A DNA stretch of 64,000 nt from Cyathus striatus (lineage: Eukaryota > Basidiomycota > Agaricomycetes > Agaricales > Nidulariaceae). Under the pieces are notes generated by a model. That model was not told the DNA's origin and made no database searches. It saw only the letters and a list, made by a program, of their open reading frames with translations. The position numbers and the translations under genes were made by a program. Of the stretch, positions 1 to 64,000 are shown piece after piece; the first letter of the stretch is position 1; the number at the start of each line of letters is the position of its first letter. Where the stretch lies: contig JAOVFP010000013.1 of NCBI GenBank assembly GCA_025738555.1, forward strand, positions 1,550,001 to 1,614,000. The letters run 5' to 3'.

Positions 1-95
1 CATGGTCTTTTCATCATGTAATCCTGATCATCATCACACCCGAGTTATCAATAGATCCATCCACCGAACGCGCTATTTACATCCTTGCTTTTAAC

Positions 96-2870
96 ATGAC
101 ATGTACAAAGATACCCACCAATGAAAAGGTTTCTCAAGCTGCCAATTCTATCTCCAACAGTGGATTTAGATCAGTTAACAGCTTTGTGATCGCGTTTTTC
201 AATTCCAAACTTGCAGCACAAGCACTCCACTATCAAGAGAATGCCTCATATGCACCTTCATCTATACTAGATGCATGGCGCCGTAATGTTCCACCTGATG
301 CCAGGGAGCATTTAAACCATGCCATAATACAAGCTGCAAGTAATATAATTATTTTAGAGTCGACAAAGGTCTGTCATGAAGGCACACTCCAACTTTCCTC
401 ATCTGGGGTTTCAGTTCCCTATCTATCCTCAGACTTTGGACTGGATACGATTCAAAATACATACAACACACTACTTCCATGTTTTACCCAACTCCTCTCC
501 ACAATTATTACAGCACAGAATGACTATGAGTGCAAGAACGGGGTTGAAAAGATAGGAAAAGATGATATGGCAGCCTGGGTATTACTTTATACTTCTCTAA
601 CATACAGTGTACTTACACAACCTCAGACCGTTACTGCTATTATTAGCATGTGCCTATTCTCTCGTAATCGAGCTACCAATGCATTTCAGCTTATTATGGG
701 ACTCTTTCTGTCAAGTTCTGGAGTAGGCAGATGTGCAATAAATATCTTCAACCACATGGGTCTATCAGTTAGCTATCAGTATGTGTAGCATTTTATCTTT
801 ATTGTTTATCATATATATATTGTCTATTCTCTGTAGAAGTGTTCAAAGCTCATTATCTTATCTCTCAGAAGATGCTGGGAGGCGTGCTCAAGAATTTGCA
901 TGCTCACCCACTTGTCTGTGGGGTATTGTCTATGACAATATCAATTTTACTCTGTGAAAGGCATCCCAGCGCCTTGACTCAACTACACATCAAATAAATG
1001 CAACCACTTCGGCACTTTTCTCTCTTCCAGATAGATTCTCACAAATTATTTATGGATCAACTCTCTCAGTTGAGGAACGGACAAAAAGAATTGGGAAGCA
1101 TTTACATATCGTTCCAGATGTACTCAAATTGGCAAGAACACAACAATCTCAAGGCGAGGCTTATGCTGCACTCAAGTTTGCTGTATGCAGTATCCTTACA
1201 TCCTATGCTCCAGGTCCAGTTGGATTAATAAAGAAGAATGAACACCTGCAAGAACTCACACAAAGGCTTAAACCCAACATACGTTGTCTAGAAAATGATA
1301 AAACCGATTTTTTTCCACTTCCTGCACTTGACGAAGAAGAGGCATCAGTAAATGGAACGATTCAAGTTATTCAAAAGCTGTTCACTTCTATATTGGGTCT
1401 TACACCAGAGGTAGTGGTGTCACAAGTTCACTTTCTTGTTGGAGACTGGTTAACCATTCGGAATATCTGAGGTGTAAAAGCTGAGTGGCAATTTGAATTT
1501 TCAAAATATCAACGATTTCAATGGGCTCAAGAAATATCCATGCCATTTCATTTTCAACTTAATGGAATGTATGCTCTGTACCGAACACACCTTGGCACCA
1601 GTGCTCAGAATAATCCAAGCTCATTGGAACATCACCATGCACTTTTACGATGATCAAAGTTCAATAACAAGAAGCCAGAATACAATACTGCAAAGGAATT
1701 GGCTATGCATTCATTAACTGCTCGCATTTTGGATTGCACCAGGTAAACAGTTTCATTGACATGTATATATACCTATAGGATATTCAATTCTAATTCTCAT
1801 CACAGAATTATTGTTGGCAAGAAAGATCTATCTCAGTGGCTACCTAGTAGTGAAGAATTTGAAGAAGTTATTGATAAGATTGTTCAACAGTATGCAACAA
1901 CATCGGCTGCCCATAAAGCATTAAAGAAGGGGGATGATATTCTTTCTCATTCTATTTTGTTCAACCGTGATGCACTTCTTTTCTGGGAATTATGTGATGC
2001 AATTCGCGATGCTGATGTTGGGCATATGTGGGTGGTATATGATTTATGGTTATTCATGATGTGAGGTGCAGGTTGCCACAATTATGGTAATGAAATACTC
2101 GAAATGAAGGCTCAATTTCAATATGAATTTACCCCCATGTTTCGGGAAATAGTGGAACATACTTGGCTTGTGAACCGTTGGGGGAAAAAGGGTCAGTCAA
2201 TTCCAACAGACTTATATCTTGAACACAACAACGGTTTTTTGAAGGCAAGTTAACAATGCTCTAACAGTATACAAAATTGATTGATAATTGTTGGTTTTAG
2301 AATATGTTTGCTGCATTTGGTAGCAATGCATCAATAGAGCATGTTCAAGAGAAATCCTCAGCCTGTGTTGAAATCTTGAGGACACTAGTCCACAAAGTTG
2401 CAAGATGGTTCAGTGTTCATGACCTTCATCGGCACCATACTGCTGTTAATTCAGAGGCTGACATAAATGCACTCTGTCTTGATCTTTCCATACAGAAGGT
2501 GCATATATTAACCCCAGGTCGAAGAATACATACATCAAATAAAAAGAAGCGTGCCGTAAGAGATGTACTTCTAGAGGGAATGGAAATGTTAACAGAAGGG
2601 GAAATGTTGCGGGACTGGGCCAAACGATCAGGTGCTACTGAAGGTGACTTGTCTATTTTATTTGGCGGTGGAGACTTGGAAGGTGTAGATGGAGACTTCA
2701 GAGGTGGAGACAATAGTGAAGAAAATACAACAATATTCCCACTATATGATGACTTCGATGTCGAAGAAGGGTTTGCAAATCCTGACGGTACAATGGAAGC
2801 TAATATGATGCTTGATGACAAGCTTGTGCAAGGCTATCAAATTTTTAATGGAAGGGATGAAGGAAATTAA
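96..2870 (+). pseudogene. DUF6589-like protein gene, inactivated by in-frame TGA codons
   Basis: Four exons fit: 96-778, 837-1742, 1806-2244 and 2301-2870. The first two introns are GT-AG; the last reads GC-AG (donor gcaagt at 2245). The translation follows the layout I know for DUF6589 proteins of Agaricomycetes: a motif near FQLIMGLFLSSSG, then YDNINF, then VGDWLTIRNI, then GAGCHNYGNEI and LEHNNGF near the end, with an acidic C-terminus. The function of DUF6589 proteins is unknown; many copies behave like mobile-element genes. Four in-frame stops, all TGA (955, 1468, 1651, 2062), break the frame, each where arginine would fit the context. The stop lies 15 bp from the stop of the convergent helicase gene. 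The window edge may hide upstream sequence. Family by recall of motifs, not by search. Confidence 0.7.
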
Positions 2871-2885
2871 ATATAAGGTACTCAC

Positions 2886-5195
2886 TTAGTCAGTAGGTAG
2901 AGATGGAGGTAGTTGCCAGCATAGAATGGTGAAAGGGGCTTGCTGAGATGTGCCCGTGTTGTCAATAAATGGATTGTCGGGATCAGTATTGTGAGTAATG
3001 CGAGAACCACTACTCTTAGCTTTGCGTGGACGCTTCAGTTGCTGTTCCACAGCTTCATGTTCATTACGATCCTTTCGTGCCCCTCTAAACTCCTCCAAAA
3101 CGGCGATGAGAGACTCCATTAAATCATTGTTTGTGATCCAAGTAATTAGTTTCCGAACTAATGGTGCATCAATGTGTGAAGCATTGAGTATGACATGTGC
3201 TTTATCGACAAGACGCTGAATATTCCCCTTTGTTATCACCCAGTCGCAGGACAGCATAGGATTTTCATCTTCCATAGTGGCCCACACAGTATCTCTCCAC
3301 AATGAGATAGCATCATGAAGATTGGTACGTTCCAGTTTTGTGCAATGCAGTTTAGTCTTCTTTTCAGTATTAGTGCTCACTGTATTCTCTGATGCTGACA
3401 CGGTTGTCGCAACATTGACATGAGACATGCGTAATTTAGAAATGTGGAAGTTAATGAGGTCCTGTTCTGCACAAGTGAGTGGACCAACAGCGGTGTTTGG
3501 ATCAACACGACACAACAGTGCACTGCAGGACCCACAAGACAACACACTCTCATCAATCTTGTTCTCCACTTCCCACAGCACGCTCACTTCCGATGTATCA
3601 GCTTCATCTTCATCCCTGTCCAGTTTATACCACTCAAATCCTCGCAAGTTTGGTTGTGGGCGAAAATGTTTTCGAAGGAATAGTCATTGGCAATGTTCAG
3701 ACTGTACACACTTTATGAATTCTCGTGAGCCACTGTCCATAGTATGTCTTCGTTCTGCTTCTGCTGCCATTTTCTTTGTTATATTTTGACTACTCTGTTC
3801 TGCTGGAGCCGCAGTATTGGGCATGGGACAAAATGCCCATGGCTCAACTAGCCAAAACATCGATGCATCTATGGAAGGTGAGCGCTCTGCATGCCCTCCC
3901 TTCTGATATGCACTGCTGAAGCTATCAACACCAAGGATTACTACTCACTCAATATCTGGTATATCGGTACCCATTCCCACTGCCATCATTGCAAAAAGTA
4001 TTCTGACTCGACCATCAAGGAACCGCTGCAAAATTTCATCCTTAAACTCTTCCAATGAGGTTGCAGTAAGTGGGAACATTATATCTTCAAATTCCAACTC
4101 TACTAGCCGCCGACATAGTAGGCATGCCAAACGAGCCTGCTGACAAGTGTTGAGGTATACAAGTGTTTTAGGAACTACATTGTGTATGTCCAGCTCTCTT
4201 GGAATGAATGTGAACAAGTCACGCATCGATGCCATTGAATGTTCAAGTGGCCGCACAATCATCTTCAAATTTGGCCGATCTGCACCCAAGTCTATGCCAT
4301 AGAAAGGGCGTGCACCTCCCATCCCAAGTGTAGTGTATATTGTCTCGAAGGTTTTTGTTGAACAGGTACTGGTGAATGTGACCCATGGTATTTCATCACC
4401 AGCTAATACCCTCAACGTCCCAAGCTCTCCATAGTCCTTCCTAAAGTCATCTTTCCATTCCTCTATTACATGTCCTTCATCAACATTCATAGCAACAAGT
4501 CTCCTTCGAAATGACTCATCTTGAAACAATATTTTGAAGCGAGGATGTCGGAGGAGAATCTCAGGGGATGCATACACTAAACAGTATTTTCCCTGTGCAA
4601 TATCTTTGAATACAGATGCATCATTGTTGTCTTCATTTACAGCGACAGCAGTTACACTATAGCTTTGACATCCATCTCTACTCTGTAGTACCCGTCTCTC
4701 ATTAAACCGCCTGACCTTTTATAGCAAAGTAAGTACGCTATTCATCCATTAACTATTTGAAGCATTACACACCTGATCTTTTTGCAAGGTTTTTAAAGGA
4801 GAAATGACAATGACAATTCCACCTTTCCCAGATAATGCGGCTGCAATTGGGAGCAACCCAAATATCAAGGACTTTCCATATCCTGTTCCTGCAATCACAA
4901 TAGCGTCATGTCCCTCAGCCACCTTCTCGAACACCTTCATCTGCCATGGGTGGGGTTTGTACCCAAAGAGCTCCTCTGATACACTCTCTATAGTCTCGAG
5001 TGGTATAACTTGGCCAAGTTGTGGCCAGGTCTTGACAGGCGGAACTTGATGTAGCCCAGTTTGAGGCGTGCCTGCAGGAGTCTTTCTGCGACGTGGTGTT
5101 CGGAATGGTGTGCCATAAGCTGAAGGCAAAGGAGTGAGAGGTTGTCGTGGTGTGCAGGGCAGTGTCTTCACTTCTGTTATCACTGTGTCGTGCAT
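2886..5195 (-). pseudogene. RecQ-like DNA helicase gene, inactivated
   Basis: Read from 5195 downwards. Exon 1 (to about 4773) holds motif I AGTGYGKS and motif Ia ISPLKTLQKDQ; an intron of about 56 bp follows. The next exon has a DEAH-like box VDEGH, motif III TFTSTCS and motif V AVGMGTDIPDIE, then QKGGHAER in the place of the RecQ motif VI QxGRAGR. The region beyond 3650 is a C-terminal extension with a CGSCSALLC cysteine cluster and no family I can name. ATP-dependent 3'-5' DNA unwinding is the family activity. Two in-frame TGA codons (3945-3947 and 3684-3686) fall where arginine is expected (DIE-R-VV and HCQ-R-LF). Motif VI has His and Glu where Arg and Gly are usual, so activity is doubtful even apart from the stops. 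It converges on the DUF6589-like gene. Confidence 0.75.
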
Positions 5196-5499
5196 AGGTA
5201 GCCAGATGTCAAGCAGTAGAGTGTTGGTAGGGTGCGCGCAATGCGTACACTAGCGTGGAGCAGGCAGAACATCAATTACAATCATTATTGGTCAAATTTC
5301 GGCAACATTCTTGACTGGTCTAGATTGTGTGACAGGTTGCTGCGTCTCTGGTAAATAAAAATTTAGCTTATGTAAGTAAGACTTCATTTGAAATGTAATG
5401 GTTACGACGTGTTTTGCACTGCCCCGATAAATCACGGACTTTAGTACAAGACTGTCCACTGCGTGGACGGGTTCACAACTGATTGTGGACATCTTGAGT

Positions 5500-7400
5500 C
5501 GAGACTAACGGACTCAACATCAACGTGCACTCCCTTGGCACTCCCTTCCCGAGTTAAAATCATACCACTCAAATACACTTCCGAACTACTCTAAACGATG
5601 ATATTTTAAAAGTACACAGACCGAAAAAAAAAAAAGGGATTACACTGTAGCGATTGCATATAGCATACATGTAGACCACCACCCTCCCTATTTCCCCCCT
5701 CTCCCTCCGCAAATACAATTCACAGACCACTAAATTCCTCCTAAAAAGGCCCCACCAAACTACCCTGCCCACCGACGCCAGTACCGTCTGATTGTTGGCT
5801 TTGACTACCTGTTTGTTGGGAGTCATTAGATGTGGATAAGAGAGGAGAAGGGGAGGGGGAGGGGGAGGAAGAAGAGGAAAAAATGCAGGGCATACGACAC
5901 ACCCACAGTCAGAACCACGGATGCAAATGGGCACGATGGAGGAGTTCGACTAGCCGTAGCAGTCCCAGCGAAGGCCCAACCATGTACACACCACGTGCGG
6001 AGGACGAGGAGCGGGGGAGGTGAGTAGAAAGCCAGCACAACGGGAATGAGCAATGACCAGCATAAACAACCGCAGCTACAATCTCAACCCAACTCAACGA
6101 ATGCCAAAAGCGTAGCACGACCCCTCCCAACCGTGCACACAAACACACGAAGGACGGAGAGGAAGGTGGGTGGTTGTGAGCCAGTACCAGTACAACTTCA
6201 ATGTGAACTGGTAGCCCCAACTGGTACACAAAAGAAAACACAGGAGCCTATCCACCCACAACCATATCCACATCCACAGCCGCAATCCCAACCCAACCTC
6301 ACCCAACCGTACACGCATAACACATACAGGAGGGAGTGGGAGGTGAGGAAGGTGTAGACAGATGTAAACAGAGCGGGTGGGTGGCCGAGAGCCAGGGCAG
6401 CCTGTCTCTAATGGGAATTAGCAGTGTATAACAGCCTTCAGAGCCCCACACCAACCACACCAAACCGTGCGCACGACACGCATAGAACGAAAGACAAAGG
6501 AGAGGGGCGAAAGCCTACATGACACCAACTCCAACGGGACCTGGCATCGTGACTCCAACCAGCCTGAATCCCGTACTGGATGACACAGAGCGCAACCACC
6601 CAGCCGCACCCACCTCCTACCTCCCACAAGTCACTTCCCAACGCCCAAAGCGCCCACACAGCGCCCAAACTGGAACGTACGCATGCCTCACATCACCTTG
6701 AGCGCGTACACACAACCCTACGCCGCGTTGCACATGAAGGAGCGGAAAAGTGGAGAAACAGGGGACGATGGGAACGAGCACTGGTGGTCCCAAAGTCAAC
6801 ACAAACTCATACCCGACCCCTCCCAACTCGACCACGACGCACCAGCCAACCAAGGCGCAGCCGTTATCACAACGCAGCGCAATCAACAATAAAGCCAGCA
6901 CGAGCATGAGCCATGCGGCAGCACACCAAAAAGTAGCACAAGCCTCCACTACACGACTCAAGGCCATCCACCGTCTATCTTCGTACTCCCACTCCAACTC
7001 CCCGTACCCAACCCCCAGCGCCTCAGCGGGTGGCACCGATCCAACGCGCAAAGGGCACAAGCGTCGGGCAAACACGAGTCCAACAAGAGTCAGGAGCATA
7101 TTGACGCAAAAGTGCATAGACGGCACCGACGAGCTACGAGTGATAGGCATCTGGACCCAGTGCGTTGAAGCACAGAAAAGCATCCTATCGAGCCGCAACC
7201 CATCACTACATTGAATCCTTCCTCTCCCTCCCAATATCGCACACCAGCAAACCAGCAGAAACGAGAAAGAGAAAAGCTCACCTTACTCAAAAACTCCCTC
7301 CCACACCCCACCTTCTCATCCAGAAGGGCGAACATCTCAGCCTGTGCCTCACTTCCCTAAGAACCGTCGACTGCTTCGACTTTGCTTCTTCATAATTTCT
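5500..7400 (-). pseudogene. csn3 3' fragment, copy A
   Basis: On the minus strand, 7360-7265 encodes a run resembling the C-terminal part of COP9 signalosome subunit 3 (AEMFALLDEKVGCGREFLSK), followed by a GT donor. About 1.4 kb of intron-like sequence follows to an acceptor near 5815, then a short last exon reading SQQSDGTGVGGQGSLVGPF before a stop, then a 3' flank to about 5500. The upstream exons are missing. The same exon, long intron and glycine/serine-rich last exon recur at 8.1-9.6 kb, 11.5-12.3 kb and 24.9-26.1 kb, so this is one of several partial copies. The many overlapping open frames here are proline/threonine or valine/leucine shadows of biased intron sequence. Confidence 0.55.
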
Positions 7401-7779
7401 TCCATTCCCGATGCACTGTCAGATGTGTCAAACTGCTTGTCCTTAGAAAGTAGGAGGGTGTGATGGAGTGCCTGCTTCACTTCTTTCTTTCGGATATGCA
7501 CGGCGTTGGTAGGGAAGTGGTTGCTTGTTGAGGAGCTTGCAGGCGCGTTGATGGGTGTTAGATAAATACATGATGATGGCAGCTAGCTTGATGATGGCAT
7601 ACTGGCGCTCTCAGCGTGTTAGATAAGCAGATGTGTTTGGCCGCCAAGCGCAGTGTTCCACTTCCTCGTCTGTATACCCTCTTCCTCAGCTGCCATCCTC
7701 GAACTCAACTATCCCCTCTCCTACGAATAGGACGAATTGTAAGCTGTAATGCATGTAATCCCTTCCACCAGGAAGGATA

Positions 7780-8140
7780 GCATTCAAACTCCGCCTGTCG
7801 CTGTATACATTAGCAACATCCGCGCAATTACCGCTACCTGTCCACAACAGTCCACTACCAACTCTTCGCAACCGAGAAGAACCTGGGCATTTAAAGAATG
7901 TTGTGGATCTAGTAAAAGCATGGAGCATGATGCTGGTGATGGGGGTGGGGGAAGTGATAATGGACGAGAGGGGGATGGGGGAGGAGGGGGTTAGGTAGTC
8001 AATTTGAGGTCTGTTCTCTCTTCCATTCTTCCCTCCCCCTTTTTCCTTATACTCACTTCGTTCGTGGGTAGAGCAAAGAATCCTACAGATACAATTCACA
8101 TATCTAAGTACCGTATCCTTCTCCGATCCCCCAGACGGCA
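7780..8140 (+). pseudogene. csn3 internal fragment, copy B part 1
   Basis: The stretch near 7860-7920 matches the csn3 copy at 27355-27420 (both read LFAxxKNLG followed by a valine/leucine-rich helix), with an out-of-frame TAA at 7892. The purine-rich stretch 7930-8000 and the segment 8085-8135 (ILQIQFTYLSTVSFSD) match 27480-27550 and 27672-27725. Indels and lost segments show it cannot encode protein. It is in plus orientation and abuts an inverted csn3 segment. Confidence 0.5.
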
Positions 8141-8440
8141 CCGACGAGTCACAGACAATGGATATCTGGATCTGGCGCGCTAAAGTACAGAAAAGCATCC
8201 TACAAGCCCTAGCTCGAGTAGCAAACCACCACTACGCTGACTCCGTCCTCTCCCTCCCGGTATCGCACACCACCACCACTCCAAACTCCAAACCAAAACC
8301 CAAGCTCACCTTCCTCAAAAATTCCCTCCCACACTCAACCTCCCCATCCAACAACGCCAACATCTCCGCCTGCACCTGCACATCTCTCAGAACTCTATCC
8401 ACCTCAGACTTTGAGAAAGCGGGTATACACTTTCGCGGCA
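8140..8440 (-). pseudogene. csn3 exon/intron fragment in inverted orientation, copy B part 2
   Basis: On the minus strand 8430-8300 reads AFSKSEVDRVLRDVQVQAEM then LDGEVECGREFLRK, the csn3 C-terminal segment, followed by a splice donor and intron sequence. The plus-strand sequence 8130-8440 is collinear with 7110-7400 in copy A. It is joined head to head at about 8450 with plus-oriented intron sequence, so an inversion or fold-back rearrangement happened here. Confidence 0.55.
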
Positions 8441-8449
8441 CTTGATCTC

Positions 8450-9640
8450 GTTTCCTGTTGGAGTCATTGGCTCTCGACATTCGTAACCCGTCCTCTGTGC
8501 CAAGCTTCAAGGTGTTGGGGGTTAGGTGCGGGGAGCTGGTGGACGGCCTTGGCTCGTGGAAGTGCAAGTGCTGGCTCTATTGTTCTTGCGCTGCATTGTG
8601 ACCACAGCTGCGCCTTGGTTGGCTGGTGCGTCGTGGACAGGTTGGGCAGGGTCAGCTATGCGTTTGTGATGAATTTGGGATCACTAATGCCCTGATCCTC
8701 TATCTTCATGCTCCTTCGTGTGCAACGTGGTGTAGAGTTGGGTGTACGCACTTGAGGTGTGCATACGTGTCGTCCGTTTGGAGGCTGTCAGGTGTGTGGG
8801 CGCTTTAGGCGTTGGGAGGTATGAGATTCAGGCTGGTTGGAGTGTACAATGCAACTCCCGTTGGTGTTGGTATTGAGCTGGCTCTGGCTTTTGGACCTTC
8901 GTTGGGTTGGGTTGGGATAGTGGCTGTACAGCTGTATACGCGATTGCTGTTTGTTGAAGCTGTGCAAGCTTTCGATCTCCCTTCCTTCGTCCCCCGCGCG
9001 TCATGTGTGCACGGTTGGGCATTCGTTGAGACTGCTGCAGCTGGGCGGGGCTTTGCTTCGTATCCATTACTCCCGTGTTCCTGGCTGTGTCGATGTATCT
9101 CACCCGCTACGTTGTGTTGTGCTGGGGACTGTCCCTTTCTCCTCATATTTCTACCTTCCGTCCTTCCTTTCTCCCCTCTCTCTAACCGAATCAACCCTTC
9201 CTCCCTCCCAACAACAGGTAGTCAAAACCAACAACTTTCATACGGCTCATGGGACAGTGCGTCGGGTGGGGCAGACACCACTGGCGTCGGTGGTCAGGGC
9301 GTTTAGGTGGGCAATGAGGATGTGAGACCTTGAGAGGAGTTTGGTGGGCTATGAATTGTATTAAGTGGGGAGGAAGGGGGGAGATATGCCGTTCTGGTGT
9401 GCATACAATTTTCAATTGTTACTTAGCCTTTCAAAGAGTCAGTGTATCACATTTTTTCTTTAACGTTTTTGATGTTTTATGTTTTCTTGTACCATTTTTG
9501 TCTTCCTTTTTTTCATGTACTTTTAAACGATCATCTCTGAGAGCGGTTGTGAAGGGTGTGTTGCAGGCAAGATTGGACTCTGCAGGAGAGTGCACTATGT
9601 CAGGGTCGGCGTGTGATACGGACTAACTCTGTTTCTTCGT
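8450..9640 (+). pseudogene. csn3 long intron and last exon, copy B part 3
   Basis: The sequence matches the long intron of copy A in opposite orientation (for example 8515-8900 against about 6550-7020). An acceptor CAACAACAG near 9216 leads into a last exon that reads SYGSWDSASGGADTTGVGGQ and a stop at 9304-9306. The 3' flank to about 9640 matches the flank of copy A (a shared TGTACTTTTAAACGATC stretch). Only the end of the gene is present in this orientation. Confidence 0.5.
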
Positions 9641-10083
9641 TGATTCTATCATTCCTCCTCTAATTACGAACATAAGTAATGTGTTAATCTCACTGAACCT
9701 CTTCTCTTAACATGAGGTTCAAGGGAAGGCCAAATGTAAATAATGACGTCATTGAGCCATATATGATCAAGTAACATTCACAATTCGAGCCCACTTGAAC
9801 CGTATATTCTTCATCTTGTCCAGTGATAACCATGTCTGATTCTACCGATTCCAACAATGACTGTTGCCTGGTGGAAAACACCTCATCCAACTGGGGCCTC
9901 GAATATTGCCGTATGATACCTAAATCAATGATTAGAACAAACCCGTCCTTCGTACGCACAACACCATCAACATTATATCTATATACTTATATCCATTAGC
10001 TGGACTCGTTGGAGTATGCTTGGGGCATGCAGAAAGGAACCCTGGATTTGGATTCTAGATCCAACATCTTCGCAGGTGCATAA
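9641..10083. other. Spacer, no supported gene
   Basis: One minus-strand open frame (9690-9959, 89 codons) has no recognisable motif and no clear splice partner. I see no repeat or RNA gene here. Confidence 0.3.
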
Positions 10084-10588
10084 TTGTTCAATTTCACAGT
10101 TTATCACATATTGAACTTAGACGTAGTCGGAATCTCGCTTACCAAAATGTTTCAACGGGCCAAATGGATCTTGTTACCAGACAAGGATACCATCCAGACT
10201 TACTACGAGAATCTGGATTCGAACTTTCCTGAGATCAAGGTATGTTTGATGTATCATTTTAGACCTGCGTACCTACTCATTGTTTCCTGTACAGCACATG
10301 GACGATGTTATACTCACTTGCCGGAATGTCATCGCAACCCCACTGAGCGAGGATATGGTTACCACTCACGTATTCCCCTTCGACAGCTTCCCCGACCTCG
10401 CCAGCCACGTTCATGCGATGTTCGTGATTGTTCGAACTGGGTACATTTTGGTGAAAATAAAATATCGGCTAAAGGACCCTTTTCTCCAAAAAATTGTTAT
10501 TCTTTTCCAGAAGTGGACCACATATGCGATTCAACATAGTGTGGCTAGTGACTCGAAAGCAGAACAGGGACTTGGTCTAGATGGTTGA
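10084..10588 (+). CDS. Hypothetical protein, two exons
   Basis: Exon 10084-10239 ends in a clean GT donor (gtatgt); the acceptor is at 10293-10294 and exon 2 runs 10295-10588. The phases join in frame to give roughly 150 residues. Exon 2 carries HVFPFDSFPDLASHVHAMFV, which recalls the PDLxSHxHPxFVI stretch of an uncharacterised family common in basidiomycetes, some members of which are annotated as HNH-nuclease-like. No nuclease motif is visible, so I assign no function. The start could be the internal ATG at 10147. It lies between csn3 fragments and the U2 snRNA gene and may be a remnant. Confidence 0.4.
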
Positions 10589-10944
10589 GGTTCTATGACA
10601 TTGTAGATTAGTAGCTTAGATATTGTTCTAGTTGTATAACGACTGGTCGGACATCGACAGTAATTGGAATGTAATTTACCATAATGACGAAAAGAAGGCT
10701 AGTCAGCTAGTAAAAATACTGGGAAATTTGGCGATCCTTAATTACCAACTACCAAATAACACTACAATCTATGAGTCTGAGATTATCCAAAAAAGAAAGA
10801 AACCCCTTCATATATGACATATAAGTAACAAAAATTAATAGAAGAGTCAAATTCCATTTGCTATCTTACAAAGCTTAGCCAACAGGCCATCTCAAGACAA
10901 GTAGCAAAAAGAAAGACTTCAGAAAAAGAAAAATTCCCCGACGA
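10589..10944. other. AT-rich spacer, no supported gene
   Basis: Only a 61-codon open frame (10632-10817) without motifs. It forms the 3' flank of the minus-strand U2 snRNA gene. Confidence 0.3.
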
Positions 10945-11125
10945 CACAAGCCGGTAGTGCAGCAGTAAGGTCATCATGTTCCAGAGATGCAAGCAGAGCT
11001 CTGGAAGCTGGGGAGGCAAAAATTAGATAACCAGGTATGAGGGAACCACCCTCATACTAGTGGTTAAACTATTAAGAACAGATACTACACTTGATCTAAG
11101 CCTATAGGCCAGAGTGGTAAAGAAT
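10945..11125 (-). ncRNA. U2 spliceosomal snRNA
   Basis: The minus strand contains the U2 hallmark AGATCAAGTGTAGTATCTGT (plus 11078-11097), including the branch-point recognition sequence GTAGTA, preceded by a stem I-like GGCC/GGC hairpin. After it come a perfect stem-loop GTATGAGGG-TGGTT-CCCTCATAC (stem IIb position), an Sm-type site TAATTTTTG (plus about 11017-11025) and a 3' stem TTCCAGAG...CTCTGGAA. U2 pairs with the intron branch site in the spliceosome. The stretch after the branch-point sequence differs from the usual eukaryotic stem IIa, so a diverged copy or pseudogene is possible. Ends are estimated to within about 10 nt. Confidence 0.85.
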
Positions 11126-11144
11126 CAAGGTGGTAGGCGAGGGA

Positions 11145-11151
11145 TTTTATA
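11145..11151 (-). promoter_or_regulatory. TATA-like box of the U2 gene
   Basis: TATAAAA on the minus strand sits about 20-27 bp upstream of the estimated U2 5' end, a plausible core promoter position. No further snRNA promoter element was recognised. Confidence 0.4.
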
Positions 11152-11459
11152 TGTAGATTTGATGCGCTTGGGCCATTTTTTTTTTGTATATGCAAATTGA
11201 CGAATGATGACTCGTTTTTTGAAACTTTCTTGTGAATTAAATATTATTGAGACATTTGAATTATATTTACGTTCGCAATTTATAGCTACAATTGTTGAAG
11301 TGCGAAACGATTCCATGTCACAGCACTCATCTGAGGCAACGCGTCACGGAAGTGTTCCTAGTTCCGGTCCGAACTCCATACCAGAGGCACGCACAACAAT
11401 AATGTAAGTTTCATCCCCTCCATTCTTCTCTCCAACTTTTCTGTCTCTTTCCCCTCTTC

Positions 11460-12278
11460 ATTCTTCGCACTTACCAAGTCTGATTCTCCGACCTTCGACC
11501 CAAGCAGAGCAAGATATGAATGATGTACAAGCGCTAGCGTAGATGCTGCATTGAGTTGGATGGGGAGGTTGGGCGAGGGAGAGAATATTTTAGCAAGGTG
11601 TGTTTGATTCGCTATTTGAGCGTAGCTCATTATTTCATTTGTTCTTGTATTTTAGTATCTATGCATGTGTTTCATCTGTCGTATCGAGCTCTTGACCTCT
11701 TGTGCGCTCCCATGCGTTTGAGGAAATCTTGGTTGGGGGTTACTAGTCAGCTAATCACTGGTGGACAGCCTTTTGGACTTGGTTGGGGTACCGGGCTATG
11801 CTCGTGTTCTGCATATGCTGGTTCTACCCCGCTTTGGACGTTGTTCGTGCTGCCGATTCTGCTGGGACTAAGGCTCGGTTGACGCGTTGACGCATGATAC
11901 TTGATGACCTACTCGTTTGCAAGCCAGTTCGGGCATGGGATTCGGGTTGCAACTGCTTATGCCCCGCATTGTGTACTAAGGTCCATTCAAATCAAGGCTG
12001 TATACGTGTTGCTTGGAATCTTACTGGCTCTCGACCAATTAGATTAGGTTGGGTTTTCGATTGTGATTGTGGCTGAATGGGTTGTTGCATTGTACTTAAG
12101 CATGTCGCTAACTGTTTGTGATTCAACTGTGGAGTATGCTCTGCTATATACGGTTGGTGCATGCTCGAGGCCCCCTTTTCCCCTTATCCGTCTTCTGTTC
12201 CGTCCCAAGCACGCGCTAGCCCTCTTCCTTACCCGTAGGAGAGTAGTCTGCGTAATCTTCCACGGCACTACTGATGCC
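11460..12278 (+). pseudogene. csn3 3' fragment, copy C (left part, split by foldback element 1)
   Basis: At 11547-11597 the plus strand reads LDGEVGRGREYFSK, the csn3 C-terminal segment, followed by a GT donor; upstream codons include TAG and TGA, so it is not functional. The sequence 11598-12270 is the csn3 long-intron repeat. It ends abruptly at the left target duplication of element 1, and the intron end with its acceptor and last exon resumes at 24854, beyond the element. The element therefore landed in this intron. Confidence 0.55.
12271..12278. repeat. Left target-site duplication of foldback element 1
   Basis: CTGATGCC here is repeated at 24846-24853 directly outside the other terminus. 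The match extends to nine bases if the following C is counted. Confidence 0.8.
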
Positions 12279-12383
12279 CATAAGTGCCAGCCATTCTGAT
12301 CATATAACAGCAGTGTTATATGATTGCCCCAATCGAATAAGCCATGCTATTTTATGATTGGGATCATAAACAATCATTGAGGT

Positions 12384-13149
12384 TGTTATATCCATGTCCG
12401 GATACATCGTGCCGACGTTCCCACGTGACCTTCTAACATACCCGGTCCATTCCCGGAACGTACCCGCTTCGGGTTTACACTTCCCGACGTTCCCGCCCGG
12501 GAACGTACCCGGAACCCGTCGGGTTTTCTATCGGATACTTCGGATACGTACTTTCTCTTATGACGGCCTCACCGCGTCATCATTCTATTACTCCTCTCTT
12601 CCATTCCTACTTATACGTTTCATTATGGCCTTTGTAGATTAGTTCCTTATTCTTCATTCTGAGCGCGTCATTTGCGCCCCTACTCCGCTTTGCCAAGACT
12701 TCATTTCCTACTTACTCCTTTGACTTGTCCTTTGTATAATACTTCTACATTCGTATCTACAGGTTCCTACTTAGTATAAGTAGTCTTCCAGATGTAATAG
12801 GTAGTCTTTAGTATTCGTATCAACTCTGTACACTTTCTTCCTACTCTAAGTTCCGAAACCCGCTCCGGGTTTTCCTTCGGGTTTCTCTCCCACTACCTAG
12901 TGTAGTGGCGAAGCCTTCTCTTATACTCTGGAACGTCTTCCTTGGTTACATATCATCTTCCTCGAAATACGAACCATTCCCTGGGGATATCCAGGCGGCG
13001 CAGCACACAAGCTGAAGCCACGGTTCTTTCCGCACTCCCGCTCTACGTTTCCGCACCCGTACTCACTTCGGGTTTCCGTTATAGTTCTCCCACACCCTCC
13101 GGGTGTCTTCGCAACCACTTCTAAACAGGAAGAGAATCGGTACGTAACA
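12384..13149 (+). repeat. 5' LTR of the Gypsy element
   Basis: TGTTATATCC...CGTAACA, collinear with 19229-19992. Differences seen: one extra C in the CCCC run near 12679, one extra C near 12854, and A versus G near 13124. Confidence 0.95.
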
Positions 13150-13185
13150 GTATACGAATACTGATACCTTGGATATCTCTTTATC

Positions 13186-14451
13186 ATGGCTCCAACTGGG
13201 ACTTCGGTTACTCGCACAGCGCATACCGCTAGTCATACCAATGCTGTGGGTGCTCGTGCCACCCGTGCAGCTACGAGGCAACAGCCTCCACGGAGTACTT
13301 CAGGTTCTCTACCTTCTACACCGTCTCGGGTTACACCCAGCCCAGCACCACCTCCTAGTGCTACTTTCCTGGGTCCACCCTCGACTTCCGCTCAGCTACT
13401 TTCTGTTCCTGCAGCCGGGAACCTCGGATCTGCTCAGGCTCCTCCGGATGGCACTCCACCGCCATACGGTACAGTCGCAGCAGACCGGGACACTCCCGAG
13501 GGTCACGGCTCTGATGGTGGTACCATTGGACCGCCACCTCCACCTCCTTCTCAGCCCAATCCTCCGTCTCCACCATCCTCAGACTCAGGGGATGATGGTG
13601 ATGAGGATGATGTCGACAATCCCAGGCGCACACCTCTTGCGCGCCACTCCCGGGAAGACCGGCTTGCCGAAGCTCTTTTGAGAGTTGCGGAATCCGCCCG
13701 GGGTACATCGGGAACACGTCGGGAACGCAACGTTCAAAAGCCAGATACTTTTGATGGTTCCAGTGCTGAGAAGTTGGAGCAGTTCATTACTCAATGCCAA
13801 ATTTACTTCCGGAATAATCCTTCCCAATACTCGGATGGACACTCCCAAGTCAACTTCGCTCTCGCATATCTTCGGGATACCGCGCTTCAGCTCGTTATGC
13901 CGACCCTCTCCAATCCCTATGCTGATGATGAGTTCCTTCACTCTTGGGAGGTTTTCGTCGTCATGCTAGAGGATAACTTCGGGTTAGCGAACCCGGAAGG
14001 GGATGCCGAGAATGATCTGGATGTCCTTGTTATGAAGGATTCACAGAAACTGTCCAAGTATCTTGTACAGTTCAACAGGCTTGCACAGCGCACCGACTGG
14101 GATGATAAGTCCTTATGCCACCGACTCTATTCCGGGTTTCCGGGTCGCATTAAGGATGAGATCTCTCATGTTGGGAAACCTACCACAAAGCGCGGGATGA
14201 TTAAACTAGCTCAAGGGATCGATAGTCGGTACTGGGAACGCCAGTCCGAGCGTACGCGGGAATCCCACCAGCCTCGGGGTCCGCGGGTTCCGGATAGCTC
14301 TGTTAGAGCTACTACAAACCGCCCGCAGTCACCCCGGCGCCTTCCCGCCTCGTTTCGGGCCAATATGCACCTCGTCCGAGCTATCCCCACCGTGCTGGTA
14401 GTCACCCACCTCGTTCCTCGCAGCCTCCCCAACAGCGGAGGCCGGAATTGA
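13186..14451 (+). CDS. Gag-like structural polyprotein of the Gypsy element
   Basis: This 421-codon frame starts 37 bp after the 5' LTR. The first 170 or so residues are Pro/Ser/Thr-rich; residues of about 190-350 match the retrotransposon gag domain (FDGSSAEKLEQFITQCQIYF onwards, with the LxxYLVQFNRLAQRTDW helix). The zinc knuckle expected at the end lies in another frame (14448 onwards), so the last 30 or so residues here are probably out of frame after a single-base indel between 14.34 and 14.45 kb. Confidence 0.85.
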   Translation: MAPTGTSVTRTAHTASHTNAVGARATRAATRQQPPRSTSGSLPSTPSRVTPSPAPPPSATFLGPPSTSAQLLSVPAAGNLGSAQAPPDGTPPPYGTVAADRDTPEGHGSDGGTIGPPPPPPSQPNPPSPPSSDSGDDGDEDDVDNPRRTPLARHSREDRLAEALLRVAESARGTSGTRRERNVQKPDTFDGSSAEKLEQFITQCQIYFRNNPSQYSDGHSQVNFALAYLRDTALQLVMPTLSNPYADDEFLHSWEVFVVMLEDNFGLANPEGDAENDLDVLVMKDSQKLSKYLVQFNRLAQRTDWDDKSLCHRLYSGFPGRIKDEISHVGKPTTKRGMIKLAQGIDSRYWERQSERTRESHQPRGPRVPDSSVRATTNRPQSPRRLPASFRANMHLVRAIPTVLVVTHLVPRSLPNSGGRN

Positions 14452-17400
14452 ATGACAAGGTTGGTCGAGATGGCAAACTTTTGCCACAAGAACGTCAGCG
14501 TCGCATGGACAACAATCTATGCTTGTTCTGCGGTAATCCGGGGCATCGCGCCAAAGAATGTCCCCGCTCTGCCTCTTCCGCGGCTAGAGCCCGGGCATCC
14601 GGAATATCCGCTTCGGCTCCTACGTCGGCTTCTGCGGGTCCCTCGACCCGCAGGTCCGCGCCTCTTTCCAACCCGGCTTCGGGTTCGAAAAATAGGGAGC
14701 GGTCCTCTGGACACCACACAAGCCGAGGACCGCGTTGTTCCCCCCCTTGTGCGCAGCCGATGCAGGTAAGACTCAACGCTTCCGCTCTTTCCGACCCCAA
14801 TGCCCTTCATATTCCACTTTGTAGTACCATCCATGCTCTCCCTACACCCTGTACAGTTTCATATAGCGCTCTAGTCGATTCGGGTTCTACCCATTGTTTT
14901 ATGGATTCATCTTTCGTTCGGACACATGCTATTCCTACCTCACCTACTCCACCTATCGCTCTCAGACTTTTCGATGGCACCACCAATCATGTTATAACCG
15001 AGTTCGTTACACTGCCTGTACTATTCCCTACCGGTGAATGTATTACAGTCGAACTCTATGTGACACCTCTTGATTCCGTGTGTTCTGCAGTCCTAGGATA
15101 CAATTGGCTCACCCGCTTCAATCCGTTGATTGACTGGGTATCGGGCTCATTAACATTCCGGACTCCAGACACTTCCGAGCAACTTCCGCTCAAATCCGGG
15201 ATCTCGGAACCAGGTTCCGCTTCCGAGGATCCATCTCCGGTCACCTCTGATGAGTCTCTGCCACCTCCTCCTAGCATTTCGCTAATAAATGGTGCCGCCT
15301 TCTCGCGTGCATGCCGTTTAGAGGAGCACAGACTTTCCGTATCCAGCTTGGTGCTGTCGCTTCCGCCGCTGCCCTCAATCCAGAGGAAGCTCCGGATCTC
15401 TCTTCAATACCGTCTGAGTATCACGAGTTTGCTGATGTATTTAGCAAGTCCCGGGCAGATACACTTGCCCCTCACCGTCCCTACGACTTAAAGATCAACC
15501 TAGAAGAAGGTGCTTCACCTCCTGTAGGTCGGATCTATTCCCTTTCCCAATCCGAGCTTTCTGCTCTTCGGGAATTCATCGATGAACATATCCGGATCGG
15601 ATTTATTCAACCTTCACGCTCTCCGCACGGAGCTCCCGTCCTTTTTGTCCGCAAGAAGGACGGATCGCTTCGGCTTTGTGTGGATTTCCGCGGGTTGAAC
15701 GCTATTTCTAAAAAGGATCGTTATCCTTTGCCACTCATTTCAGATTTGCTCGACAGTCCCCGTCGCGCCCGTATCTACACCAAGATCGACCTACGTCATG
15801 CGTACCACCTGGTCCGCATTGCCGAGGACGATGAATGGAAAACCGCTTTCCGGACTCGCTATGGATCCTTCGAATGGCTAGTCATGCCCTTCGGACTTTC
15901 CAATGCACCGCGGGTTTCCAACGCTTCATGAACGATGTTTTCAAAGACCTTCTTGATGTGTGCGTCATAGTTTATTTGGATGACATCCTTATATACTCTG
16001 ATAACCTTGCGCAACATCGCCAACATGTCAGGGAAGTTTTGCGTCGACTCCGGAAGCACGGGTTGTACGCGCGCGCGGATAAGTGTGAGTTCCACTCGGA
16101 ATCCGTGGAATATCTCGGATATATACTATCGCCCAACGGTCTCACCATGTCTCCAACAAAGGTGAAGACTATTCAAGAATGGCCGGAACCAAGGAAAGTA
16201 AAAGACATTCAATCCTTCCTTGGGTTCGCTAATTTCTATCGGCGTTTTATATACAACTATTCCGACATAGTTGTTCCGCTCACCCGCCTTACCCGGAAGG
16301 GTAATCCGTGGAACTTCTCGGAAAAATGCCGTTCCGCTTTCACTGAACTTAAGGACGCTTTCACGTCGGCACCCATTCTTACCCATTGGGTTCCCGACAA
16401 GCAGCTCATCGTGGAAACCGACGCTTCGGATTACGCGTTGGCTGCTATCCTGTCTATAGTTTCTGATGATGGCGAGATTCACCCTATCGCTTTCCACTCA
16501 CGAACCTTTACACCTCCCGAGTTAAACTACGACACCCACGACAAGGAATTGCTTGCTATCTTCGAAGCATTCCAAGTCTGGCGTCATTACCTGGAAGGTT
16601 CCGGTTCACCCATCGATGTCGTCACAGACCACAAGAACTTGGAATACTTTTCCACAACCAAGATCTTGTCCCGACGACAAGCCCGATGGTCCGAGTATCT
16701 TTCCCAGTTCAATCTAGTGATCCGCTTTCGACCCGGAAAACTCGGGGCGAAGCCGGATGCTCTGACTAGACGATGGGACGTCTACCCTAAAGAGGGGGAT
16801 AGCGACTACGCTAAGGTCAATCCGCATAACTATCGTCCAGTGTTCACCCAGGAACAGCTTATCACTTCTCTCCGAGCAACCTCACTTATTGTACCTGCTC
16901 TTCGCGCTAGTATCATCATGGACATTGAACAGTTACATACTGACATATTATCAGCTCTCCCTAATGACCCGGTCGCAGTTATCCGAATGCGGACTCCCGA
17001 GAATCGTTGGACTGTAACCCCGGACGGTTTCCTCCGTCTAGATAACCGGATCTATGTTCCGGACTCCGGAACCCTTCGGCTTCGGGTTTTACAGTACAAA
17101 CACGACCACCCGCTTTCAGGACACCTTGGACAGAACAAGACCCTCGAGCTAATTCGACGCGAATATACTTGGCCGCTTATACGGACGTTTGTAAAGGACT
17201 ATTGTAAGTCTTGTAATACTTGCATGCGTTCTAAACCACAGCGCCACCGCCCGTACGGAACCCTGAAACAACTTCCGGTTCCCGGACGCCCATGGCATTC
17301 GATATCTATGGATTTCATAGATCAACTTCCAAAATCATCGGCTTCCAAGTATGATTCTATACTCGTTATCGTGGATCGTTTCTCCAAGCAGTCTATCTTC

Positions 17401-18392
17401 ATTCCCACTCATACCACTTGCTCTTCTTCCGACCTTGCGCTTCTATTTGTACTTCATGTCTTTTCCAAGCACGGAGTCCCGGAACACATCACTTCCGATC
17501 GTGGTTCCGAGTTTGTGTCACATTTCTTCCGCTCCTCGGTACGGCCCTCGACATCACTTTACATTTCACCTCGGGTTATCATCCCGAAGGCGACGGCCAA
17601 ACGGAACGCACAAACCAAACTCTGGAACAATACCTTCGGGCCTACTGCAACTACCAGCAGGATAACTGGTGTGATCTCTTACCTCTTGCTGAATTTGCTT
17701 ACAATAATGCACCGAGCGCAACCACAGGAATTTCACCGTTCTACGCAAACAAGGGTTATCACCCGAACCTTGCGATACATCCGGAACGTGATCTCACTTC
17801 CGCTCGTGCACGGCACTTCGCAGTAAACCTCGAGGAACTTCACGAGATGCTTCGGACCGAAATACTCAGTGCGCAGAAACGTTATCAAGCACCCGCCGAT
17901 GCGCGTCGCAAACCCGCACCCGCATTCCCTGTCGGGACAAAGGTATACGTTAAAGCCGAGTACTTCCGGACAACCCGACCATCCCGGAAACTTGCAGAAA
18001 AGTTCCTAGGACCTTTTGAAGTCATCGCACTTGCCGGATCGCATTCGCGTACCTTGCGCCTTCCAGAACAATTTCGTGCAGTCCACCCAGTATTCCATGT
18101 ATCCATGCTTGAACCCAATACTGAAAATACTATCCCAGATCGCATTATTCCTCCACCACCACCTGTCCAGGTTGATGGTGATATTGAATACGAGGTCTCG
18201 GAAATATTGGACTCTAAACTGGATCGTCGTTTGCGTTGCAAACTGAGGTACTACGTACGCTGGCTAGGGTATGAAGGGACAGATGAAGAGTTTTCATGGC
18301 TTCCAGCCACGGAACTGGAACACGCTACGGATATCATTGAAGAGTTCCACTCCCGCTATCCGGATAAGCCCGGCCCTACTCCTATTTCTTAA
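14452..18392 (+). pseudogene. Pol polyprotein of the Gypsy element, frameshifted
   Basis: Domains in order: CCHC knuckle CLFCGNPGHRAKEC (14520-14561); aspartic protease LVDSGSTHCFMDSSF (14872-14916); reverse transcriptase with [20 protein letters not shown] and YLDD (15974-15985); RNase H with ETDASDYAL and TDHKNLEYF; integrase zinc-binding HHCC segment (17110-17230); core motifs MDFIDQLP and TSDRGSEF; then a chromodomain (KLRYYVRWLGYEGTDEEFSW, about 18247-18306). The reading frame changes near 15310, 15910 and 17540 (segments 14448-15310, 15311-15905, 15905-17540, 17540-18392). Each break looks like a one-base loss or gain. It therefore cannot give a full product as written, in spite of near-identical LTRs. 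Confidence 0.9.
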
Positions 18393-19228
18393 ATTTCACG
18401 TTACTTATTATCCGCTTGCAGTTTCACCTTATACAAAAACCAAAAACAACGAATAACATCCAAAAAGCGAGATACAAGTACATTAATTCTTGGTAACGTG
18501 TTACGACCATTTCCATCACTCCCTCTGCGTCTGCAACTCGACCCGAGCTACTTCCACACCTTCCGACGCAATTCCGGCACCCGTCACAACTTCCTCGTAT
18601 GCATCCGGATCCCGGAGGCATTCCACGAGCAAGGTTTCAATATGGAAACATGGACAACATGCCCAGATACCTTGGAAACATCTCAGGACAACTTATCGAG
18701 TTTGCCTACCACCTGGAAATTGGCATCATGACATCTGTAACTCAACTTGATAGACTACGCTATCTTCCAATGCTTCCTGCATTTTCCCTGGCAGTTCCTG
18801 CTACTTCCGCATCCAACCCAGACCTCATCCAATATCTTCCAATCACTTCCCCATCCATTCCCAACTCTTCCGATGCTTCCAACCCAGTTCCGACACTCAT
18901 CTCAGTCGGATATACAATCGGCAGTGCAACTAAGCTTGCCGCATTACCGGAACATCCGGAACGAATGGCTACCAGTGGATTATTGATGCACATGTCCTTC
19001 CACATCCATGGACAGTGTTAATAGGTCTCGGGTTCAGCTACGACTTGCTGGAACTTACTCAGGAACTTGTAGTTCACACCTTTGCTACTTCCCTTGCCAA
19101 AGGAATCAGATGCGCTCTCTTTCTCTTATTTGAACATCTACTGACCAATAGGATTTCTCGTATTATTTTTAGTTATATTTTCTCGCACACAGTATGACCT
19201 CGTGGGCTCGGCCCTAAAAGGGGGATAC
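18393..19228 (+). other. 3' untranslated part of the Gypsy element
   Basis: Lies between the pol stop and the 3' LTR. The open frame 18599-19021 (140 codons) has no recognisable domain. The polypurine tract AAAAGGGGGA sits at its end. Confidence 0.6.
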
Positions 19229-19992
19229 TGTTATATCCATGTCCGGATACATCGTGCCGACGTTCCCACGTGACCTTCTAACATACCCGGTCCATTCCCG
19301 GAACGTACCCGCTTCGGGTTTACACTTCCCGACGTTCCCGCCCGGGAACGTACCCGGAACCCGTCGGGTTTTCTATCGGATACTTCGGATACGTACTTTC
19401 TCTTATGACGGCCTCACCGCGTCATCATTCTATTACTCCTCTCTTCCATTCCTACTTATACGTTTCATTATGGCCTTTGTAGATTAGTTCCTTATTCTTC
19501 ATTCTGAGCGCGTCATTTGCGCCCTACTCCGCTTTGCCAAGACTTCATTTCCTACTTACTCCTTTGACTTGTCCTTTGTATAATACTTCTACATTCGTAT
19601 CTACAGGTTCCTACTTAGTATAAGTAGTCTTCCAGATGTAATAGGTAGTCTTTAGTATTCGTATCAACTCTGTACACTTTCTTCCTACTCTAAGTTCGAA
19701 ACCCGCTCCGGGTTTTCCTTCGGGTTTCTCTCCCACTACCTAGTGTAGTGGCGAAGCCTTCTCTTATACTCTGGAACGTCTTCCTTGGTTACATATCATC
19801 TTCCTCGAAATACGAACCATTCCCTGGGGATATCCAGGCGGCGCAGCACACAAGCTGAAGCCACGGTTCTTTCCGCACTCCCGCTCTACGTTTCCGCACC
19901 CGTACTCACTTCGGGTTTCCGTTATAGTTCTCCCACACCCTCCGGGTGTCTTCGCAACCACTTCTAAGCAGGAAGAGAATCGGTACGTAACA
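19229..19992 (+). repeat. 3' LTR of the Gypsy element
   Basis: Direct repeat of 12384-13149, followed by the second copy of the GAGGT target duplication. Confidence 0.95.
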
Positions 19993-20590
19993 GAGGTTCT
20001 AATTGAATACTACTATTGTATGAATGTATTAAATGATCATAAGCAATCATTGATTGTTTCTAATTGGATATTACTATTGTATGGATGGTTAGGTGATCAT
20101 AAACAATCACTGGATTGTTTTTAATTGAATACTACTATTGTATGAATGTATTAGGTGATCATAGACAATCATTGATTTATCTAATTGAATACTACTATTG
20201 TATAGATGCATTGGGTGATCATAGGCAATCATTGAAGTTCTAAATCAATATTACTATTGTATGAATGTATTAAGTGATGATAAACAATCATTGATGTTTT
20301 CTAATCCAATATTAATATTGAATGGTGGTGAGGCAATCATAAACAATCATTGATTTTTTCTAATTGAATATTATTATTGTATGAATGGTGAGGTGATCAT
20401 AAACAATCATTAATTTTTACTAATTGAATATTAGTATGAATGGATAGGCAATCATAAGCAATCATTGATCTTTTCTAATTGAATATTATTATTGTATGGA
20501 TGGTGAGATGATCATAAACAATCATTAATTTTAATAATTGAATATTAGTATGGATGGTTAGGCAATTATTAGCAATCATTGGCTATTGTA
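19993..20590 (+). repeat. Subterminal tandem units, left arm of element 1
   Basis: About ten diverged units of roughly 55-62 bp. Each has an AATTGAATATTA-like part, an ATTGTATGAATGG-like part and the core GATCATAAACAATCATTGA. The mirror copy is at about 24030-24780 in opposite orientation. Confidence 0.8.
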
Positions 20591-21616
20591 TGGATTTGTC
20601 ACATTTCCTCACATGTCACACATCTTCCCGCGCGTCACATATTTCCCGCATGTCACGTTTTTCATGCACGTCACGTTAGTCACATATATTCCCACGTGTC
20701 ACGTTCGTCTCGCGCGCGTCACAATTGTCACGTATATTCCCGCGCTTCATGTTAGTCACGCGCGTCACATTTTCCTCACGCGTGACGATTGTCACACATA
20801 TTCCCGCGCCTCACATATTTCCCGCGCATCACATATTTCCCACGCATCACATATTTCACGCACGTCACGTTCGTCACATATATTCCCACGCATCACATCT
20901 GTCACATTCTTCCCGCCCGTCACGTCTGTCACGCATATTCCCGCGCATCACGTTCGTCACACATTTATCACAATTTTCACGCGCGTCACGTCTGTCACAA
21001 TTCTCCCACACTATGCATATATCACACTTGTCACGCTTTAGCGCGTTTGTCACGCTTTAGCGCGTTTGTCACGCTTTAGCGCGTTTGTCACGCTTTAGCG
21101 CGTTTGTCACGCTTTAGCGCGTTTGTCACGCTTTAGCGCGTTTGTCACGCTTTAGCGCGTTTGTCACGCTTTAGCGCATTTGTCATGCTTTGTATGCGCG
21201 TCACGCGTCACGTTTGTCACGTTCTTTATGAGCGTTACGCTTTTATGCATGTCACATGTGTCACGTCTTTGAGGCGCGTCACACATTACATTTGTCATAT
21301 TCTTTATGAGCCTTTTATGCATGTCACACATGTCACGTCTTTGAGGCGCGTCACGCCGTGACAATCTGACATTCTTTCGCGCGTCACATATGTCACATAC
21401 ATTCTCGCATGTCACAATTGTCACATATATTCCCGCGCTTCATGTTAGTCACGCTTTTCACGCGCGTCACGCTTTTCATGTGTGTCACGCGCGTCACATT
21501 CGTCACACTTTTAGCGCTCGTCACACTTTTCACATTCTTACATTTGTCATGCTTTGAAATATTGCCTTTCTTGGGTATTAATCTTTTGATTCACATTACA
21601 TGTCCTATGTGTGTCA
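20591..21616 (+). repeat. GTCAC-rich zone, left arm of element 1
   Basis: TGTCAC or close variants recur every 10-20 bases, often beside CGCGCG, TTCCCGCGC or ACATATATT. Translated frames across it (for example 20586-21041) are repetitive and mirrored in the right arm, so they are not genes. The last part (21540-21616) is less repetitive and ends the palindrome. Confidence 0.8.
21027..21183 (+). repeat. 19-bp tandem array (about 8 copies)
   Basis: Unit GTCACGCTTTAGCGCGTTT repeated head to tail about eight times, the last copy slightly changed. The mirror array in the right arm has about 13 copies. Confidence 0.9.
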
Positions 21617-22912
21617 TTACATTTCTCAAAGCATTACATTTGTTATGCTTTGTAAGTATAACACTTGTCATGCTCTTAGTATAGGGTTGCAAATTGAAAA
21701 CTATATTAATAGATGGATACTCAGCAATAGTATGTCCATGGACCACTTCCTGATGCTGTCTGAGTTGCTATCTGATTCATTCTGCCAGTAGTCATATGCT
21801 TACCACAAAGATTAAGCCATGCATGTACAAGGATAAGCAACATTTATCAGAGACATCAATACATACAGCAGTATAGAAGTGAACCTGATTGACATGGAAG
21901 AAGTTTCTGGGTTGAAGGAAATTCTAAGACAAAGAATTTGTGAGTTGATAGCACATCCATATATCCACAGGTACTAGCAAGGGAAAGTCACCTCTATTTA
22001 ATGAATGTAGTGTTCTGTACTTAAATATGTACAGAACAATGGTAGTGAGCTGAGTATCAAAAAGAGAAATAAGCCCAATTCTATGGTACAGGCAATCTGC
22101 CTGCTCCACATTGTGACACAATATCAGTAAGAGTGGAGATAGTTTACATTACCTCTCTGTATCAATAAAGCAAACTGTCATGTAGTTATATAGAGTAAGC
22201 AGATATGCAACTCAATAATGTGTATTGAAGATATCAGTATAACCAATAGTGATACAAGAATCATGATCATCTAATAACTGAGATGTGTAAGTTTGATGTG
22301 ATGTAGAGTTACATAGTTCAATACCATTATATCATATCTCTAGTCTTGATTGTAAAATGTCAATGAACTTACATACACACTACATTTTTCATTCTAGTTG
22401 CTTCTTACTGTTTGACTTCCATAATTTACTAATTGTAATATCCCATGTTATAACCTTCAATTTAGCAAGAACATATTTGTTTCCTTGCTTTAATAATTTA
22501 TTCTGCAGTTTTGGATACTTCTGTTCTGTAATGTGAACAAAGATATAGATATACAGGTAACCAGACACATATAACTGGCTCAAGTGGTTATATCTTATGA
22601 AAGATAAATAAAGTTGAAATATTCTACATGTCATAATAAGTTCCAGAAATCTTTTGATCTTATGAAATATGCACAAAATGTGACAAATGAGATGTATATT
22701 GAGAACATGACAAACTTGACATGTGACTTGCATCAAAAACATACTGCAAATGAAAACCATGATAGGATAATAGTGGATAACAAGTGATATGCTGAGTATT
22801 CCCCACTTCACATAGTTTCAAATTTAGATATGTTGTCAATATCAAAGGCCAAATTAGATTACTGAGCTGTGAAAATTGTGGCCAATGTAACATGTGAAAA
22901 GAGCATGATGAG
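21617..22912. other. Unique centre of element 1
   Basis: About 1.3 kb of AT-rich single-copy sequence between the palindrome arms. Only short frames without motifs (for example 22389-22811 minus). No transposase, RNA gene or promoter recognised. Confidence 0.6.
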
Positions 22913-24845
22913 TGACACACATAGGACATGTACTGTGAATCAAAAGATTAATACCCAAGAAAGGCAAGATTTCAAAGCATGACAAATGTAAGAATGTGAA
23001 AAGTGTGACGAGCGCTAAAAGTGTGACGAATGTGACGCGCGTGACACACATGAAAAGCGTGACGCGCGTGAAAAGCGTGACTAACATGAAGCGCGGGAAT
23101 ATATGTGACAATTGTGACATGCGAGAATGTATGTGACATATGTGACGCGCGAAAGAATGTCAGATTGTCACGGCGTGACGCGCCTCAAAGACGTGACATG
23201 TGTGACATGCATAAAAGGCTCATAAAGAATATGACAAATGTAATGTGTGACGCGCCTCAAAGACGTGACACATGTGACATGCATAAAAGCGTAACGCTCA
23301 TAAAGAACGTGACAAACGTGACGCGTGACGCGCATACAAAGCATGACAAATGCGCTAAAGCGTGACAAACGCGCTAAAGCGTGACAAACGCGCTAAAGCG
23401 TGACAAACGCGCTAAAGCGTGACAAACGCGCTAAAGCGTGACAAACGCGCTAAAGCGTGACAAACGCGCTAAAGCGTGACAAACGCGCTAAAGCGTGACA
23501 AACGCGCTAAAGCGTGACAAACGCGCTAAAGCGTGACAAACGCGCTAAAGCGTGACAAACGCGCTAAAGCGTGACAAACGCGCTAAAGCGTGACAAGTGT
23601 GATATATGCATAGTGTGGGAGAATTGTGACAGACGTGACGCGCGTGAAAATTGTGATAAATGTGTGACGAACGTGATGCGCGGGAATATGCGTGACAGAC
23701 GTGACGGGCGGGAAGAATGTGACAGATGTGATGCGTGGGAATATATGTGACGAACGTGACGTGCGTGAAATATGTGATGCGTGGGAAATATGTGATGCGC
23801 GGGAAATATGTGAGGCGCGGGAATATGTGTGACAATCGTCACGCGTGAGGAAAATGTGACGCGCGTGACTAACATGAAGCGCGGGAATATACGTGACAAT
23901 TGTGACGCGCGCGAGACGAACGTGACACGTGGGAATATATGTGACTAACGTGACGTGCATGAAAAACGTGACATGCGGGAAATATGTGACGCGCGGGAAG
24001 ATGTGTGACATGTGAGGAAATGTGACAAATCCATACAATAGCCAATGATTGCTAATAATTGCCTAACCATCCATACTAATATTCAATTATTAAAATTAAT
24101 GATTGTTTATGATCATCTCACCATCCATACAATAATAATATTCAATTAGAAAAGATCAATGATTGCTTATGATTGCCTATCCATTCATACTAATATTCAA
24201 TTAGTAAAAATTAATGATTGTTTATGATCACCTCACCATTCATACAATAATAATATTCAATTAGAAAAAATCAATGATTGTTTATGACTGTCTCTCCATT
24301 CATACTAATATTCAATTAGTAAGGATCAATGATTGTTTATGATCACCTCACCATTCATACAATAATAATATTCAATTAGAAAAAATCAATGATTGTTTAT
24401 GATTGCCTCACCACCATTCAATATTAATATTGGATTAGAAAACATCAATGATTGTTTATCATCACTTAATACATTCATACAATAGTAATATTGATTTAGA
24501 ACTTCAATGATTGCCTATGATCACCCAATGCATCTATACAATAGTAGTATTCAATTAGATAAATCAATGATTGTCTATGATCACCTAATACATTCATACA
24601 ATAGTAGTATTCAATTAAAAACAATCCAGTGATTGTTTATGATCACCTAACCATCCATACAATAGTAATATCCAATTAGAAACAATCAATGATTGCTTAT
24701 GATCATTTAATACATTCATACAATAGTAGTATTCAATTAGAACCTCAATGATTGTTTATGATCCCAATCATAAAATAGCATGGCTTATTCGATTGGGGCA
24801 ATCATATAACACTGCTGTTATATGATCAGAATGGCTGGCACCCCT
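22913..24845 (-). repeat. Right arm of element 1 (inverted copy of the left arm)
   Basis: Reverse complement of 12279-12383 plus 19993-21616. The inner edge TGACACACATAGGACATGTA pairs with the left arm near 21597-21616. The arm reads GTGACA-rich zone (to about 24030), then mirrored 60-bp units, then the subterminal hairpin and terminus. Confidence 0.9.
23346..23596 (-). repeat. 19-bp tandem array, right arm (about 13 copies)
   Basis: GTGACAAACGCGCTAAAGC repeated head to tail, the reverse complement of the array at 21027-21183 but with about five more copies. Confidence 0.9.
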
Positions 24846-24853
24846 CTGATGCC
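24846..24853. repeat. Right target-site duplication of foldback element 1
   Basis: CTGATGCC, the partner of 12271-12278. Confidence 0.8.
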
Positions 24854-24990
24854 CCTCACAACAACAGGTAGTCAAAAACAAAAAATCAGACAAATCGTGG
24901 GATGATGCCTCAGGCACTGGTGCTGAGGGAGCAGGGTGTCAGTGTGCGAGGATGATGATGGCCTTATCACCTCTTCTTCGCATCGGGATA
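24854..24990 (+). pseudogene. csn3 last exon, copy C (right part)
   Basis: Directly after the target duplication comes the acceptor CTCACAACAACAG and a last exon reading SDKSWDDASGTGAEGAG, which resembles the last exon at 9217-9306 (SYGSWDSASGGADTTG). Together with 11460-12278 it forms one csn3 3' copy split by element 1. Confidence 0.5.
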
Positions 24991-24999
24991 ATCAATACC

Positions 25000-26110
25000 T
25001 AAATATAAATGGCTGCGCTCTGTATTCAGCTACGAGATTCAGGCTGGAGTGTACGATGCTAGGTCCCGTTGGAGTTGTGCTAGCCTTCGTCCTCTGCGCA
25101 TCGTGCACACAGTTGGGTGAGGTTGGGTTGGAAATGCGTGAGCTTAAGTGTGGAGGGCTGTATACGCATTGTTCGTTCCTCCCGTTGGAGTTGTACTGGC
25201 TCTCAACCCCCCATTTACATCTGTCTACACCTTCCTCTCCTTTCTTTCTCTCCTTTGCACATATAGTTGGGTGAGGCTGGGCTGGGAGTGCGGCTGTGGA
25301 TGTGGATGTGGGTGGATGGGCTCCTGCGTTTGTTTTTGTGCGCCGGTTGGGGCTTGGGGCTCCGAAGGGCCGTATACGCTACCAGTTCACGTTGGAGTTG
25401 TCTGGTGCTGGCTCACAACCACCCACCTTCCTCTCCTTCGTCCCTCGTGCGTTTGTGTGCATGGTTGGTAGGGGTCGTGCTACGCTTTTGGCATTCGTTG
25501 GGCTGGGTTGGGATTGTAGCTACGATTGTCTATGCTGGTCGTTGCTCATTCCCGTTGTGCTGGCTTTCGACTCCTCTTCCCCTTCCTCATCCTCCACGCG
25601 TCGCTTGTGCACGACTGTGTTTTCGTTTCGACTGCTGTGGCTGGTCGAACTCCTCCATCGTACTCACTTTCCACCGTGATCCCAGCTATGTGAATGTATC
25701 GTATGCGCTGCATTTTGTTTTCTTCCTCTCTTCCCCCTTCCCTTTGATCTAACTCCTCCCAAAACAACAGGTAGTCAACAACCAACAGTCGGATGGCACA
25801 TGAGGTGGTGTGCCATACGGCAACGGGGTCGTTGGGCAGGGCGATTTGGTGGGCAGTGAGAATTTGGGGCCTTCTTGGGAGGAATTGGTGATTTATGAAT
25901 TTTATTAAATGAGATGGGGGGGAGGAAATAGGGAGGGTCGTGGTCTACATGCAAGCAATATACCATCGTTCCAGTGTAATCCCCCCCCTTTTTTTTTTGC
26001 TCTGTGTACTTTAAAAGATCGTTTAGAGTAGTTGGGAAGTGATATGATTTTGACTCTGGAGGGGTGTGCAGGTTGATGTTCGTTCAACTTCGTTGGGAGT
26101 TATGGGATGA
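25000..26110 (+). pseudogene. csn3 long intron and last exon, copy D
   Basis: The sequence 25000-25750 repeats the biased long-intron sequence found in copies A, B and C. An acceptor AAACAACAG near 25771 and a degenerate last exon follow (to about 25860), then the 3' flank including CTCTGTGTACTTTAAAAGAT, which matches the minus-strand flank at 5560-5640. The open frames here (25267-25752 and others) are shadows of GT-rich sequence. Confidence 0.45.
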
Positions 26111-26289
26111 CAGTAGCACGGGACCGGGACCATCCGACCCACATGATTTCTTCGAATCAATATATTAGCTGCGAATCAAATATCTTATTGGAACCTTTGT
26201 TCATCAATTGCGCGTTACTGCGTGACGTTTTTGTTTATCCGTACTTGTTTATCCGTACTTTATTTGCCAAACACCCTTTTCTCGGCACG

Positions 26290-27912
26290 ACGATCACCTC
26301 AAGTTGTTCGACTTACTTGATTGCTGCCCACCCACACAGATGACCAAACCATGGCCCCTCCAAATCCTAACCACATCAAACAATATCCAAGCCCTCGCAC
26401 ATACACTCCGAGGCATCCCGTGCGAAACGAGCGGTTTAGTCTGGGCAAGTCCCCTCGATGTCCTCGATGTGAGAGGGAATAAGTTGGGCGTTTTATATAT
26501 TTTGTGAGCTCTTTCGTTCGGTTTTGAAAGGGGGGTTAAAAGAGACTGATGAGAATGGGATAGGTGCGCACAGTTGAGTGTTTCTGGTGCTTTGCCCCCT
26601 CGTTGGGAAGTCCTAGAAGAGGTTTGTAACAATTATTATGTTGAGCGGGCGAGAGCTGCTCCTGATCGTGGTTTGTCCCCTACCTTCTTTCTCTCTTCCT
26701 ACTCATACTAAGAAAGACTAGTTCTGGCACTGGTAAAGCAATTGAAAAAGCGACATATGAAGCTGGTGTCGTACGTCCCTCTCCTCTTCCCCCTTGGTAT
26801 ACACTAACGACATGAAAAGCCACAACAAGCCCTCCCCCTCCTCATCTCCCTCCTCCGCATCTACCCTCCACCGATCCTCACCCCCGTCCACCCTCTCATT
26901 CTCAAAACGTCGCTAACAACCCGAATCCTTCCACCGTCCTCCTGCTCCTCTCACCAAACACAATCTCCAGCATCTCAGGAGACATAAGCGTCATAGACGT
27001 CCTCACATACTTCTACCTGGGCGGAATGATATTGGCCTGCATGCAAAGGTAGGAAGAGGCGGAAGATACGATGGAGTATGTTATTTTGGTACCTGGGTAT
27101 CCTAGTGCGATACAGTTGGAAGCTGTGAAGAAGCATAGGTTATTTGGGTTGATTGTTAGAGGGAAGGTGTGTTCTCTTTCCCTTTTTCTTTCGAAGCTAC
27201 GAACTCGCTAACGCTCACTCTTAGCCAAATCACCTCCCAAAACCAACTCACCCCCTCCTCCCGCGTCTCCTCAAACAAACACCCTATGCAGCCCTTATAT
27301 CCTCATACTCCTCCTACCCGACCCTCATCCAGCTTCTACAGCAACACCACCAGCTCTTCGCAGCCAAAAAGAATCTGGGGCTGGTTAAGAAGGTCGTGGA
27401 TCTCGCGAAAGTATGGAGCGGAAAAAGCTGATGGGGACGTATGTCATGCTTGAGTTGGAGGAGTTTGGACGGGTTGTTGTTGGTGAGGGGGAGGGGGGAC
27501 AAGAAGGGGAGGGGGAGGGGATGGGAGAGGAGGAAGTTAGGGAGTTGATTTTGAGTATGGTTCGTGTCTTTCCCTCTCCTTCCCTCTTTTTCTTCCTTCC
27601 TTTCGCCCTTTTCCTCCTTTTTTTTTTCGTTCTTTCGTTCAAAGGCTCACTCCGTTTGCCAACAGATAGACCAAAATATCCTCCACGCACAATTCATAAC
27701 ACCAACCACAGTATCCTTCTCTGAGCCACGTCCGGCGTTCTCAAAAGCGGACGTGGATAGGGTTCTGAGGGATGTCCAGAGATGTTGGCGCTTTTGGATG
27801 GGGAGGTTGGGGCGGGCAGGGAGTTTTTGAGTAAGGTGAACTGCGATATCTTTGTGGGGAGAGGGGGATAGAAGGTTGAGGGGGTTGTGGTCGTGCGTAG
27901 TTGAAGAGCTTG
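26290..27912 (+). pseudogene. csn3: COP9 signalosome subunit 3 gene (csn3), 5' and central exons, truncated
   Basis: The only csn3 copy here with upstream exons. Near 26430-26500 it reads LDVLDVRGNKLGVLYIL, comparable with LGALDVQEHSLGVLAVL of animal CSN3; then PRWEVLEEVC (26594-26623). At 26975-27170 comes YFYLGGMILACMQR followed by EEAEDTMEYVILVPGYPSAI and a KKHRLFGLIVRGK helix, matching the YYYGGMIY region of the family. Then KKNLGLVKKVVDLAKVW (27368-27418), a segment INQ-like IDQNILHAQF, and the C-terminal part FSKADVDRVLRDVQ (27741-27782). CSN3 is a PCI-domain subunit of the complex that removes Nedd8 from cullins. Defects: TAG at 27050 where tryptophan is likely, frame changes near 26920 and 27790, and the last intron is cut by element 2. 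Confidence 0.65.
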
Positions 27913-27930
27913 AGTGGTGTCAGCCATCGT

Positions 27931-27991
27931 GATCATTTTTTGCCCTGGTAAAATGATTGCCACAATCATTTTACCAGGGCAAAAAATGATC
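27931..27991. repeat. Perfect subterminal hairpin, left
   Basis: A 29-bp stem starting GATCATTTTTTGCCCTGGTA with a 3-nt loop. The same hairpin recurs at 31140-31200. Confidence 0.95.
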
Positions 27992-27999
27992 GCTTAGGC

Positions 28000-28420
28000 G
28001 ATCAAATGTGATCATTTACCATAGAACTAGCAGAATATTACTATGCTCAAATGTGATCATTTACTATAATACTAGCAGAATATTCCCATGCTCAAATGTG
28101 ATCATTTACATAGAACTAGCTAATTGCTCACGCTCAAATGTGATCATTTACTATAATACTAGCAGAATATTCCCATGCTCAAATGTGATCATTTACATAG
28201 GACTAGCTGATTGCTCACGCTCAAATGTGATCATTTACTATAATACTAGCAGAATATTCCCACGCTCAAATATGATCATTTATGATAATACTAGCAGAAT
28301 ATTCCCATGCTCAAATATGATCATTTATGATAATACTAGCAGAATACTCCCACGCTCAAATATGATCATTTATGATAATACTAGCAGAATATTCCCACGC
28401 TCAAATGTGATCATTAGGTC
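28000..28420 (+). repeat. 45-bp subterminal tandem units, left arm of element 2
   Basis: About ten units of AAATGTGATCATTTACTATA, ATACTAGCAGAATATTCCCA and CGCTC, mirrored at 30530-31120. Confidence 0.9.
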
Positions 28421-28439
28421 ATGCAGGTGGCATAATAGG

Positions 28440-28960
28440 TTGTTCATGTATGTCACATTGTGTCACACTGTGTGACATATGTGACATATGTCACACTTTA
28501 CACATGTCACACATTGTCACAAACATTATATTTTGTCACATGTCACACTTTTTGACACGTAACATTTTGTCACACATTTCGATATGTCACACATGTCACA
28601 CATTTAAACACGTCACACATTGTCACACATGTCACACTTTTTCACCACATGTCACACTTTTTGACATGTCACATTTTGTCACACACATCACACTTTTAGA
28701 TATGTCACACATTTAAACACATCACACATTGTCACACATGTCACACTTTTAGACACGTCACATTTTGTCACACACATCACACTTTTACATATGTCACATT
28801 TTATCATGTATATCACACTCTTACATATATTACACATTTACATATGTCACATATTCCACATTTGTCTTGTTGTTTATAGCTGTCACACTTAGCTGTCAAA
28901 CTTCTCACATTTGCTTGTATAATACTCCTGTCATGTAGTCACATAGGTTACATTTCCAGA
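28440..28960 (+). repeat. GTCACA-rich zone, left arm of element 2
   Basis: Dense TGTCACACTTT, ACATGTCACAC and related words without the CGCG content of element 1. Mirrored at 29990-30510. Confidence 0.85.
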
Positions 28961-29060
28961 TTCATGTTATACAACATCTGTTACAACCATTATATTCATC
29001 ACACATGTTACATATTCCAACACATCACATTTATTCACATTTTGTTCACATGTCACACAT

Positions 29061-29889
29061 CTCTCATTTGTAATACTGTACCATTTAAATGAGTTTGAAA
29101 TAGGCAAAATGTTGACATCATTTGATGCTTTCTGACATGTGACTGTCAAATTATTAAAATGGTAAATTTATCACAAGTTGCATTTTCACAGTATTATGTT
29201 AGTCAGACATCTCATATATGTCACATTTTATGTTTCAAAATCTGATGGTAAATGTGATGAAATGATCACACAGCAGATATTTGCAATTCTGTAACAATGA
29301 AAATTGAACAGTAGTGAGCACTGTTAAGAGAGACACAAGAAATCATATAGCCCATTGGTTAGTCAAGAAAAACATCTGATTGACTGATAGAAAGTGTGAC
29401 AAAGATATAAGTAATGTGACAATAGAAGTAATAATTGAATGGAAGATATAGATATGTCAACATAACCAGACCAGATAACATGTGATGAAGATACAGAATA
29501 CATATTAAGGTTAGTTAGACAAAATTAGTATCTAAGTACAGTTATGTCTACTATAGAATCTGACTGTCTTATTAAAACATAACATTGTGATTACCAGAAA
29601 GTAGTGTTGACACAATGTGATTTCAGCTTAGTGCTATGAATGCTGAATTCAACCAATACAGGTAAACAGTAAGAGAAAATGTGATTTTCATAAAGTAGTC
29701 AAGTGCCTTTGCCATATAATTTGTAATGTGCATGAACTTAGTGAGCACCTTTCATGTGACATGTGTGATGTGTGTAGGGTCTGTGTGACTGTTGGGTGTG
29801 CAAATGAAAGTAAAAATGCAATTTTATTTTTTGACAAGGAGAAAGTACCATAACAAGCAAGTGATATGAGAAGGAAGTGTGATATGTGT
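29061..29889. other. Unique centre of element 2
   Basis: AT-rich and single copy between the arms; only short motif-free frames. Borders are approximate because the palindrome decays gradually. Confidence 0.5.
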
Positions 29890-31139
29890 GACAAATGTGA
29901 GAATATAACAGGTGTAATATTGACATATAAGAGATGTATAACATGTGTAATGAATATAATGGTTGTAACAGATGTTGTGTAACATGAATTTGGATATGTA
30001 ACCTATGTGACTACATGACAGGAGTATTATACAAGCAAATGTGAGAAGTTTGACAGCTAAGTGTGACAGCTATAAACAACAAGACAAATGTGGAATATGT
30101 GACATATGTAAATGTGTAATATATGTAAGAGTGTGATATACATGATAAAATGTGACATATGTAAAAGTGTGATGTGTGTGACAAAATGTGACGTGTCTAA
30201 AAGTGTGACATGTGTGACAATGTGTGATGTGTTTAAATGTGTGACATATCTAAAAGTGTGATGTGTGTGACAAAATGTGACATGTCAAAAAGTGTGACAT
30301 GTGGTGAAAAAGTGTGACATGTGTGACAATGTGTGACGTGTTTAAATGTGTGACATGTGTGACATATCGAAATGTGTGACAAAATGTTACGTGTCAAAAA
30401 GTGTGACATGTGACAAAATATAATGTTTGTGACAATGTGTGACATGTGTAAAGTGTGACATATGTCACATATGTCACACAGTGTGACACAATGTGACATA
30501 CATGAACAACCTATTATGCCACCTGCATGACCTAATGATCACATTTGAGCGTGGGAATATTCTGCTAGTATTCTCATAAATGATCATATTTGAGCGTGGG
30601 AATATTCTGCTAGTATTCTCATAAATGATCATATTTGAGCGTGGGAATATTCTGCTAGTATTATCATAAATGATCATATTTGAGCGTGGGAGTATTCTGC
30701 TAGTATTATCATAAATGATCATATTTGAGCATGGGAATATTCTGCTAGTATTATCATAAATGATCATATTTGAGCGTGGGAATATTCTGCTAGTATTATC
30801 ATAAATGATCACATTTGATTGTGAGAATATTCTGGTGGTAATATGTAAATGATCACATTTGAGTGTGTGAATACTGTGGTAGTCCTATTGTAAATGATCA
30901 GATATGAGCATGGGAACAATCTGCTAGTATTATAGTAAATGATCACATTTGAGCATGGGAATATTTTGCTAGTCCTATGGTAAATGATCACATTTGAGCG
31001 TGAGCAATTAGCTAGTTCTATGTAAATGATCACATTTGAGCATGGGAATATTCTGCTAGTATTATAGTAAATGATCACATTTGAGCATAGTAATATTCTG
31101 CTAGTTCTATGGTAAATGATCACATTTGATCGCCTAAGC

Positions 31140-31200
31140 GATCATTTTTTGCCCTGGTAAAATGATTGTGGCAATCATTTTACCAGGGCAAAAAATGATC
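31140..31200. repeat. Perfect subterminal hairpin, right
   Basis: A 61-bp hairpin matching 27931-27991, with loop TGG in place of CCA as expected for the mirrored arm. Confidence 0.95.
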
Positions 31201-31218
31201 ACGATGGCTGACACCACT

Positions 31219-33683
31219 CATCAATAGATGTATAAAATAAAACTGAAGAATTGGGATAGAATAGAGTATGAGAGCAGTGAGGGTTGAGTCAAAGAATATT
31301 GTGAAGTAAAGATAGGTAATGTTGGTGCAGAGCATTGTGAGTGATGATATGGATTAGGGTCAGTGATTTCGATAATAGAGCGGTGGATAAGTTCAAGAAT
31401 GAGTGGAAGACGATTGTTCACTTTCCAGTTTAATGCTACGTGGTAATTGGAGCAAGCAAGTGTTGATAGTTTTAACATTGTACTCCTTGAGAAACAAATG
31501 GAATACATTCGAGACAACGAGACCTCATGATGGCACACTAATGTCGAGCACTGGGGTATATAAATGAAATGGGAATAAAGTGTATATAGAATGTAAACGA
31601 AAGTCAATTTATTTACTTAGAATTTTGAACTAATAATAAAAGAGTGTGAGTCGACACGTCCTTAGTGAGATAAGGTTGGCCAGGAAAGCATGGAAATTTT
31701 CAGCAAGTGGGTTAGGACGATCTTAAAAATATGAGTTGGGAAATTCCATGCTGAAATCACCAATCAGTATTGTATACACTCACCTTGTCGAGCAGGAAGT
31801 TGTATGTTGTCATAATACATTAGCTGAGAAAAGCACGTAGACTGGAGGAAGGTGCTGAATGAAGGAGCAGTGATAGCAACCAATCCTCACTGGGAGCCAT
31901 TAAACCAATGAAATGTTGAGAGTTAGATAAATGCCTATACTGACAAAGTTGTTGAATCTGGTCCTCAACTCGACTCTGCAGGAACCTTCATCTTCAAGCA
32001 CTGACTGAGCGACAGTTCTGCTTAGTGTCGTTTATACTTCAAGGTTTATGTTTCAACTCTAGTATTCGAAGTTGATTTGAAGATCAATGAAATCTCAGCA
32101 TGTCTCACCGAGAAACTAAAGTGGAGTGAGATGTACCCAATGGATTTATTGATTTAGGCTCATGTTTTGAATCTCAAAGCAGATTTCGAAGGCAAACTGC
32201 TGGACCTGCAGCTCGGGTTGTGGAGTGGTTTGGGAGGGGCCGTGTCATATGATGAGGCATGTCTATGGTCCTCCTATTCTCGAGCACAGGCTCTATGGTG
32301 TGCTGCTGGAGAATTAAGAACGCAAATGGGGGGCAATATTCAGCGAATAAGAACTGTGTTCTTGTTGTGTTGATGAGGAGGTGGGGGTGGCGGAATGAGT
32401 TGGGTGTTATCATTTGACAGTGGGCAGTTGGCAGTGATGGAGAGCTGAATGCAGGATGAATGCTATTCCTAGAAGTACAGGTTAGCTTTCTCTTAGAACT
32501 GCAGCTGCAACGAGATGTGTTCAGGTGTGTACCTGTTGTCTGTCATCCTGCGTCTCGAGGAAGTGTGCATGTGGTATGTTAGTTGGATGATACACGTCAA
32601 AGTAACATAGGATGCCTAGCTATGTGGTAAAGTCATATGATAAAAGAAGACAAGAGACGAAACATACCTTCACGCTTCACACTTTCCAGTCTCCCCAGCC
32701 TAAGAATCCACTTCTCCCACCATGTTCGTGCACGCAGTCCACCTGAGGCATGCCATATCTGCCAGGGTGTGTATGAATGATAGGAAGTTGGTGTGGTAGA
32801 ACTGGAGACAGCTTGTTAGCTTTGTGGATATAGGGAAAGAGAGGATACAGATACGATGGGTAAAGGGAGGGCAAGAGCAACATAGCGAAGGGAAGAGGGT
32901 GAGGTAGGGAGAAAGAAAGGGTGTAGAGGAAGGAAAAGGAAGAGAGGTGGATGATACAGCACGAACATGAGCACCACTCAAATGCCGCACCACCTGCACC
33001 AAGGTCACCACCAGTGACAGCCTCTTGTAGATGAGATAGAATACGAAATAGGCATACTCAATGGCTATCCGTCCACACACTCTGCATCGGTGTCGAGCTG
33101 TCACCAGTCCCCATCCCTACCCATATCCCCAGCGCATGGCATACAGTTGTCTGCACATGAGCAAAGGAAGAACAGTCGAACTTACTTTCCTCCTTCCTCC
33201 CTTCCTCATGGCACCAGCATGAGCACCACTCAATTGTGGAAACCATCAGCACCAAAACCAACCACTGTTTCCTATCATGCTGCCGCTCGTCCTGGTCCCC
33301 GTTGCCAACCCCCCTCCAACCAGAAGGAGAAAACATGGCGTGCTAGGATACACCATTCGCTAGGCTGAGATTGGTTGAGTTACTGGCTTGAGCCTTTAAT
33401 TGCTTTCCTGTGAAGGGAATTGAAGGAGAAGGAAATAATGAAGAGAGTCGGTGGTGAGTATGAAGTGAGCTCCAAGCATAGATGTAAAATGAAGTGGTAT
33501 GAATAAAAGGAAGGCAAGAGAAAGAAGATCTGAGACGAGTGAATCTGAGATGATAGAAATTCGTCAGCGGTCACAGGAATGTCACAGGGCTCCAGCCAAT
33601 CAGGTTGAGATCCTGTTCGCGAACCTGTAAATCGCCTTATAGGGAAATCAGACATCCCTATAACCCAACTACCTTAAAAGGTA
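31219..33683. other. Spacer without recognisable genes
   Basis: About 2.5 kb with scattered frames under 135 codons on both strands (largest 32700-33104 minus), none with motifs, convincing splice partners or repeat structure. A fragment of an unrecognised gene cannot be excluded. Confidence 0.3.
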
Positions 33684-34725
33684 GTGGGAATATTAGACCC
33701 AGGATCCCTTAAACAAGGGAAAGGCCACTGGAGTATCCCAAGCTATGCCCTGGAAGACCAGGAAATCATCTCTGAACTCACTAAGATAACACAGATGTTC
33801 ACACAAAAAGTTCTTACTGACCCCCCTGCACAAGAGCCTGCCCTTGCCACACACATTGTGATTGATCACAACAGACTGGCTGGTCTTGATTCTGAAATAT
33901 TGCCACCTATCCATGTTGAGCATATTCCAGCAAGTGGCAGTGCAGATGTTTTGACAGCAGGGTATGCAAACCTGGGAAATATTGATGTCCATGAAGCTAT
34001 TGGAATGGATACTTTGAGTCTTGCTTCCTGTGTCTCCTTTCAATATTTTTCAGAGTGTAGTGATCACCAATGTAGATGCTAATGCTCCCACTCACAAACT
34101 TTGAGCTGCTGCTCTAAGACATTTTAAACAGCAGGGAACTTCATATCTCTACAATTACCACATGATCCTAAACCTGTTAATGAATTCAATAATCCTGCTC
34201 TACTACCAATGATCTACCCAACACTTTTTCCTTATGGTATTGGTGGTCCTGAAAGTGCAAGAAGGCCTGTCCCACTATCTTTTCAGCATCATGTAAAATA
34301 CTTGTTGAACATTTCTGACTGTTGATTTCAAGAACATTATTCATTTATTTTCACAGTTTTTAATATTATTCAAAGGTGAAAAACTCTCCTTTACACTAGT
34401 CTAAAGGTTAAAAGTCAAGTTTTGATTGGGTTGCATCAATGTTTGCCTCAGTATCCCCAGATGAAATTCATGCAGTTTCAGTTCATCTGCAGAGGAAAAA
34501 AAAGGTTCTGGATTTAATGTGTCAAGCAAGAACTGTTACCTCTACCATTCCAGGTTCCACTGTGAGCCATGTAACACTGAGAAATGAGATTTGTGCATTG
34601 GTTGTTGAGAAAGGGCTTCCAACTTTCTATGTATCCTGCAGATGTTTACAATCTGATTGTTAGATTGTTGGCAGCATCCTTGGGAACTGATATTAATGAT
34701 TTATTAACTGAAAATAATTACAATT
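33684..34725 (+). pseudogene. Helitron helicase-like protein fragment
   Basis: Across three frames the sequence reads an alignable N-terminal Helitron segment: ITNVDANAPTHKL near 34062-34100, then NPALLPMIYPTLFPYGIGGP (about 34190-34250), SFQHHVKYLLNISD and HYSFIFTVFNII (about 34275-34370), then FASVSPDEIHAVS (34442), MCQARTVTSTIPGSTVSHVT and NEICALVVEKGLPTFY (34517-34630) and finally PADVYN. In Helitrons this part precedes the Rep nuclease and the helicase. Neither is present and frame changes occur, so it is a dead fragment. It ends sharply before a foldback and the minisatellite. Confidence 0.75.
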
Positions 34726-34739
34726 ATTGAGCTCTTTAC

Positions 34740-34975
34740 ACTTAGCCATGTGTTCTGTATGGATCTGTGCGGAATCCGTACGGAATTTTCGGAGTCCGTG
34801 CGGAATCTGCACAGATTTTTTTCATTTTGGCAGAGGTTTTTTTGGGTCTGTACAGATTCCGCACAGATTCCGAAAATTCCGTACGGATTACGCAGAATTC
34901 CTCGGAATTCCGCATTACAGACCTGAAAATTCTGTACAGATTCTGTACAGAATCTGTACAGAATTTTATTATACT
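34740..34975. repeat. Short imperfect foldback
   Basis: GTGCGGAATCCGTACGGAAT near 34768 pairs imperfectly with ATTCCGTACGGATT near 34875, and TCTGTACAGAATCTGTACAG repeats follow. It lies between the Helitron fragment and the minisatellite. Confidence 0.6.
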
Positions 34976-34984
34976 TGTTTCCTT

Positions 34985-36720
34985 GCATGTGACACTCTGC
35001 ATTAAGCATGACACTAGGTGTTGAGTGTGACACTATACATTAAATGTGACACTATAAACATGACACTGGGTGTTGAGTGTGATACTATACATTAAATGTG
35101 ACACTATAAGCGTGACACTAGGTGTTGAGTGTGACACTATACATTAAATGTGACATGATAAACGTGACACTAGGTGTTGAGTGTGACACTATACGTTAAA
35201 TGTGACACTATAAGCGTGACACTAGGTGTTGAGTGTGACACTATACATTAAATGTGACACTATAAATGTGACACTGGGTGTTGAGTGTGATACTATACAT
35301 TAAATGTGACACTATAAGCGTGACACTAGGTGTTGAGTGTGACACTAGGTGTTGAGTGTGACACTATACATTAAATGTGACACTATAAATGTGACACTGG
35401 GTGTTGAGTGTGATACTATACATTAAATGTGACACTATAAGCGTGACACTAGGTGTTGAGTGTGATACTAGGTGTTGAGTGTGACACTATACATTAAATG
35501 TGACACTATAAGCGTGACACTAGGTGTTGAGTGTGACACTATATGTTAAATGTGACACTATAAGCGTGACACTAGGTGTTGAGTGTGACTAAGCGTGACA
35601 CTAAGTGTTGAGTGCAACTAAGTGTGACACTAAGCGTTGAGTGTGACACTAGGTGTTGAGTGTGACACTAGGTGTTGAGTGTGACACTAAGCGTTGAGTG
35701 TGACACTAAGTGTTGAGTGTGACACTAAGCGTTGAGTGTGACACTAAGTGTTGAGTGTGACACTAAGCATTGAGTGTGACACTAAGCATTGAGTGTGACA
35801 CTAAGCATTGAGTGTGACACTAAGCGTTGAGTGTGACACTAAGTGTTGAGTGTGACACTAAGCGTTGAGTGTGACACTAAGTGTTGAGTGTGACACTAAG
35901 CATTGAGTGTGACACTAAGCATTGAGTGTGACACTAAGCATTGAGTGTGACACTAAGCATTGAGTGTGACACTAAGCATTGAGTGTGACACTAAGCATTG
36001 AGTGTGACACTAAGCATTGAGTGTGACACTAAGCATTGAGTGTGACACTAAGCATTGAGTGTGACACTAAGCATTGAGTGTGACACTAAGCATTGAGTGT
36101 GACACTAAGCATTGAGTGTGACACTAAGCATTGAGTGTGACACTAAGCATTGAGTGTGACACTAAGCATTGAGTGTGACACTAAGCATTGAGTGTGACTA
36201 AGCGTGACACTAAGTGTTGAGTGTCACACTATACATTAAACATGACACTATGCATTAAGTGTGACACTAAGCATTGAGTGTGACTAAGCGTGACACTAAG
36301 TGTTGAGTGTCACACTATACATTAAACATGACACTATGCATTAAGTGTGACACTAAGCATTGAGTGTGACTAAGCGTGACACTAAGTGTTGAGTGTCACA
36401 CTATACATTAAACATGACACTATGCATTAAGTGTGACACTAAGTGTTGAGTGTCACACTATACATTAAACATGACACTATGCATTAAGTGTGACACTATG
36501 CATTACGTGTGACACTATACATTAAACATAACACTATACATTAAGCATGACACTAAGTATTGAGTGTGACACTATGCATTAAGCATAACACTAAGTGATG
36601 AGTGTGACACTCTGCATTAAGTGTAACACTAAGTGTTGAGTGTGATACTATACATTAAGCATAACACTATGCATTAAGTGTGATACTATGCATTGAAAAT
36701 GATACTATATATTGAGTGTA
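34985..36720 (+). repeat. 19-bp minisatellite with higher-order structure
   Basis: Unit GTGACACTAAGCATTGAGT and variants. The left part (to about 35580) is a mix with a longer period (units ACTATACATTAAATGTG, ACTATAAGCGTGAC and ACTAGGTGTTGAGTG alternating). The part 35760-36190 is more than 20 nearly identical 19-mers. The right part (36190-36720) is diverged again, a pattern expected of local homogenisation. Noncoding. Confidence 0.95.
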
Positions 36721-36880
36721 TCATGGATTTTGTATAGTGTGACACTTTTCACCTAGAGTTACACTTGACATGTGTGACAAGGCAGCAATGCATAAATCCA
36801 CACAGAATCCATGCAGAATATGCAGATAGGTAGTATGTGATGTGCCGTTCCAGAGTGGTACATAAAATATACCAAATGAC

Positions 36881-36930
36881 AGGTACATGGGTATGTACCT
36901 GTAAACAACCAGGTACATACCCATGTACCT
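36881..36930. repeat. Perfect 21-bp hairpin
   Basis: AGGTACATGGGTATGTACCT plus G forms a perfect stem with its reverse complement across the 8-nt loop TAAACAAC. No T-run follows. Confidence 0.9.
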
Positions 36931-37149
36931 CAACGCACGGTAAGCTAGATATTAGTCAGTGTGATGTTTAATAGTAAAACACTTGTAGCGATATAAGACT
37001 ATATCTGTATTAGGAAAGTGGCCATACTATGCTACATTTTCAAAAAAATAAGAATATGTGGTTCTACTAAACTACAATTTTGGCATGCACAAACCACATC
37101 CTATGTTCACCTCGACTCCCAAGATATATATAGCAAGTTAGTATAGATT

Positions 37150-40000
37150 CTAGAATACTATTTTTTGGTATACTTAGTTGAAAATATGTCTATAGAATGT
37201 ATAAATTGTAATGTAAAATGTAGTCTATAAGAACTGGACTTGAATAATTGATGCGGTGCCCCATATATGGACAGATGTGATAAGCGTGAGTTATTTGGGT
37301 TGCACGCGAAAATAACAGATGAGTCAGCACATGAACACAGCGCGACGAGACTAGATTCCTGCCATCTGGTGAATGTGGCGGCAGGAGGCAGGGTCTTCAT
37401 TTGTAATTTTTGCAATTATTAGTGCATTATGGGGATGTATAATATGGAATAATTATACTATGTTATATCTACATCTAAATGAACGGATCGTGCGTGTTCT
37501 ACATTTCTAATAGCGATGTAGAGGATGTAAATTAATGAGGTGGAAGTGGTGCATGTAGACTGGATTTACCTTAATTGATGGGATGTTCCATACGCTGACA
37601 GAATTGATATGCGTGGTATATTTGTTTTCCTCAATCTGAAAATAACACATGAGTCAGCACATGAACCCAGCACGACGAGACTAGATTCCTCTCATCTGGT
37701 GAATGTAGCGGAAGCAGGCAGGTTCTTCGTTTGTAATTTTTCGCATTTATTAGTGCATCATGTGGATCTATAACATAGAATAATTACATTGCGAAATATC
37801 TACTTCTAACAGAATAGATCCTGTGTTTCCTACATTTATAATAGCGACGTGGATGGTCTTAATGAATCAGGAAGAAGTGGTGCATGTAGAATAGATATCC
37901 TATGATTGATGCGATGTGCCATATGCTGACAGAAGTGATAAGCATGGGATATTTGCGTTGCGCGTTCCGAAAATGACAGATGAGTCAGCACATGAACCCA
38001 GCGCGACGAGACTAGATTCCTGTCATCTGGTGAATGTAGCAGAAGGAAGCAGGTTCTTCGTTTGTAATTTTTTGCATTTATTAGTGCATTATGGGGATCT
38101 ATCATATCGAATAATTATATTGCGAAATATCTACATGTAATAGTGAAGTTTGTGATCTAATGAATGAGGTAAAAGTCATTTCTAATAGCGACATAGATGA
38201 TCTAAATAAATGAGGAAGAAGTGGTGCATGTAGACTGGATATCCTATGATTGATGCGATATGCCATATGCCGACAGATGAGATAAGAGTGTGATATTTGT
38301 TTTGCGCATTTCATAAATGACACATGAGTCAGCACATGAATGCTGCGTGACGAGACTAGATTCCTGTCATCTGGTGAATGTAGCGGAAGCAGGCAAGATC
38401 TTCATTTGTAATTTTTTTGCATTTATTAGTGCATTATGAGGATGTATAATATGGAATAATTATATTATGTTATATCTACATCTAACTGAATGGATCGTGT
38501 GTGTTCTACATTTCTAATAGCGATTTAGAGGACGTAAATTAATGTGGTAGAAGTGGTGCATGTAGACTGCATATCTTATGATTGATGCGATGTGCCATAC
38601 ACGAACGGAAGTGATAAGCGTGGGATATTTGTGTTGTGCATTCCGAAAATAACAGATGGGTCAGAACAGGAACCCAGTGTGACGAGACTAGATTCCTGTC
38701 ATCTGGTTAATGTGGCGGCAGGATGCAGGATCTTCATTTGTAATTTTCACAATTATTAGTGCATTATGACGATCTATCATATCGAATAATTATATTGTGA
38801 AATATTTACATCTAACTAAATGTATCGTGCGTTTCCGCCATTTCTAATAGCGAAGTCGATAATCTAAATGAATGAGGTAGAAGTAGTGCATGTAGACTGG
38901 ATATCTTATTATTGATGGGATGTGCCATATGCGGAGATGTGATAAGCGTGGGATTTATGGGCAGCTATCATATCGAATAATTATATTGCGAAATATCTAC
39001 ATCTAACTCAACGGATCATGTGTTTCCTACATTTCTAATAGTGAAGTAGATGATCTAAATGAATGAGGAAGAAGTGGTGCATGTAGACTGGATATCCTAT
39101 GATCGATGGGATGTGCTATACGCGGACAGATGTGATAAGCGTGTGATATTTGTGTTGCGTGTTCCGAAAATAACACATGAGTCAGCACATGAATGCAGCG
39201 CGACGAGACTAGATTCCTGTCATCTGGTGAATGTGGCCGAAGGAGACAAGATCTTAATTTTTTAATTTTCGCATTTTTCAGAGCATTATGACGATCTATC
39301 ATATAATATCATTATATTGTGGAGTATCTGCATCTAACTTAATGGATGGTGCATGTTCTACATCTCCAATTGTGAGGTAGAGGATGTAAATTAATAAGGT
39401 AGAAGTGGTGCATGTAGACTGGATATCCTAAGATTGATGGGATGTGCCATACACGGACAGATTTGATAAGCGTCTGATATTTGTTTTGGTGTTCTGAAAA
39501 TGACAGATGAGTCAGCACATGAGCAGGGCGCAATAAGACTAGATTCCTGTCATCAGGATAATGTAGCAGAAGGAGGCAGGATCTTCGTTTGTCATTTTTC
39601 GCATTTATTAGTGAACTATGGATATCTATCACATGGAACAATTATGTTGTGAAATATCTACATGTAACTGAATGGAACGTGCATTTCCTACATTTCTAAT
39701 AGCGAAGTAGAGGCTTTAAATTAACGAGAAAGAAGTGGTGCATGTAAACTGTATATCCTATGATTGATGGGATGTGCCATGCGCGAACAGATGGGATAAT
39801 TGTGGGATATTTGTTTTGTGCATTCCGAAAATGACACATGAGTGAGCACATGAACGCAGTGCAACGAGACTAGATTCCTCTCATGTGGTGAATGCGGCGG
39901 AAGAAGGTAAGGTCTTAATTTTCACTTTTCGTATTTATTATTGCATAATGGGGATCTATCATATAGATTACATATATTGTGAAATATTTATAGTGTGATG
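37150..40000 (-). repeat. 331-bp satellite array, left
   Basis: The landmark CTAGATTCCT occurs at 37351, 37681, 38012, 38356, 38688, 39209, 39539 and 39870: spacings of 330-344 and one of 521 that includes a partial unit. Each unit carries GTGCATGTAGACTGGATATC, TGATGGGATGTGCCATA, ACACATGAGTCAGCACATGA and ATTTATTAGTGCATTATG. It is the inverted counterpart of the array at 57190-58742. Confidence 0.9.
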
Positions 40001-40147
40001 ATTCCCGTGTTATTTTTATCTTGAGCGTTCAGAGAACAACAGATTTCTAATGCCTTTGCCAATCATGTACAAATAATGCTCATTTGCTGAGGTATCGCTC
40101 GCCGACACTCTTATATTACATCTATTGTTCGTTCTGTGTATCAATCA

Positions 40148-41245
40148 TATTTTTAAATAATGTATGTCGTAATCTTCCTGCCTCCAAACTACCTTCCAGT
40201 CTGGCTTCGATGTGCTCCATTCTTCGTACATTCCATCATAATCAAAACGAACCCCTGTCAGCTTCTTACCCACTTCATTCAAGTTGTATTCTCCTCTTGA
40301 AGACGGCAACCATCCATTAACACCACTGGACCGTATTCTGTACCAGCCAGAGATATCTTCTTCGGTAGATGGGACTTCCTGTTCGACATTGGTGCTGGAT
40401 GCCGGAGGTGGCGTTGGCGGAGTCTTTTGGGTTACGAGGTCCTCCCAAAACCTTTCCAACATTGGAGGCGCAGGAAATTCGGATGCCAATTGTTGTGCTT
40501 CATTGCTCCACTGCAAGTATTGGTCAACATCATATGTGTTGTCGACCAGACCATACATCTGAAGTATTTCCTTATCAAACAACCCTATGATGTGCGAGTC
40601 GAGGGCCGGAACTACAATTTTTAGAATAAAGAGTGCATAGCGCGCGTATTCAAAATTGAGGTACAGATACCGCGCTACAACGGGAGGATTACCATACTCC
40701 AGTAGTATGGACATATCTGCATAATTGGTGTTAATTCAATTTGTAATCTATTATAATATATTCTTACTTTCGTGGATAATGTCGTGGCTCATGACAGGAA
40801 GGAGGGCGAGTTTTGGATGACTTCCTATCCCATGACAGTTCTGTATTCCTTCAATACTGCATCAAGAACAGTTAGGGGGGCTGTGGACGAAGTCAATTGT
40901 ACAGGTCTCCTCTACCAGAACGTGAAAGTAGACTTAGTATAATCAACATTTAATTGACTCGATTGACATACCTGCTTCGAAGCATTTATCGCACGCATTC
41001 CTCCTCGTGTACTCTCTCAGTTCATTAACTATATTTTTCAGCGTACGCCAGACGGGAGTCACGCCTTGCCCCAAATTGGAGTACGGCTGCACATAGGGTC
41101 CCTAATGATCAACCAGTTAGACAAGACGCGCTCCGAGAATAAGGCTCACTTGAATGGTGTTGAGAATGAAGCTCCGGAGTGGCCCTTTCTTCATGCCAAC
41201 CGCATAAAAATATTGAGGGACCTTGGTGGAGATAGTTTCCTGCAT
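40148..41245 (-). pseudogene. Cysteine-motif family member 1 (paralogue of 56123-57130), broken
   Basis: The exon layout copies the intact plus-strand paralogue: exon 1 41245-41150 (96 bp, MQETISTKVPQYFYAVGM), exon 2 41101-40972 (130 bp, ends ACDKCFEA), exon 3 about 40900-40770 with ETCTIDFVHSPPNC, and a long last exon 40714-40148 (GNPPVVARYLYLNFEYARYA to WKVVWRQEDYD). A TGA at 40862-40864 interrupts exon 3 where the paralogue has arginine in CERC. The last exon is longer than in the paralogue through a Pro/Ser/Thr-rich insertion. Function unknown; the paired CxxC motifs suggest zinc binding. Its 3' end abuts the satellite array. Confidence 0.6.
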
Positions 41246-41411
41246 GCTGGCGAGACTGGAAGTAGATACTGAGAGAGGGTGGGTTGGTGTAGGGAGATAG
41301 TGAGTCGGGAAGTGACAAGGACAAGTGTTTTAAGAGGATGGGTTGGTGTACGGAGGAAGGAATAGTGAGCAGGGAAGTTACGAGGACGAGTGTTTTGATG
41401 TGCAACTGAGC

Positions 41412-41435
41412 TGGATATGTCCGTGTTTCAGGGAT
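41412..41435 (-). promoter_or_regulatory. Upstream block shared with the inverted paralogue
   Basis: TCCCTGAAACACGGACATAT and flanking bases on the minus strand are identical to 55999-56023 on the plus strand. Each block lies 100-170 bp upstream of the predicted start of its paralogue. It may be a promoter element or simply sequence kept from the duplication. Confidence 0.5.
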
Positions 41436-41758
41436 ACAAGTTAAAACACTACGGCTCACCAAAGATGTGCCTAAATTCAAGTTTTCCTTGTTTTCCTCTA
41501 GCCTATTAGTATCACCGAGACATGTAATGTGAGACGATGCCGGATATAGATTATCTATTTTAAGTAATTCTAACGGGACCAGATAAAGACCAGTATAGTA
41601 ATAGCTCCAATGGGGCTTGTTTCGTCGTATCTATGTGTTCTCCATTTGAAGTCGTCGCATCCACAGAGAAAACTGCCCTTCATTTGCCACTGTAACGACA
41701 AAAGGAAGCAAAGATAGCTGTACTATGGTGACAAAGTGTCAAACATTATTTTCTACAT

Positions 41759-42597
41759 TTAATACACGCTGCTATTGAAACTAAAATCCACTAATCGTAG
41801 TCCTTTGTTGTGTATACATTCAAACAACATCCTTCTATAAGTTAGTACCTCTTCTTTAGGTGGCAACCATTGAAGAGCTTTACGTGCCGTCCATCCTATG
41901 TAGTCATATCCTTCGGGATCGTCATCGGGTAGAATTAATTTATTTGCCAGAAGGACTGATACCAGGAGTTGCTGCAATCGTCGAAGAGAAGGAACAACTT
42001 CCTCAATGAGGTAATATATATATCGATAGAACTCCGCCCACCGATACTGATCAGCGTACCGGTGGCTTGCGCGGTTGTAGGCAAAAAGTATACAATTCAC
42101 ATCTTAAAAATTTTCTTAGTTATGAAAGTTAAAATAAATGGTGTGTCGAATGAAGACTTACTGTTATTTGTTACTTCGATTGTGTGACAAGGCAAAATGT
42201 GTAGAGGTGGAACTTTAAAGATATTAGCCATCTCGGCTGGAAATTTGCAATCGATTCGATGTTCTATTTCACATTGATAACAATACGTATATGGATGCTC
42301 GAAGTCAAACCAACAGAAATTATTTGAAGCGATGCATGTCCGACAACGCTGTGAACGATGGAAGTGTATGAAGAATTTTAGCAATTTATCGATGATCCAG
42401 AATGGCGACAATTGTATCACCCTTGGTGGGCGGAACTCGGTCAAATGCTAGACGGAAATTAGAGTATGTAAACGGAGGGGATTGAGAGATCTTACCCTTG
42501 TCGTGTACAAGGTAAAAAGTTGGAGGCGTGGGAAATCAACGTCGAAGTCGATGTAATTTCGGGAATCGTTTTCATCAGAAGTAAGGTACCAAGACAT
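41759..42597 (-). CDS. Cysteine-motif family member 2, three exons, intact
   Basis: Exons 42597-42496, 42447-42162 and 42102-41759 join in frame (732 bp, 243 residues) with standard splice sites. Residues 30-130 carry CRTC, FC, then CYQCEIEHRIDC, a likely zinc-binding cluster. The last exon reads NRASHRYADQYRWAEFYRYI and EEVVPSLRRLQQLL, which matches the family's ARYLYLNFEYARYALFILKI segment, then a WLPP motif and a hydrophobic end. No signal peptide or membrane segment is obvious. It lacks the WKVVW C-terminus of the other two members. Function unknown. Confidence 0.6.
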
Positions 42598-42914
42598 GCT
42601 CAAGAGTAGATGGAATGGAGAATGGTCAGTGCAGCCCTTCAATTTATATTGTTTTTTATATTCATGCAGAACAGTTCACCATTTTCCCTCGAGGTAAGTC
42701 AATCTGAATATAGTTATCGGAGAATTTTAAGGAACATATTAAGTCCACACATCAAGCATATTGCAAACATCCATAATGGGACATAGACATCAACAAATCG
42801 AAACATGAATTCTATTTTGGGTCAACGGACATACAGCCACACATGCGTTGCCATGCACACTACACAGGGTCCTTCTGCAGACAAATAGGGGAAGCAAGCT
42901 CCCCAATTATTAAA
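42598..42914. other. Intergenic, no feature seen
   Basis: AT-rich stretch between two minus-strand genes; presumably the promoter of family member 2 and the 3' flank of the next gene. Confidence 0.3.
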
Positions 42915-45383
42915 CTAAATTATGCCCATCCTTTCTTCGACAGACATGCGATCATAGGAATCTACATCTATAGACATGAGTACAAACCGCTGTGTGTGGT
43001 TGCTCCTAGCTGCAAGTTCATTCAGACATGTGATATTGCGAGTTACCATTGTCATGCGCCTCCTCTCCTCATCCTGATCAATCGTAATCTCCACGTCTCC
43101 TGTGAAGTAATCATTAGCTGTGAGCAAGGTTTCCCTTGAGATGTTCTGCGCGATCATATCTCGTGTCCGAGGAGTCACAATGTCTTTCCAGGAAAAATCT
43201 TCGGTAACTACCGTACCTGTACTGACTTCAGTATATCAGAGGGAGGTAACCCAAATAATTAACATACCTTCAACGAGCCCAGAGACATTCCAAGAATGAT
43301 ACCATTGCAGCTCGTGTATGGCTGTTTCCACGAGGCATCCACAGTTGAGGGTGTCAGAATTTTTAAGATTGTACAGTATCCTACGAGAATCTTCCATGCT
43401 CCGCTTCGAATCATTTTGACCCTTAACGGTATTCTTTGCCCCTGGAACCCCAAGAACAAGAAAATTTGAGCTATTTTCTTCTCCGTTCCGTTTGGTAGCC
43501 TTAGATCTATGATGCGACAGGCAGATCGTATTGTTAACATTCATAGCGAACGCCTCTAGGGCTAGAAGTCGGTCGGAATATACAGTAGCGGGCAGTTGCG
43601 GCAGTCCGGGCAGTTGCGACAGTCCTTCTTCCCTTTTTGCTGTCGCTAAATGTCAAGTGCTTGAGGAAAGTATGTTTGGGCCGTCGTCAATGAACTGCTT
43701 TAGCTCAGCTATCGTTAAATATTAGAACAATATATAATATCAAACAAAAAGCAGAAACATACTAAAGCTACCCTTCAAATCGGTTGGTGCTGTATTGACA
43801 AATGTCAATCTATTTTTAGAATACCCAGTCTCATAAGAGTATGGGATTGGATCACGATTTCCATCGTTCCGTGGGGCTACGTTGTATGTTAATACAGGTT
43901 TCTGTGGGTGCAATATCTTATCACACATACAGATGTAAAGCCCTTCTTCGGAAAAATATTTGTGACTTGTAGCTTTTAATTTTGCTAAGGCATCCAGGAT
44001 ATAATTAGATGCTAATGTTTGACAAACTTTGGGAACGTCGCCTTCCCGGAAGATTGACCCAGCGATTGGATCAGTAGCGATAGTAGTGGTAGGAGCAGTG
44101 GCGGGTGGAATAGTGCTATGAACATCAAGGTCTATTCAATATATGTCAGTATGAGTTCAACATAGCGCTAGGAAGAAACTTGCCCATGGCTGCTCCCGAC
44201 CCAGCGTTAGCAGCAATAGCAGTAGGCAGAAAATTATTTTCTGCTTCGCTATCACTGACGAGTCCTTGCCTATATCTGCATCCGATGTGGTGGTGGTAGG
44301 CAGTTCTTTATTGCCTCCTTCACTATCAGCGTCAAGGTCTATTTAATATATGTCAGTATAAGTTAAACATAGCGCTAAGAAGATACTTGCCCATGGCTGC
44401 TCCCGACCCAGCGTTAGCAGCAATAGCAGTAGGCGGAAAATTATTTTCTGCTTCGCTATCACTGACGAGGTCCTTGCCTATATCTGCATCCGATGTGGTG
44501 GTGGTAGGCAGTTCTTTATTGCCTCCTTCACTATCAGCGTCAAGGTCTATTTAATATATGTCAGTATAAGTTAAACATAGCGCTAAGAAGATACTTGCCC
44601 ATGGCTGCTCCCGACCCAGCATTAGCAGCAATAGCAGTAGGCGGAAAATTATTTTCTGCTTCGCTATCAATAATGAGATCCTTGCCTATATCTGCATCCG
44701 ATGCAGTAGTGGTAGGCAGTTCCTTACTGCTTCCTTCACCATCAACGTCAAGGTCTATTTAATATAGGTTAATATAATTTTAATGCAGCACTAGGAAGAA
44801 ACTTGCCCATGGCTACTTCTGACGCAGCCTTAGGAGGAGTAGTGGTAGGCAGCTCGTCATTTCCTCCTTCGCTATTAACGTCAAGGCCCTTGCCCATATC
44901 CTTGCCCATTTCTTCATCCGATGCGATGTTAAGACCAGTAGTGATAGGCACCACGCTATTGCCTCCTTCGCTAACAACATCAAGACCAGAAGACGTTGTA
45001 ATTACTTTGGTCAGTATTGACATGACCGAGGATTTTCCCGGGGGATCCTAATATCATTTTTCATTATTAAATAAATGTATGGATAAAAAGACGCTTACAA
45101 CCACCGGATATAATGGAGGAAGGTAAGAAACCTCAGGAAATGGGGAAATAAGGCAAATGGAACATATATTTAGATAACGACATACATTTGGAGATGAAGC
45201 TGGCTTTGTCGTGTCTCCCCCAGGGTTTTGTTCCGTGACTGGAGTCGATAAATTTTGTTTCTTAGTTATCTTGTGCTTGGAAAGACTAGTGGAAGGCTGA
45301 GATGAGGTATTCTGCAATCTAGACGACCGTCTGATGTTCGTGGGATGGGGAGTGGCCGGAGGAGTGGAGGATGACTTTGCCAT
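42915..45383 (-). CDS. Uncharacterised protein with tandemly duplicated exons
   Basis: From the ATG at 45383 (MAKSSSTPPATPHPTNIRRS) the N-terminus is Ser/Thr/Pro-rich and basic. Then follow four or more exon units resembling LPTTTASDADIGKDLIIDSE and ENNFPPTAIAANAGSGAAMG, each with its own 60-bp intron (see repeat 44140-44860). Downstream exons read VCQTLASNYILDALAKLK, ICMCDKILHPQKPVLTYNV, LALEAFAMNVNNTICLSHH and, last, DMIAQNISRETLLTANDYF up to a stop at 42915. I recognise no domain. Exon borders were only checked in the repeat region. A TGA at 43653-43655 lies inside an otherwise open exon, so the gene may be damaged. Confidence 0.45.
44140..44860 (-). repeat. Four tandem exon-intron units of about 207 bp
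   Basis: TTGCCCATGGCT-type junctions fall at 44182, 44388, 44597 and 44803. On the minus strand each unit is an exon of about 145 bp followed by a GT...AG intron of about 62 bp. The middle units are nearly identical, so the expansion is recent. Confidence 0.85.
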
Positions 45384-45393
45384 GTTCTGCAAC

Positions 45394-46290
45394 TTTGGAA
45401 ATCTGGCGATAGAAAACCACCTCTGAATATAACTAAAATTTGATATATCATCATAATTGCTAGGATGTTACCTAAGCCTGTGGATTTTCTGGCATCGAAC
45501 TACGAAACACGAGTTTTGCAGATACACCGGGGTATGTTCCGCCAAGCATATTGTTTGAATACCGAAAATCTGATCTAACATTTGAGATCATAAATGAGTT
45601 GAATTTATCTAACTGGAGATAATGTTGAATGGTCAATTTGTTTTAAAACCCCTACCGAGGAGATAATGGAGAAAGGAATTTTTTGATATATTTTAGAAGA
45701 CCACCGCATAGCCATAAACCCTGTTTACTAACTTGGAAAGTCTGCCCGTGGGTCGCTGATGGATACTATTCCATTCAACGTTACTATCATGATCAGGGTG
45801 TTGCAAACTTGTTTGGAAACCCCTTCGGATTTCGTCATTATTGCCTGCATCCACTTCATATTTTACACACCGATAGGTATACATCTGAAATATATTACTT
45901 ACAAATTATATGAGAATATACTTACTGCTCAAAATTGTATGAAGCACATAGTGTGGCATAGTCCAAAATCAGCGGCGATGGGATTTGTAAACAAATCACG
46001 GCATTGTCTGCTGGCTTCAGTTTGTGGTCCCTTTGATAGTGATGGATCTTCAAGCGGAGATCGGAATTCAACGTGTCTCGAGAATAGATGTCACGCTCTG
46101 CATCTTCAAACAGAATATCTTCACTTCTTCCTACTCAGTTTCCATTCTGTCTTTCATACCACGATCTGTCATATATTAATATCATGTTTTCTAAGTTATA
46201 TTTCTTTAGAGTAGATGTTAGAAGCGAAACAGTACAATTTTTACATTTGCAAGACATAAATTGTGTTCTGTATTTATGAAAAATGGAAAT
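45394..46290. other. Intergenic, no supported gene
   Basis: Short frames on both strands (45683-46214 plus, 45693-45884 minus) lack motifs and splice support. Confidence 0.3.
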
Positions 46291-47260
46291 ATCCTCTTGT
46301 ATTTTGCAGACTTGAGCAGAAGAGATATATCATTTTAAATCCCGAGAGTTTTTGAGGTAAGTGTGTGAAGGGTGTGTGTCAAAAAATGCAAGTTTGCATA
46401 TCTATGATACTTTGCATACTGATGATCATGATAGTATAGTATCTGGCTTCCTGGAATTAATAATCTACAAATTTCACGGTACAGTATGCATGTAGTCCAG
46501 AGAGCTATTAAAACGAGTTCATGTTCATACAGTAACTACTGAGCAAGGAATACGAGTATTTGAGCAGGGCACATAATGTATTTTGATGGAACCTAAATGC
46601 ACTCAACATTATAGTATCTGGCTTTCTAGAATTAATAATCTGTATTCAATCGTTTCATGATATCTTTTCAAGGAAACTCGCCTTGTATTTTGCAGATTTG
46701 AGCAGACGAGATATATCATTTTCAATCCCGAGAGTTTTGAGGTAAGTATGCGAAGGGTATGTGTTGAAAATTGCGAGTTTGCATACCCATGACACTTTGC
46801 ATACCGATGATCATGATAGTATAGTATCTGGCTTCCTGGAATTGATAATCTATATATTTCACAGTACAGTATGCATGTAGTCCAGAGAGCTATTAAAACG
46901 AGTTCATGTTCATACAGTTACTACTGAGCAAGGTATGGCAATACGAGTATTTGAGTAGGGCACATAATATATTTTGATGGAACACAACTGCATTCAACAT
47001 CATAGTATCTGGCTTCCTGGAATTAATAATCTATAAATTTCACGGTACAGTAGGCATGTAGCCCGGGGAGCTATTAAAATGAGTACATGCTCATACAGTA
47101 ACTACTGAGCAAGGTATGGCAATACGAGTGTTTGAGCAGGGCACATAATGTATTTTGATGGAAACCAATTGCACTCAACGTTATAGTATCTTGCTTTCTA
47201 GAATTAATAATCTGTATTCAATTGTTTCACGATATCTTTTCAAGGTTACTCATATATCTC
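46290..47260 (+). repeat. Interspersed direct repeats
   Basis: A block of some 180-250 bp containing AGTATCTGGCTTCCTGGAAT, CATGTAGTCCAGAGAGCTAT and GAGCAGGGCACATAATGTAT occurs three times (from about 46435, 46820 and 47002). A GTTTCATGATATCTTTTCAA segment occurs twice (46655, 47225), as does an AGACGAGATATATCATTTT segment (46318, 46698). Noncoding as far as I can see. Confidence 0.8.
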
Positions 47261-47457
47261 TCTGTGTGTTCATCTCTGTGCATTGCGTGTAAATCTTGAC
47301 ATTGACTTCAAGCTCAAGCAGTACAAAATCAGCGAATACCTCATAATATTTAGTGTGTACTCCTTTTTCTTAGCATAGTCATCCACAAACGGCACGATTC
47401 ACGAGATCTCTAATTTATTAGCGTTATAATTGAAGAAACACTAGTAAGCAGCACTAT

Positions 47458-49103
47458 CTAATTTGCAACCACACCACCAAGTAGCCCAGTCATTTGTAAT
47501 AGCTGTGTCCTCTGCTCTTCGATTTCTTTTTCTTTTCTCTCGAGCTCCTTATTTTTCTCATCGAGCTCTCGCGTCCGTGCTTCAAGCTCCTTCATCAAAG
47601 AATGGCTGTTTGCAACCCTAGCTTGCTTCAGCTTTGATGTTAGCTTCGTGAAGAAGTTTGCCAAGTCAACACATTCGCTATTGGCTTCATTGTGCAATGT
47701 CTTTGACACAAAGTGAATGGCTCCACTTGACTCACCGGTGTGACAGGCGAGGACGAGAACCCAAGCCCCTGTTGATAATGATAACCTCTCCATCTATTCG
47801 TGATATTAAATGAAAGTTCATATGACTGATAAAACAATTATGTACCTTAGCGATGATGGGCCCGATGTCTCTGTTGAAACGCTGACTTGCACTAGCACGG
47901 TCCAGTATCTCTGGTTCCAATTTCTTTGTCCGGACTATCTCTGAAGGTGGTATGAAACACTATATCAAAGTTAAACATTCAATCTATTACGCACTGTAGT
48001 TCAAGCTACCCCGCTGAACACCTTCCACAGTTCCAAAACGTTTCTCTTTCTCTTCCATGGTTACAGGTTTTCGACGCCCAAGGAAGTTAACCAACCTTGG
48101 ATCGTAGCTGTTCTTATTTGTACCCACTGGAAGCGCTGATGATGACTCTGAAGGGTTCATAGTAAGAACAGGGTTGATAAAACTATTGTCAATAAGTTCA
48201 TGTGTGTTCTAAGAGATATATCAGTACATCACGCATGAAGTAATAACAGGATCTGTGGCAAGATGAGTTGGTGAGGACTCCGAAGGGTCCATGGCAAGAA
48301 GAACAGGGTCAATAAAATGATTGTCAATAAGCCCAGGTGGGCTCTAAGAGATATATCAGTACATCACACATAAAATAATAACCGGAACATGATTTACAGT
48401 TAGTATGGCCACAGACTCATCAGTAGTGGCAGGATCGGAGCTGAGTGGCAACACATTCTTATCAGCTGCAGGTGAATTGGGGGCATGTGCGCTCTAATAA
48501 GTATTAGTAAGTCAAGCAAGATAATAAACAAAACACGAATTACAGTTGGTACACTCTTGTATCCGCTAGGTTCAGCAACACCAGGAGAGGCATCCAAATC
48601 TAAGGACTTTAACTGCATAAAAATATGAGCAAATACTAAAGCTCTAAGACACACTATGAGATAATTCTGTCCAGCCTTCGTATGGGGGCACTGGCTGCGA
48701 AGTGGCCTGTCAGTACATACGTTACATCGCCTCTGACTGCGAGTGGTTGGAATAGGTTCAGGTGGGCTCTAAGATTACATCAGTACATCACGCAAAGTAA
48801 TAACAAAAAAGTGATTTACAGATGCGTTCTCGTCTCCATCAGGTTCAGTGACAATGGGTGTGATGTCCATATCCTGGGACTTTAACAGCATAAGAAATGA
48901 GTAAATACTAAAGCTCTAAGACACACTGCAAGATAAAGTTGTCCAGCTTTCGTATGAGGGCACTGGACGCGAAGTGGCCGGCTAGGACATTTCGTACATC
49001 TTTGTGGTGTGCTGTTGTTGTTGGGGAGTCTTGTCACGGTTTCCTTCTGGGATCTGGTCAACTTCTTTCTGCTGGAATTTGCTTTCTGGCCCTTTGATTT
49101 CAT
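47458..49103 (-). CDS. Uncharacterised protein with C-terminal coiled coil
   Basis: Likely start MKSKGQKANSSRKKL at 49103. Early exons hold two diverged copies of a PLRxQCPHTKAGQ segment (about 48975 and 48700) and LKSQDMDI/LKSLDLDA segments. Middle exons hold repeated PSESSPTHLATDP-type units (about 48270 and 48150), then RLVNFLGRRKPVTMEEKEKR, then EPEILDRASASQRFNRDIGP. The last exon (47793-47458) has GAWVLVLACHTG and ends in a charged heptad-like helix (MKELEARTRELDEKNKELER) typical of a coiled coil. No enzyme motif. Intron borders are approximate. Confidence 0.45.
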
Positions 49104-49224
49104 GGAGGAATGGATAAGAATTGAACAGACGGAGTAAAGGTGAGAGGTATTTTTTGGCAGCGGAAAAACAGACCAAGGCAAGTATAAGGCACAATTTGTG
49201 CAGGATGATATGGTACCTGTTTTC

Positions 49225-49495
49225 TGTTTCTTACTTCGACACTAAGTGCCAATATCAGAGGCATACAAATGCAAATATGCGCTGATCAGATTGTACACGG
49301 GAAATGGTCACACTTGATACCTATAGGGTAAATCAAGTTTCAAATGTCAAAAATAATAGTTATTCTTATTCAAACACTGTATCTTCTTACTTCGACACTA
49401 AGTGCCAATATCAGAGGTATACAGATGCAAATATGCGCTGATCGGATTGTACACGGGAAATGATCGCACTTCATACCTAGTAAATCGAGTTTCAA
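49225..49495 (+). repeat. Direct repeat of about 110 bp, two copies
   Basis: CTTACTTCGACACTAAGTGC through GTACACGGGAAATG occurs at about 49230-49340 and 49388-49495, just upstream of the KDZ-like gene. Confidence 0.85.
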
Positions 49496-49558
49496 GTGTC
49501 AAAAAGAATAGATATTATTTTTGAAGCACCGTGTCGTTTCTTACAACTATCTCTTGCA

Positions 49559-51253
49559 ATGTCCTCCATTCCACGTAAACGTCGCGAGCGATTTAAGGAG
49601 CCAGAGGAGATCAAACGTATCCCAGGATTATATGCTGAAAGAGAACCAGAAAGGATAGTGCGTGCCCCAGGACTTTTTAAATCCTCAACGCTATCATTAT
49701 CGTCATTTTTGTCAGCTTCAGCGTCTGTGTCGGTTTCGTCATCTGGGCCTTATGAGCCAGTCTCATCCCCTCAAAAAAAACAGCGATTGGTGAAGAACCT
49801 ACACTCTAATACTGGTCAACATCGATCACGCAACCCTATGTCTGTGTCAAGGAATGATGAAGTATCCAGTGAATTAGTTCAGATTATCCACGGAGGTTCA
49901 GATGTGCTCCAGGAATATGACGATGGTCTACCATTGCGGTCTGATGGGACGCATGAAGAATACATTCTCAATAATTTTCCCTTCCTAAATGACGGCAGTG
50001 CGCCTTTCAGTGAAGTAGATCTCGACGACATCTTTTATTCGTACCATGTCAGCGTGTTTTACGGTGGGATTGGTTTTGAACAAGTTAGCAAGGAGTTGTT
50101 TCTTGTTCAAGGTTGGGATTCCACAAAGAATAACAGTATGCCAGTAAGTGGTTCATAGATCTATCTTCTGTGTACGGTATTACTGATGACCAAAATTTAG
50201 AATCGTTGGTTTCATCTGCAATGGTGGCTAGTGGATGGAGATACGACTGCAGTGTGCACCTGCAATTCCAAAATGTCACCTTGCGTACATGCTAAATTTC
50301 TGTATGTCTTTGGTAAGGAAAGGTTCTCGAATAGTAATGATATTCCCAATGGTATTTTTTCGCAACTTCAACATATATCCCATAACTAACTTGTTCATAT
50401 AAAGTACCTTCTGATGTGACACTGTTTCATCACGAAATATTTCCAGAGTCCAATACATCGTATCATTTGTTTTCAGTGAATACGGGAGCAGGTCTCCTTG
50501 ATCGAATTATTATATCACATGAAGGCTTGGACGACAGTAGTGGCAGCTGGGAATGCCAAAAATGTAACCTGTCAATGTGCCTGCATATTATTAAAACGCG
50601 GCACAAGCTCCAGCAAATCCTGCACTGCGATCCTGAGGCATGAGATGACATTGCACTCAATTACGACCTCTTGGAGAACTCAAGTGAGCTAATATTTCAT
50701 ACATGTTTCCCTTCTGACACGTTCCATACAAGGTCAACAATTCCACTCTGATTCTGATCCAGACAAAGGGATATCGTATCTACCGATAATGCCTCCTAGC
50801 TGGGCACATTTGGAAACAGACGCCAAGCTCTACCATAAAAAGCCAAGGCCACTACCTCCACCACCTCTTCTTATTGAATTAGGTGAACATATGCGGTGTA
50901 TATGCGGTTCTGGACTTGAAAATTCAGGACGAATGGTGATCAAATCATGTACTGTATATGGGCTTAGCGGTGCACATGTGACCGAAATTCAACTTCGGAA
51001 GTGTAACAACTGTCTTTGCTCAGACTGATTCATCGGTCCCGACTGCAGAGATATTGAAATCCTGAATCTCAATAACCGTTACTTATTTACACATGAGCTT
51101 CTGGAGCGCTATACATTGGCTTACACCATTTCTCCTACTCCTTTCGTGGCTTTCATTTTGGAAGTCAGTCGTGGTTACGCAGATAATGGAACCGGGATCC
51201 CTTTCGTCAATGATTTCATCTTCCGTGCCGCTTGGTTCACATATGCCGATCTC
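49559..51253 (+). pseudogene. KDZ-like transposase gene, 5' part (split by foldback element 3)
   Basis: Exons 49559-50143, 50201-50312, 50405-50683 and 50733 to the insertion at 51253. Start chosen at MSSIPRKRRERF; an in-frame ATG exists at 49496. Residues 1-110 are basic and Ser-rich. Exon 2 has a SWIM-type zinc finger (CTCNSKMSPCVH, a CxC...CxH pattern) and exon 3 a second cluster, CQKCNLSMCLH. Exon 4 has CICG, CNNCLC and FIGPDCRDIE, which fit the cysteine clusters (CxC5/CxC6 type) described for Kyakuja-Dileera-Zisupton (KDZ) transposases, followed by FTHELLERYTLAYT. In-frame TGAs at 50641 and 51026 replace expected arginines. Family assignment is from recalled motifs. Confidence 0.65.
51246..51253. 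repeat. Left target-site duplication of element 3
   Basis: CCGATCTC, repeated at 53804-53811. Confidence 0.9.
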
Positions 51254-53803
51254 CATAAGTGTCAGCCAATTTGATCGCAAATTGCTCAGGAAAAATGAGT
51301 GCTAGTGATCCTGATTCTCCACCAAAAAAATGAGTGCCATTTTTATAAGGCATATTCAGTAAATGTAATGGAGTGGTGATCATTGGCACTCATTTATGTA
51401 TTGCTATTGACAACTAGGGGATTATATTAGTATAGTATGAGGACACTCAAAAGTGATCATTTTAGGAATATTAGAAGATGATCATTGGCACTCATTTATA
51501 TATTGTTGTTGATTACTAGGGAACTATATTAGTATAGTATGGAGGCACTCAAAAGTGATCATTTTGAGAGCATTAGCAGGTGATCATTGGCACTCATTTA
51601 TGTATTATGATTTATTACTAGGGGATAGTATTAGTATAGAATGAGGGCACTCAAAAGTGATCATTTAATGAATATTAGGAGGTGATCACTGGCACTCATT
51701 TATGTATTGTTGTTGATTACTAGGGAACTATATTAGTATAGTATGGAGGCACTCAAAAGTGATCATTTTGAGAGCATTACGAGGTGATCATTGGCACTCA
51801 TTTATATATTATGGTTTATTACTAGGGGATAGTATTAGTATAGAATGAGGGCACTCAAAAGTGATCATTTAATGAATATTAGGAGGTGATCATTGGCACT
51901 CATTTATGTATTTGCTATTACTGATTACTAGTTGATCTGCGCTTCGCATATTTCCCACGCTTGCATTTGTCACATACTTCCCGCGTGTCACGTTCGTCAC
52001 ACATATTCCCGCGCCTCATATTTTCCCGCGCATCGCACTTGTCACATACTTCACGCGCGTCACGTTGGTCACATATATTCCCGCGCCTCGTGTTTTTCCC
52101 GCGCATCACATCTGTCACGTACTTCACGCGCGTCACGTTCGTCACACATATTCCCGCGCATCACATCTGTCACGTGCTTCACGCGCGTCACGTTTGTCAC
52201 ACATATTCCCGCGCTTCATATTTGTCACGTACTTCACTGTCACGTCTGTCACAATTCTCCCACACTATGCATATATCACACTTGTCACGCTTTAGCGCGT
52301 TTGTCACGCTTTAGCGCGTTTGTCACGCTTTAGCGCGTTTGTCACGCTTTAGCGCGTTTGTCACGCTTTAGCGCGTTTGTCACGCTTTAGCGCGTTTGTC
52401 ACGCTTTAGCGCGTTTGTCACGCTTTAGCGCGTTTGTCACGCTTTAGCGCGTTTGTCACGCTTTAGCGCGTTTGTCACGCTTTAGCGCGTTTGTCACGCT
52501 TTAGCGCGTTTGTCACGCTTTAGCGCGTTTGTCATGCTTTGTATGCGCGTCACGCGTCACGTTTGTCACGTTCTTTATGAGCGTTACGCTTTTATACATG
52601 TCACATGTGTCACATCTTTGAGGTGCGTCACACATTACATTTGTCATATTCTTTGACACATGTGACATGTATAAAAGCGTAACGCTCATAAAGAACGTGA
52701 CAAACGTGACGCGTGACGCGCATACAAAGCATGACAAACGCGCTAAAGCGTGACAAACGCGCTAAAGCGTGACAAGTGTGATATATGCATAGTGTGGGAG
52801 AATTGTGACAGACGTGACAGTGAAGTACGTGACAAATATGAAGCGCGGGAATATGTGTGACAAACGTGACGCGCGTGAAGCACGTGACAGATGTGATGCG
52901 CGGGAATATGTGTGACGAACGTGACGCGCGTGAAGTACGTGACAGATGTGATGCGCGGGAAAAACACGAGGCGCGGGAATATATGTGACCAACGTGACGC
53001 GCGTGAAGTATGTGACAAGTGCGATGCGCGGGAAAATATGAGGCGCGGGAATATGTGTGACGAACGTGACACGCGGGAAGTATGTGACAAATGCGAAGCG
53101 TGGGAAATATGCGAAGCGCAGATCAACTAGTAATCAGTAATAGCAAATACATAAATGAGTGCCAATGATCACCTCCTAATATTCATTAAATGATCACTTT
53201 TGAGTGCCCTCATTCTATACTAATACTATCCCCTAGTAATAAACCATAATATATAAATGAGTGCCAATGATCACCTCGTAATGCTCTCAAAATGATCACT
53301 TTTGAGTGCCTCCATACTATACTAATATAGTTCCCTAGTAATCAACAACAATACATAAATGAGTGCCAGTGATCACCTCCTAATATTCATTAAATGATCA
53401 CTTTTGAGTGCCCTCATTCTATACTAATACTATCCCCTAGTAATAAATCATAATACATAAATGAGTGCCAATGATCACCTGCTAATGCTCTCAAAATGAT
53501 CACTTTTGAGTGCCTCCATACTATACTAATATAGTTCCCTAGTAATCAACAACAATATATAAATGAGTGCCAATGATCATCTTCTAATATTCCTAAAATG
53601 ATCACTTTTGAGTGTCCTCATACTATACTAATATAATCCCCTAGTTGTCAATAGCAATACATAAATGAGTGCCAATGATCACCACTCCATTACATTTACT
53701 GAATATGCCTTATAAAAATGGCACTCATTTTTTTGGTGGAGAATCAGGATCACTAGCACTCATTTTTCCTGAGCAATTTGCGATCAAATTGGCTGACACC
53801 ACT
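51254..53803. mobile_element. Giant foldback element 3, inserted in the KDZ-like gene
   Basis: Left end CATAAGTGTCAGCC, right end GGCTGACACCACT, with 8-bp duplications. 2,550 bp, nearly all palindrome: arms 51254-52612 and 52654-53803, centre only 41 bp. Arm order: terminus, hairpin CAATTTGATCGCAAATTG, about five units of some 100 bp with GGTGATCATTGGCACTCATT and AGTGATCATTTT, then a TTCCCGCGC/GTCAC zone, then the 19-bp array. Elements 1 and 3 share the inner GTCAC zone and array almost word for word but differ in the outer units. No gene inside. Removal of the element and one duplication restores an open frame in the host gene. Confidence 0.9.
52283..52535 (+). repeat. 19-bp tandem array, left arm of element 3 (about 13 copies)
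   Basis: GTCACGCTTTAGCGCGTTT about 13 times; the mirror position in the right arm (52737-52775) holds only about two copies. Confidence 0.9.
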
Positions 53804-53811
53804 CCGATCTC
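53804..53811. repeat. Right target-site duplication of element 3
   Basis: CCGATCTC, the partner of 51246-51253. Confidence 0.9.
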
Positions 53812-55218
53812 TTATGTTTAGAAAATGATATGCGGTGTCATATCTGCGGTCCAGCTCCAGATAATGTAATTTTTGATGGCATCTCCATCTCGTTCAGCCG
53901 CAAGCAGCTCCGTTCCTCCATTAAGCCACCAACAGCTATATCACCACATTCGGAATGAAAAGACAAAGTGTCTTATGTCAGCAAGCAGCAGCTCATACTG
54001 GACCGTAAGCTACGGAAACTAATACTTACCGTCATGACCAAAAAAACGCATCTTAATAATTCTTTCATTCGTGGTGATGATGAAGAAAGTATGCTTTTGC
54101 AACTACCTGACATCAATCCGGCATTGGGACATCTAGCGGCACGTTTATTCATGGGAGACACTTGGCCAGACGATAGTTATGTCTATTTGTTTTCGGAGGT
54201 TCGGATATCATTATCTCAGTAAATATTTAGATATTAACTATTGTTTCAACAGATAGCAGCAGAAGAATCGATTGTACAGATGGTGAACAGGCTTGGCTAC
54301 GACGCCCTTAGAAATTTCAATCACACGAAAAGTGACTACGCCCTCTCTCGATTGGTAAACATTCCATCAATCTATCTGGTTTTACGACATGAATATACCA
54401 AAGAAAACACATATTCAGAAGACCTAATTGATGTTTGCATCTGGATAGAAAGCCGTGCACATGAGACGTTGGATAAGCTTATAGCGCAAAGTCTGTCTAC
54501 TCAATCTAGTCCTGTTTCGGAAACTCCAAAAGATGACTGGAAATTGGTAAGTGTCTGTTTTCGCTTAATCATTTTCTTTCTTTGTGACCCATAATATTAG
54601 ACAGGTAGTTGCTACAGCATGCCGCAGATACGACATAGGCCAATCTATCCTGGGTTGAAACACGATAGGTCACAAGATAAAGGTGGACAAGACTGGGGTG
54701 CTGAGTGTTCAAAGTACTATGCTCAGTACTCGCCCCAACGCCTGACCGGAGGAATCATGGCCGCCTGGTGTACACATTCCATCTGCTATGGTTTTCATTC
54801 TATGCCAAGCAGCGAAGGCCATGATGATGTTTTCTCGGCTCTCTATACACGATGGAGAGTTCCACCAAAGCGGGTGATTTATGACTTCGCTTGCGCTCTG
54901 GGTCCTTACTGTATGACACGAGAAGGGGATTTTTTTTCCGAGACTAAGTTTCTAATTGACCACTTCCATGCCGCAGGTCATAAAAAATGTTCAACAGCCT
55001 GCTTTCTGAAACGATCCGTTACTGCAGATCCCCGATTAAAAGGTCTCAACTCGAGCGCCGCCGAGTGTGGTAACTCAGTGATGGCGCGTATCCGCAAGTC
55101 AGTCAGCTACATGGGGCAATACCGTGCTACATTGTACATGAAGACTTTTCTTTGTATCTGGAACTGCACCAAAATGCAAAAGCTCACTGGATATAATGCA
55201 GTGCATAATAGTAGTTAG
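53812..55218 (+). pseudogene. KDZ-like transposase gene, 3' part
   Basis: Continues the frame of 51253: ADL, then LCLENDMRCHICG. Exons to 54198, 54253-54546 and 54601-55218, with introns at 54199-54252 and 54547-54600. The last exon carries GGIMAAWCTHSICYGFH, GHDDVFSALYTRW, VIYDFACALGPYCMTREGDF, FLIDHFHAAGHKKCS and NSSAAECGNSVMARIRKSVS. These are strongly conserved blocks; the YDFACxL block resembles the acidic catalytic block of KDZ transposases. A TGA at 53956-53958 breaks the frame. Together with 49559-51253 it is one ancestral gene. Confidence 0.65.
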
Positions 55219-55998
55219 GAATACTATTATTCTTCATTGTGGTAATCTGTTGACATGAACAATTAAATAATTTGATTAGCCGTTTGCAAGGCAATGAATA
55301 AAATATGTATGTCACGGGTGCATAGATACGGAAAATTGAAAAGATGGCAGTGATATCTCGTTGATATGTCGAAAGGGTTACAATGCGGCATTCTGTGAGC
55401 TGACCTCGAAGCTATGCCAAGAAAAGATAAAATAAGGGGTGATAACAAAAGATAATCGACTTGAATGATGAGCTATACCCGGAAAAAAAAAATCGGAAAG
55501 GCATGGTGTAAGAAATATGTACCATCAAGGGTATAGAAATTTGAAGAAATTGAAAAAGATGGCGGCAATGTGGCGTTGATATGTCAAAGGAGAAAAAATA
55601 ACAGTGTTCTGTGAGTTGAATTGCTATACCCAGAAAAGATAAAATACCGGTGATAAAAAAATGATAATAGATGCTAAGCTATAACCAGAAAAGAGAAAAT
55701 GACCGTGTTCGATGACTCCAATGATTCTCAAGAGAAATAATTCGGAATAATCCGAAATGCAGATTTGTTGTTCTGGTAACATGCATGTATGTCGCTATGA
55801 GGCTAATAAGGTAAAGTGGCTTCGATCGCACCTGTTGGTTCTCAAACATACATACTTCTAATGAGAAAAAGCTACAGAGAAACCTTATCGTACAGAAGTG
55901 CACTACGTCACCTTGCGAATCCTGCATAAAGTTCGGAAGTACTGATTCACACGAATCTTTATTTGGTAGCAGTACGTAACGCCGTTTTTTTAACTCTT
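55219..55998 (+). repeat. Intergenic region with two diverged direct repeats
   Basis: GGAAAATTGAAAAGATGGCA (about 55330) and GAAATTGAAAAAGATGGCGG (about 55545) each start a block of some 150 bp that also shares GTTGATATGTC and GAAAAGATAAAATA. No gene seen. Confidence 0.6.
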
Positions 55999-56023
55999 AT
56001 CCCTGAAACACGGACATATCCAA
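55999..56023 (+). promoter_or_regulatory. Upstream block shared with the inverted paralogue
   Basis: TATCCCTGAAACACGGACAT and the next bases match the minus-strand block at 41412-41435; it lies about 100 bp upstream of the start at 56123. Confidence 0.5.
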
Positions 56024-56122
56024 CTGAGTCTGTCATGTACTAAAACACTCGTCAGTGTCCTTTATAGATGTCTTTCAACGTACTCCCTGACCTCCAAATC
56101 TTTTTTCCCATACCCACCCAAC

Positions 56123-57130
56123 ATGTCCAGCAACCAATTCCAAAATACAAGGGCGTTCTTTTACGCAGTTGGAATGTCAGAGGGTCCCTTGAAATCATAT
56201 ATCATCAACTCTACGAAAGTAAGTTAATTTTCGTGAGTATGTTTAATCATACGCTCACGGTTTTCAGTTCCCAACATGCCTTTTTGCCCTCGACTACCCC
56301 GACGAGGATTCAATCGTTACCTCGCGGTTGCGTCGTGAGGTGAACGAAATAGAAGATTATATCAACAAAGTAACGTGCGACGATTGTCATACCGACGGTA
56401 TGGAAATCCTGTATTCTAAATGTGACAATATTTACTTAACATATGCTCATAGATGCTGATTGTGTCGTGGCTTTTGGAAATCATGGCCCGACCTGTGAAA
56501 GGTGCAAATCGCGGGATAATGACAAGAGCTGCTTGGCGGACAATTGCTGGATTCCAGAAATGGACTTTCTACCAGCGAAGAGTCTAAGAGAATACGTTAA
56601 AAGTACGTTTGGTTTCTTTCATGTTATTACCACAAATAATAACATGAAATTATATAGATATCCTTGTTTTAAACAAGTACAGGATAACACCACAGATCGC
56701 ACGATACCAATACACGCATTACGAAACCACGCGATATGCGCATTATCTTATCGAAATTGTTTTACCGTCGTTAATCAACCACATACACATGGTTGGAAGC
56801 TTGGAGTCACTACAAATGAACAATATTGTCGACTCAGATTTCAACTACAATGATTTTAAGAAATGGGCCGACGACATCACATCGCTTCTACGACAATTAC
56901 CCCACGAGAACGAATTGGAGGTATTCTGGAGGAACCTTTCGAAGAACAACACGACATTGTCGCCACAGCCTCCATCGACTCAAACAACGTCTTCAGCATG
57001 GGGTAATTTTAACAAAATGGGATTAGAACTATTCCGAATCAGGTATGACCAGACAGAGATGCATGATGACTGGAGGAAACCACTTCCGGAATGGAAAGTG
57101 GTATGGTCGAGGAGTGATTACAACTTCTAA
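56123..57130 (+). CDS. Cysteine-motif family member 3, four exons, intact
   Basis: Exons 56123-56218, 56268-56397, 56453-56602 and 56658-57130 join in frame (849 bp, 282 residues) with GT-AG introns. The start gives MSSNQFQNTRAFFYAVGM, matched by MQETISTKVPQYFYAVGM of member 1, and exon lengths 96 and 130 bp are identical in both. Exon 2 ends CDDCHTD; exon 3 has CERCKSRDNDKSC. The four cysteine groups could bind zinc. The last exon has ITPQIARYQYTHYETTRYAH, then a Pro/Gln/Ser linker and FRIRYDQTEMHDDW...WKVVW. No known domain; function unknown. The 3' end abuts the satellite array. Confidence 0.65.
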
Positions 57131-57189
57131 AGGAGATCGGTCGTCAGTGTTGTTGTATCATATTGTGTCTACTGTGTCTACTGTACAGT

Positions 57190-58742
57190 TCTGGTGATGT
57201 AATAAATGTAGAATATCTTGCCTCCTACCGCCACCTTGTTGAGATGACAGAAGGTTAGTCTCATCGTGCTTGTTCCAAATGCTGACTCATCAGTTGGTGT
57301 GTGAAATTTGAAAGCATAAAATAACACGGTTATCACATTTGTCAACATATGTCATATACCATCAATCATGGGAAATCTAGTCTACATGCACCACTTCTAC
57401 CTCATTAACGTAGATCATCTATTTCACCATTAGAAACGTAGGATAGACTGGAGCCGTTCAGAGAGATGTAGATATTGCTTAATATATATTTTTCATAAGA
57501 TAAAGTCAGATAATGTGCTGATGTGTATGAAACATTTAAAAATAAATAACTTGCCTCCTTCTGCCACATTCACCAAATAACAGAAAGCTAGTCTCATTGC
57601 ACTGGTTTTAAATGCTGACTCATCTGTTCTTTATCTGAATGCTCCGGACAAATATCACACGGTAATCATCATACCGTTAATTCATTTGTCCGCATATGTC
57701 ATATAACATTAATTATGGTGCATCCAGTCTACATGTGCTACTTTTACCTCATTAATGTAGATCCTCTACTTCTTTATAATAAAAATAAGATACACTGGTG
57801 CCATTCGAATATACGTAGATATTTCACAATATCTTGCTACATAAGATAAAGCTAGGTCCCTATAATGCACAAATAAATGCGACAAATAAAATATGAAAAT
57901 ATTGTCTCCTTCCGCCACATTCACCAGATGACAGGAATCTAGTCTCGTCGCGCTGCGTTTATGTGCTGACTCCTGTGTCATTTGAAAACACAAAAAAGAT
58001 CCCCATAATGCACTAATAAATGCGAAAATTAAAAATGAAGATCTTGCCTCCTTCCGCTACATTCACCAGATGACAGGAATCTAGTTTCGTCGTGCTGGTT
58101 TTAATTTCCGATGCATCTGTCATTCTCAGAACGCGGAAAACAAATATCCCATGCATATCACTTCTGTCTGCATATGGCACATCCCATCAATCATAGGATA
58201 TCCAGTCTATATGCACCATTTCTACCTCATTAATTTACATCCCCTATTTTGCTATTATAAATGTAGGATATGCATGATCCTTTAAGATAAATGTAGATAT
58301 ATCACAATATACCTATTCCATATGATAGATCCCTATAATGCACTAATAAATGCGATAAATTACAAATGAAGATCTTACTTCCTTCCGCCACATTCATCAG
58401 ATGACAGGAATCTAGTCTCATCGCGCTGCATTCATGTGCTGACTCGTGTGTCATTTTCAGAATGTGGAAAACAAATATCCCACGCCTATCACTTCTGTCC
58501 GCCTATGGCACATCCCATCAATTAAGGTAAATCCAGTCTACATGCACCACTTCTACCCCTTTAATTTACATCCTCTACTTTTCAATTATAAATGTAGGAT
58601 ATTCACGGTCCATACAGATAGATGTAGATATTTCAGAATATACCTCTTTCATATGATAGATCCCCATAATGCATGAATAAATGCAAAAAATTAAACTTGA
58701 AAATCTTGCCTCCTTCCGCTACAATCATCATATGACAGGAAT
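57190..58742 (+). repeat. 331-bp satellite array, right
   Basis: Landmarks CTAGTCTC or close variants at 57255, 57588, 57939, 58081 and 58412 (spacings 332, 351, 142 for a partial unit, 331). Words such as CCTTCCGCCACATTCACCAG and AGTCTACATGCACCACTTCT are the reverse complement of the left array. Element 4 interrupts the last unit. Confidence 0.85.
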
Positions 58743-59826
58743 CATAAGTGCCAGCCATTCTGATCATATAACAGCAGTGTTATATGATTGCCCCAATCGA
58801 ATAAGCCATGCCTTTTTATGATTGGGATCATAAACAATCATTGAGGTTCTAATTCAATACTACTATTGTATGAATGTATTAAATGATCATAAGCAATCAT
58901 TGATTGTTTCTAATTGGATATTACTATTGTATGGATGGCTAGGTGATCATAAACAATCACTGATTGTTTTTAATTGAATACTACTATTTTATGAATGTAT
59001 TAGGTGATCATAGACAATCATTGATTTATCTAATTGAATATTAGTATGAATGGAGAGGCAATCCTAAACAATCATTGATTTTTCTAATTGAATATTATTA
59101 TTGTATGAATGGTGAGGTGATCATAAACAATCATTAATCCTTACTAATTGAATATTAGTATGAATGGAGAGACAATCATAAACAATCATTGATTTTCTCT
59201 AATTGAATATTATTATTGTATGGATGGTGAGGTGATCATAAACAATCATTGATTTTTTCTAATTGAATATTATTATTGTATGAATGGTGAGGTGATCATA
59301 AACAATCATTAATCCTTACTAACTGAGTATTAGTGTGAATGGAGAGACAATCATAAACAATCATTGATTTTTTCTAATTGAATATTATTATTGTATGGAT
59401 GGTGAGGTGATCATAAACAATCATTGATTTTTACTAATTGAATATTAGTATGGATGGTTAGGCAATCATAAGCAATCAATGATAACTACTAATTGGATAT
59501 TGCTACTGTATGGATTTGTCACATTTCCTCACATGTCACAATTGTGACACATCTTCCCGCGCGTCACATATTTCCCGCACGTCACGTTAGTCACATATAT
59601 TCCCGCGTATCACGTTCGTCTCGCGCGTCACAATTGTCACATATATTCCCGCGCTTCATATTAGTCACACGTGTCACGCTTTTTATGCATGTCACAATTG
59701 TCACATATATTCCCGCGCTTCATGTTAGTCACGTGCGTTACATTTTCCTCACGCGTCACGATTGTCACACATATTCCCGCGCCTCACATATTTCCCGCGC
59801 ATCACACATTTCCCACGCGTCACATA
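58743..59826. mobile_element. Foldback element 4, left arm only
   Basis: Begins CATAAGTGCCAGCCATTCTG like element 1 and continues through the same subterminal hairpin, about eleven 60-bp GATCATAAACAATCATTGA units and a GTCAC zone (from 59516). It breaks off at about 59826 (CACGCGTCACATAA) before any 19-bp array. No right arm follows, so it is truncated. The insertion point is inside a satellite unit (after ACAGGAAT). Confidence 0.8.
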
Positions 59827-60350
59827 ATAACCAATCCCCTACTACCTCTTGATTCTCGCCTTCTATCACACAACGCTTCACAAAGTCTGTCCACACCGGA
59901 CCATGAGAGTAGAAGGTGCTCCCGCTAAACAAAGCACACAAATACACGAAGATAAACTTCGTGAAATATCGCAGCGGCCATGGCGAGTCGGTCCCTGGAC
60001 CACAGCTATCCGAGAGACGAGTATACCGCATAGTATGATAACCAGGGTGCGCAAACGGCGAAGGGGATGAGGTGTGGGCGCAAGGGAGTGAATGGGTGTC
60101 GTATAGATGCTATACAGTAGCCTGAACCTGTGATATATAAGTATAAGTTAAAGCGTGAAGCAGAGGAATATTGAAAACGTACGATCAGAAAAATCACCAC
60201 GAGGTTCCTGGTACACAACACCAAATAATGTGCAGAGCACCTCAGCACATAAACTTTGCCAAGCCCTGCTCAAATCCTGAGAGCTAGAAATTACTCCCTT
60301 GTTACTCCCCGTTAGCCCACGTTCATCCCTCACGAAAATTTACGCATTTA
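59827..60350. other. Spacer without supported gene
   Basis: Only short frames on both strands; no repeats recognised. Confidence 0.3.
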
Positions 60351-60351
60351 T

Positions 60352-60530
60352 CAAATGAGGATATACGATTCTGTGGGTCCTGGAACAGAACTAGTGAACT
60401 ACTACTGCGAAGGCGGCCTCCATCCCGTCAATATTGGCGATACTTTTAACAACCGTTACCCAAGTAGACGTGCTGACTTGTTCGTGGGTCTCATCCTCGC
60501 GTATATCCCCATTAAAAATCCAATATCATA
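60352..60530 (+). pseudogene. SRPK-like protein kinase, N-terminal fragment
   Basis: The frame from ATG 60355 reads VGPGTELVNYYCEGGLHPVN then IGDTFNNRY. This matches the segment just before the kinase domain of SR-protein kinases (YxxGGYHPVxIGDxFxxRY). The glycine-rich loop and the rest of the kinase domain that should follow are absent, so this is a fragment. In the family, these kinases phosphorylate Ser/Arg-rich splicing factors. Confidence 0.5.
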
Positions 60531-62535
60531 ATTACTTGACGTACGTTCATTGTATAACAGATCAAAGAAGATCAAGGACAACAACGCCGAGCATAGACGA
60601 AAAAGAAATAAAACTTTCGGATCCAAATGGGAACCGATGTTTCACCTCTTATCAGTCCGCTACGTACCCCGAGTCGCCGTAGACCCACGGATGGCTGGCC
60701 GTCAGACCTCGGCACCAAACCGGTTCATTTAGGACATGCCTCTGCTCTGTTTAGGTTTATTTTCTACTTATCGTAGCGGTGATCATAGGATAACATTGGG
60801 ATAACATGTTGTTCCAGCTTCAGTGTAATGTAGTAATTAGTCTCTTTCCAAATGGTTGAGTGTGAAACGCTATTAACATGTCATAAGAAAGAAGCTGACA
60901 GGTCAGACTATCGGATTCGGTTCCGACCCACATGTTATGCAATTTTTGGAGATCTCATGGGAGCAACAACATATAAGTCTATCAGCTGAACTCCGCGACA
61001 TTTCTTGGATATTTCAACAATGCTGCATCTTTAACTCATTGACGTTCACCACTCGCTCATGTAGGATTAAATGAGGAAAATTGAAAGCCCAAATATGCTG
61101 TATTTCAGTCGGTATACTCTCCCGAGCAGCTACCGCACTAATGCCGAACCAAAATCTAGAGAAGCCATTTGGGGAAATGTAAAGTATGTACTTAATCTGT
61201 AAGGTTTTATAACGTTTTGCATTCGGTGCACCATAGCAGCGCTGAAGCTTGACTAATGCACTGTATTGGCAAGTTGCCCATGAACGCAAAGCGGACAAAC
61301 CCGAGCGAGCGGACACATCCAACGCAAACAAATAAGGGGAGCAAGCTCCCCCAATTAGCATGTTTCCCAATTAAGGATGCTTGCATTTAACTACATCTCG
61401 ATACGCATTTAGACGTCACTGGAACAGTGGCAATCCACCCAAGATACGGCCGGCAGCATTGTGGAACTTGCTGCTCAGGCCCAACTCAGGTCTTCGAATC
61501 TCTTCGAATTCCCTATGATGAAAAACCCCGTAGAATGGAAGAGGATGGAGCCTAGTACCGAAAGATAATGTGTTCCGCAAGTGTTCCGTCTTGTACGTAT
61601 TTGCAACTTATTTATGTGGGTGTGCGCATTTGATTGATGCGTACTCGCGCATTCCGACCGGATGACTTCTTGATATGGTAATAATAGTATACATAGGCGA
61701 TAAACGGGTTCTAGGTTGCTGATACCAATCGTGAGTGAAAGACAAGACAATTACCGTCTTGACTCACGACAATACGCGAAATATACAGTATTTCTGTCGG
61801 CCTGGCTCTCGTGGTCGAAGTTGAAATTTAAACAAACGTTATGGGGTTGTTAAATTTAATGACTCCGATGTAATTGCGCGCAAGATCCGAATCATGGCTA
61901 ATCCCGTGTTGTGCTGTTGCAGTGTAACTATGCTGTCAAGTTATCATATGATATATCACCGCTTTTCGGAGAAAAAAACTCAGGTGGGACCTAATTCATA
62001 AGCTTAGCTCATATGACTCAGAGTCTGTATAGAACACTCTCCTTGCTAATGCTGGTTTCAAAGAGCTTTACGCAGGGTCCAGCATCCACAAGTCTCCAAA
62101 CACCAGCGCAAACTGCTCCCATACATAGTTTAAAACCTTGTAACACTTTAACATCACGAGAACCGGCTTGTGTGAGTCAGTATATGTAAATAGCTGTCAA
62201 AATTAAATCAGTCGATAACATAGATCAAACTCATATGTACCAAATCCTGAGTGGTATACTAAGAACGCGGGCAACGAGAAAGTTGCAGTAAACTAGAATA
62301 CGACCAAGTGAGGCATATCATTCTCATATTTAGACGGCATCCGGGGATTGATGCATGATGCGGTGTGTCCTTGTGTGTCCAAGTACATTAAGTAATCGCA
62401 GCCATGTTCAATTCCAGATAAACTGGTAACCTTTCCGCTTGCTCTCTCACCGAACCCATTCTAGTGGTCCTCGCCCTCCAGGATTCCAGTTCAGCATTGA
62501 AAATATCCTCAACTTTTACTATTAACATCATCGCT
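60531..62535. other. Spacer without supported gene
   Basis: About 2 kb with frames below 120 codons (61014-61370 minus and 61475-61750 minus are the longest), none with motifs. The last 100 bp presumably hold the promoter of the kinase-like gene. Confidence 0.3.
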
Positions 62536-63391
62536 ATGTCCTCAAAGCGTGAACTGCTCGAGGCATTCAGAGCATGCGACGAGAATGGATTCCTTTACCT
62601 CACCGTGGCCTGGAAAGAGGGAGATGCATTCTACATTGGGAAGCACTATGAAAACGTAGTTACAGTCAACGACGAAGAATTGTCAAAGCTGCAGGGATCT
62701 TCTGTTCCGAGAGATCATATTCAAGCCCCATGGTCTACAACTTACACTGAAGCACCTAACCCATTGCCTGAGGGTGTATACATCAAGAACCCAATCGGAA
62801 TCAGCTTTTATGAAGGGACTCCGGTTTTACCCAAGCTTGTTTTCTCAGAGATCACCATCTTCGAGAACATCTTAAAGAACCCCCATCGAAATGTCTGCAC
62901 TTACTATGGATGTATTCGTGATGGCGATTACGTTGGCGGCGTTGTCCTGAAAAAATACCGAAGGACACTTGAAAACCTTATGGACAGCAACCCCATTATT
63001 GGCTCCAACATCGAGATGCAGTAAGTATTTATGCCTTATCTTTCATTAAAGCTGTTGTTTACGACCATACAATGACATCAGAACCACTCCGTTCAACCCG
63101 GAAGCAATCCTTACTGGAATCAGACAAGGATTAGACCACATTCATTCCCTGGGACTCGTCCACGATGACATTAACCCTCGAAATATCATGATTGATGATG
63201 ATGGCGAACCTGTCATTATCGACTTTAATTCTTGCATGTTACCTGGAGAGCTATCTAGAGGCGGTACCCCTGGATGGTCAAATTGTCCAAACATTGCAAC
63301 CTTTGAAAACGACGAGTTCGGATTTGATCTTATTTGTAAAATGGTGCGGGGAGAATACGATGGCTCGGATGTGTCAGCACATGGGTTGTGA
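62536..63391 (+). CDS. Protein-kinase-like protein, two exons
   Basis: Exon 62536-63020 and exon 63082-63391 join in frame (795 bp, 264 residues; gtaagt donor, cag acceptor). An ATG at 62464 would add 24 residues, but MSSKRELLEAFRACDENGFL is the better start. No glycine-rich loop is visible; residues 85-150 contain a helix with FSEITIFENI and the hinge-like VVLKKYRRTLENLM. Exon 2 has the catalytic loop HDDINPRNIMI in place of HRDLKPxN, then VIIDFNSC in place of DFG, and GTPGWSNCP in the activation segment. The proton-acceptor Asp and the metal-binding Asn and Asp are kept, so some activity is possible, but the C-lobe is short. Basidiomycetes carry many such small kinase-like genes. Substrate unknown. 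Confidence 0.7.
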
Positions 63392-64000
63392 TATTGGGTT
63401 AAATTTAGTCAGTGTAACGCACTTCGGTGCCGTCAATTAAATGTCTAGATGATATTATATGGACTATGGTCGTTTCTATCGTTGAAGCTAGAAGGAAATG
63501 AAAGTGTTATTTATTCGAGCGTGAAATAATACCGTTATGCTCATTCGGTGAAGTTCTGCCAGCTCTAACATCAGCCGATACAGAACTATACTGCAACCAT
63601 TGCTGCAACGACCCATGAGAAACTTAACTATTATAACTTGGTCCTAAAGAAACGATGTGTCTCATCAGACTAAGTTAAGAACAAACATAGGTCAACTCCG
63701 AATGACTGGGAAAATTCGAGAGAATCCATCATATGGTTCTCAGTGTTAAATCATCTCAGTATCTCATCAAAATTTACAACGAATACGGGGCATGGAAGCT
63801 TCAGTAAGAACAATTTGTATATTTCTACAATTGAGTAAACCTCCAAGATATTATTCGTCCCTTTAGGTCTTGACGATGATCCAATGCCAACCCAACACCA
63901 ACTGAACATGAATCGAGTCAACACCGGATGCAATTATGAGGAACGGTAAACGTGTGTTTAAGGGTAAATTTCACCTTTATTTGCGCCCTCCAGAAGGTGC
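63392..64000. other. 3' flank, no supported gene
   Basis: A 60-codon minus-strand frame (63751-63933) is the only open frame; nothing recognised up to the window edge. Confidence 0.3.

What the first reader, a model, noticed from the sequence alone, without database searches (positions are those of the whole stretch)
12279..59826. A family of giant modular foldback elements with one architecture
Seen: four elements (12279-24845, 27913-31218, 51254-53803, 58743-59826) share the terminal core GTGYCAGCC. Reading inwards each has the same order: terminus, subterminal hairpin, tandem units containing GATCAT (60, 45, 100 and 60 bp), then a zone saturated with TGTCAC/GTGACA, then a short or unique centre. 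The outer units differ in sequence between elements 1, 2 and 3 while the plan is kept. Known: foldback and MITE-like elements with long inverted repeats exist, and 8-bp duplications are typical of hAT elements. Inference: a non-autonomous family mobilised in trans, with module swapping between subfamilies. I do not recall a described fungal family with this plan.
Basis: partly seen in the sequence, partly recalled or inferred. Interest (0 to 1): 0.88.

Follow-up and report, generated by a model that had tools for sequence, protein, structure and literature searches.

The report
Foldback passengers of KDZ jumping genes
Four repeat-filled, hairpin-like DNA elements are best explained as gene-less passengers of a known class of large jumping genes (KDZ transposons): they carry the same end sequences and the same 7-letter insertion scar, and some share inner parts with otherwise unrelated copies.

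Summary
The window holds three two-ended foldback elements and one truncated left arm. Element 1 is about 4.95 kb: 7.6 kb of its '12.5 kb' is a nested LTR retrotransposon with its own 5-bp duplication. The ends are asymmetric, left CATAAGTGYCAGCC and right GAGKGGTGYCAGCC, and the target duplication is 7 bp (24 of 32 left-right pairs). The two end patterns match 741 places in the genome (reversed-pattern controls 5). The same ends and GATCAT units bound 17-19 kb elements with a KDZ (Kyakuja-Dileera-Zisupton) transposase match inside, two of them in element 1's own subfamily and with 7-bp duplications. So these are non-autonomous foldback derivatives of a KDZ lineage, probably Kyakuja-like. Further points: both arms of a copy share private variants although the outer 5 bp differ; like-ended pairs (LL, RR, including window element 2) showed no duplication (0 of 12); some inner TGTCAC zones are shared between elements whose outer arms do not align. 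No coding partner was found for element 2's subfamily, and none of this was tested at the bench. Drosophila Galileo is the closest parallel. New variant of a known kind.

The parts
12279..24846 (+). Element 1 (W1): L-R foldback of 4,954 bp plus nested retrotransposon; 7-bp duplication TGATGCC
12384..19992 (+). Nested LTR retrotransposon, Ty3-type by its RT-RNase H-integrase order (not part of the foldback); LTRs about 12384-13150 and 19229-19992, duplication GAGGT
19997..20581 (+). Element 1 left arm, 60-bp GATCAT tandem units (continuation after the retrotransposon)
20597..21616 (+). Element 1 left TGTCAC zone
22913..24043 (-). Element 1 right TGTCAC zone (inverted)
24043..24763 (-). Element 1 right arm, 60-bp GATCAT units
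24833..24846 (-). Element 1 right end GAGGGGTGCCAGCC (followed inwards by the left-type C at position 18)
27912..31219 (.). Element 2 (W2): foldback with two right-type ends (RR), 45-bp units, no target duplication
51254..53804 (+). Element 3 (W3): L-R foldback 2,551 bp, 102-bp units, arms 99.8% alike over 1,074 nt, duplication CGATCTC
58743..59826 (+). Element 4 (W4): truncated left arm only, W1 subfamily (99% to the copy at C1:7941008 in outer 316 nt and inner zone), flush with the edge of a 331-bp satellite array

Best explanation
These are non-autonomous foldback elements mobilised in trans by transposases of the KDZ superfamily, probably a Kyakuja-like lineage. A standard copy has a left end CATAAG..., a right end GAGKGG..., a subterminal hairpin, GATCAT tandem units, and an inner TGTCAC zone that the two coding elements read in full lack. 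Shown: ends (and, for element 1's subfamily, the first 285-334 nt) shared with 17-19 kb elements that enclose a KDZ match; 7-bp duplications; arms of one copy sharing private variants while the outer 5 bp differ; like-ended pairs without duplications; inner zones shared across some subfamilies. Inferred: the KDZ protein cuts these ends; the tandem units are its binding sites and decide which transposase recognises a copy; the arms are homogenised by conversion; transposition needs one L and one R end, so LL and RR copies come from recombination between elements and not from insertion.
For: KDZ: 159 matching stretches to PF18758 in the genome, several of them parts of one gene. K1 (C3:1980708-1998016, 17.3 kb) has both ends, duplication TCTACAC, 69-bp GATCAT arrays in both arms and the main KDZ match starting 3.75 kb from R. 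A 17.2-kb element of another subfamily (C2:1201755-1218948) has the same order and shares protein stretches in two regions with K1. In element 1's own subfamily C7:3656083-3675290 (duplication TCAATAT, exact) and C12:3170999-3189164 (one mismatch) enclose KDZ matches; their end stretches match W1 at 86-88% over 285-334 nt. Of 21 KDZ loci on C1, C2 and C3 to 4.0 Mb, 6 have an L 12-16 kb upstream, 5 an R 2.5-5 kb downstream, 3 both; random placement gives 0.25, 0.1, 0.003 (maxima 3, 2, 1); strand-flipped 1, 0, 0 (distances chosen). Duplications: 24 of 32 L-R pairs (22 exact), random re-pairing mean 0.84, maximum 5; 0 of 12 like-ended; Fisher p 6e-6, 0.001 with only the six well-matched like-ended pairs, 2e-5 without the window copies. 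Conversion: a variant near nt 70 differs between W1, L013 and L014 but is the same in both arms of each; at position 18 W1's right end has C, where 9 of 9 other right ends of the subfamily on C1-C4 have T. Kyakuja makes 7-bp duplications (PMC12730594, section 3.2).
Against: No binding, cleavage, expression or transposition was tested. 8 of 32 L-R pairs lack the duplication, among them the C2 coding element and a second 17.3-kb KDZ copy (one of the 8 matches if shifted by a base). 13 of 21 KDZ loci have neither end at the expected place, and two (C2:4275439, C3:697189) have a right-type end 15-17 kb away on the unexpected side. The 3' end is ..CTC, not the ..TG reported for Kyakuja, which was also described without TIRs. 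No coding partner was seen for element 2's subfamily (32 ends); for element 3 the link is a shared 102-bp unit type, 79% over 400 nt. Partner searches for six like-ended copies found none. Arms are not always near identical (81% and 85% in two copies), and W1's arms (97.7%) are no more alike than W1 and other copies are in their outer 292 nt (97.9%). The single base at position 18 could be a point mutation. The transposase was not placed on a tree; interiors of the C7 and C12 elements were not read.
Confidence: 0.87

Rival explanations
1. Non-autonomous hAT elements.
For: hAT families with 7-bp duplications (hAT7) are reported in rust fungi (PMC12730594, passage).
Against: Of 10 ORFs scanned in the coding element K1, one hits KDZ over its cut-off and none a hAT family; the 8-bp duplication is really 7 bp. 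A hAT family search of the genome was not run.
Confidence: 0.04
2. KDZ elements are themselves passengers: both they and the foldbacks are moved by a third transposase, for example the product of the unassigned gene region shared by K1 and the C2 element.
For: A second region, apparently on the minus strand, is conserved between K1 and C2K (about 38-54% over stretches of 31-105 aa); the ORFs from it that were scanned have no Pfam family above cut-off, and one ORF has no database relative.
Against: KDZ is an established transposase superfamily with moving fungal members (PMC12810828, passages); where both ends were found, KDZ lies at a similar place in different subfamilies.
Confidence: 0.06
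3. Arms are alike because each foldback arose recently by inverted duplication of one end, not by conversion.
For: Arms 99.8% alike over 1,074 nt in W3 and 99.3% over 960 nt in C1:2223598, against 84-95% to the nearest fetched relatives.
Against: Duplication of one end should give like-ended copies, yet facing L-R pairs outnumber LL and RR by 38 to 9. Where both ends were found, the arms match from nt 6 in nine of nine L-R foldbacks, so the outer 5 bp of one arm would have to be regained each time. A mixed history is possible.
Confidence: 0.25

Closest known systems
Kyakuja lineage of the KDZ superfamily (Kojima 2025, PMC12730594; abstract, section 3.2 and passages read)
   Same: KDZ transposase in full-length relatives; 7-bp duplication; 5' end starts CA
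   Different: 3' end ..CTC instead of ..TG; long inverted subterminal arms although Kyakuja is described without TIRs; no TET/JBP match by PF12851 (a weak negative); no foldback derivatives in what I read of the paper
Galileo of Drosophila (P superfamily; PMC3573991 and PMC3688188, passages read)
   Same: Foldback-like long arms with internal tandem repeats, 7-bp duplications, subfamily-chimeric copies whose flanking 7-mers do not match, repeats that bind the transposase
   Different: P-type transposase with THAP domain, not KDZ; the passages read mention no fixed left-right difference of the outermost bases and no two-zone plan
KDZ1-KDZ3 of Cryptococcus neoformans (PMC12810828, passages read)
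   Same: Fungal KDZ transposons shown to move
   Different: 9-11 kb with TIRs of 139-241 bp; 8-bp (KDZ1) or 4-8-bp (KDZ2, KDZ3) duplications; no foldback passengers in the passages read
Tetris foldback of Drosophila virilis (PMC4079207, search listing only)
   Same: Foldback transposon linked to tandem repeats
   Different: Animal element; not compared in sequence here

Membership tests
KDZ superfamily (non-autonomous member) | KDZ transposase inside elements with the same ends | tested here: met
   three facing end pairs and two enclose KDZ matches
KDZ superfamily (non-autonomous member) | Subterminal sequence shared with a coding element of the same subfamily | tested here: met
   W1: 86-88% over 285-334 nt with the C7 and C12 elements; C1:1187471 copy: 88-90% over about 305 nt with K1. 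For W3 only the unit type; for W2 none found
Kyakuja | 7-bp target duplication | tested here: met
   24 of 32
Kyakuja | 5'-CA..TG-3' termini, no TIRs | tested here: not met
   5' CA yes, 3' is ..CTC; inverted arms from nt 6
Kyakuja | Transposase clusters with Kyakuja on a tree | not tested
   no reference proteins at hand
Zisupton | 8-bp target duplication | tested here: not met
   7 bp
hAT | 8-bp target duplication (usual) | tested here: not met
hAT | hAT transposase in coding relatives | not tested
   no hAT family search of the genome was run; KDZ was found in K1
Foldback-type element (structural class) | Long, internally repetitive inverted arms | tested here: met
MITE (structural class; size limit recalled) | Short, below about 0.8 kb | tested here: not met
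   two-ended foldbacks are 2.55-5.35 kb

The most novel reading that the evidence does not exclude
A KDZ parasite network with a lock-and-key plan: outer arms carry the transposase address, the inner TGTCAC zone is a separate module that moves between addresses by recombination, and the outermost five bases are kept different at the two ends because the transposase demands one L and one R. Homogenisation of the arms is thus free up to nt 5 but would end transposition beyond it, and copies that become LL or RR are frozen scars of rearrangement.
Probability: 0.38. Interest if true: 0.7.

Novelty: new variant of a known kind. Interest (0 to 1): 0.55.

Why it matters
Foldback elements were long hard to assign to a transposase (recalled); in Drosophila the Foldback-like Galileo was later placed in the P superfamily by its transposase (PMC3688188, passage). 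Here a foldback family is tied to a second, unrelated superfamily, KDZ, in one genome that holds coding elements, many passengers, and natural like-ended copies that act as a ready-made test of end function. It gives a directly testable rule (one L plus one R) and suggests that long repetitive arms evolve repeatedly, perhaps because they bind transposase and recombine.

Tried and rejected
Rejected: giant size of element 1 (nested retrotransposon). Rejected: 8-bp duplication. Tried: reciprocal partners of like-ended copies, by searching the genome for their flanking 7-mers beside the other end type. For element 2: two places matched the degenerate pattern, neither with its 7-mers. For two LL copies (13 places) and three RR copies (searches places): one exact 7-mer (ATGAAAA, C7:258126), which proved to be an ordinary L-R copy of another subfamily, so a coincidence. 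These searches demanded exact ends. The rearrangement origin of LL/RR copies therefore stays inferred. Tried: TET/JBP search, 0 matches, but the tool warned that nothing rang in its controls either. Tried: relatives of the second gene, none for one ORF. Tried: the 13.4-kb copy at C3:978787-992187 as a possible coding element; by its reading frames (read by eye, not scanned) it is a foldback with another nested LTR retrotransposon. Left unexplained: L001 and L002 bear left-end motifs but no foldback structure. Left arms L003, L004 and L009 have no TGTCAC zone by my criterion; L009 lies 12.6 kb upstream of a KDZ match, the other two were not classified. The AlphaFold and fold-search tools were not used.

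Census choices: one search used 29 of the 38 L-R pairs plus W1, W3 and the C7:254595 copy, and all 9 LL/RR pairs plus three others. Six of these 12 have inner 66 nt alike at 90% or more; the others may be chance neighbours of different subfamilies. The end lists show only the first 100 places each, so pairing covers C1, C2 and C3 to 4.0 Mb; 77 of the 171 ends there stayed unpaired. One search scored 150 of 169 KDZ candidates and its listing was cut; I counted one locus per gene. One search printed only pairs with inner score above 120 bits.
Full report
What is in the window. GTGYCAGCC occurs seven times, each at an end of one of the four described elements. Tandem Repeats Finder gives the unit sizes claimed: 60 bp (elements 1, 4), 45 bp (2), 102 bp (3), then TGTCAC-rich arrays. 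TGTCAC lies mostly in the left half and GTGACA in the right half: W1 26 and 2 on the left, 1 and 33 on the right; W3 22 and 0, 3 and 13. The stretch inside each end folds better than shuffled sequence, strongly in element 2, weakly in element 3.

Corrections. The inner part of element 1 has RT, RNase H and integrase domains (further frames from 13.2 to 18.4 kb were not scanned) between LTRs that are 99.6% alike. The insertion is 7,609 bp with duplication GAGGT and leaves a 4,954-bp foldback. Element 4 lacks a right end. Element 2 has right-type ends on both sides.

Ends and duplication. Left ends read CATAAGTGYCAGCC, right ends GAGKGGTGYCAGCC, with the leading G in 13 of 13 right ends first inspected and A in three later ones (L051 and L077; L096). 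The genome (107 Mb, 24 contigs, unnamed) has 419 exact left ends (1 for the reversed pattern) and 322 right ends without the leading G being asked (4). In the fully listed part 171 ends form 47 facing neighbours within 20 kb: 38 L-R, 5 LL, 4 RR. With flanks read, 24 of 32 L-R pairs have a 7-bp duplication (22 exact, 2 with one mismatch), against 0.84 on average (maximum 5) when flanks are re-paired at random, and 0 of 12 like-ended pairs do: Fisher p 6e-6, 0.001 with only the six well-matched like-ended pairs, 2e-5 without the window copies. Two further L-R pairs, both enclosing KDZ matches, also have it, one exact and one with a single mismatch. The 8-bp reading came from a chance eighth base in both window elements.

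The coding partner. PF18758 (KDZ) has 159 matching stretches, several per gene. Of 21 KDZ loci in the fully listed part, 6 have an L, 5 an R and 3 both where K1 would predict, against 0.25, 0.1 and 0.003 for random positions and 1, 0, 0 with strands flipped. The distance windows were set; 13 of 21 have neither, and two have a right-type end on the unexpected side. K1, 17.3 kb, was read whole: duplication TCTACAC, hairpin at the right end (z -6.0), 23.6 and 19.6 copies of a 69-bp GATCAT unit, KDZ frames near R. C2K, 17.2 kb, has 102-bp units, a weak hairpin (z -2.0), no duplication, and shares protein stretches with K1 in two regions, the KDZ gene and an unassigned one. For element 1's subfamily (93 ends within two mismatches, control 0), two pairs of ends 18.2 and 19.2 kb apart enclose KDZ matches; their end stretches match W1 at 86-88% over 285-334 nt. 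Only ends and KDZ positions of these two were seen, not their interiors. Subfamilies of elements 2 and 3 have 32 and 70 ends (controls 0). Neither K1 nor C2K has a TGTCAC zone.

How it works. The simplest mechanism is cut-and-paste in trans by KDZ transposases. That ends and GATCAT units are what a foldback shares with coding elements of its subfamily fits a role as recognition sequence; in Galileo tandem repeats in the long arms bind the transposase (PMC3688188, passages). The TGTCAC zone, absent from both coding elements read in full, is unlikely to be essential for transposition as such.

Arms and asymmetry. In nine of nine two-ended L-R foldbacks aligned, the arms match from nt 6 inwards; identity of the longest outer match runs from 81% to 99.8%. 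W3 and C1:2223598 (99.8% and 99.3%) exceed their nearest fetched relatives (84-95%); W1 does not. Direct signs of exchange between arms: near nt 70 W1, L013 and L014 each have their own variant, the same in both arms. At position 18, right ends of the subfamily carry T in 9 of 9 other cases on C1-C4 and left ends C in 6 of 6 on C1-C3, yet W1's right end has C while keeping GAGGG; this single base could also be a mutation. In L005, L007 and L010 the two ends also differ in length by one or two bases near nt 17-20. I read the kept difference as a requirement for one L and one R end; recombination between elements would give LL and RR copies, as proposed for chimeric Galileo copies whose 7-mers do not match (PMC3573991, passages). 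My search for reciprocal partners failed, so this step is inference.

Module sharing. The inner zone of W1 scores higher with W3 (79.5% over 684 nt, 594 bits) than with W1's subfamily members L013 (313 bits) and L014 (369 bits), while BLAST at E 1e-3 finds no match between the outer 316 nt of W1 and W3. W3 and C3:85376 share 95.8% over 336 nt, C1:1187471 and the C7:254595 copy 80.5% over 563 nt, again without outer match; in 20 block-shuffles each the scores reach at most 212, 235 and 202 against 594, 540 and 500. Other pairs are congruent, both zones alike (for example L013 and W4), and element 2's zone is not related to element 1's.

Known or new. KDZ transposons are known in fungi and move in Cryptococcus (PMC12810828, passages). 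Kyakuja has 7-bp duplications, CA..TG termini and no TIRs (PMC12730594, section 3.2). The present family meets the first and not the others, so I file it under KDZ and call it Kyakuja-like, not Kyakuja. Searches of the open library for foldback with transposon and basidiomycete (none), foldback element with fungi (two unrelated listings), Kyakuja with terminal inverted repeats (four) and KDZ with non-autonomous (five) listed no paper on foldback derivatives of KDZ; I read parts of three of these papers only. The 2014 paper that, as I recall, named KDZ is not held.

Noticed in passing
window 54601-55215: Fragment of a weakly scoring KDZ transposase lineage (PF18758, 28 bits) next to element 3; 11 listed genome matches have similar score and range (list cut). 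Its own ends were not found.
   Followed up: partly
window 37247-39987 and 57997-58743: Arrays of a 331-bp satellite in inverted orientation about 20 kb apart, roughly 80% alike; element 4 sits flush at the edge of one.
   Followed up: no
window 34988-36719: About 95 copies of a 19-bp unit TGTGACACTATGCATTGAG, itself GTGACA-rich but not bounded by the family's ends.
   Followed up: no
window 34170-34330: Reading frame ..NEFNNPALLPMIYPTLFPYGIGGPE.. resembling the start of Helitron proteins (recalled resemblance; frame seen, not scanned).
   Followed up: no
G000 C3:1980708 and C3:2041956; C9:1745481 and C9:1778294: Pairs of left ends in inverted orientation, 61 and 33 kb apart, whose flanks are identical over at least 70 and 30 bp: inverted segmental duplications involving these elements.
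   Followed up: partly
L001, L002: Left-end motifs attached to non-foldback DNA that is 87-96% alike in stretches and holds F-box-like reading frames (recalled label); unexplained.
   Followed up: partly
C3:978787-992187 (L108, L113, L114, L109): A second foldback with a different LTR retrotransposon (by its frames, not scanned; no DNA match to the one in element 1) in its left tandem zone, as in element 1.
   Followed up: partly
K1 about 4.4-7.2 kb (L031): Second conserved gene region of the KDZ elements; no Pfam family above cut-off in the ORFs scanned, no database relative for the ORF tried.
   Followed up: partly
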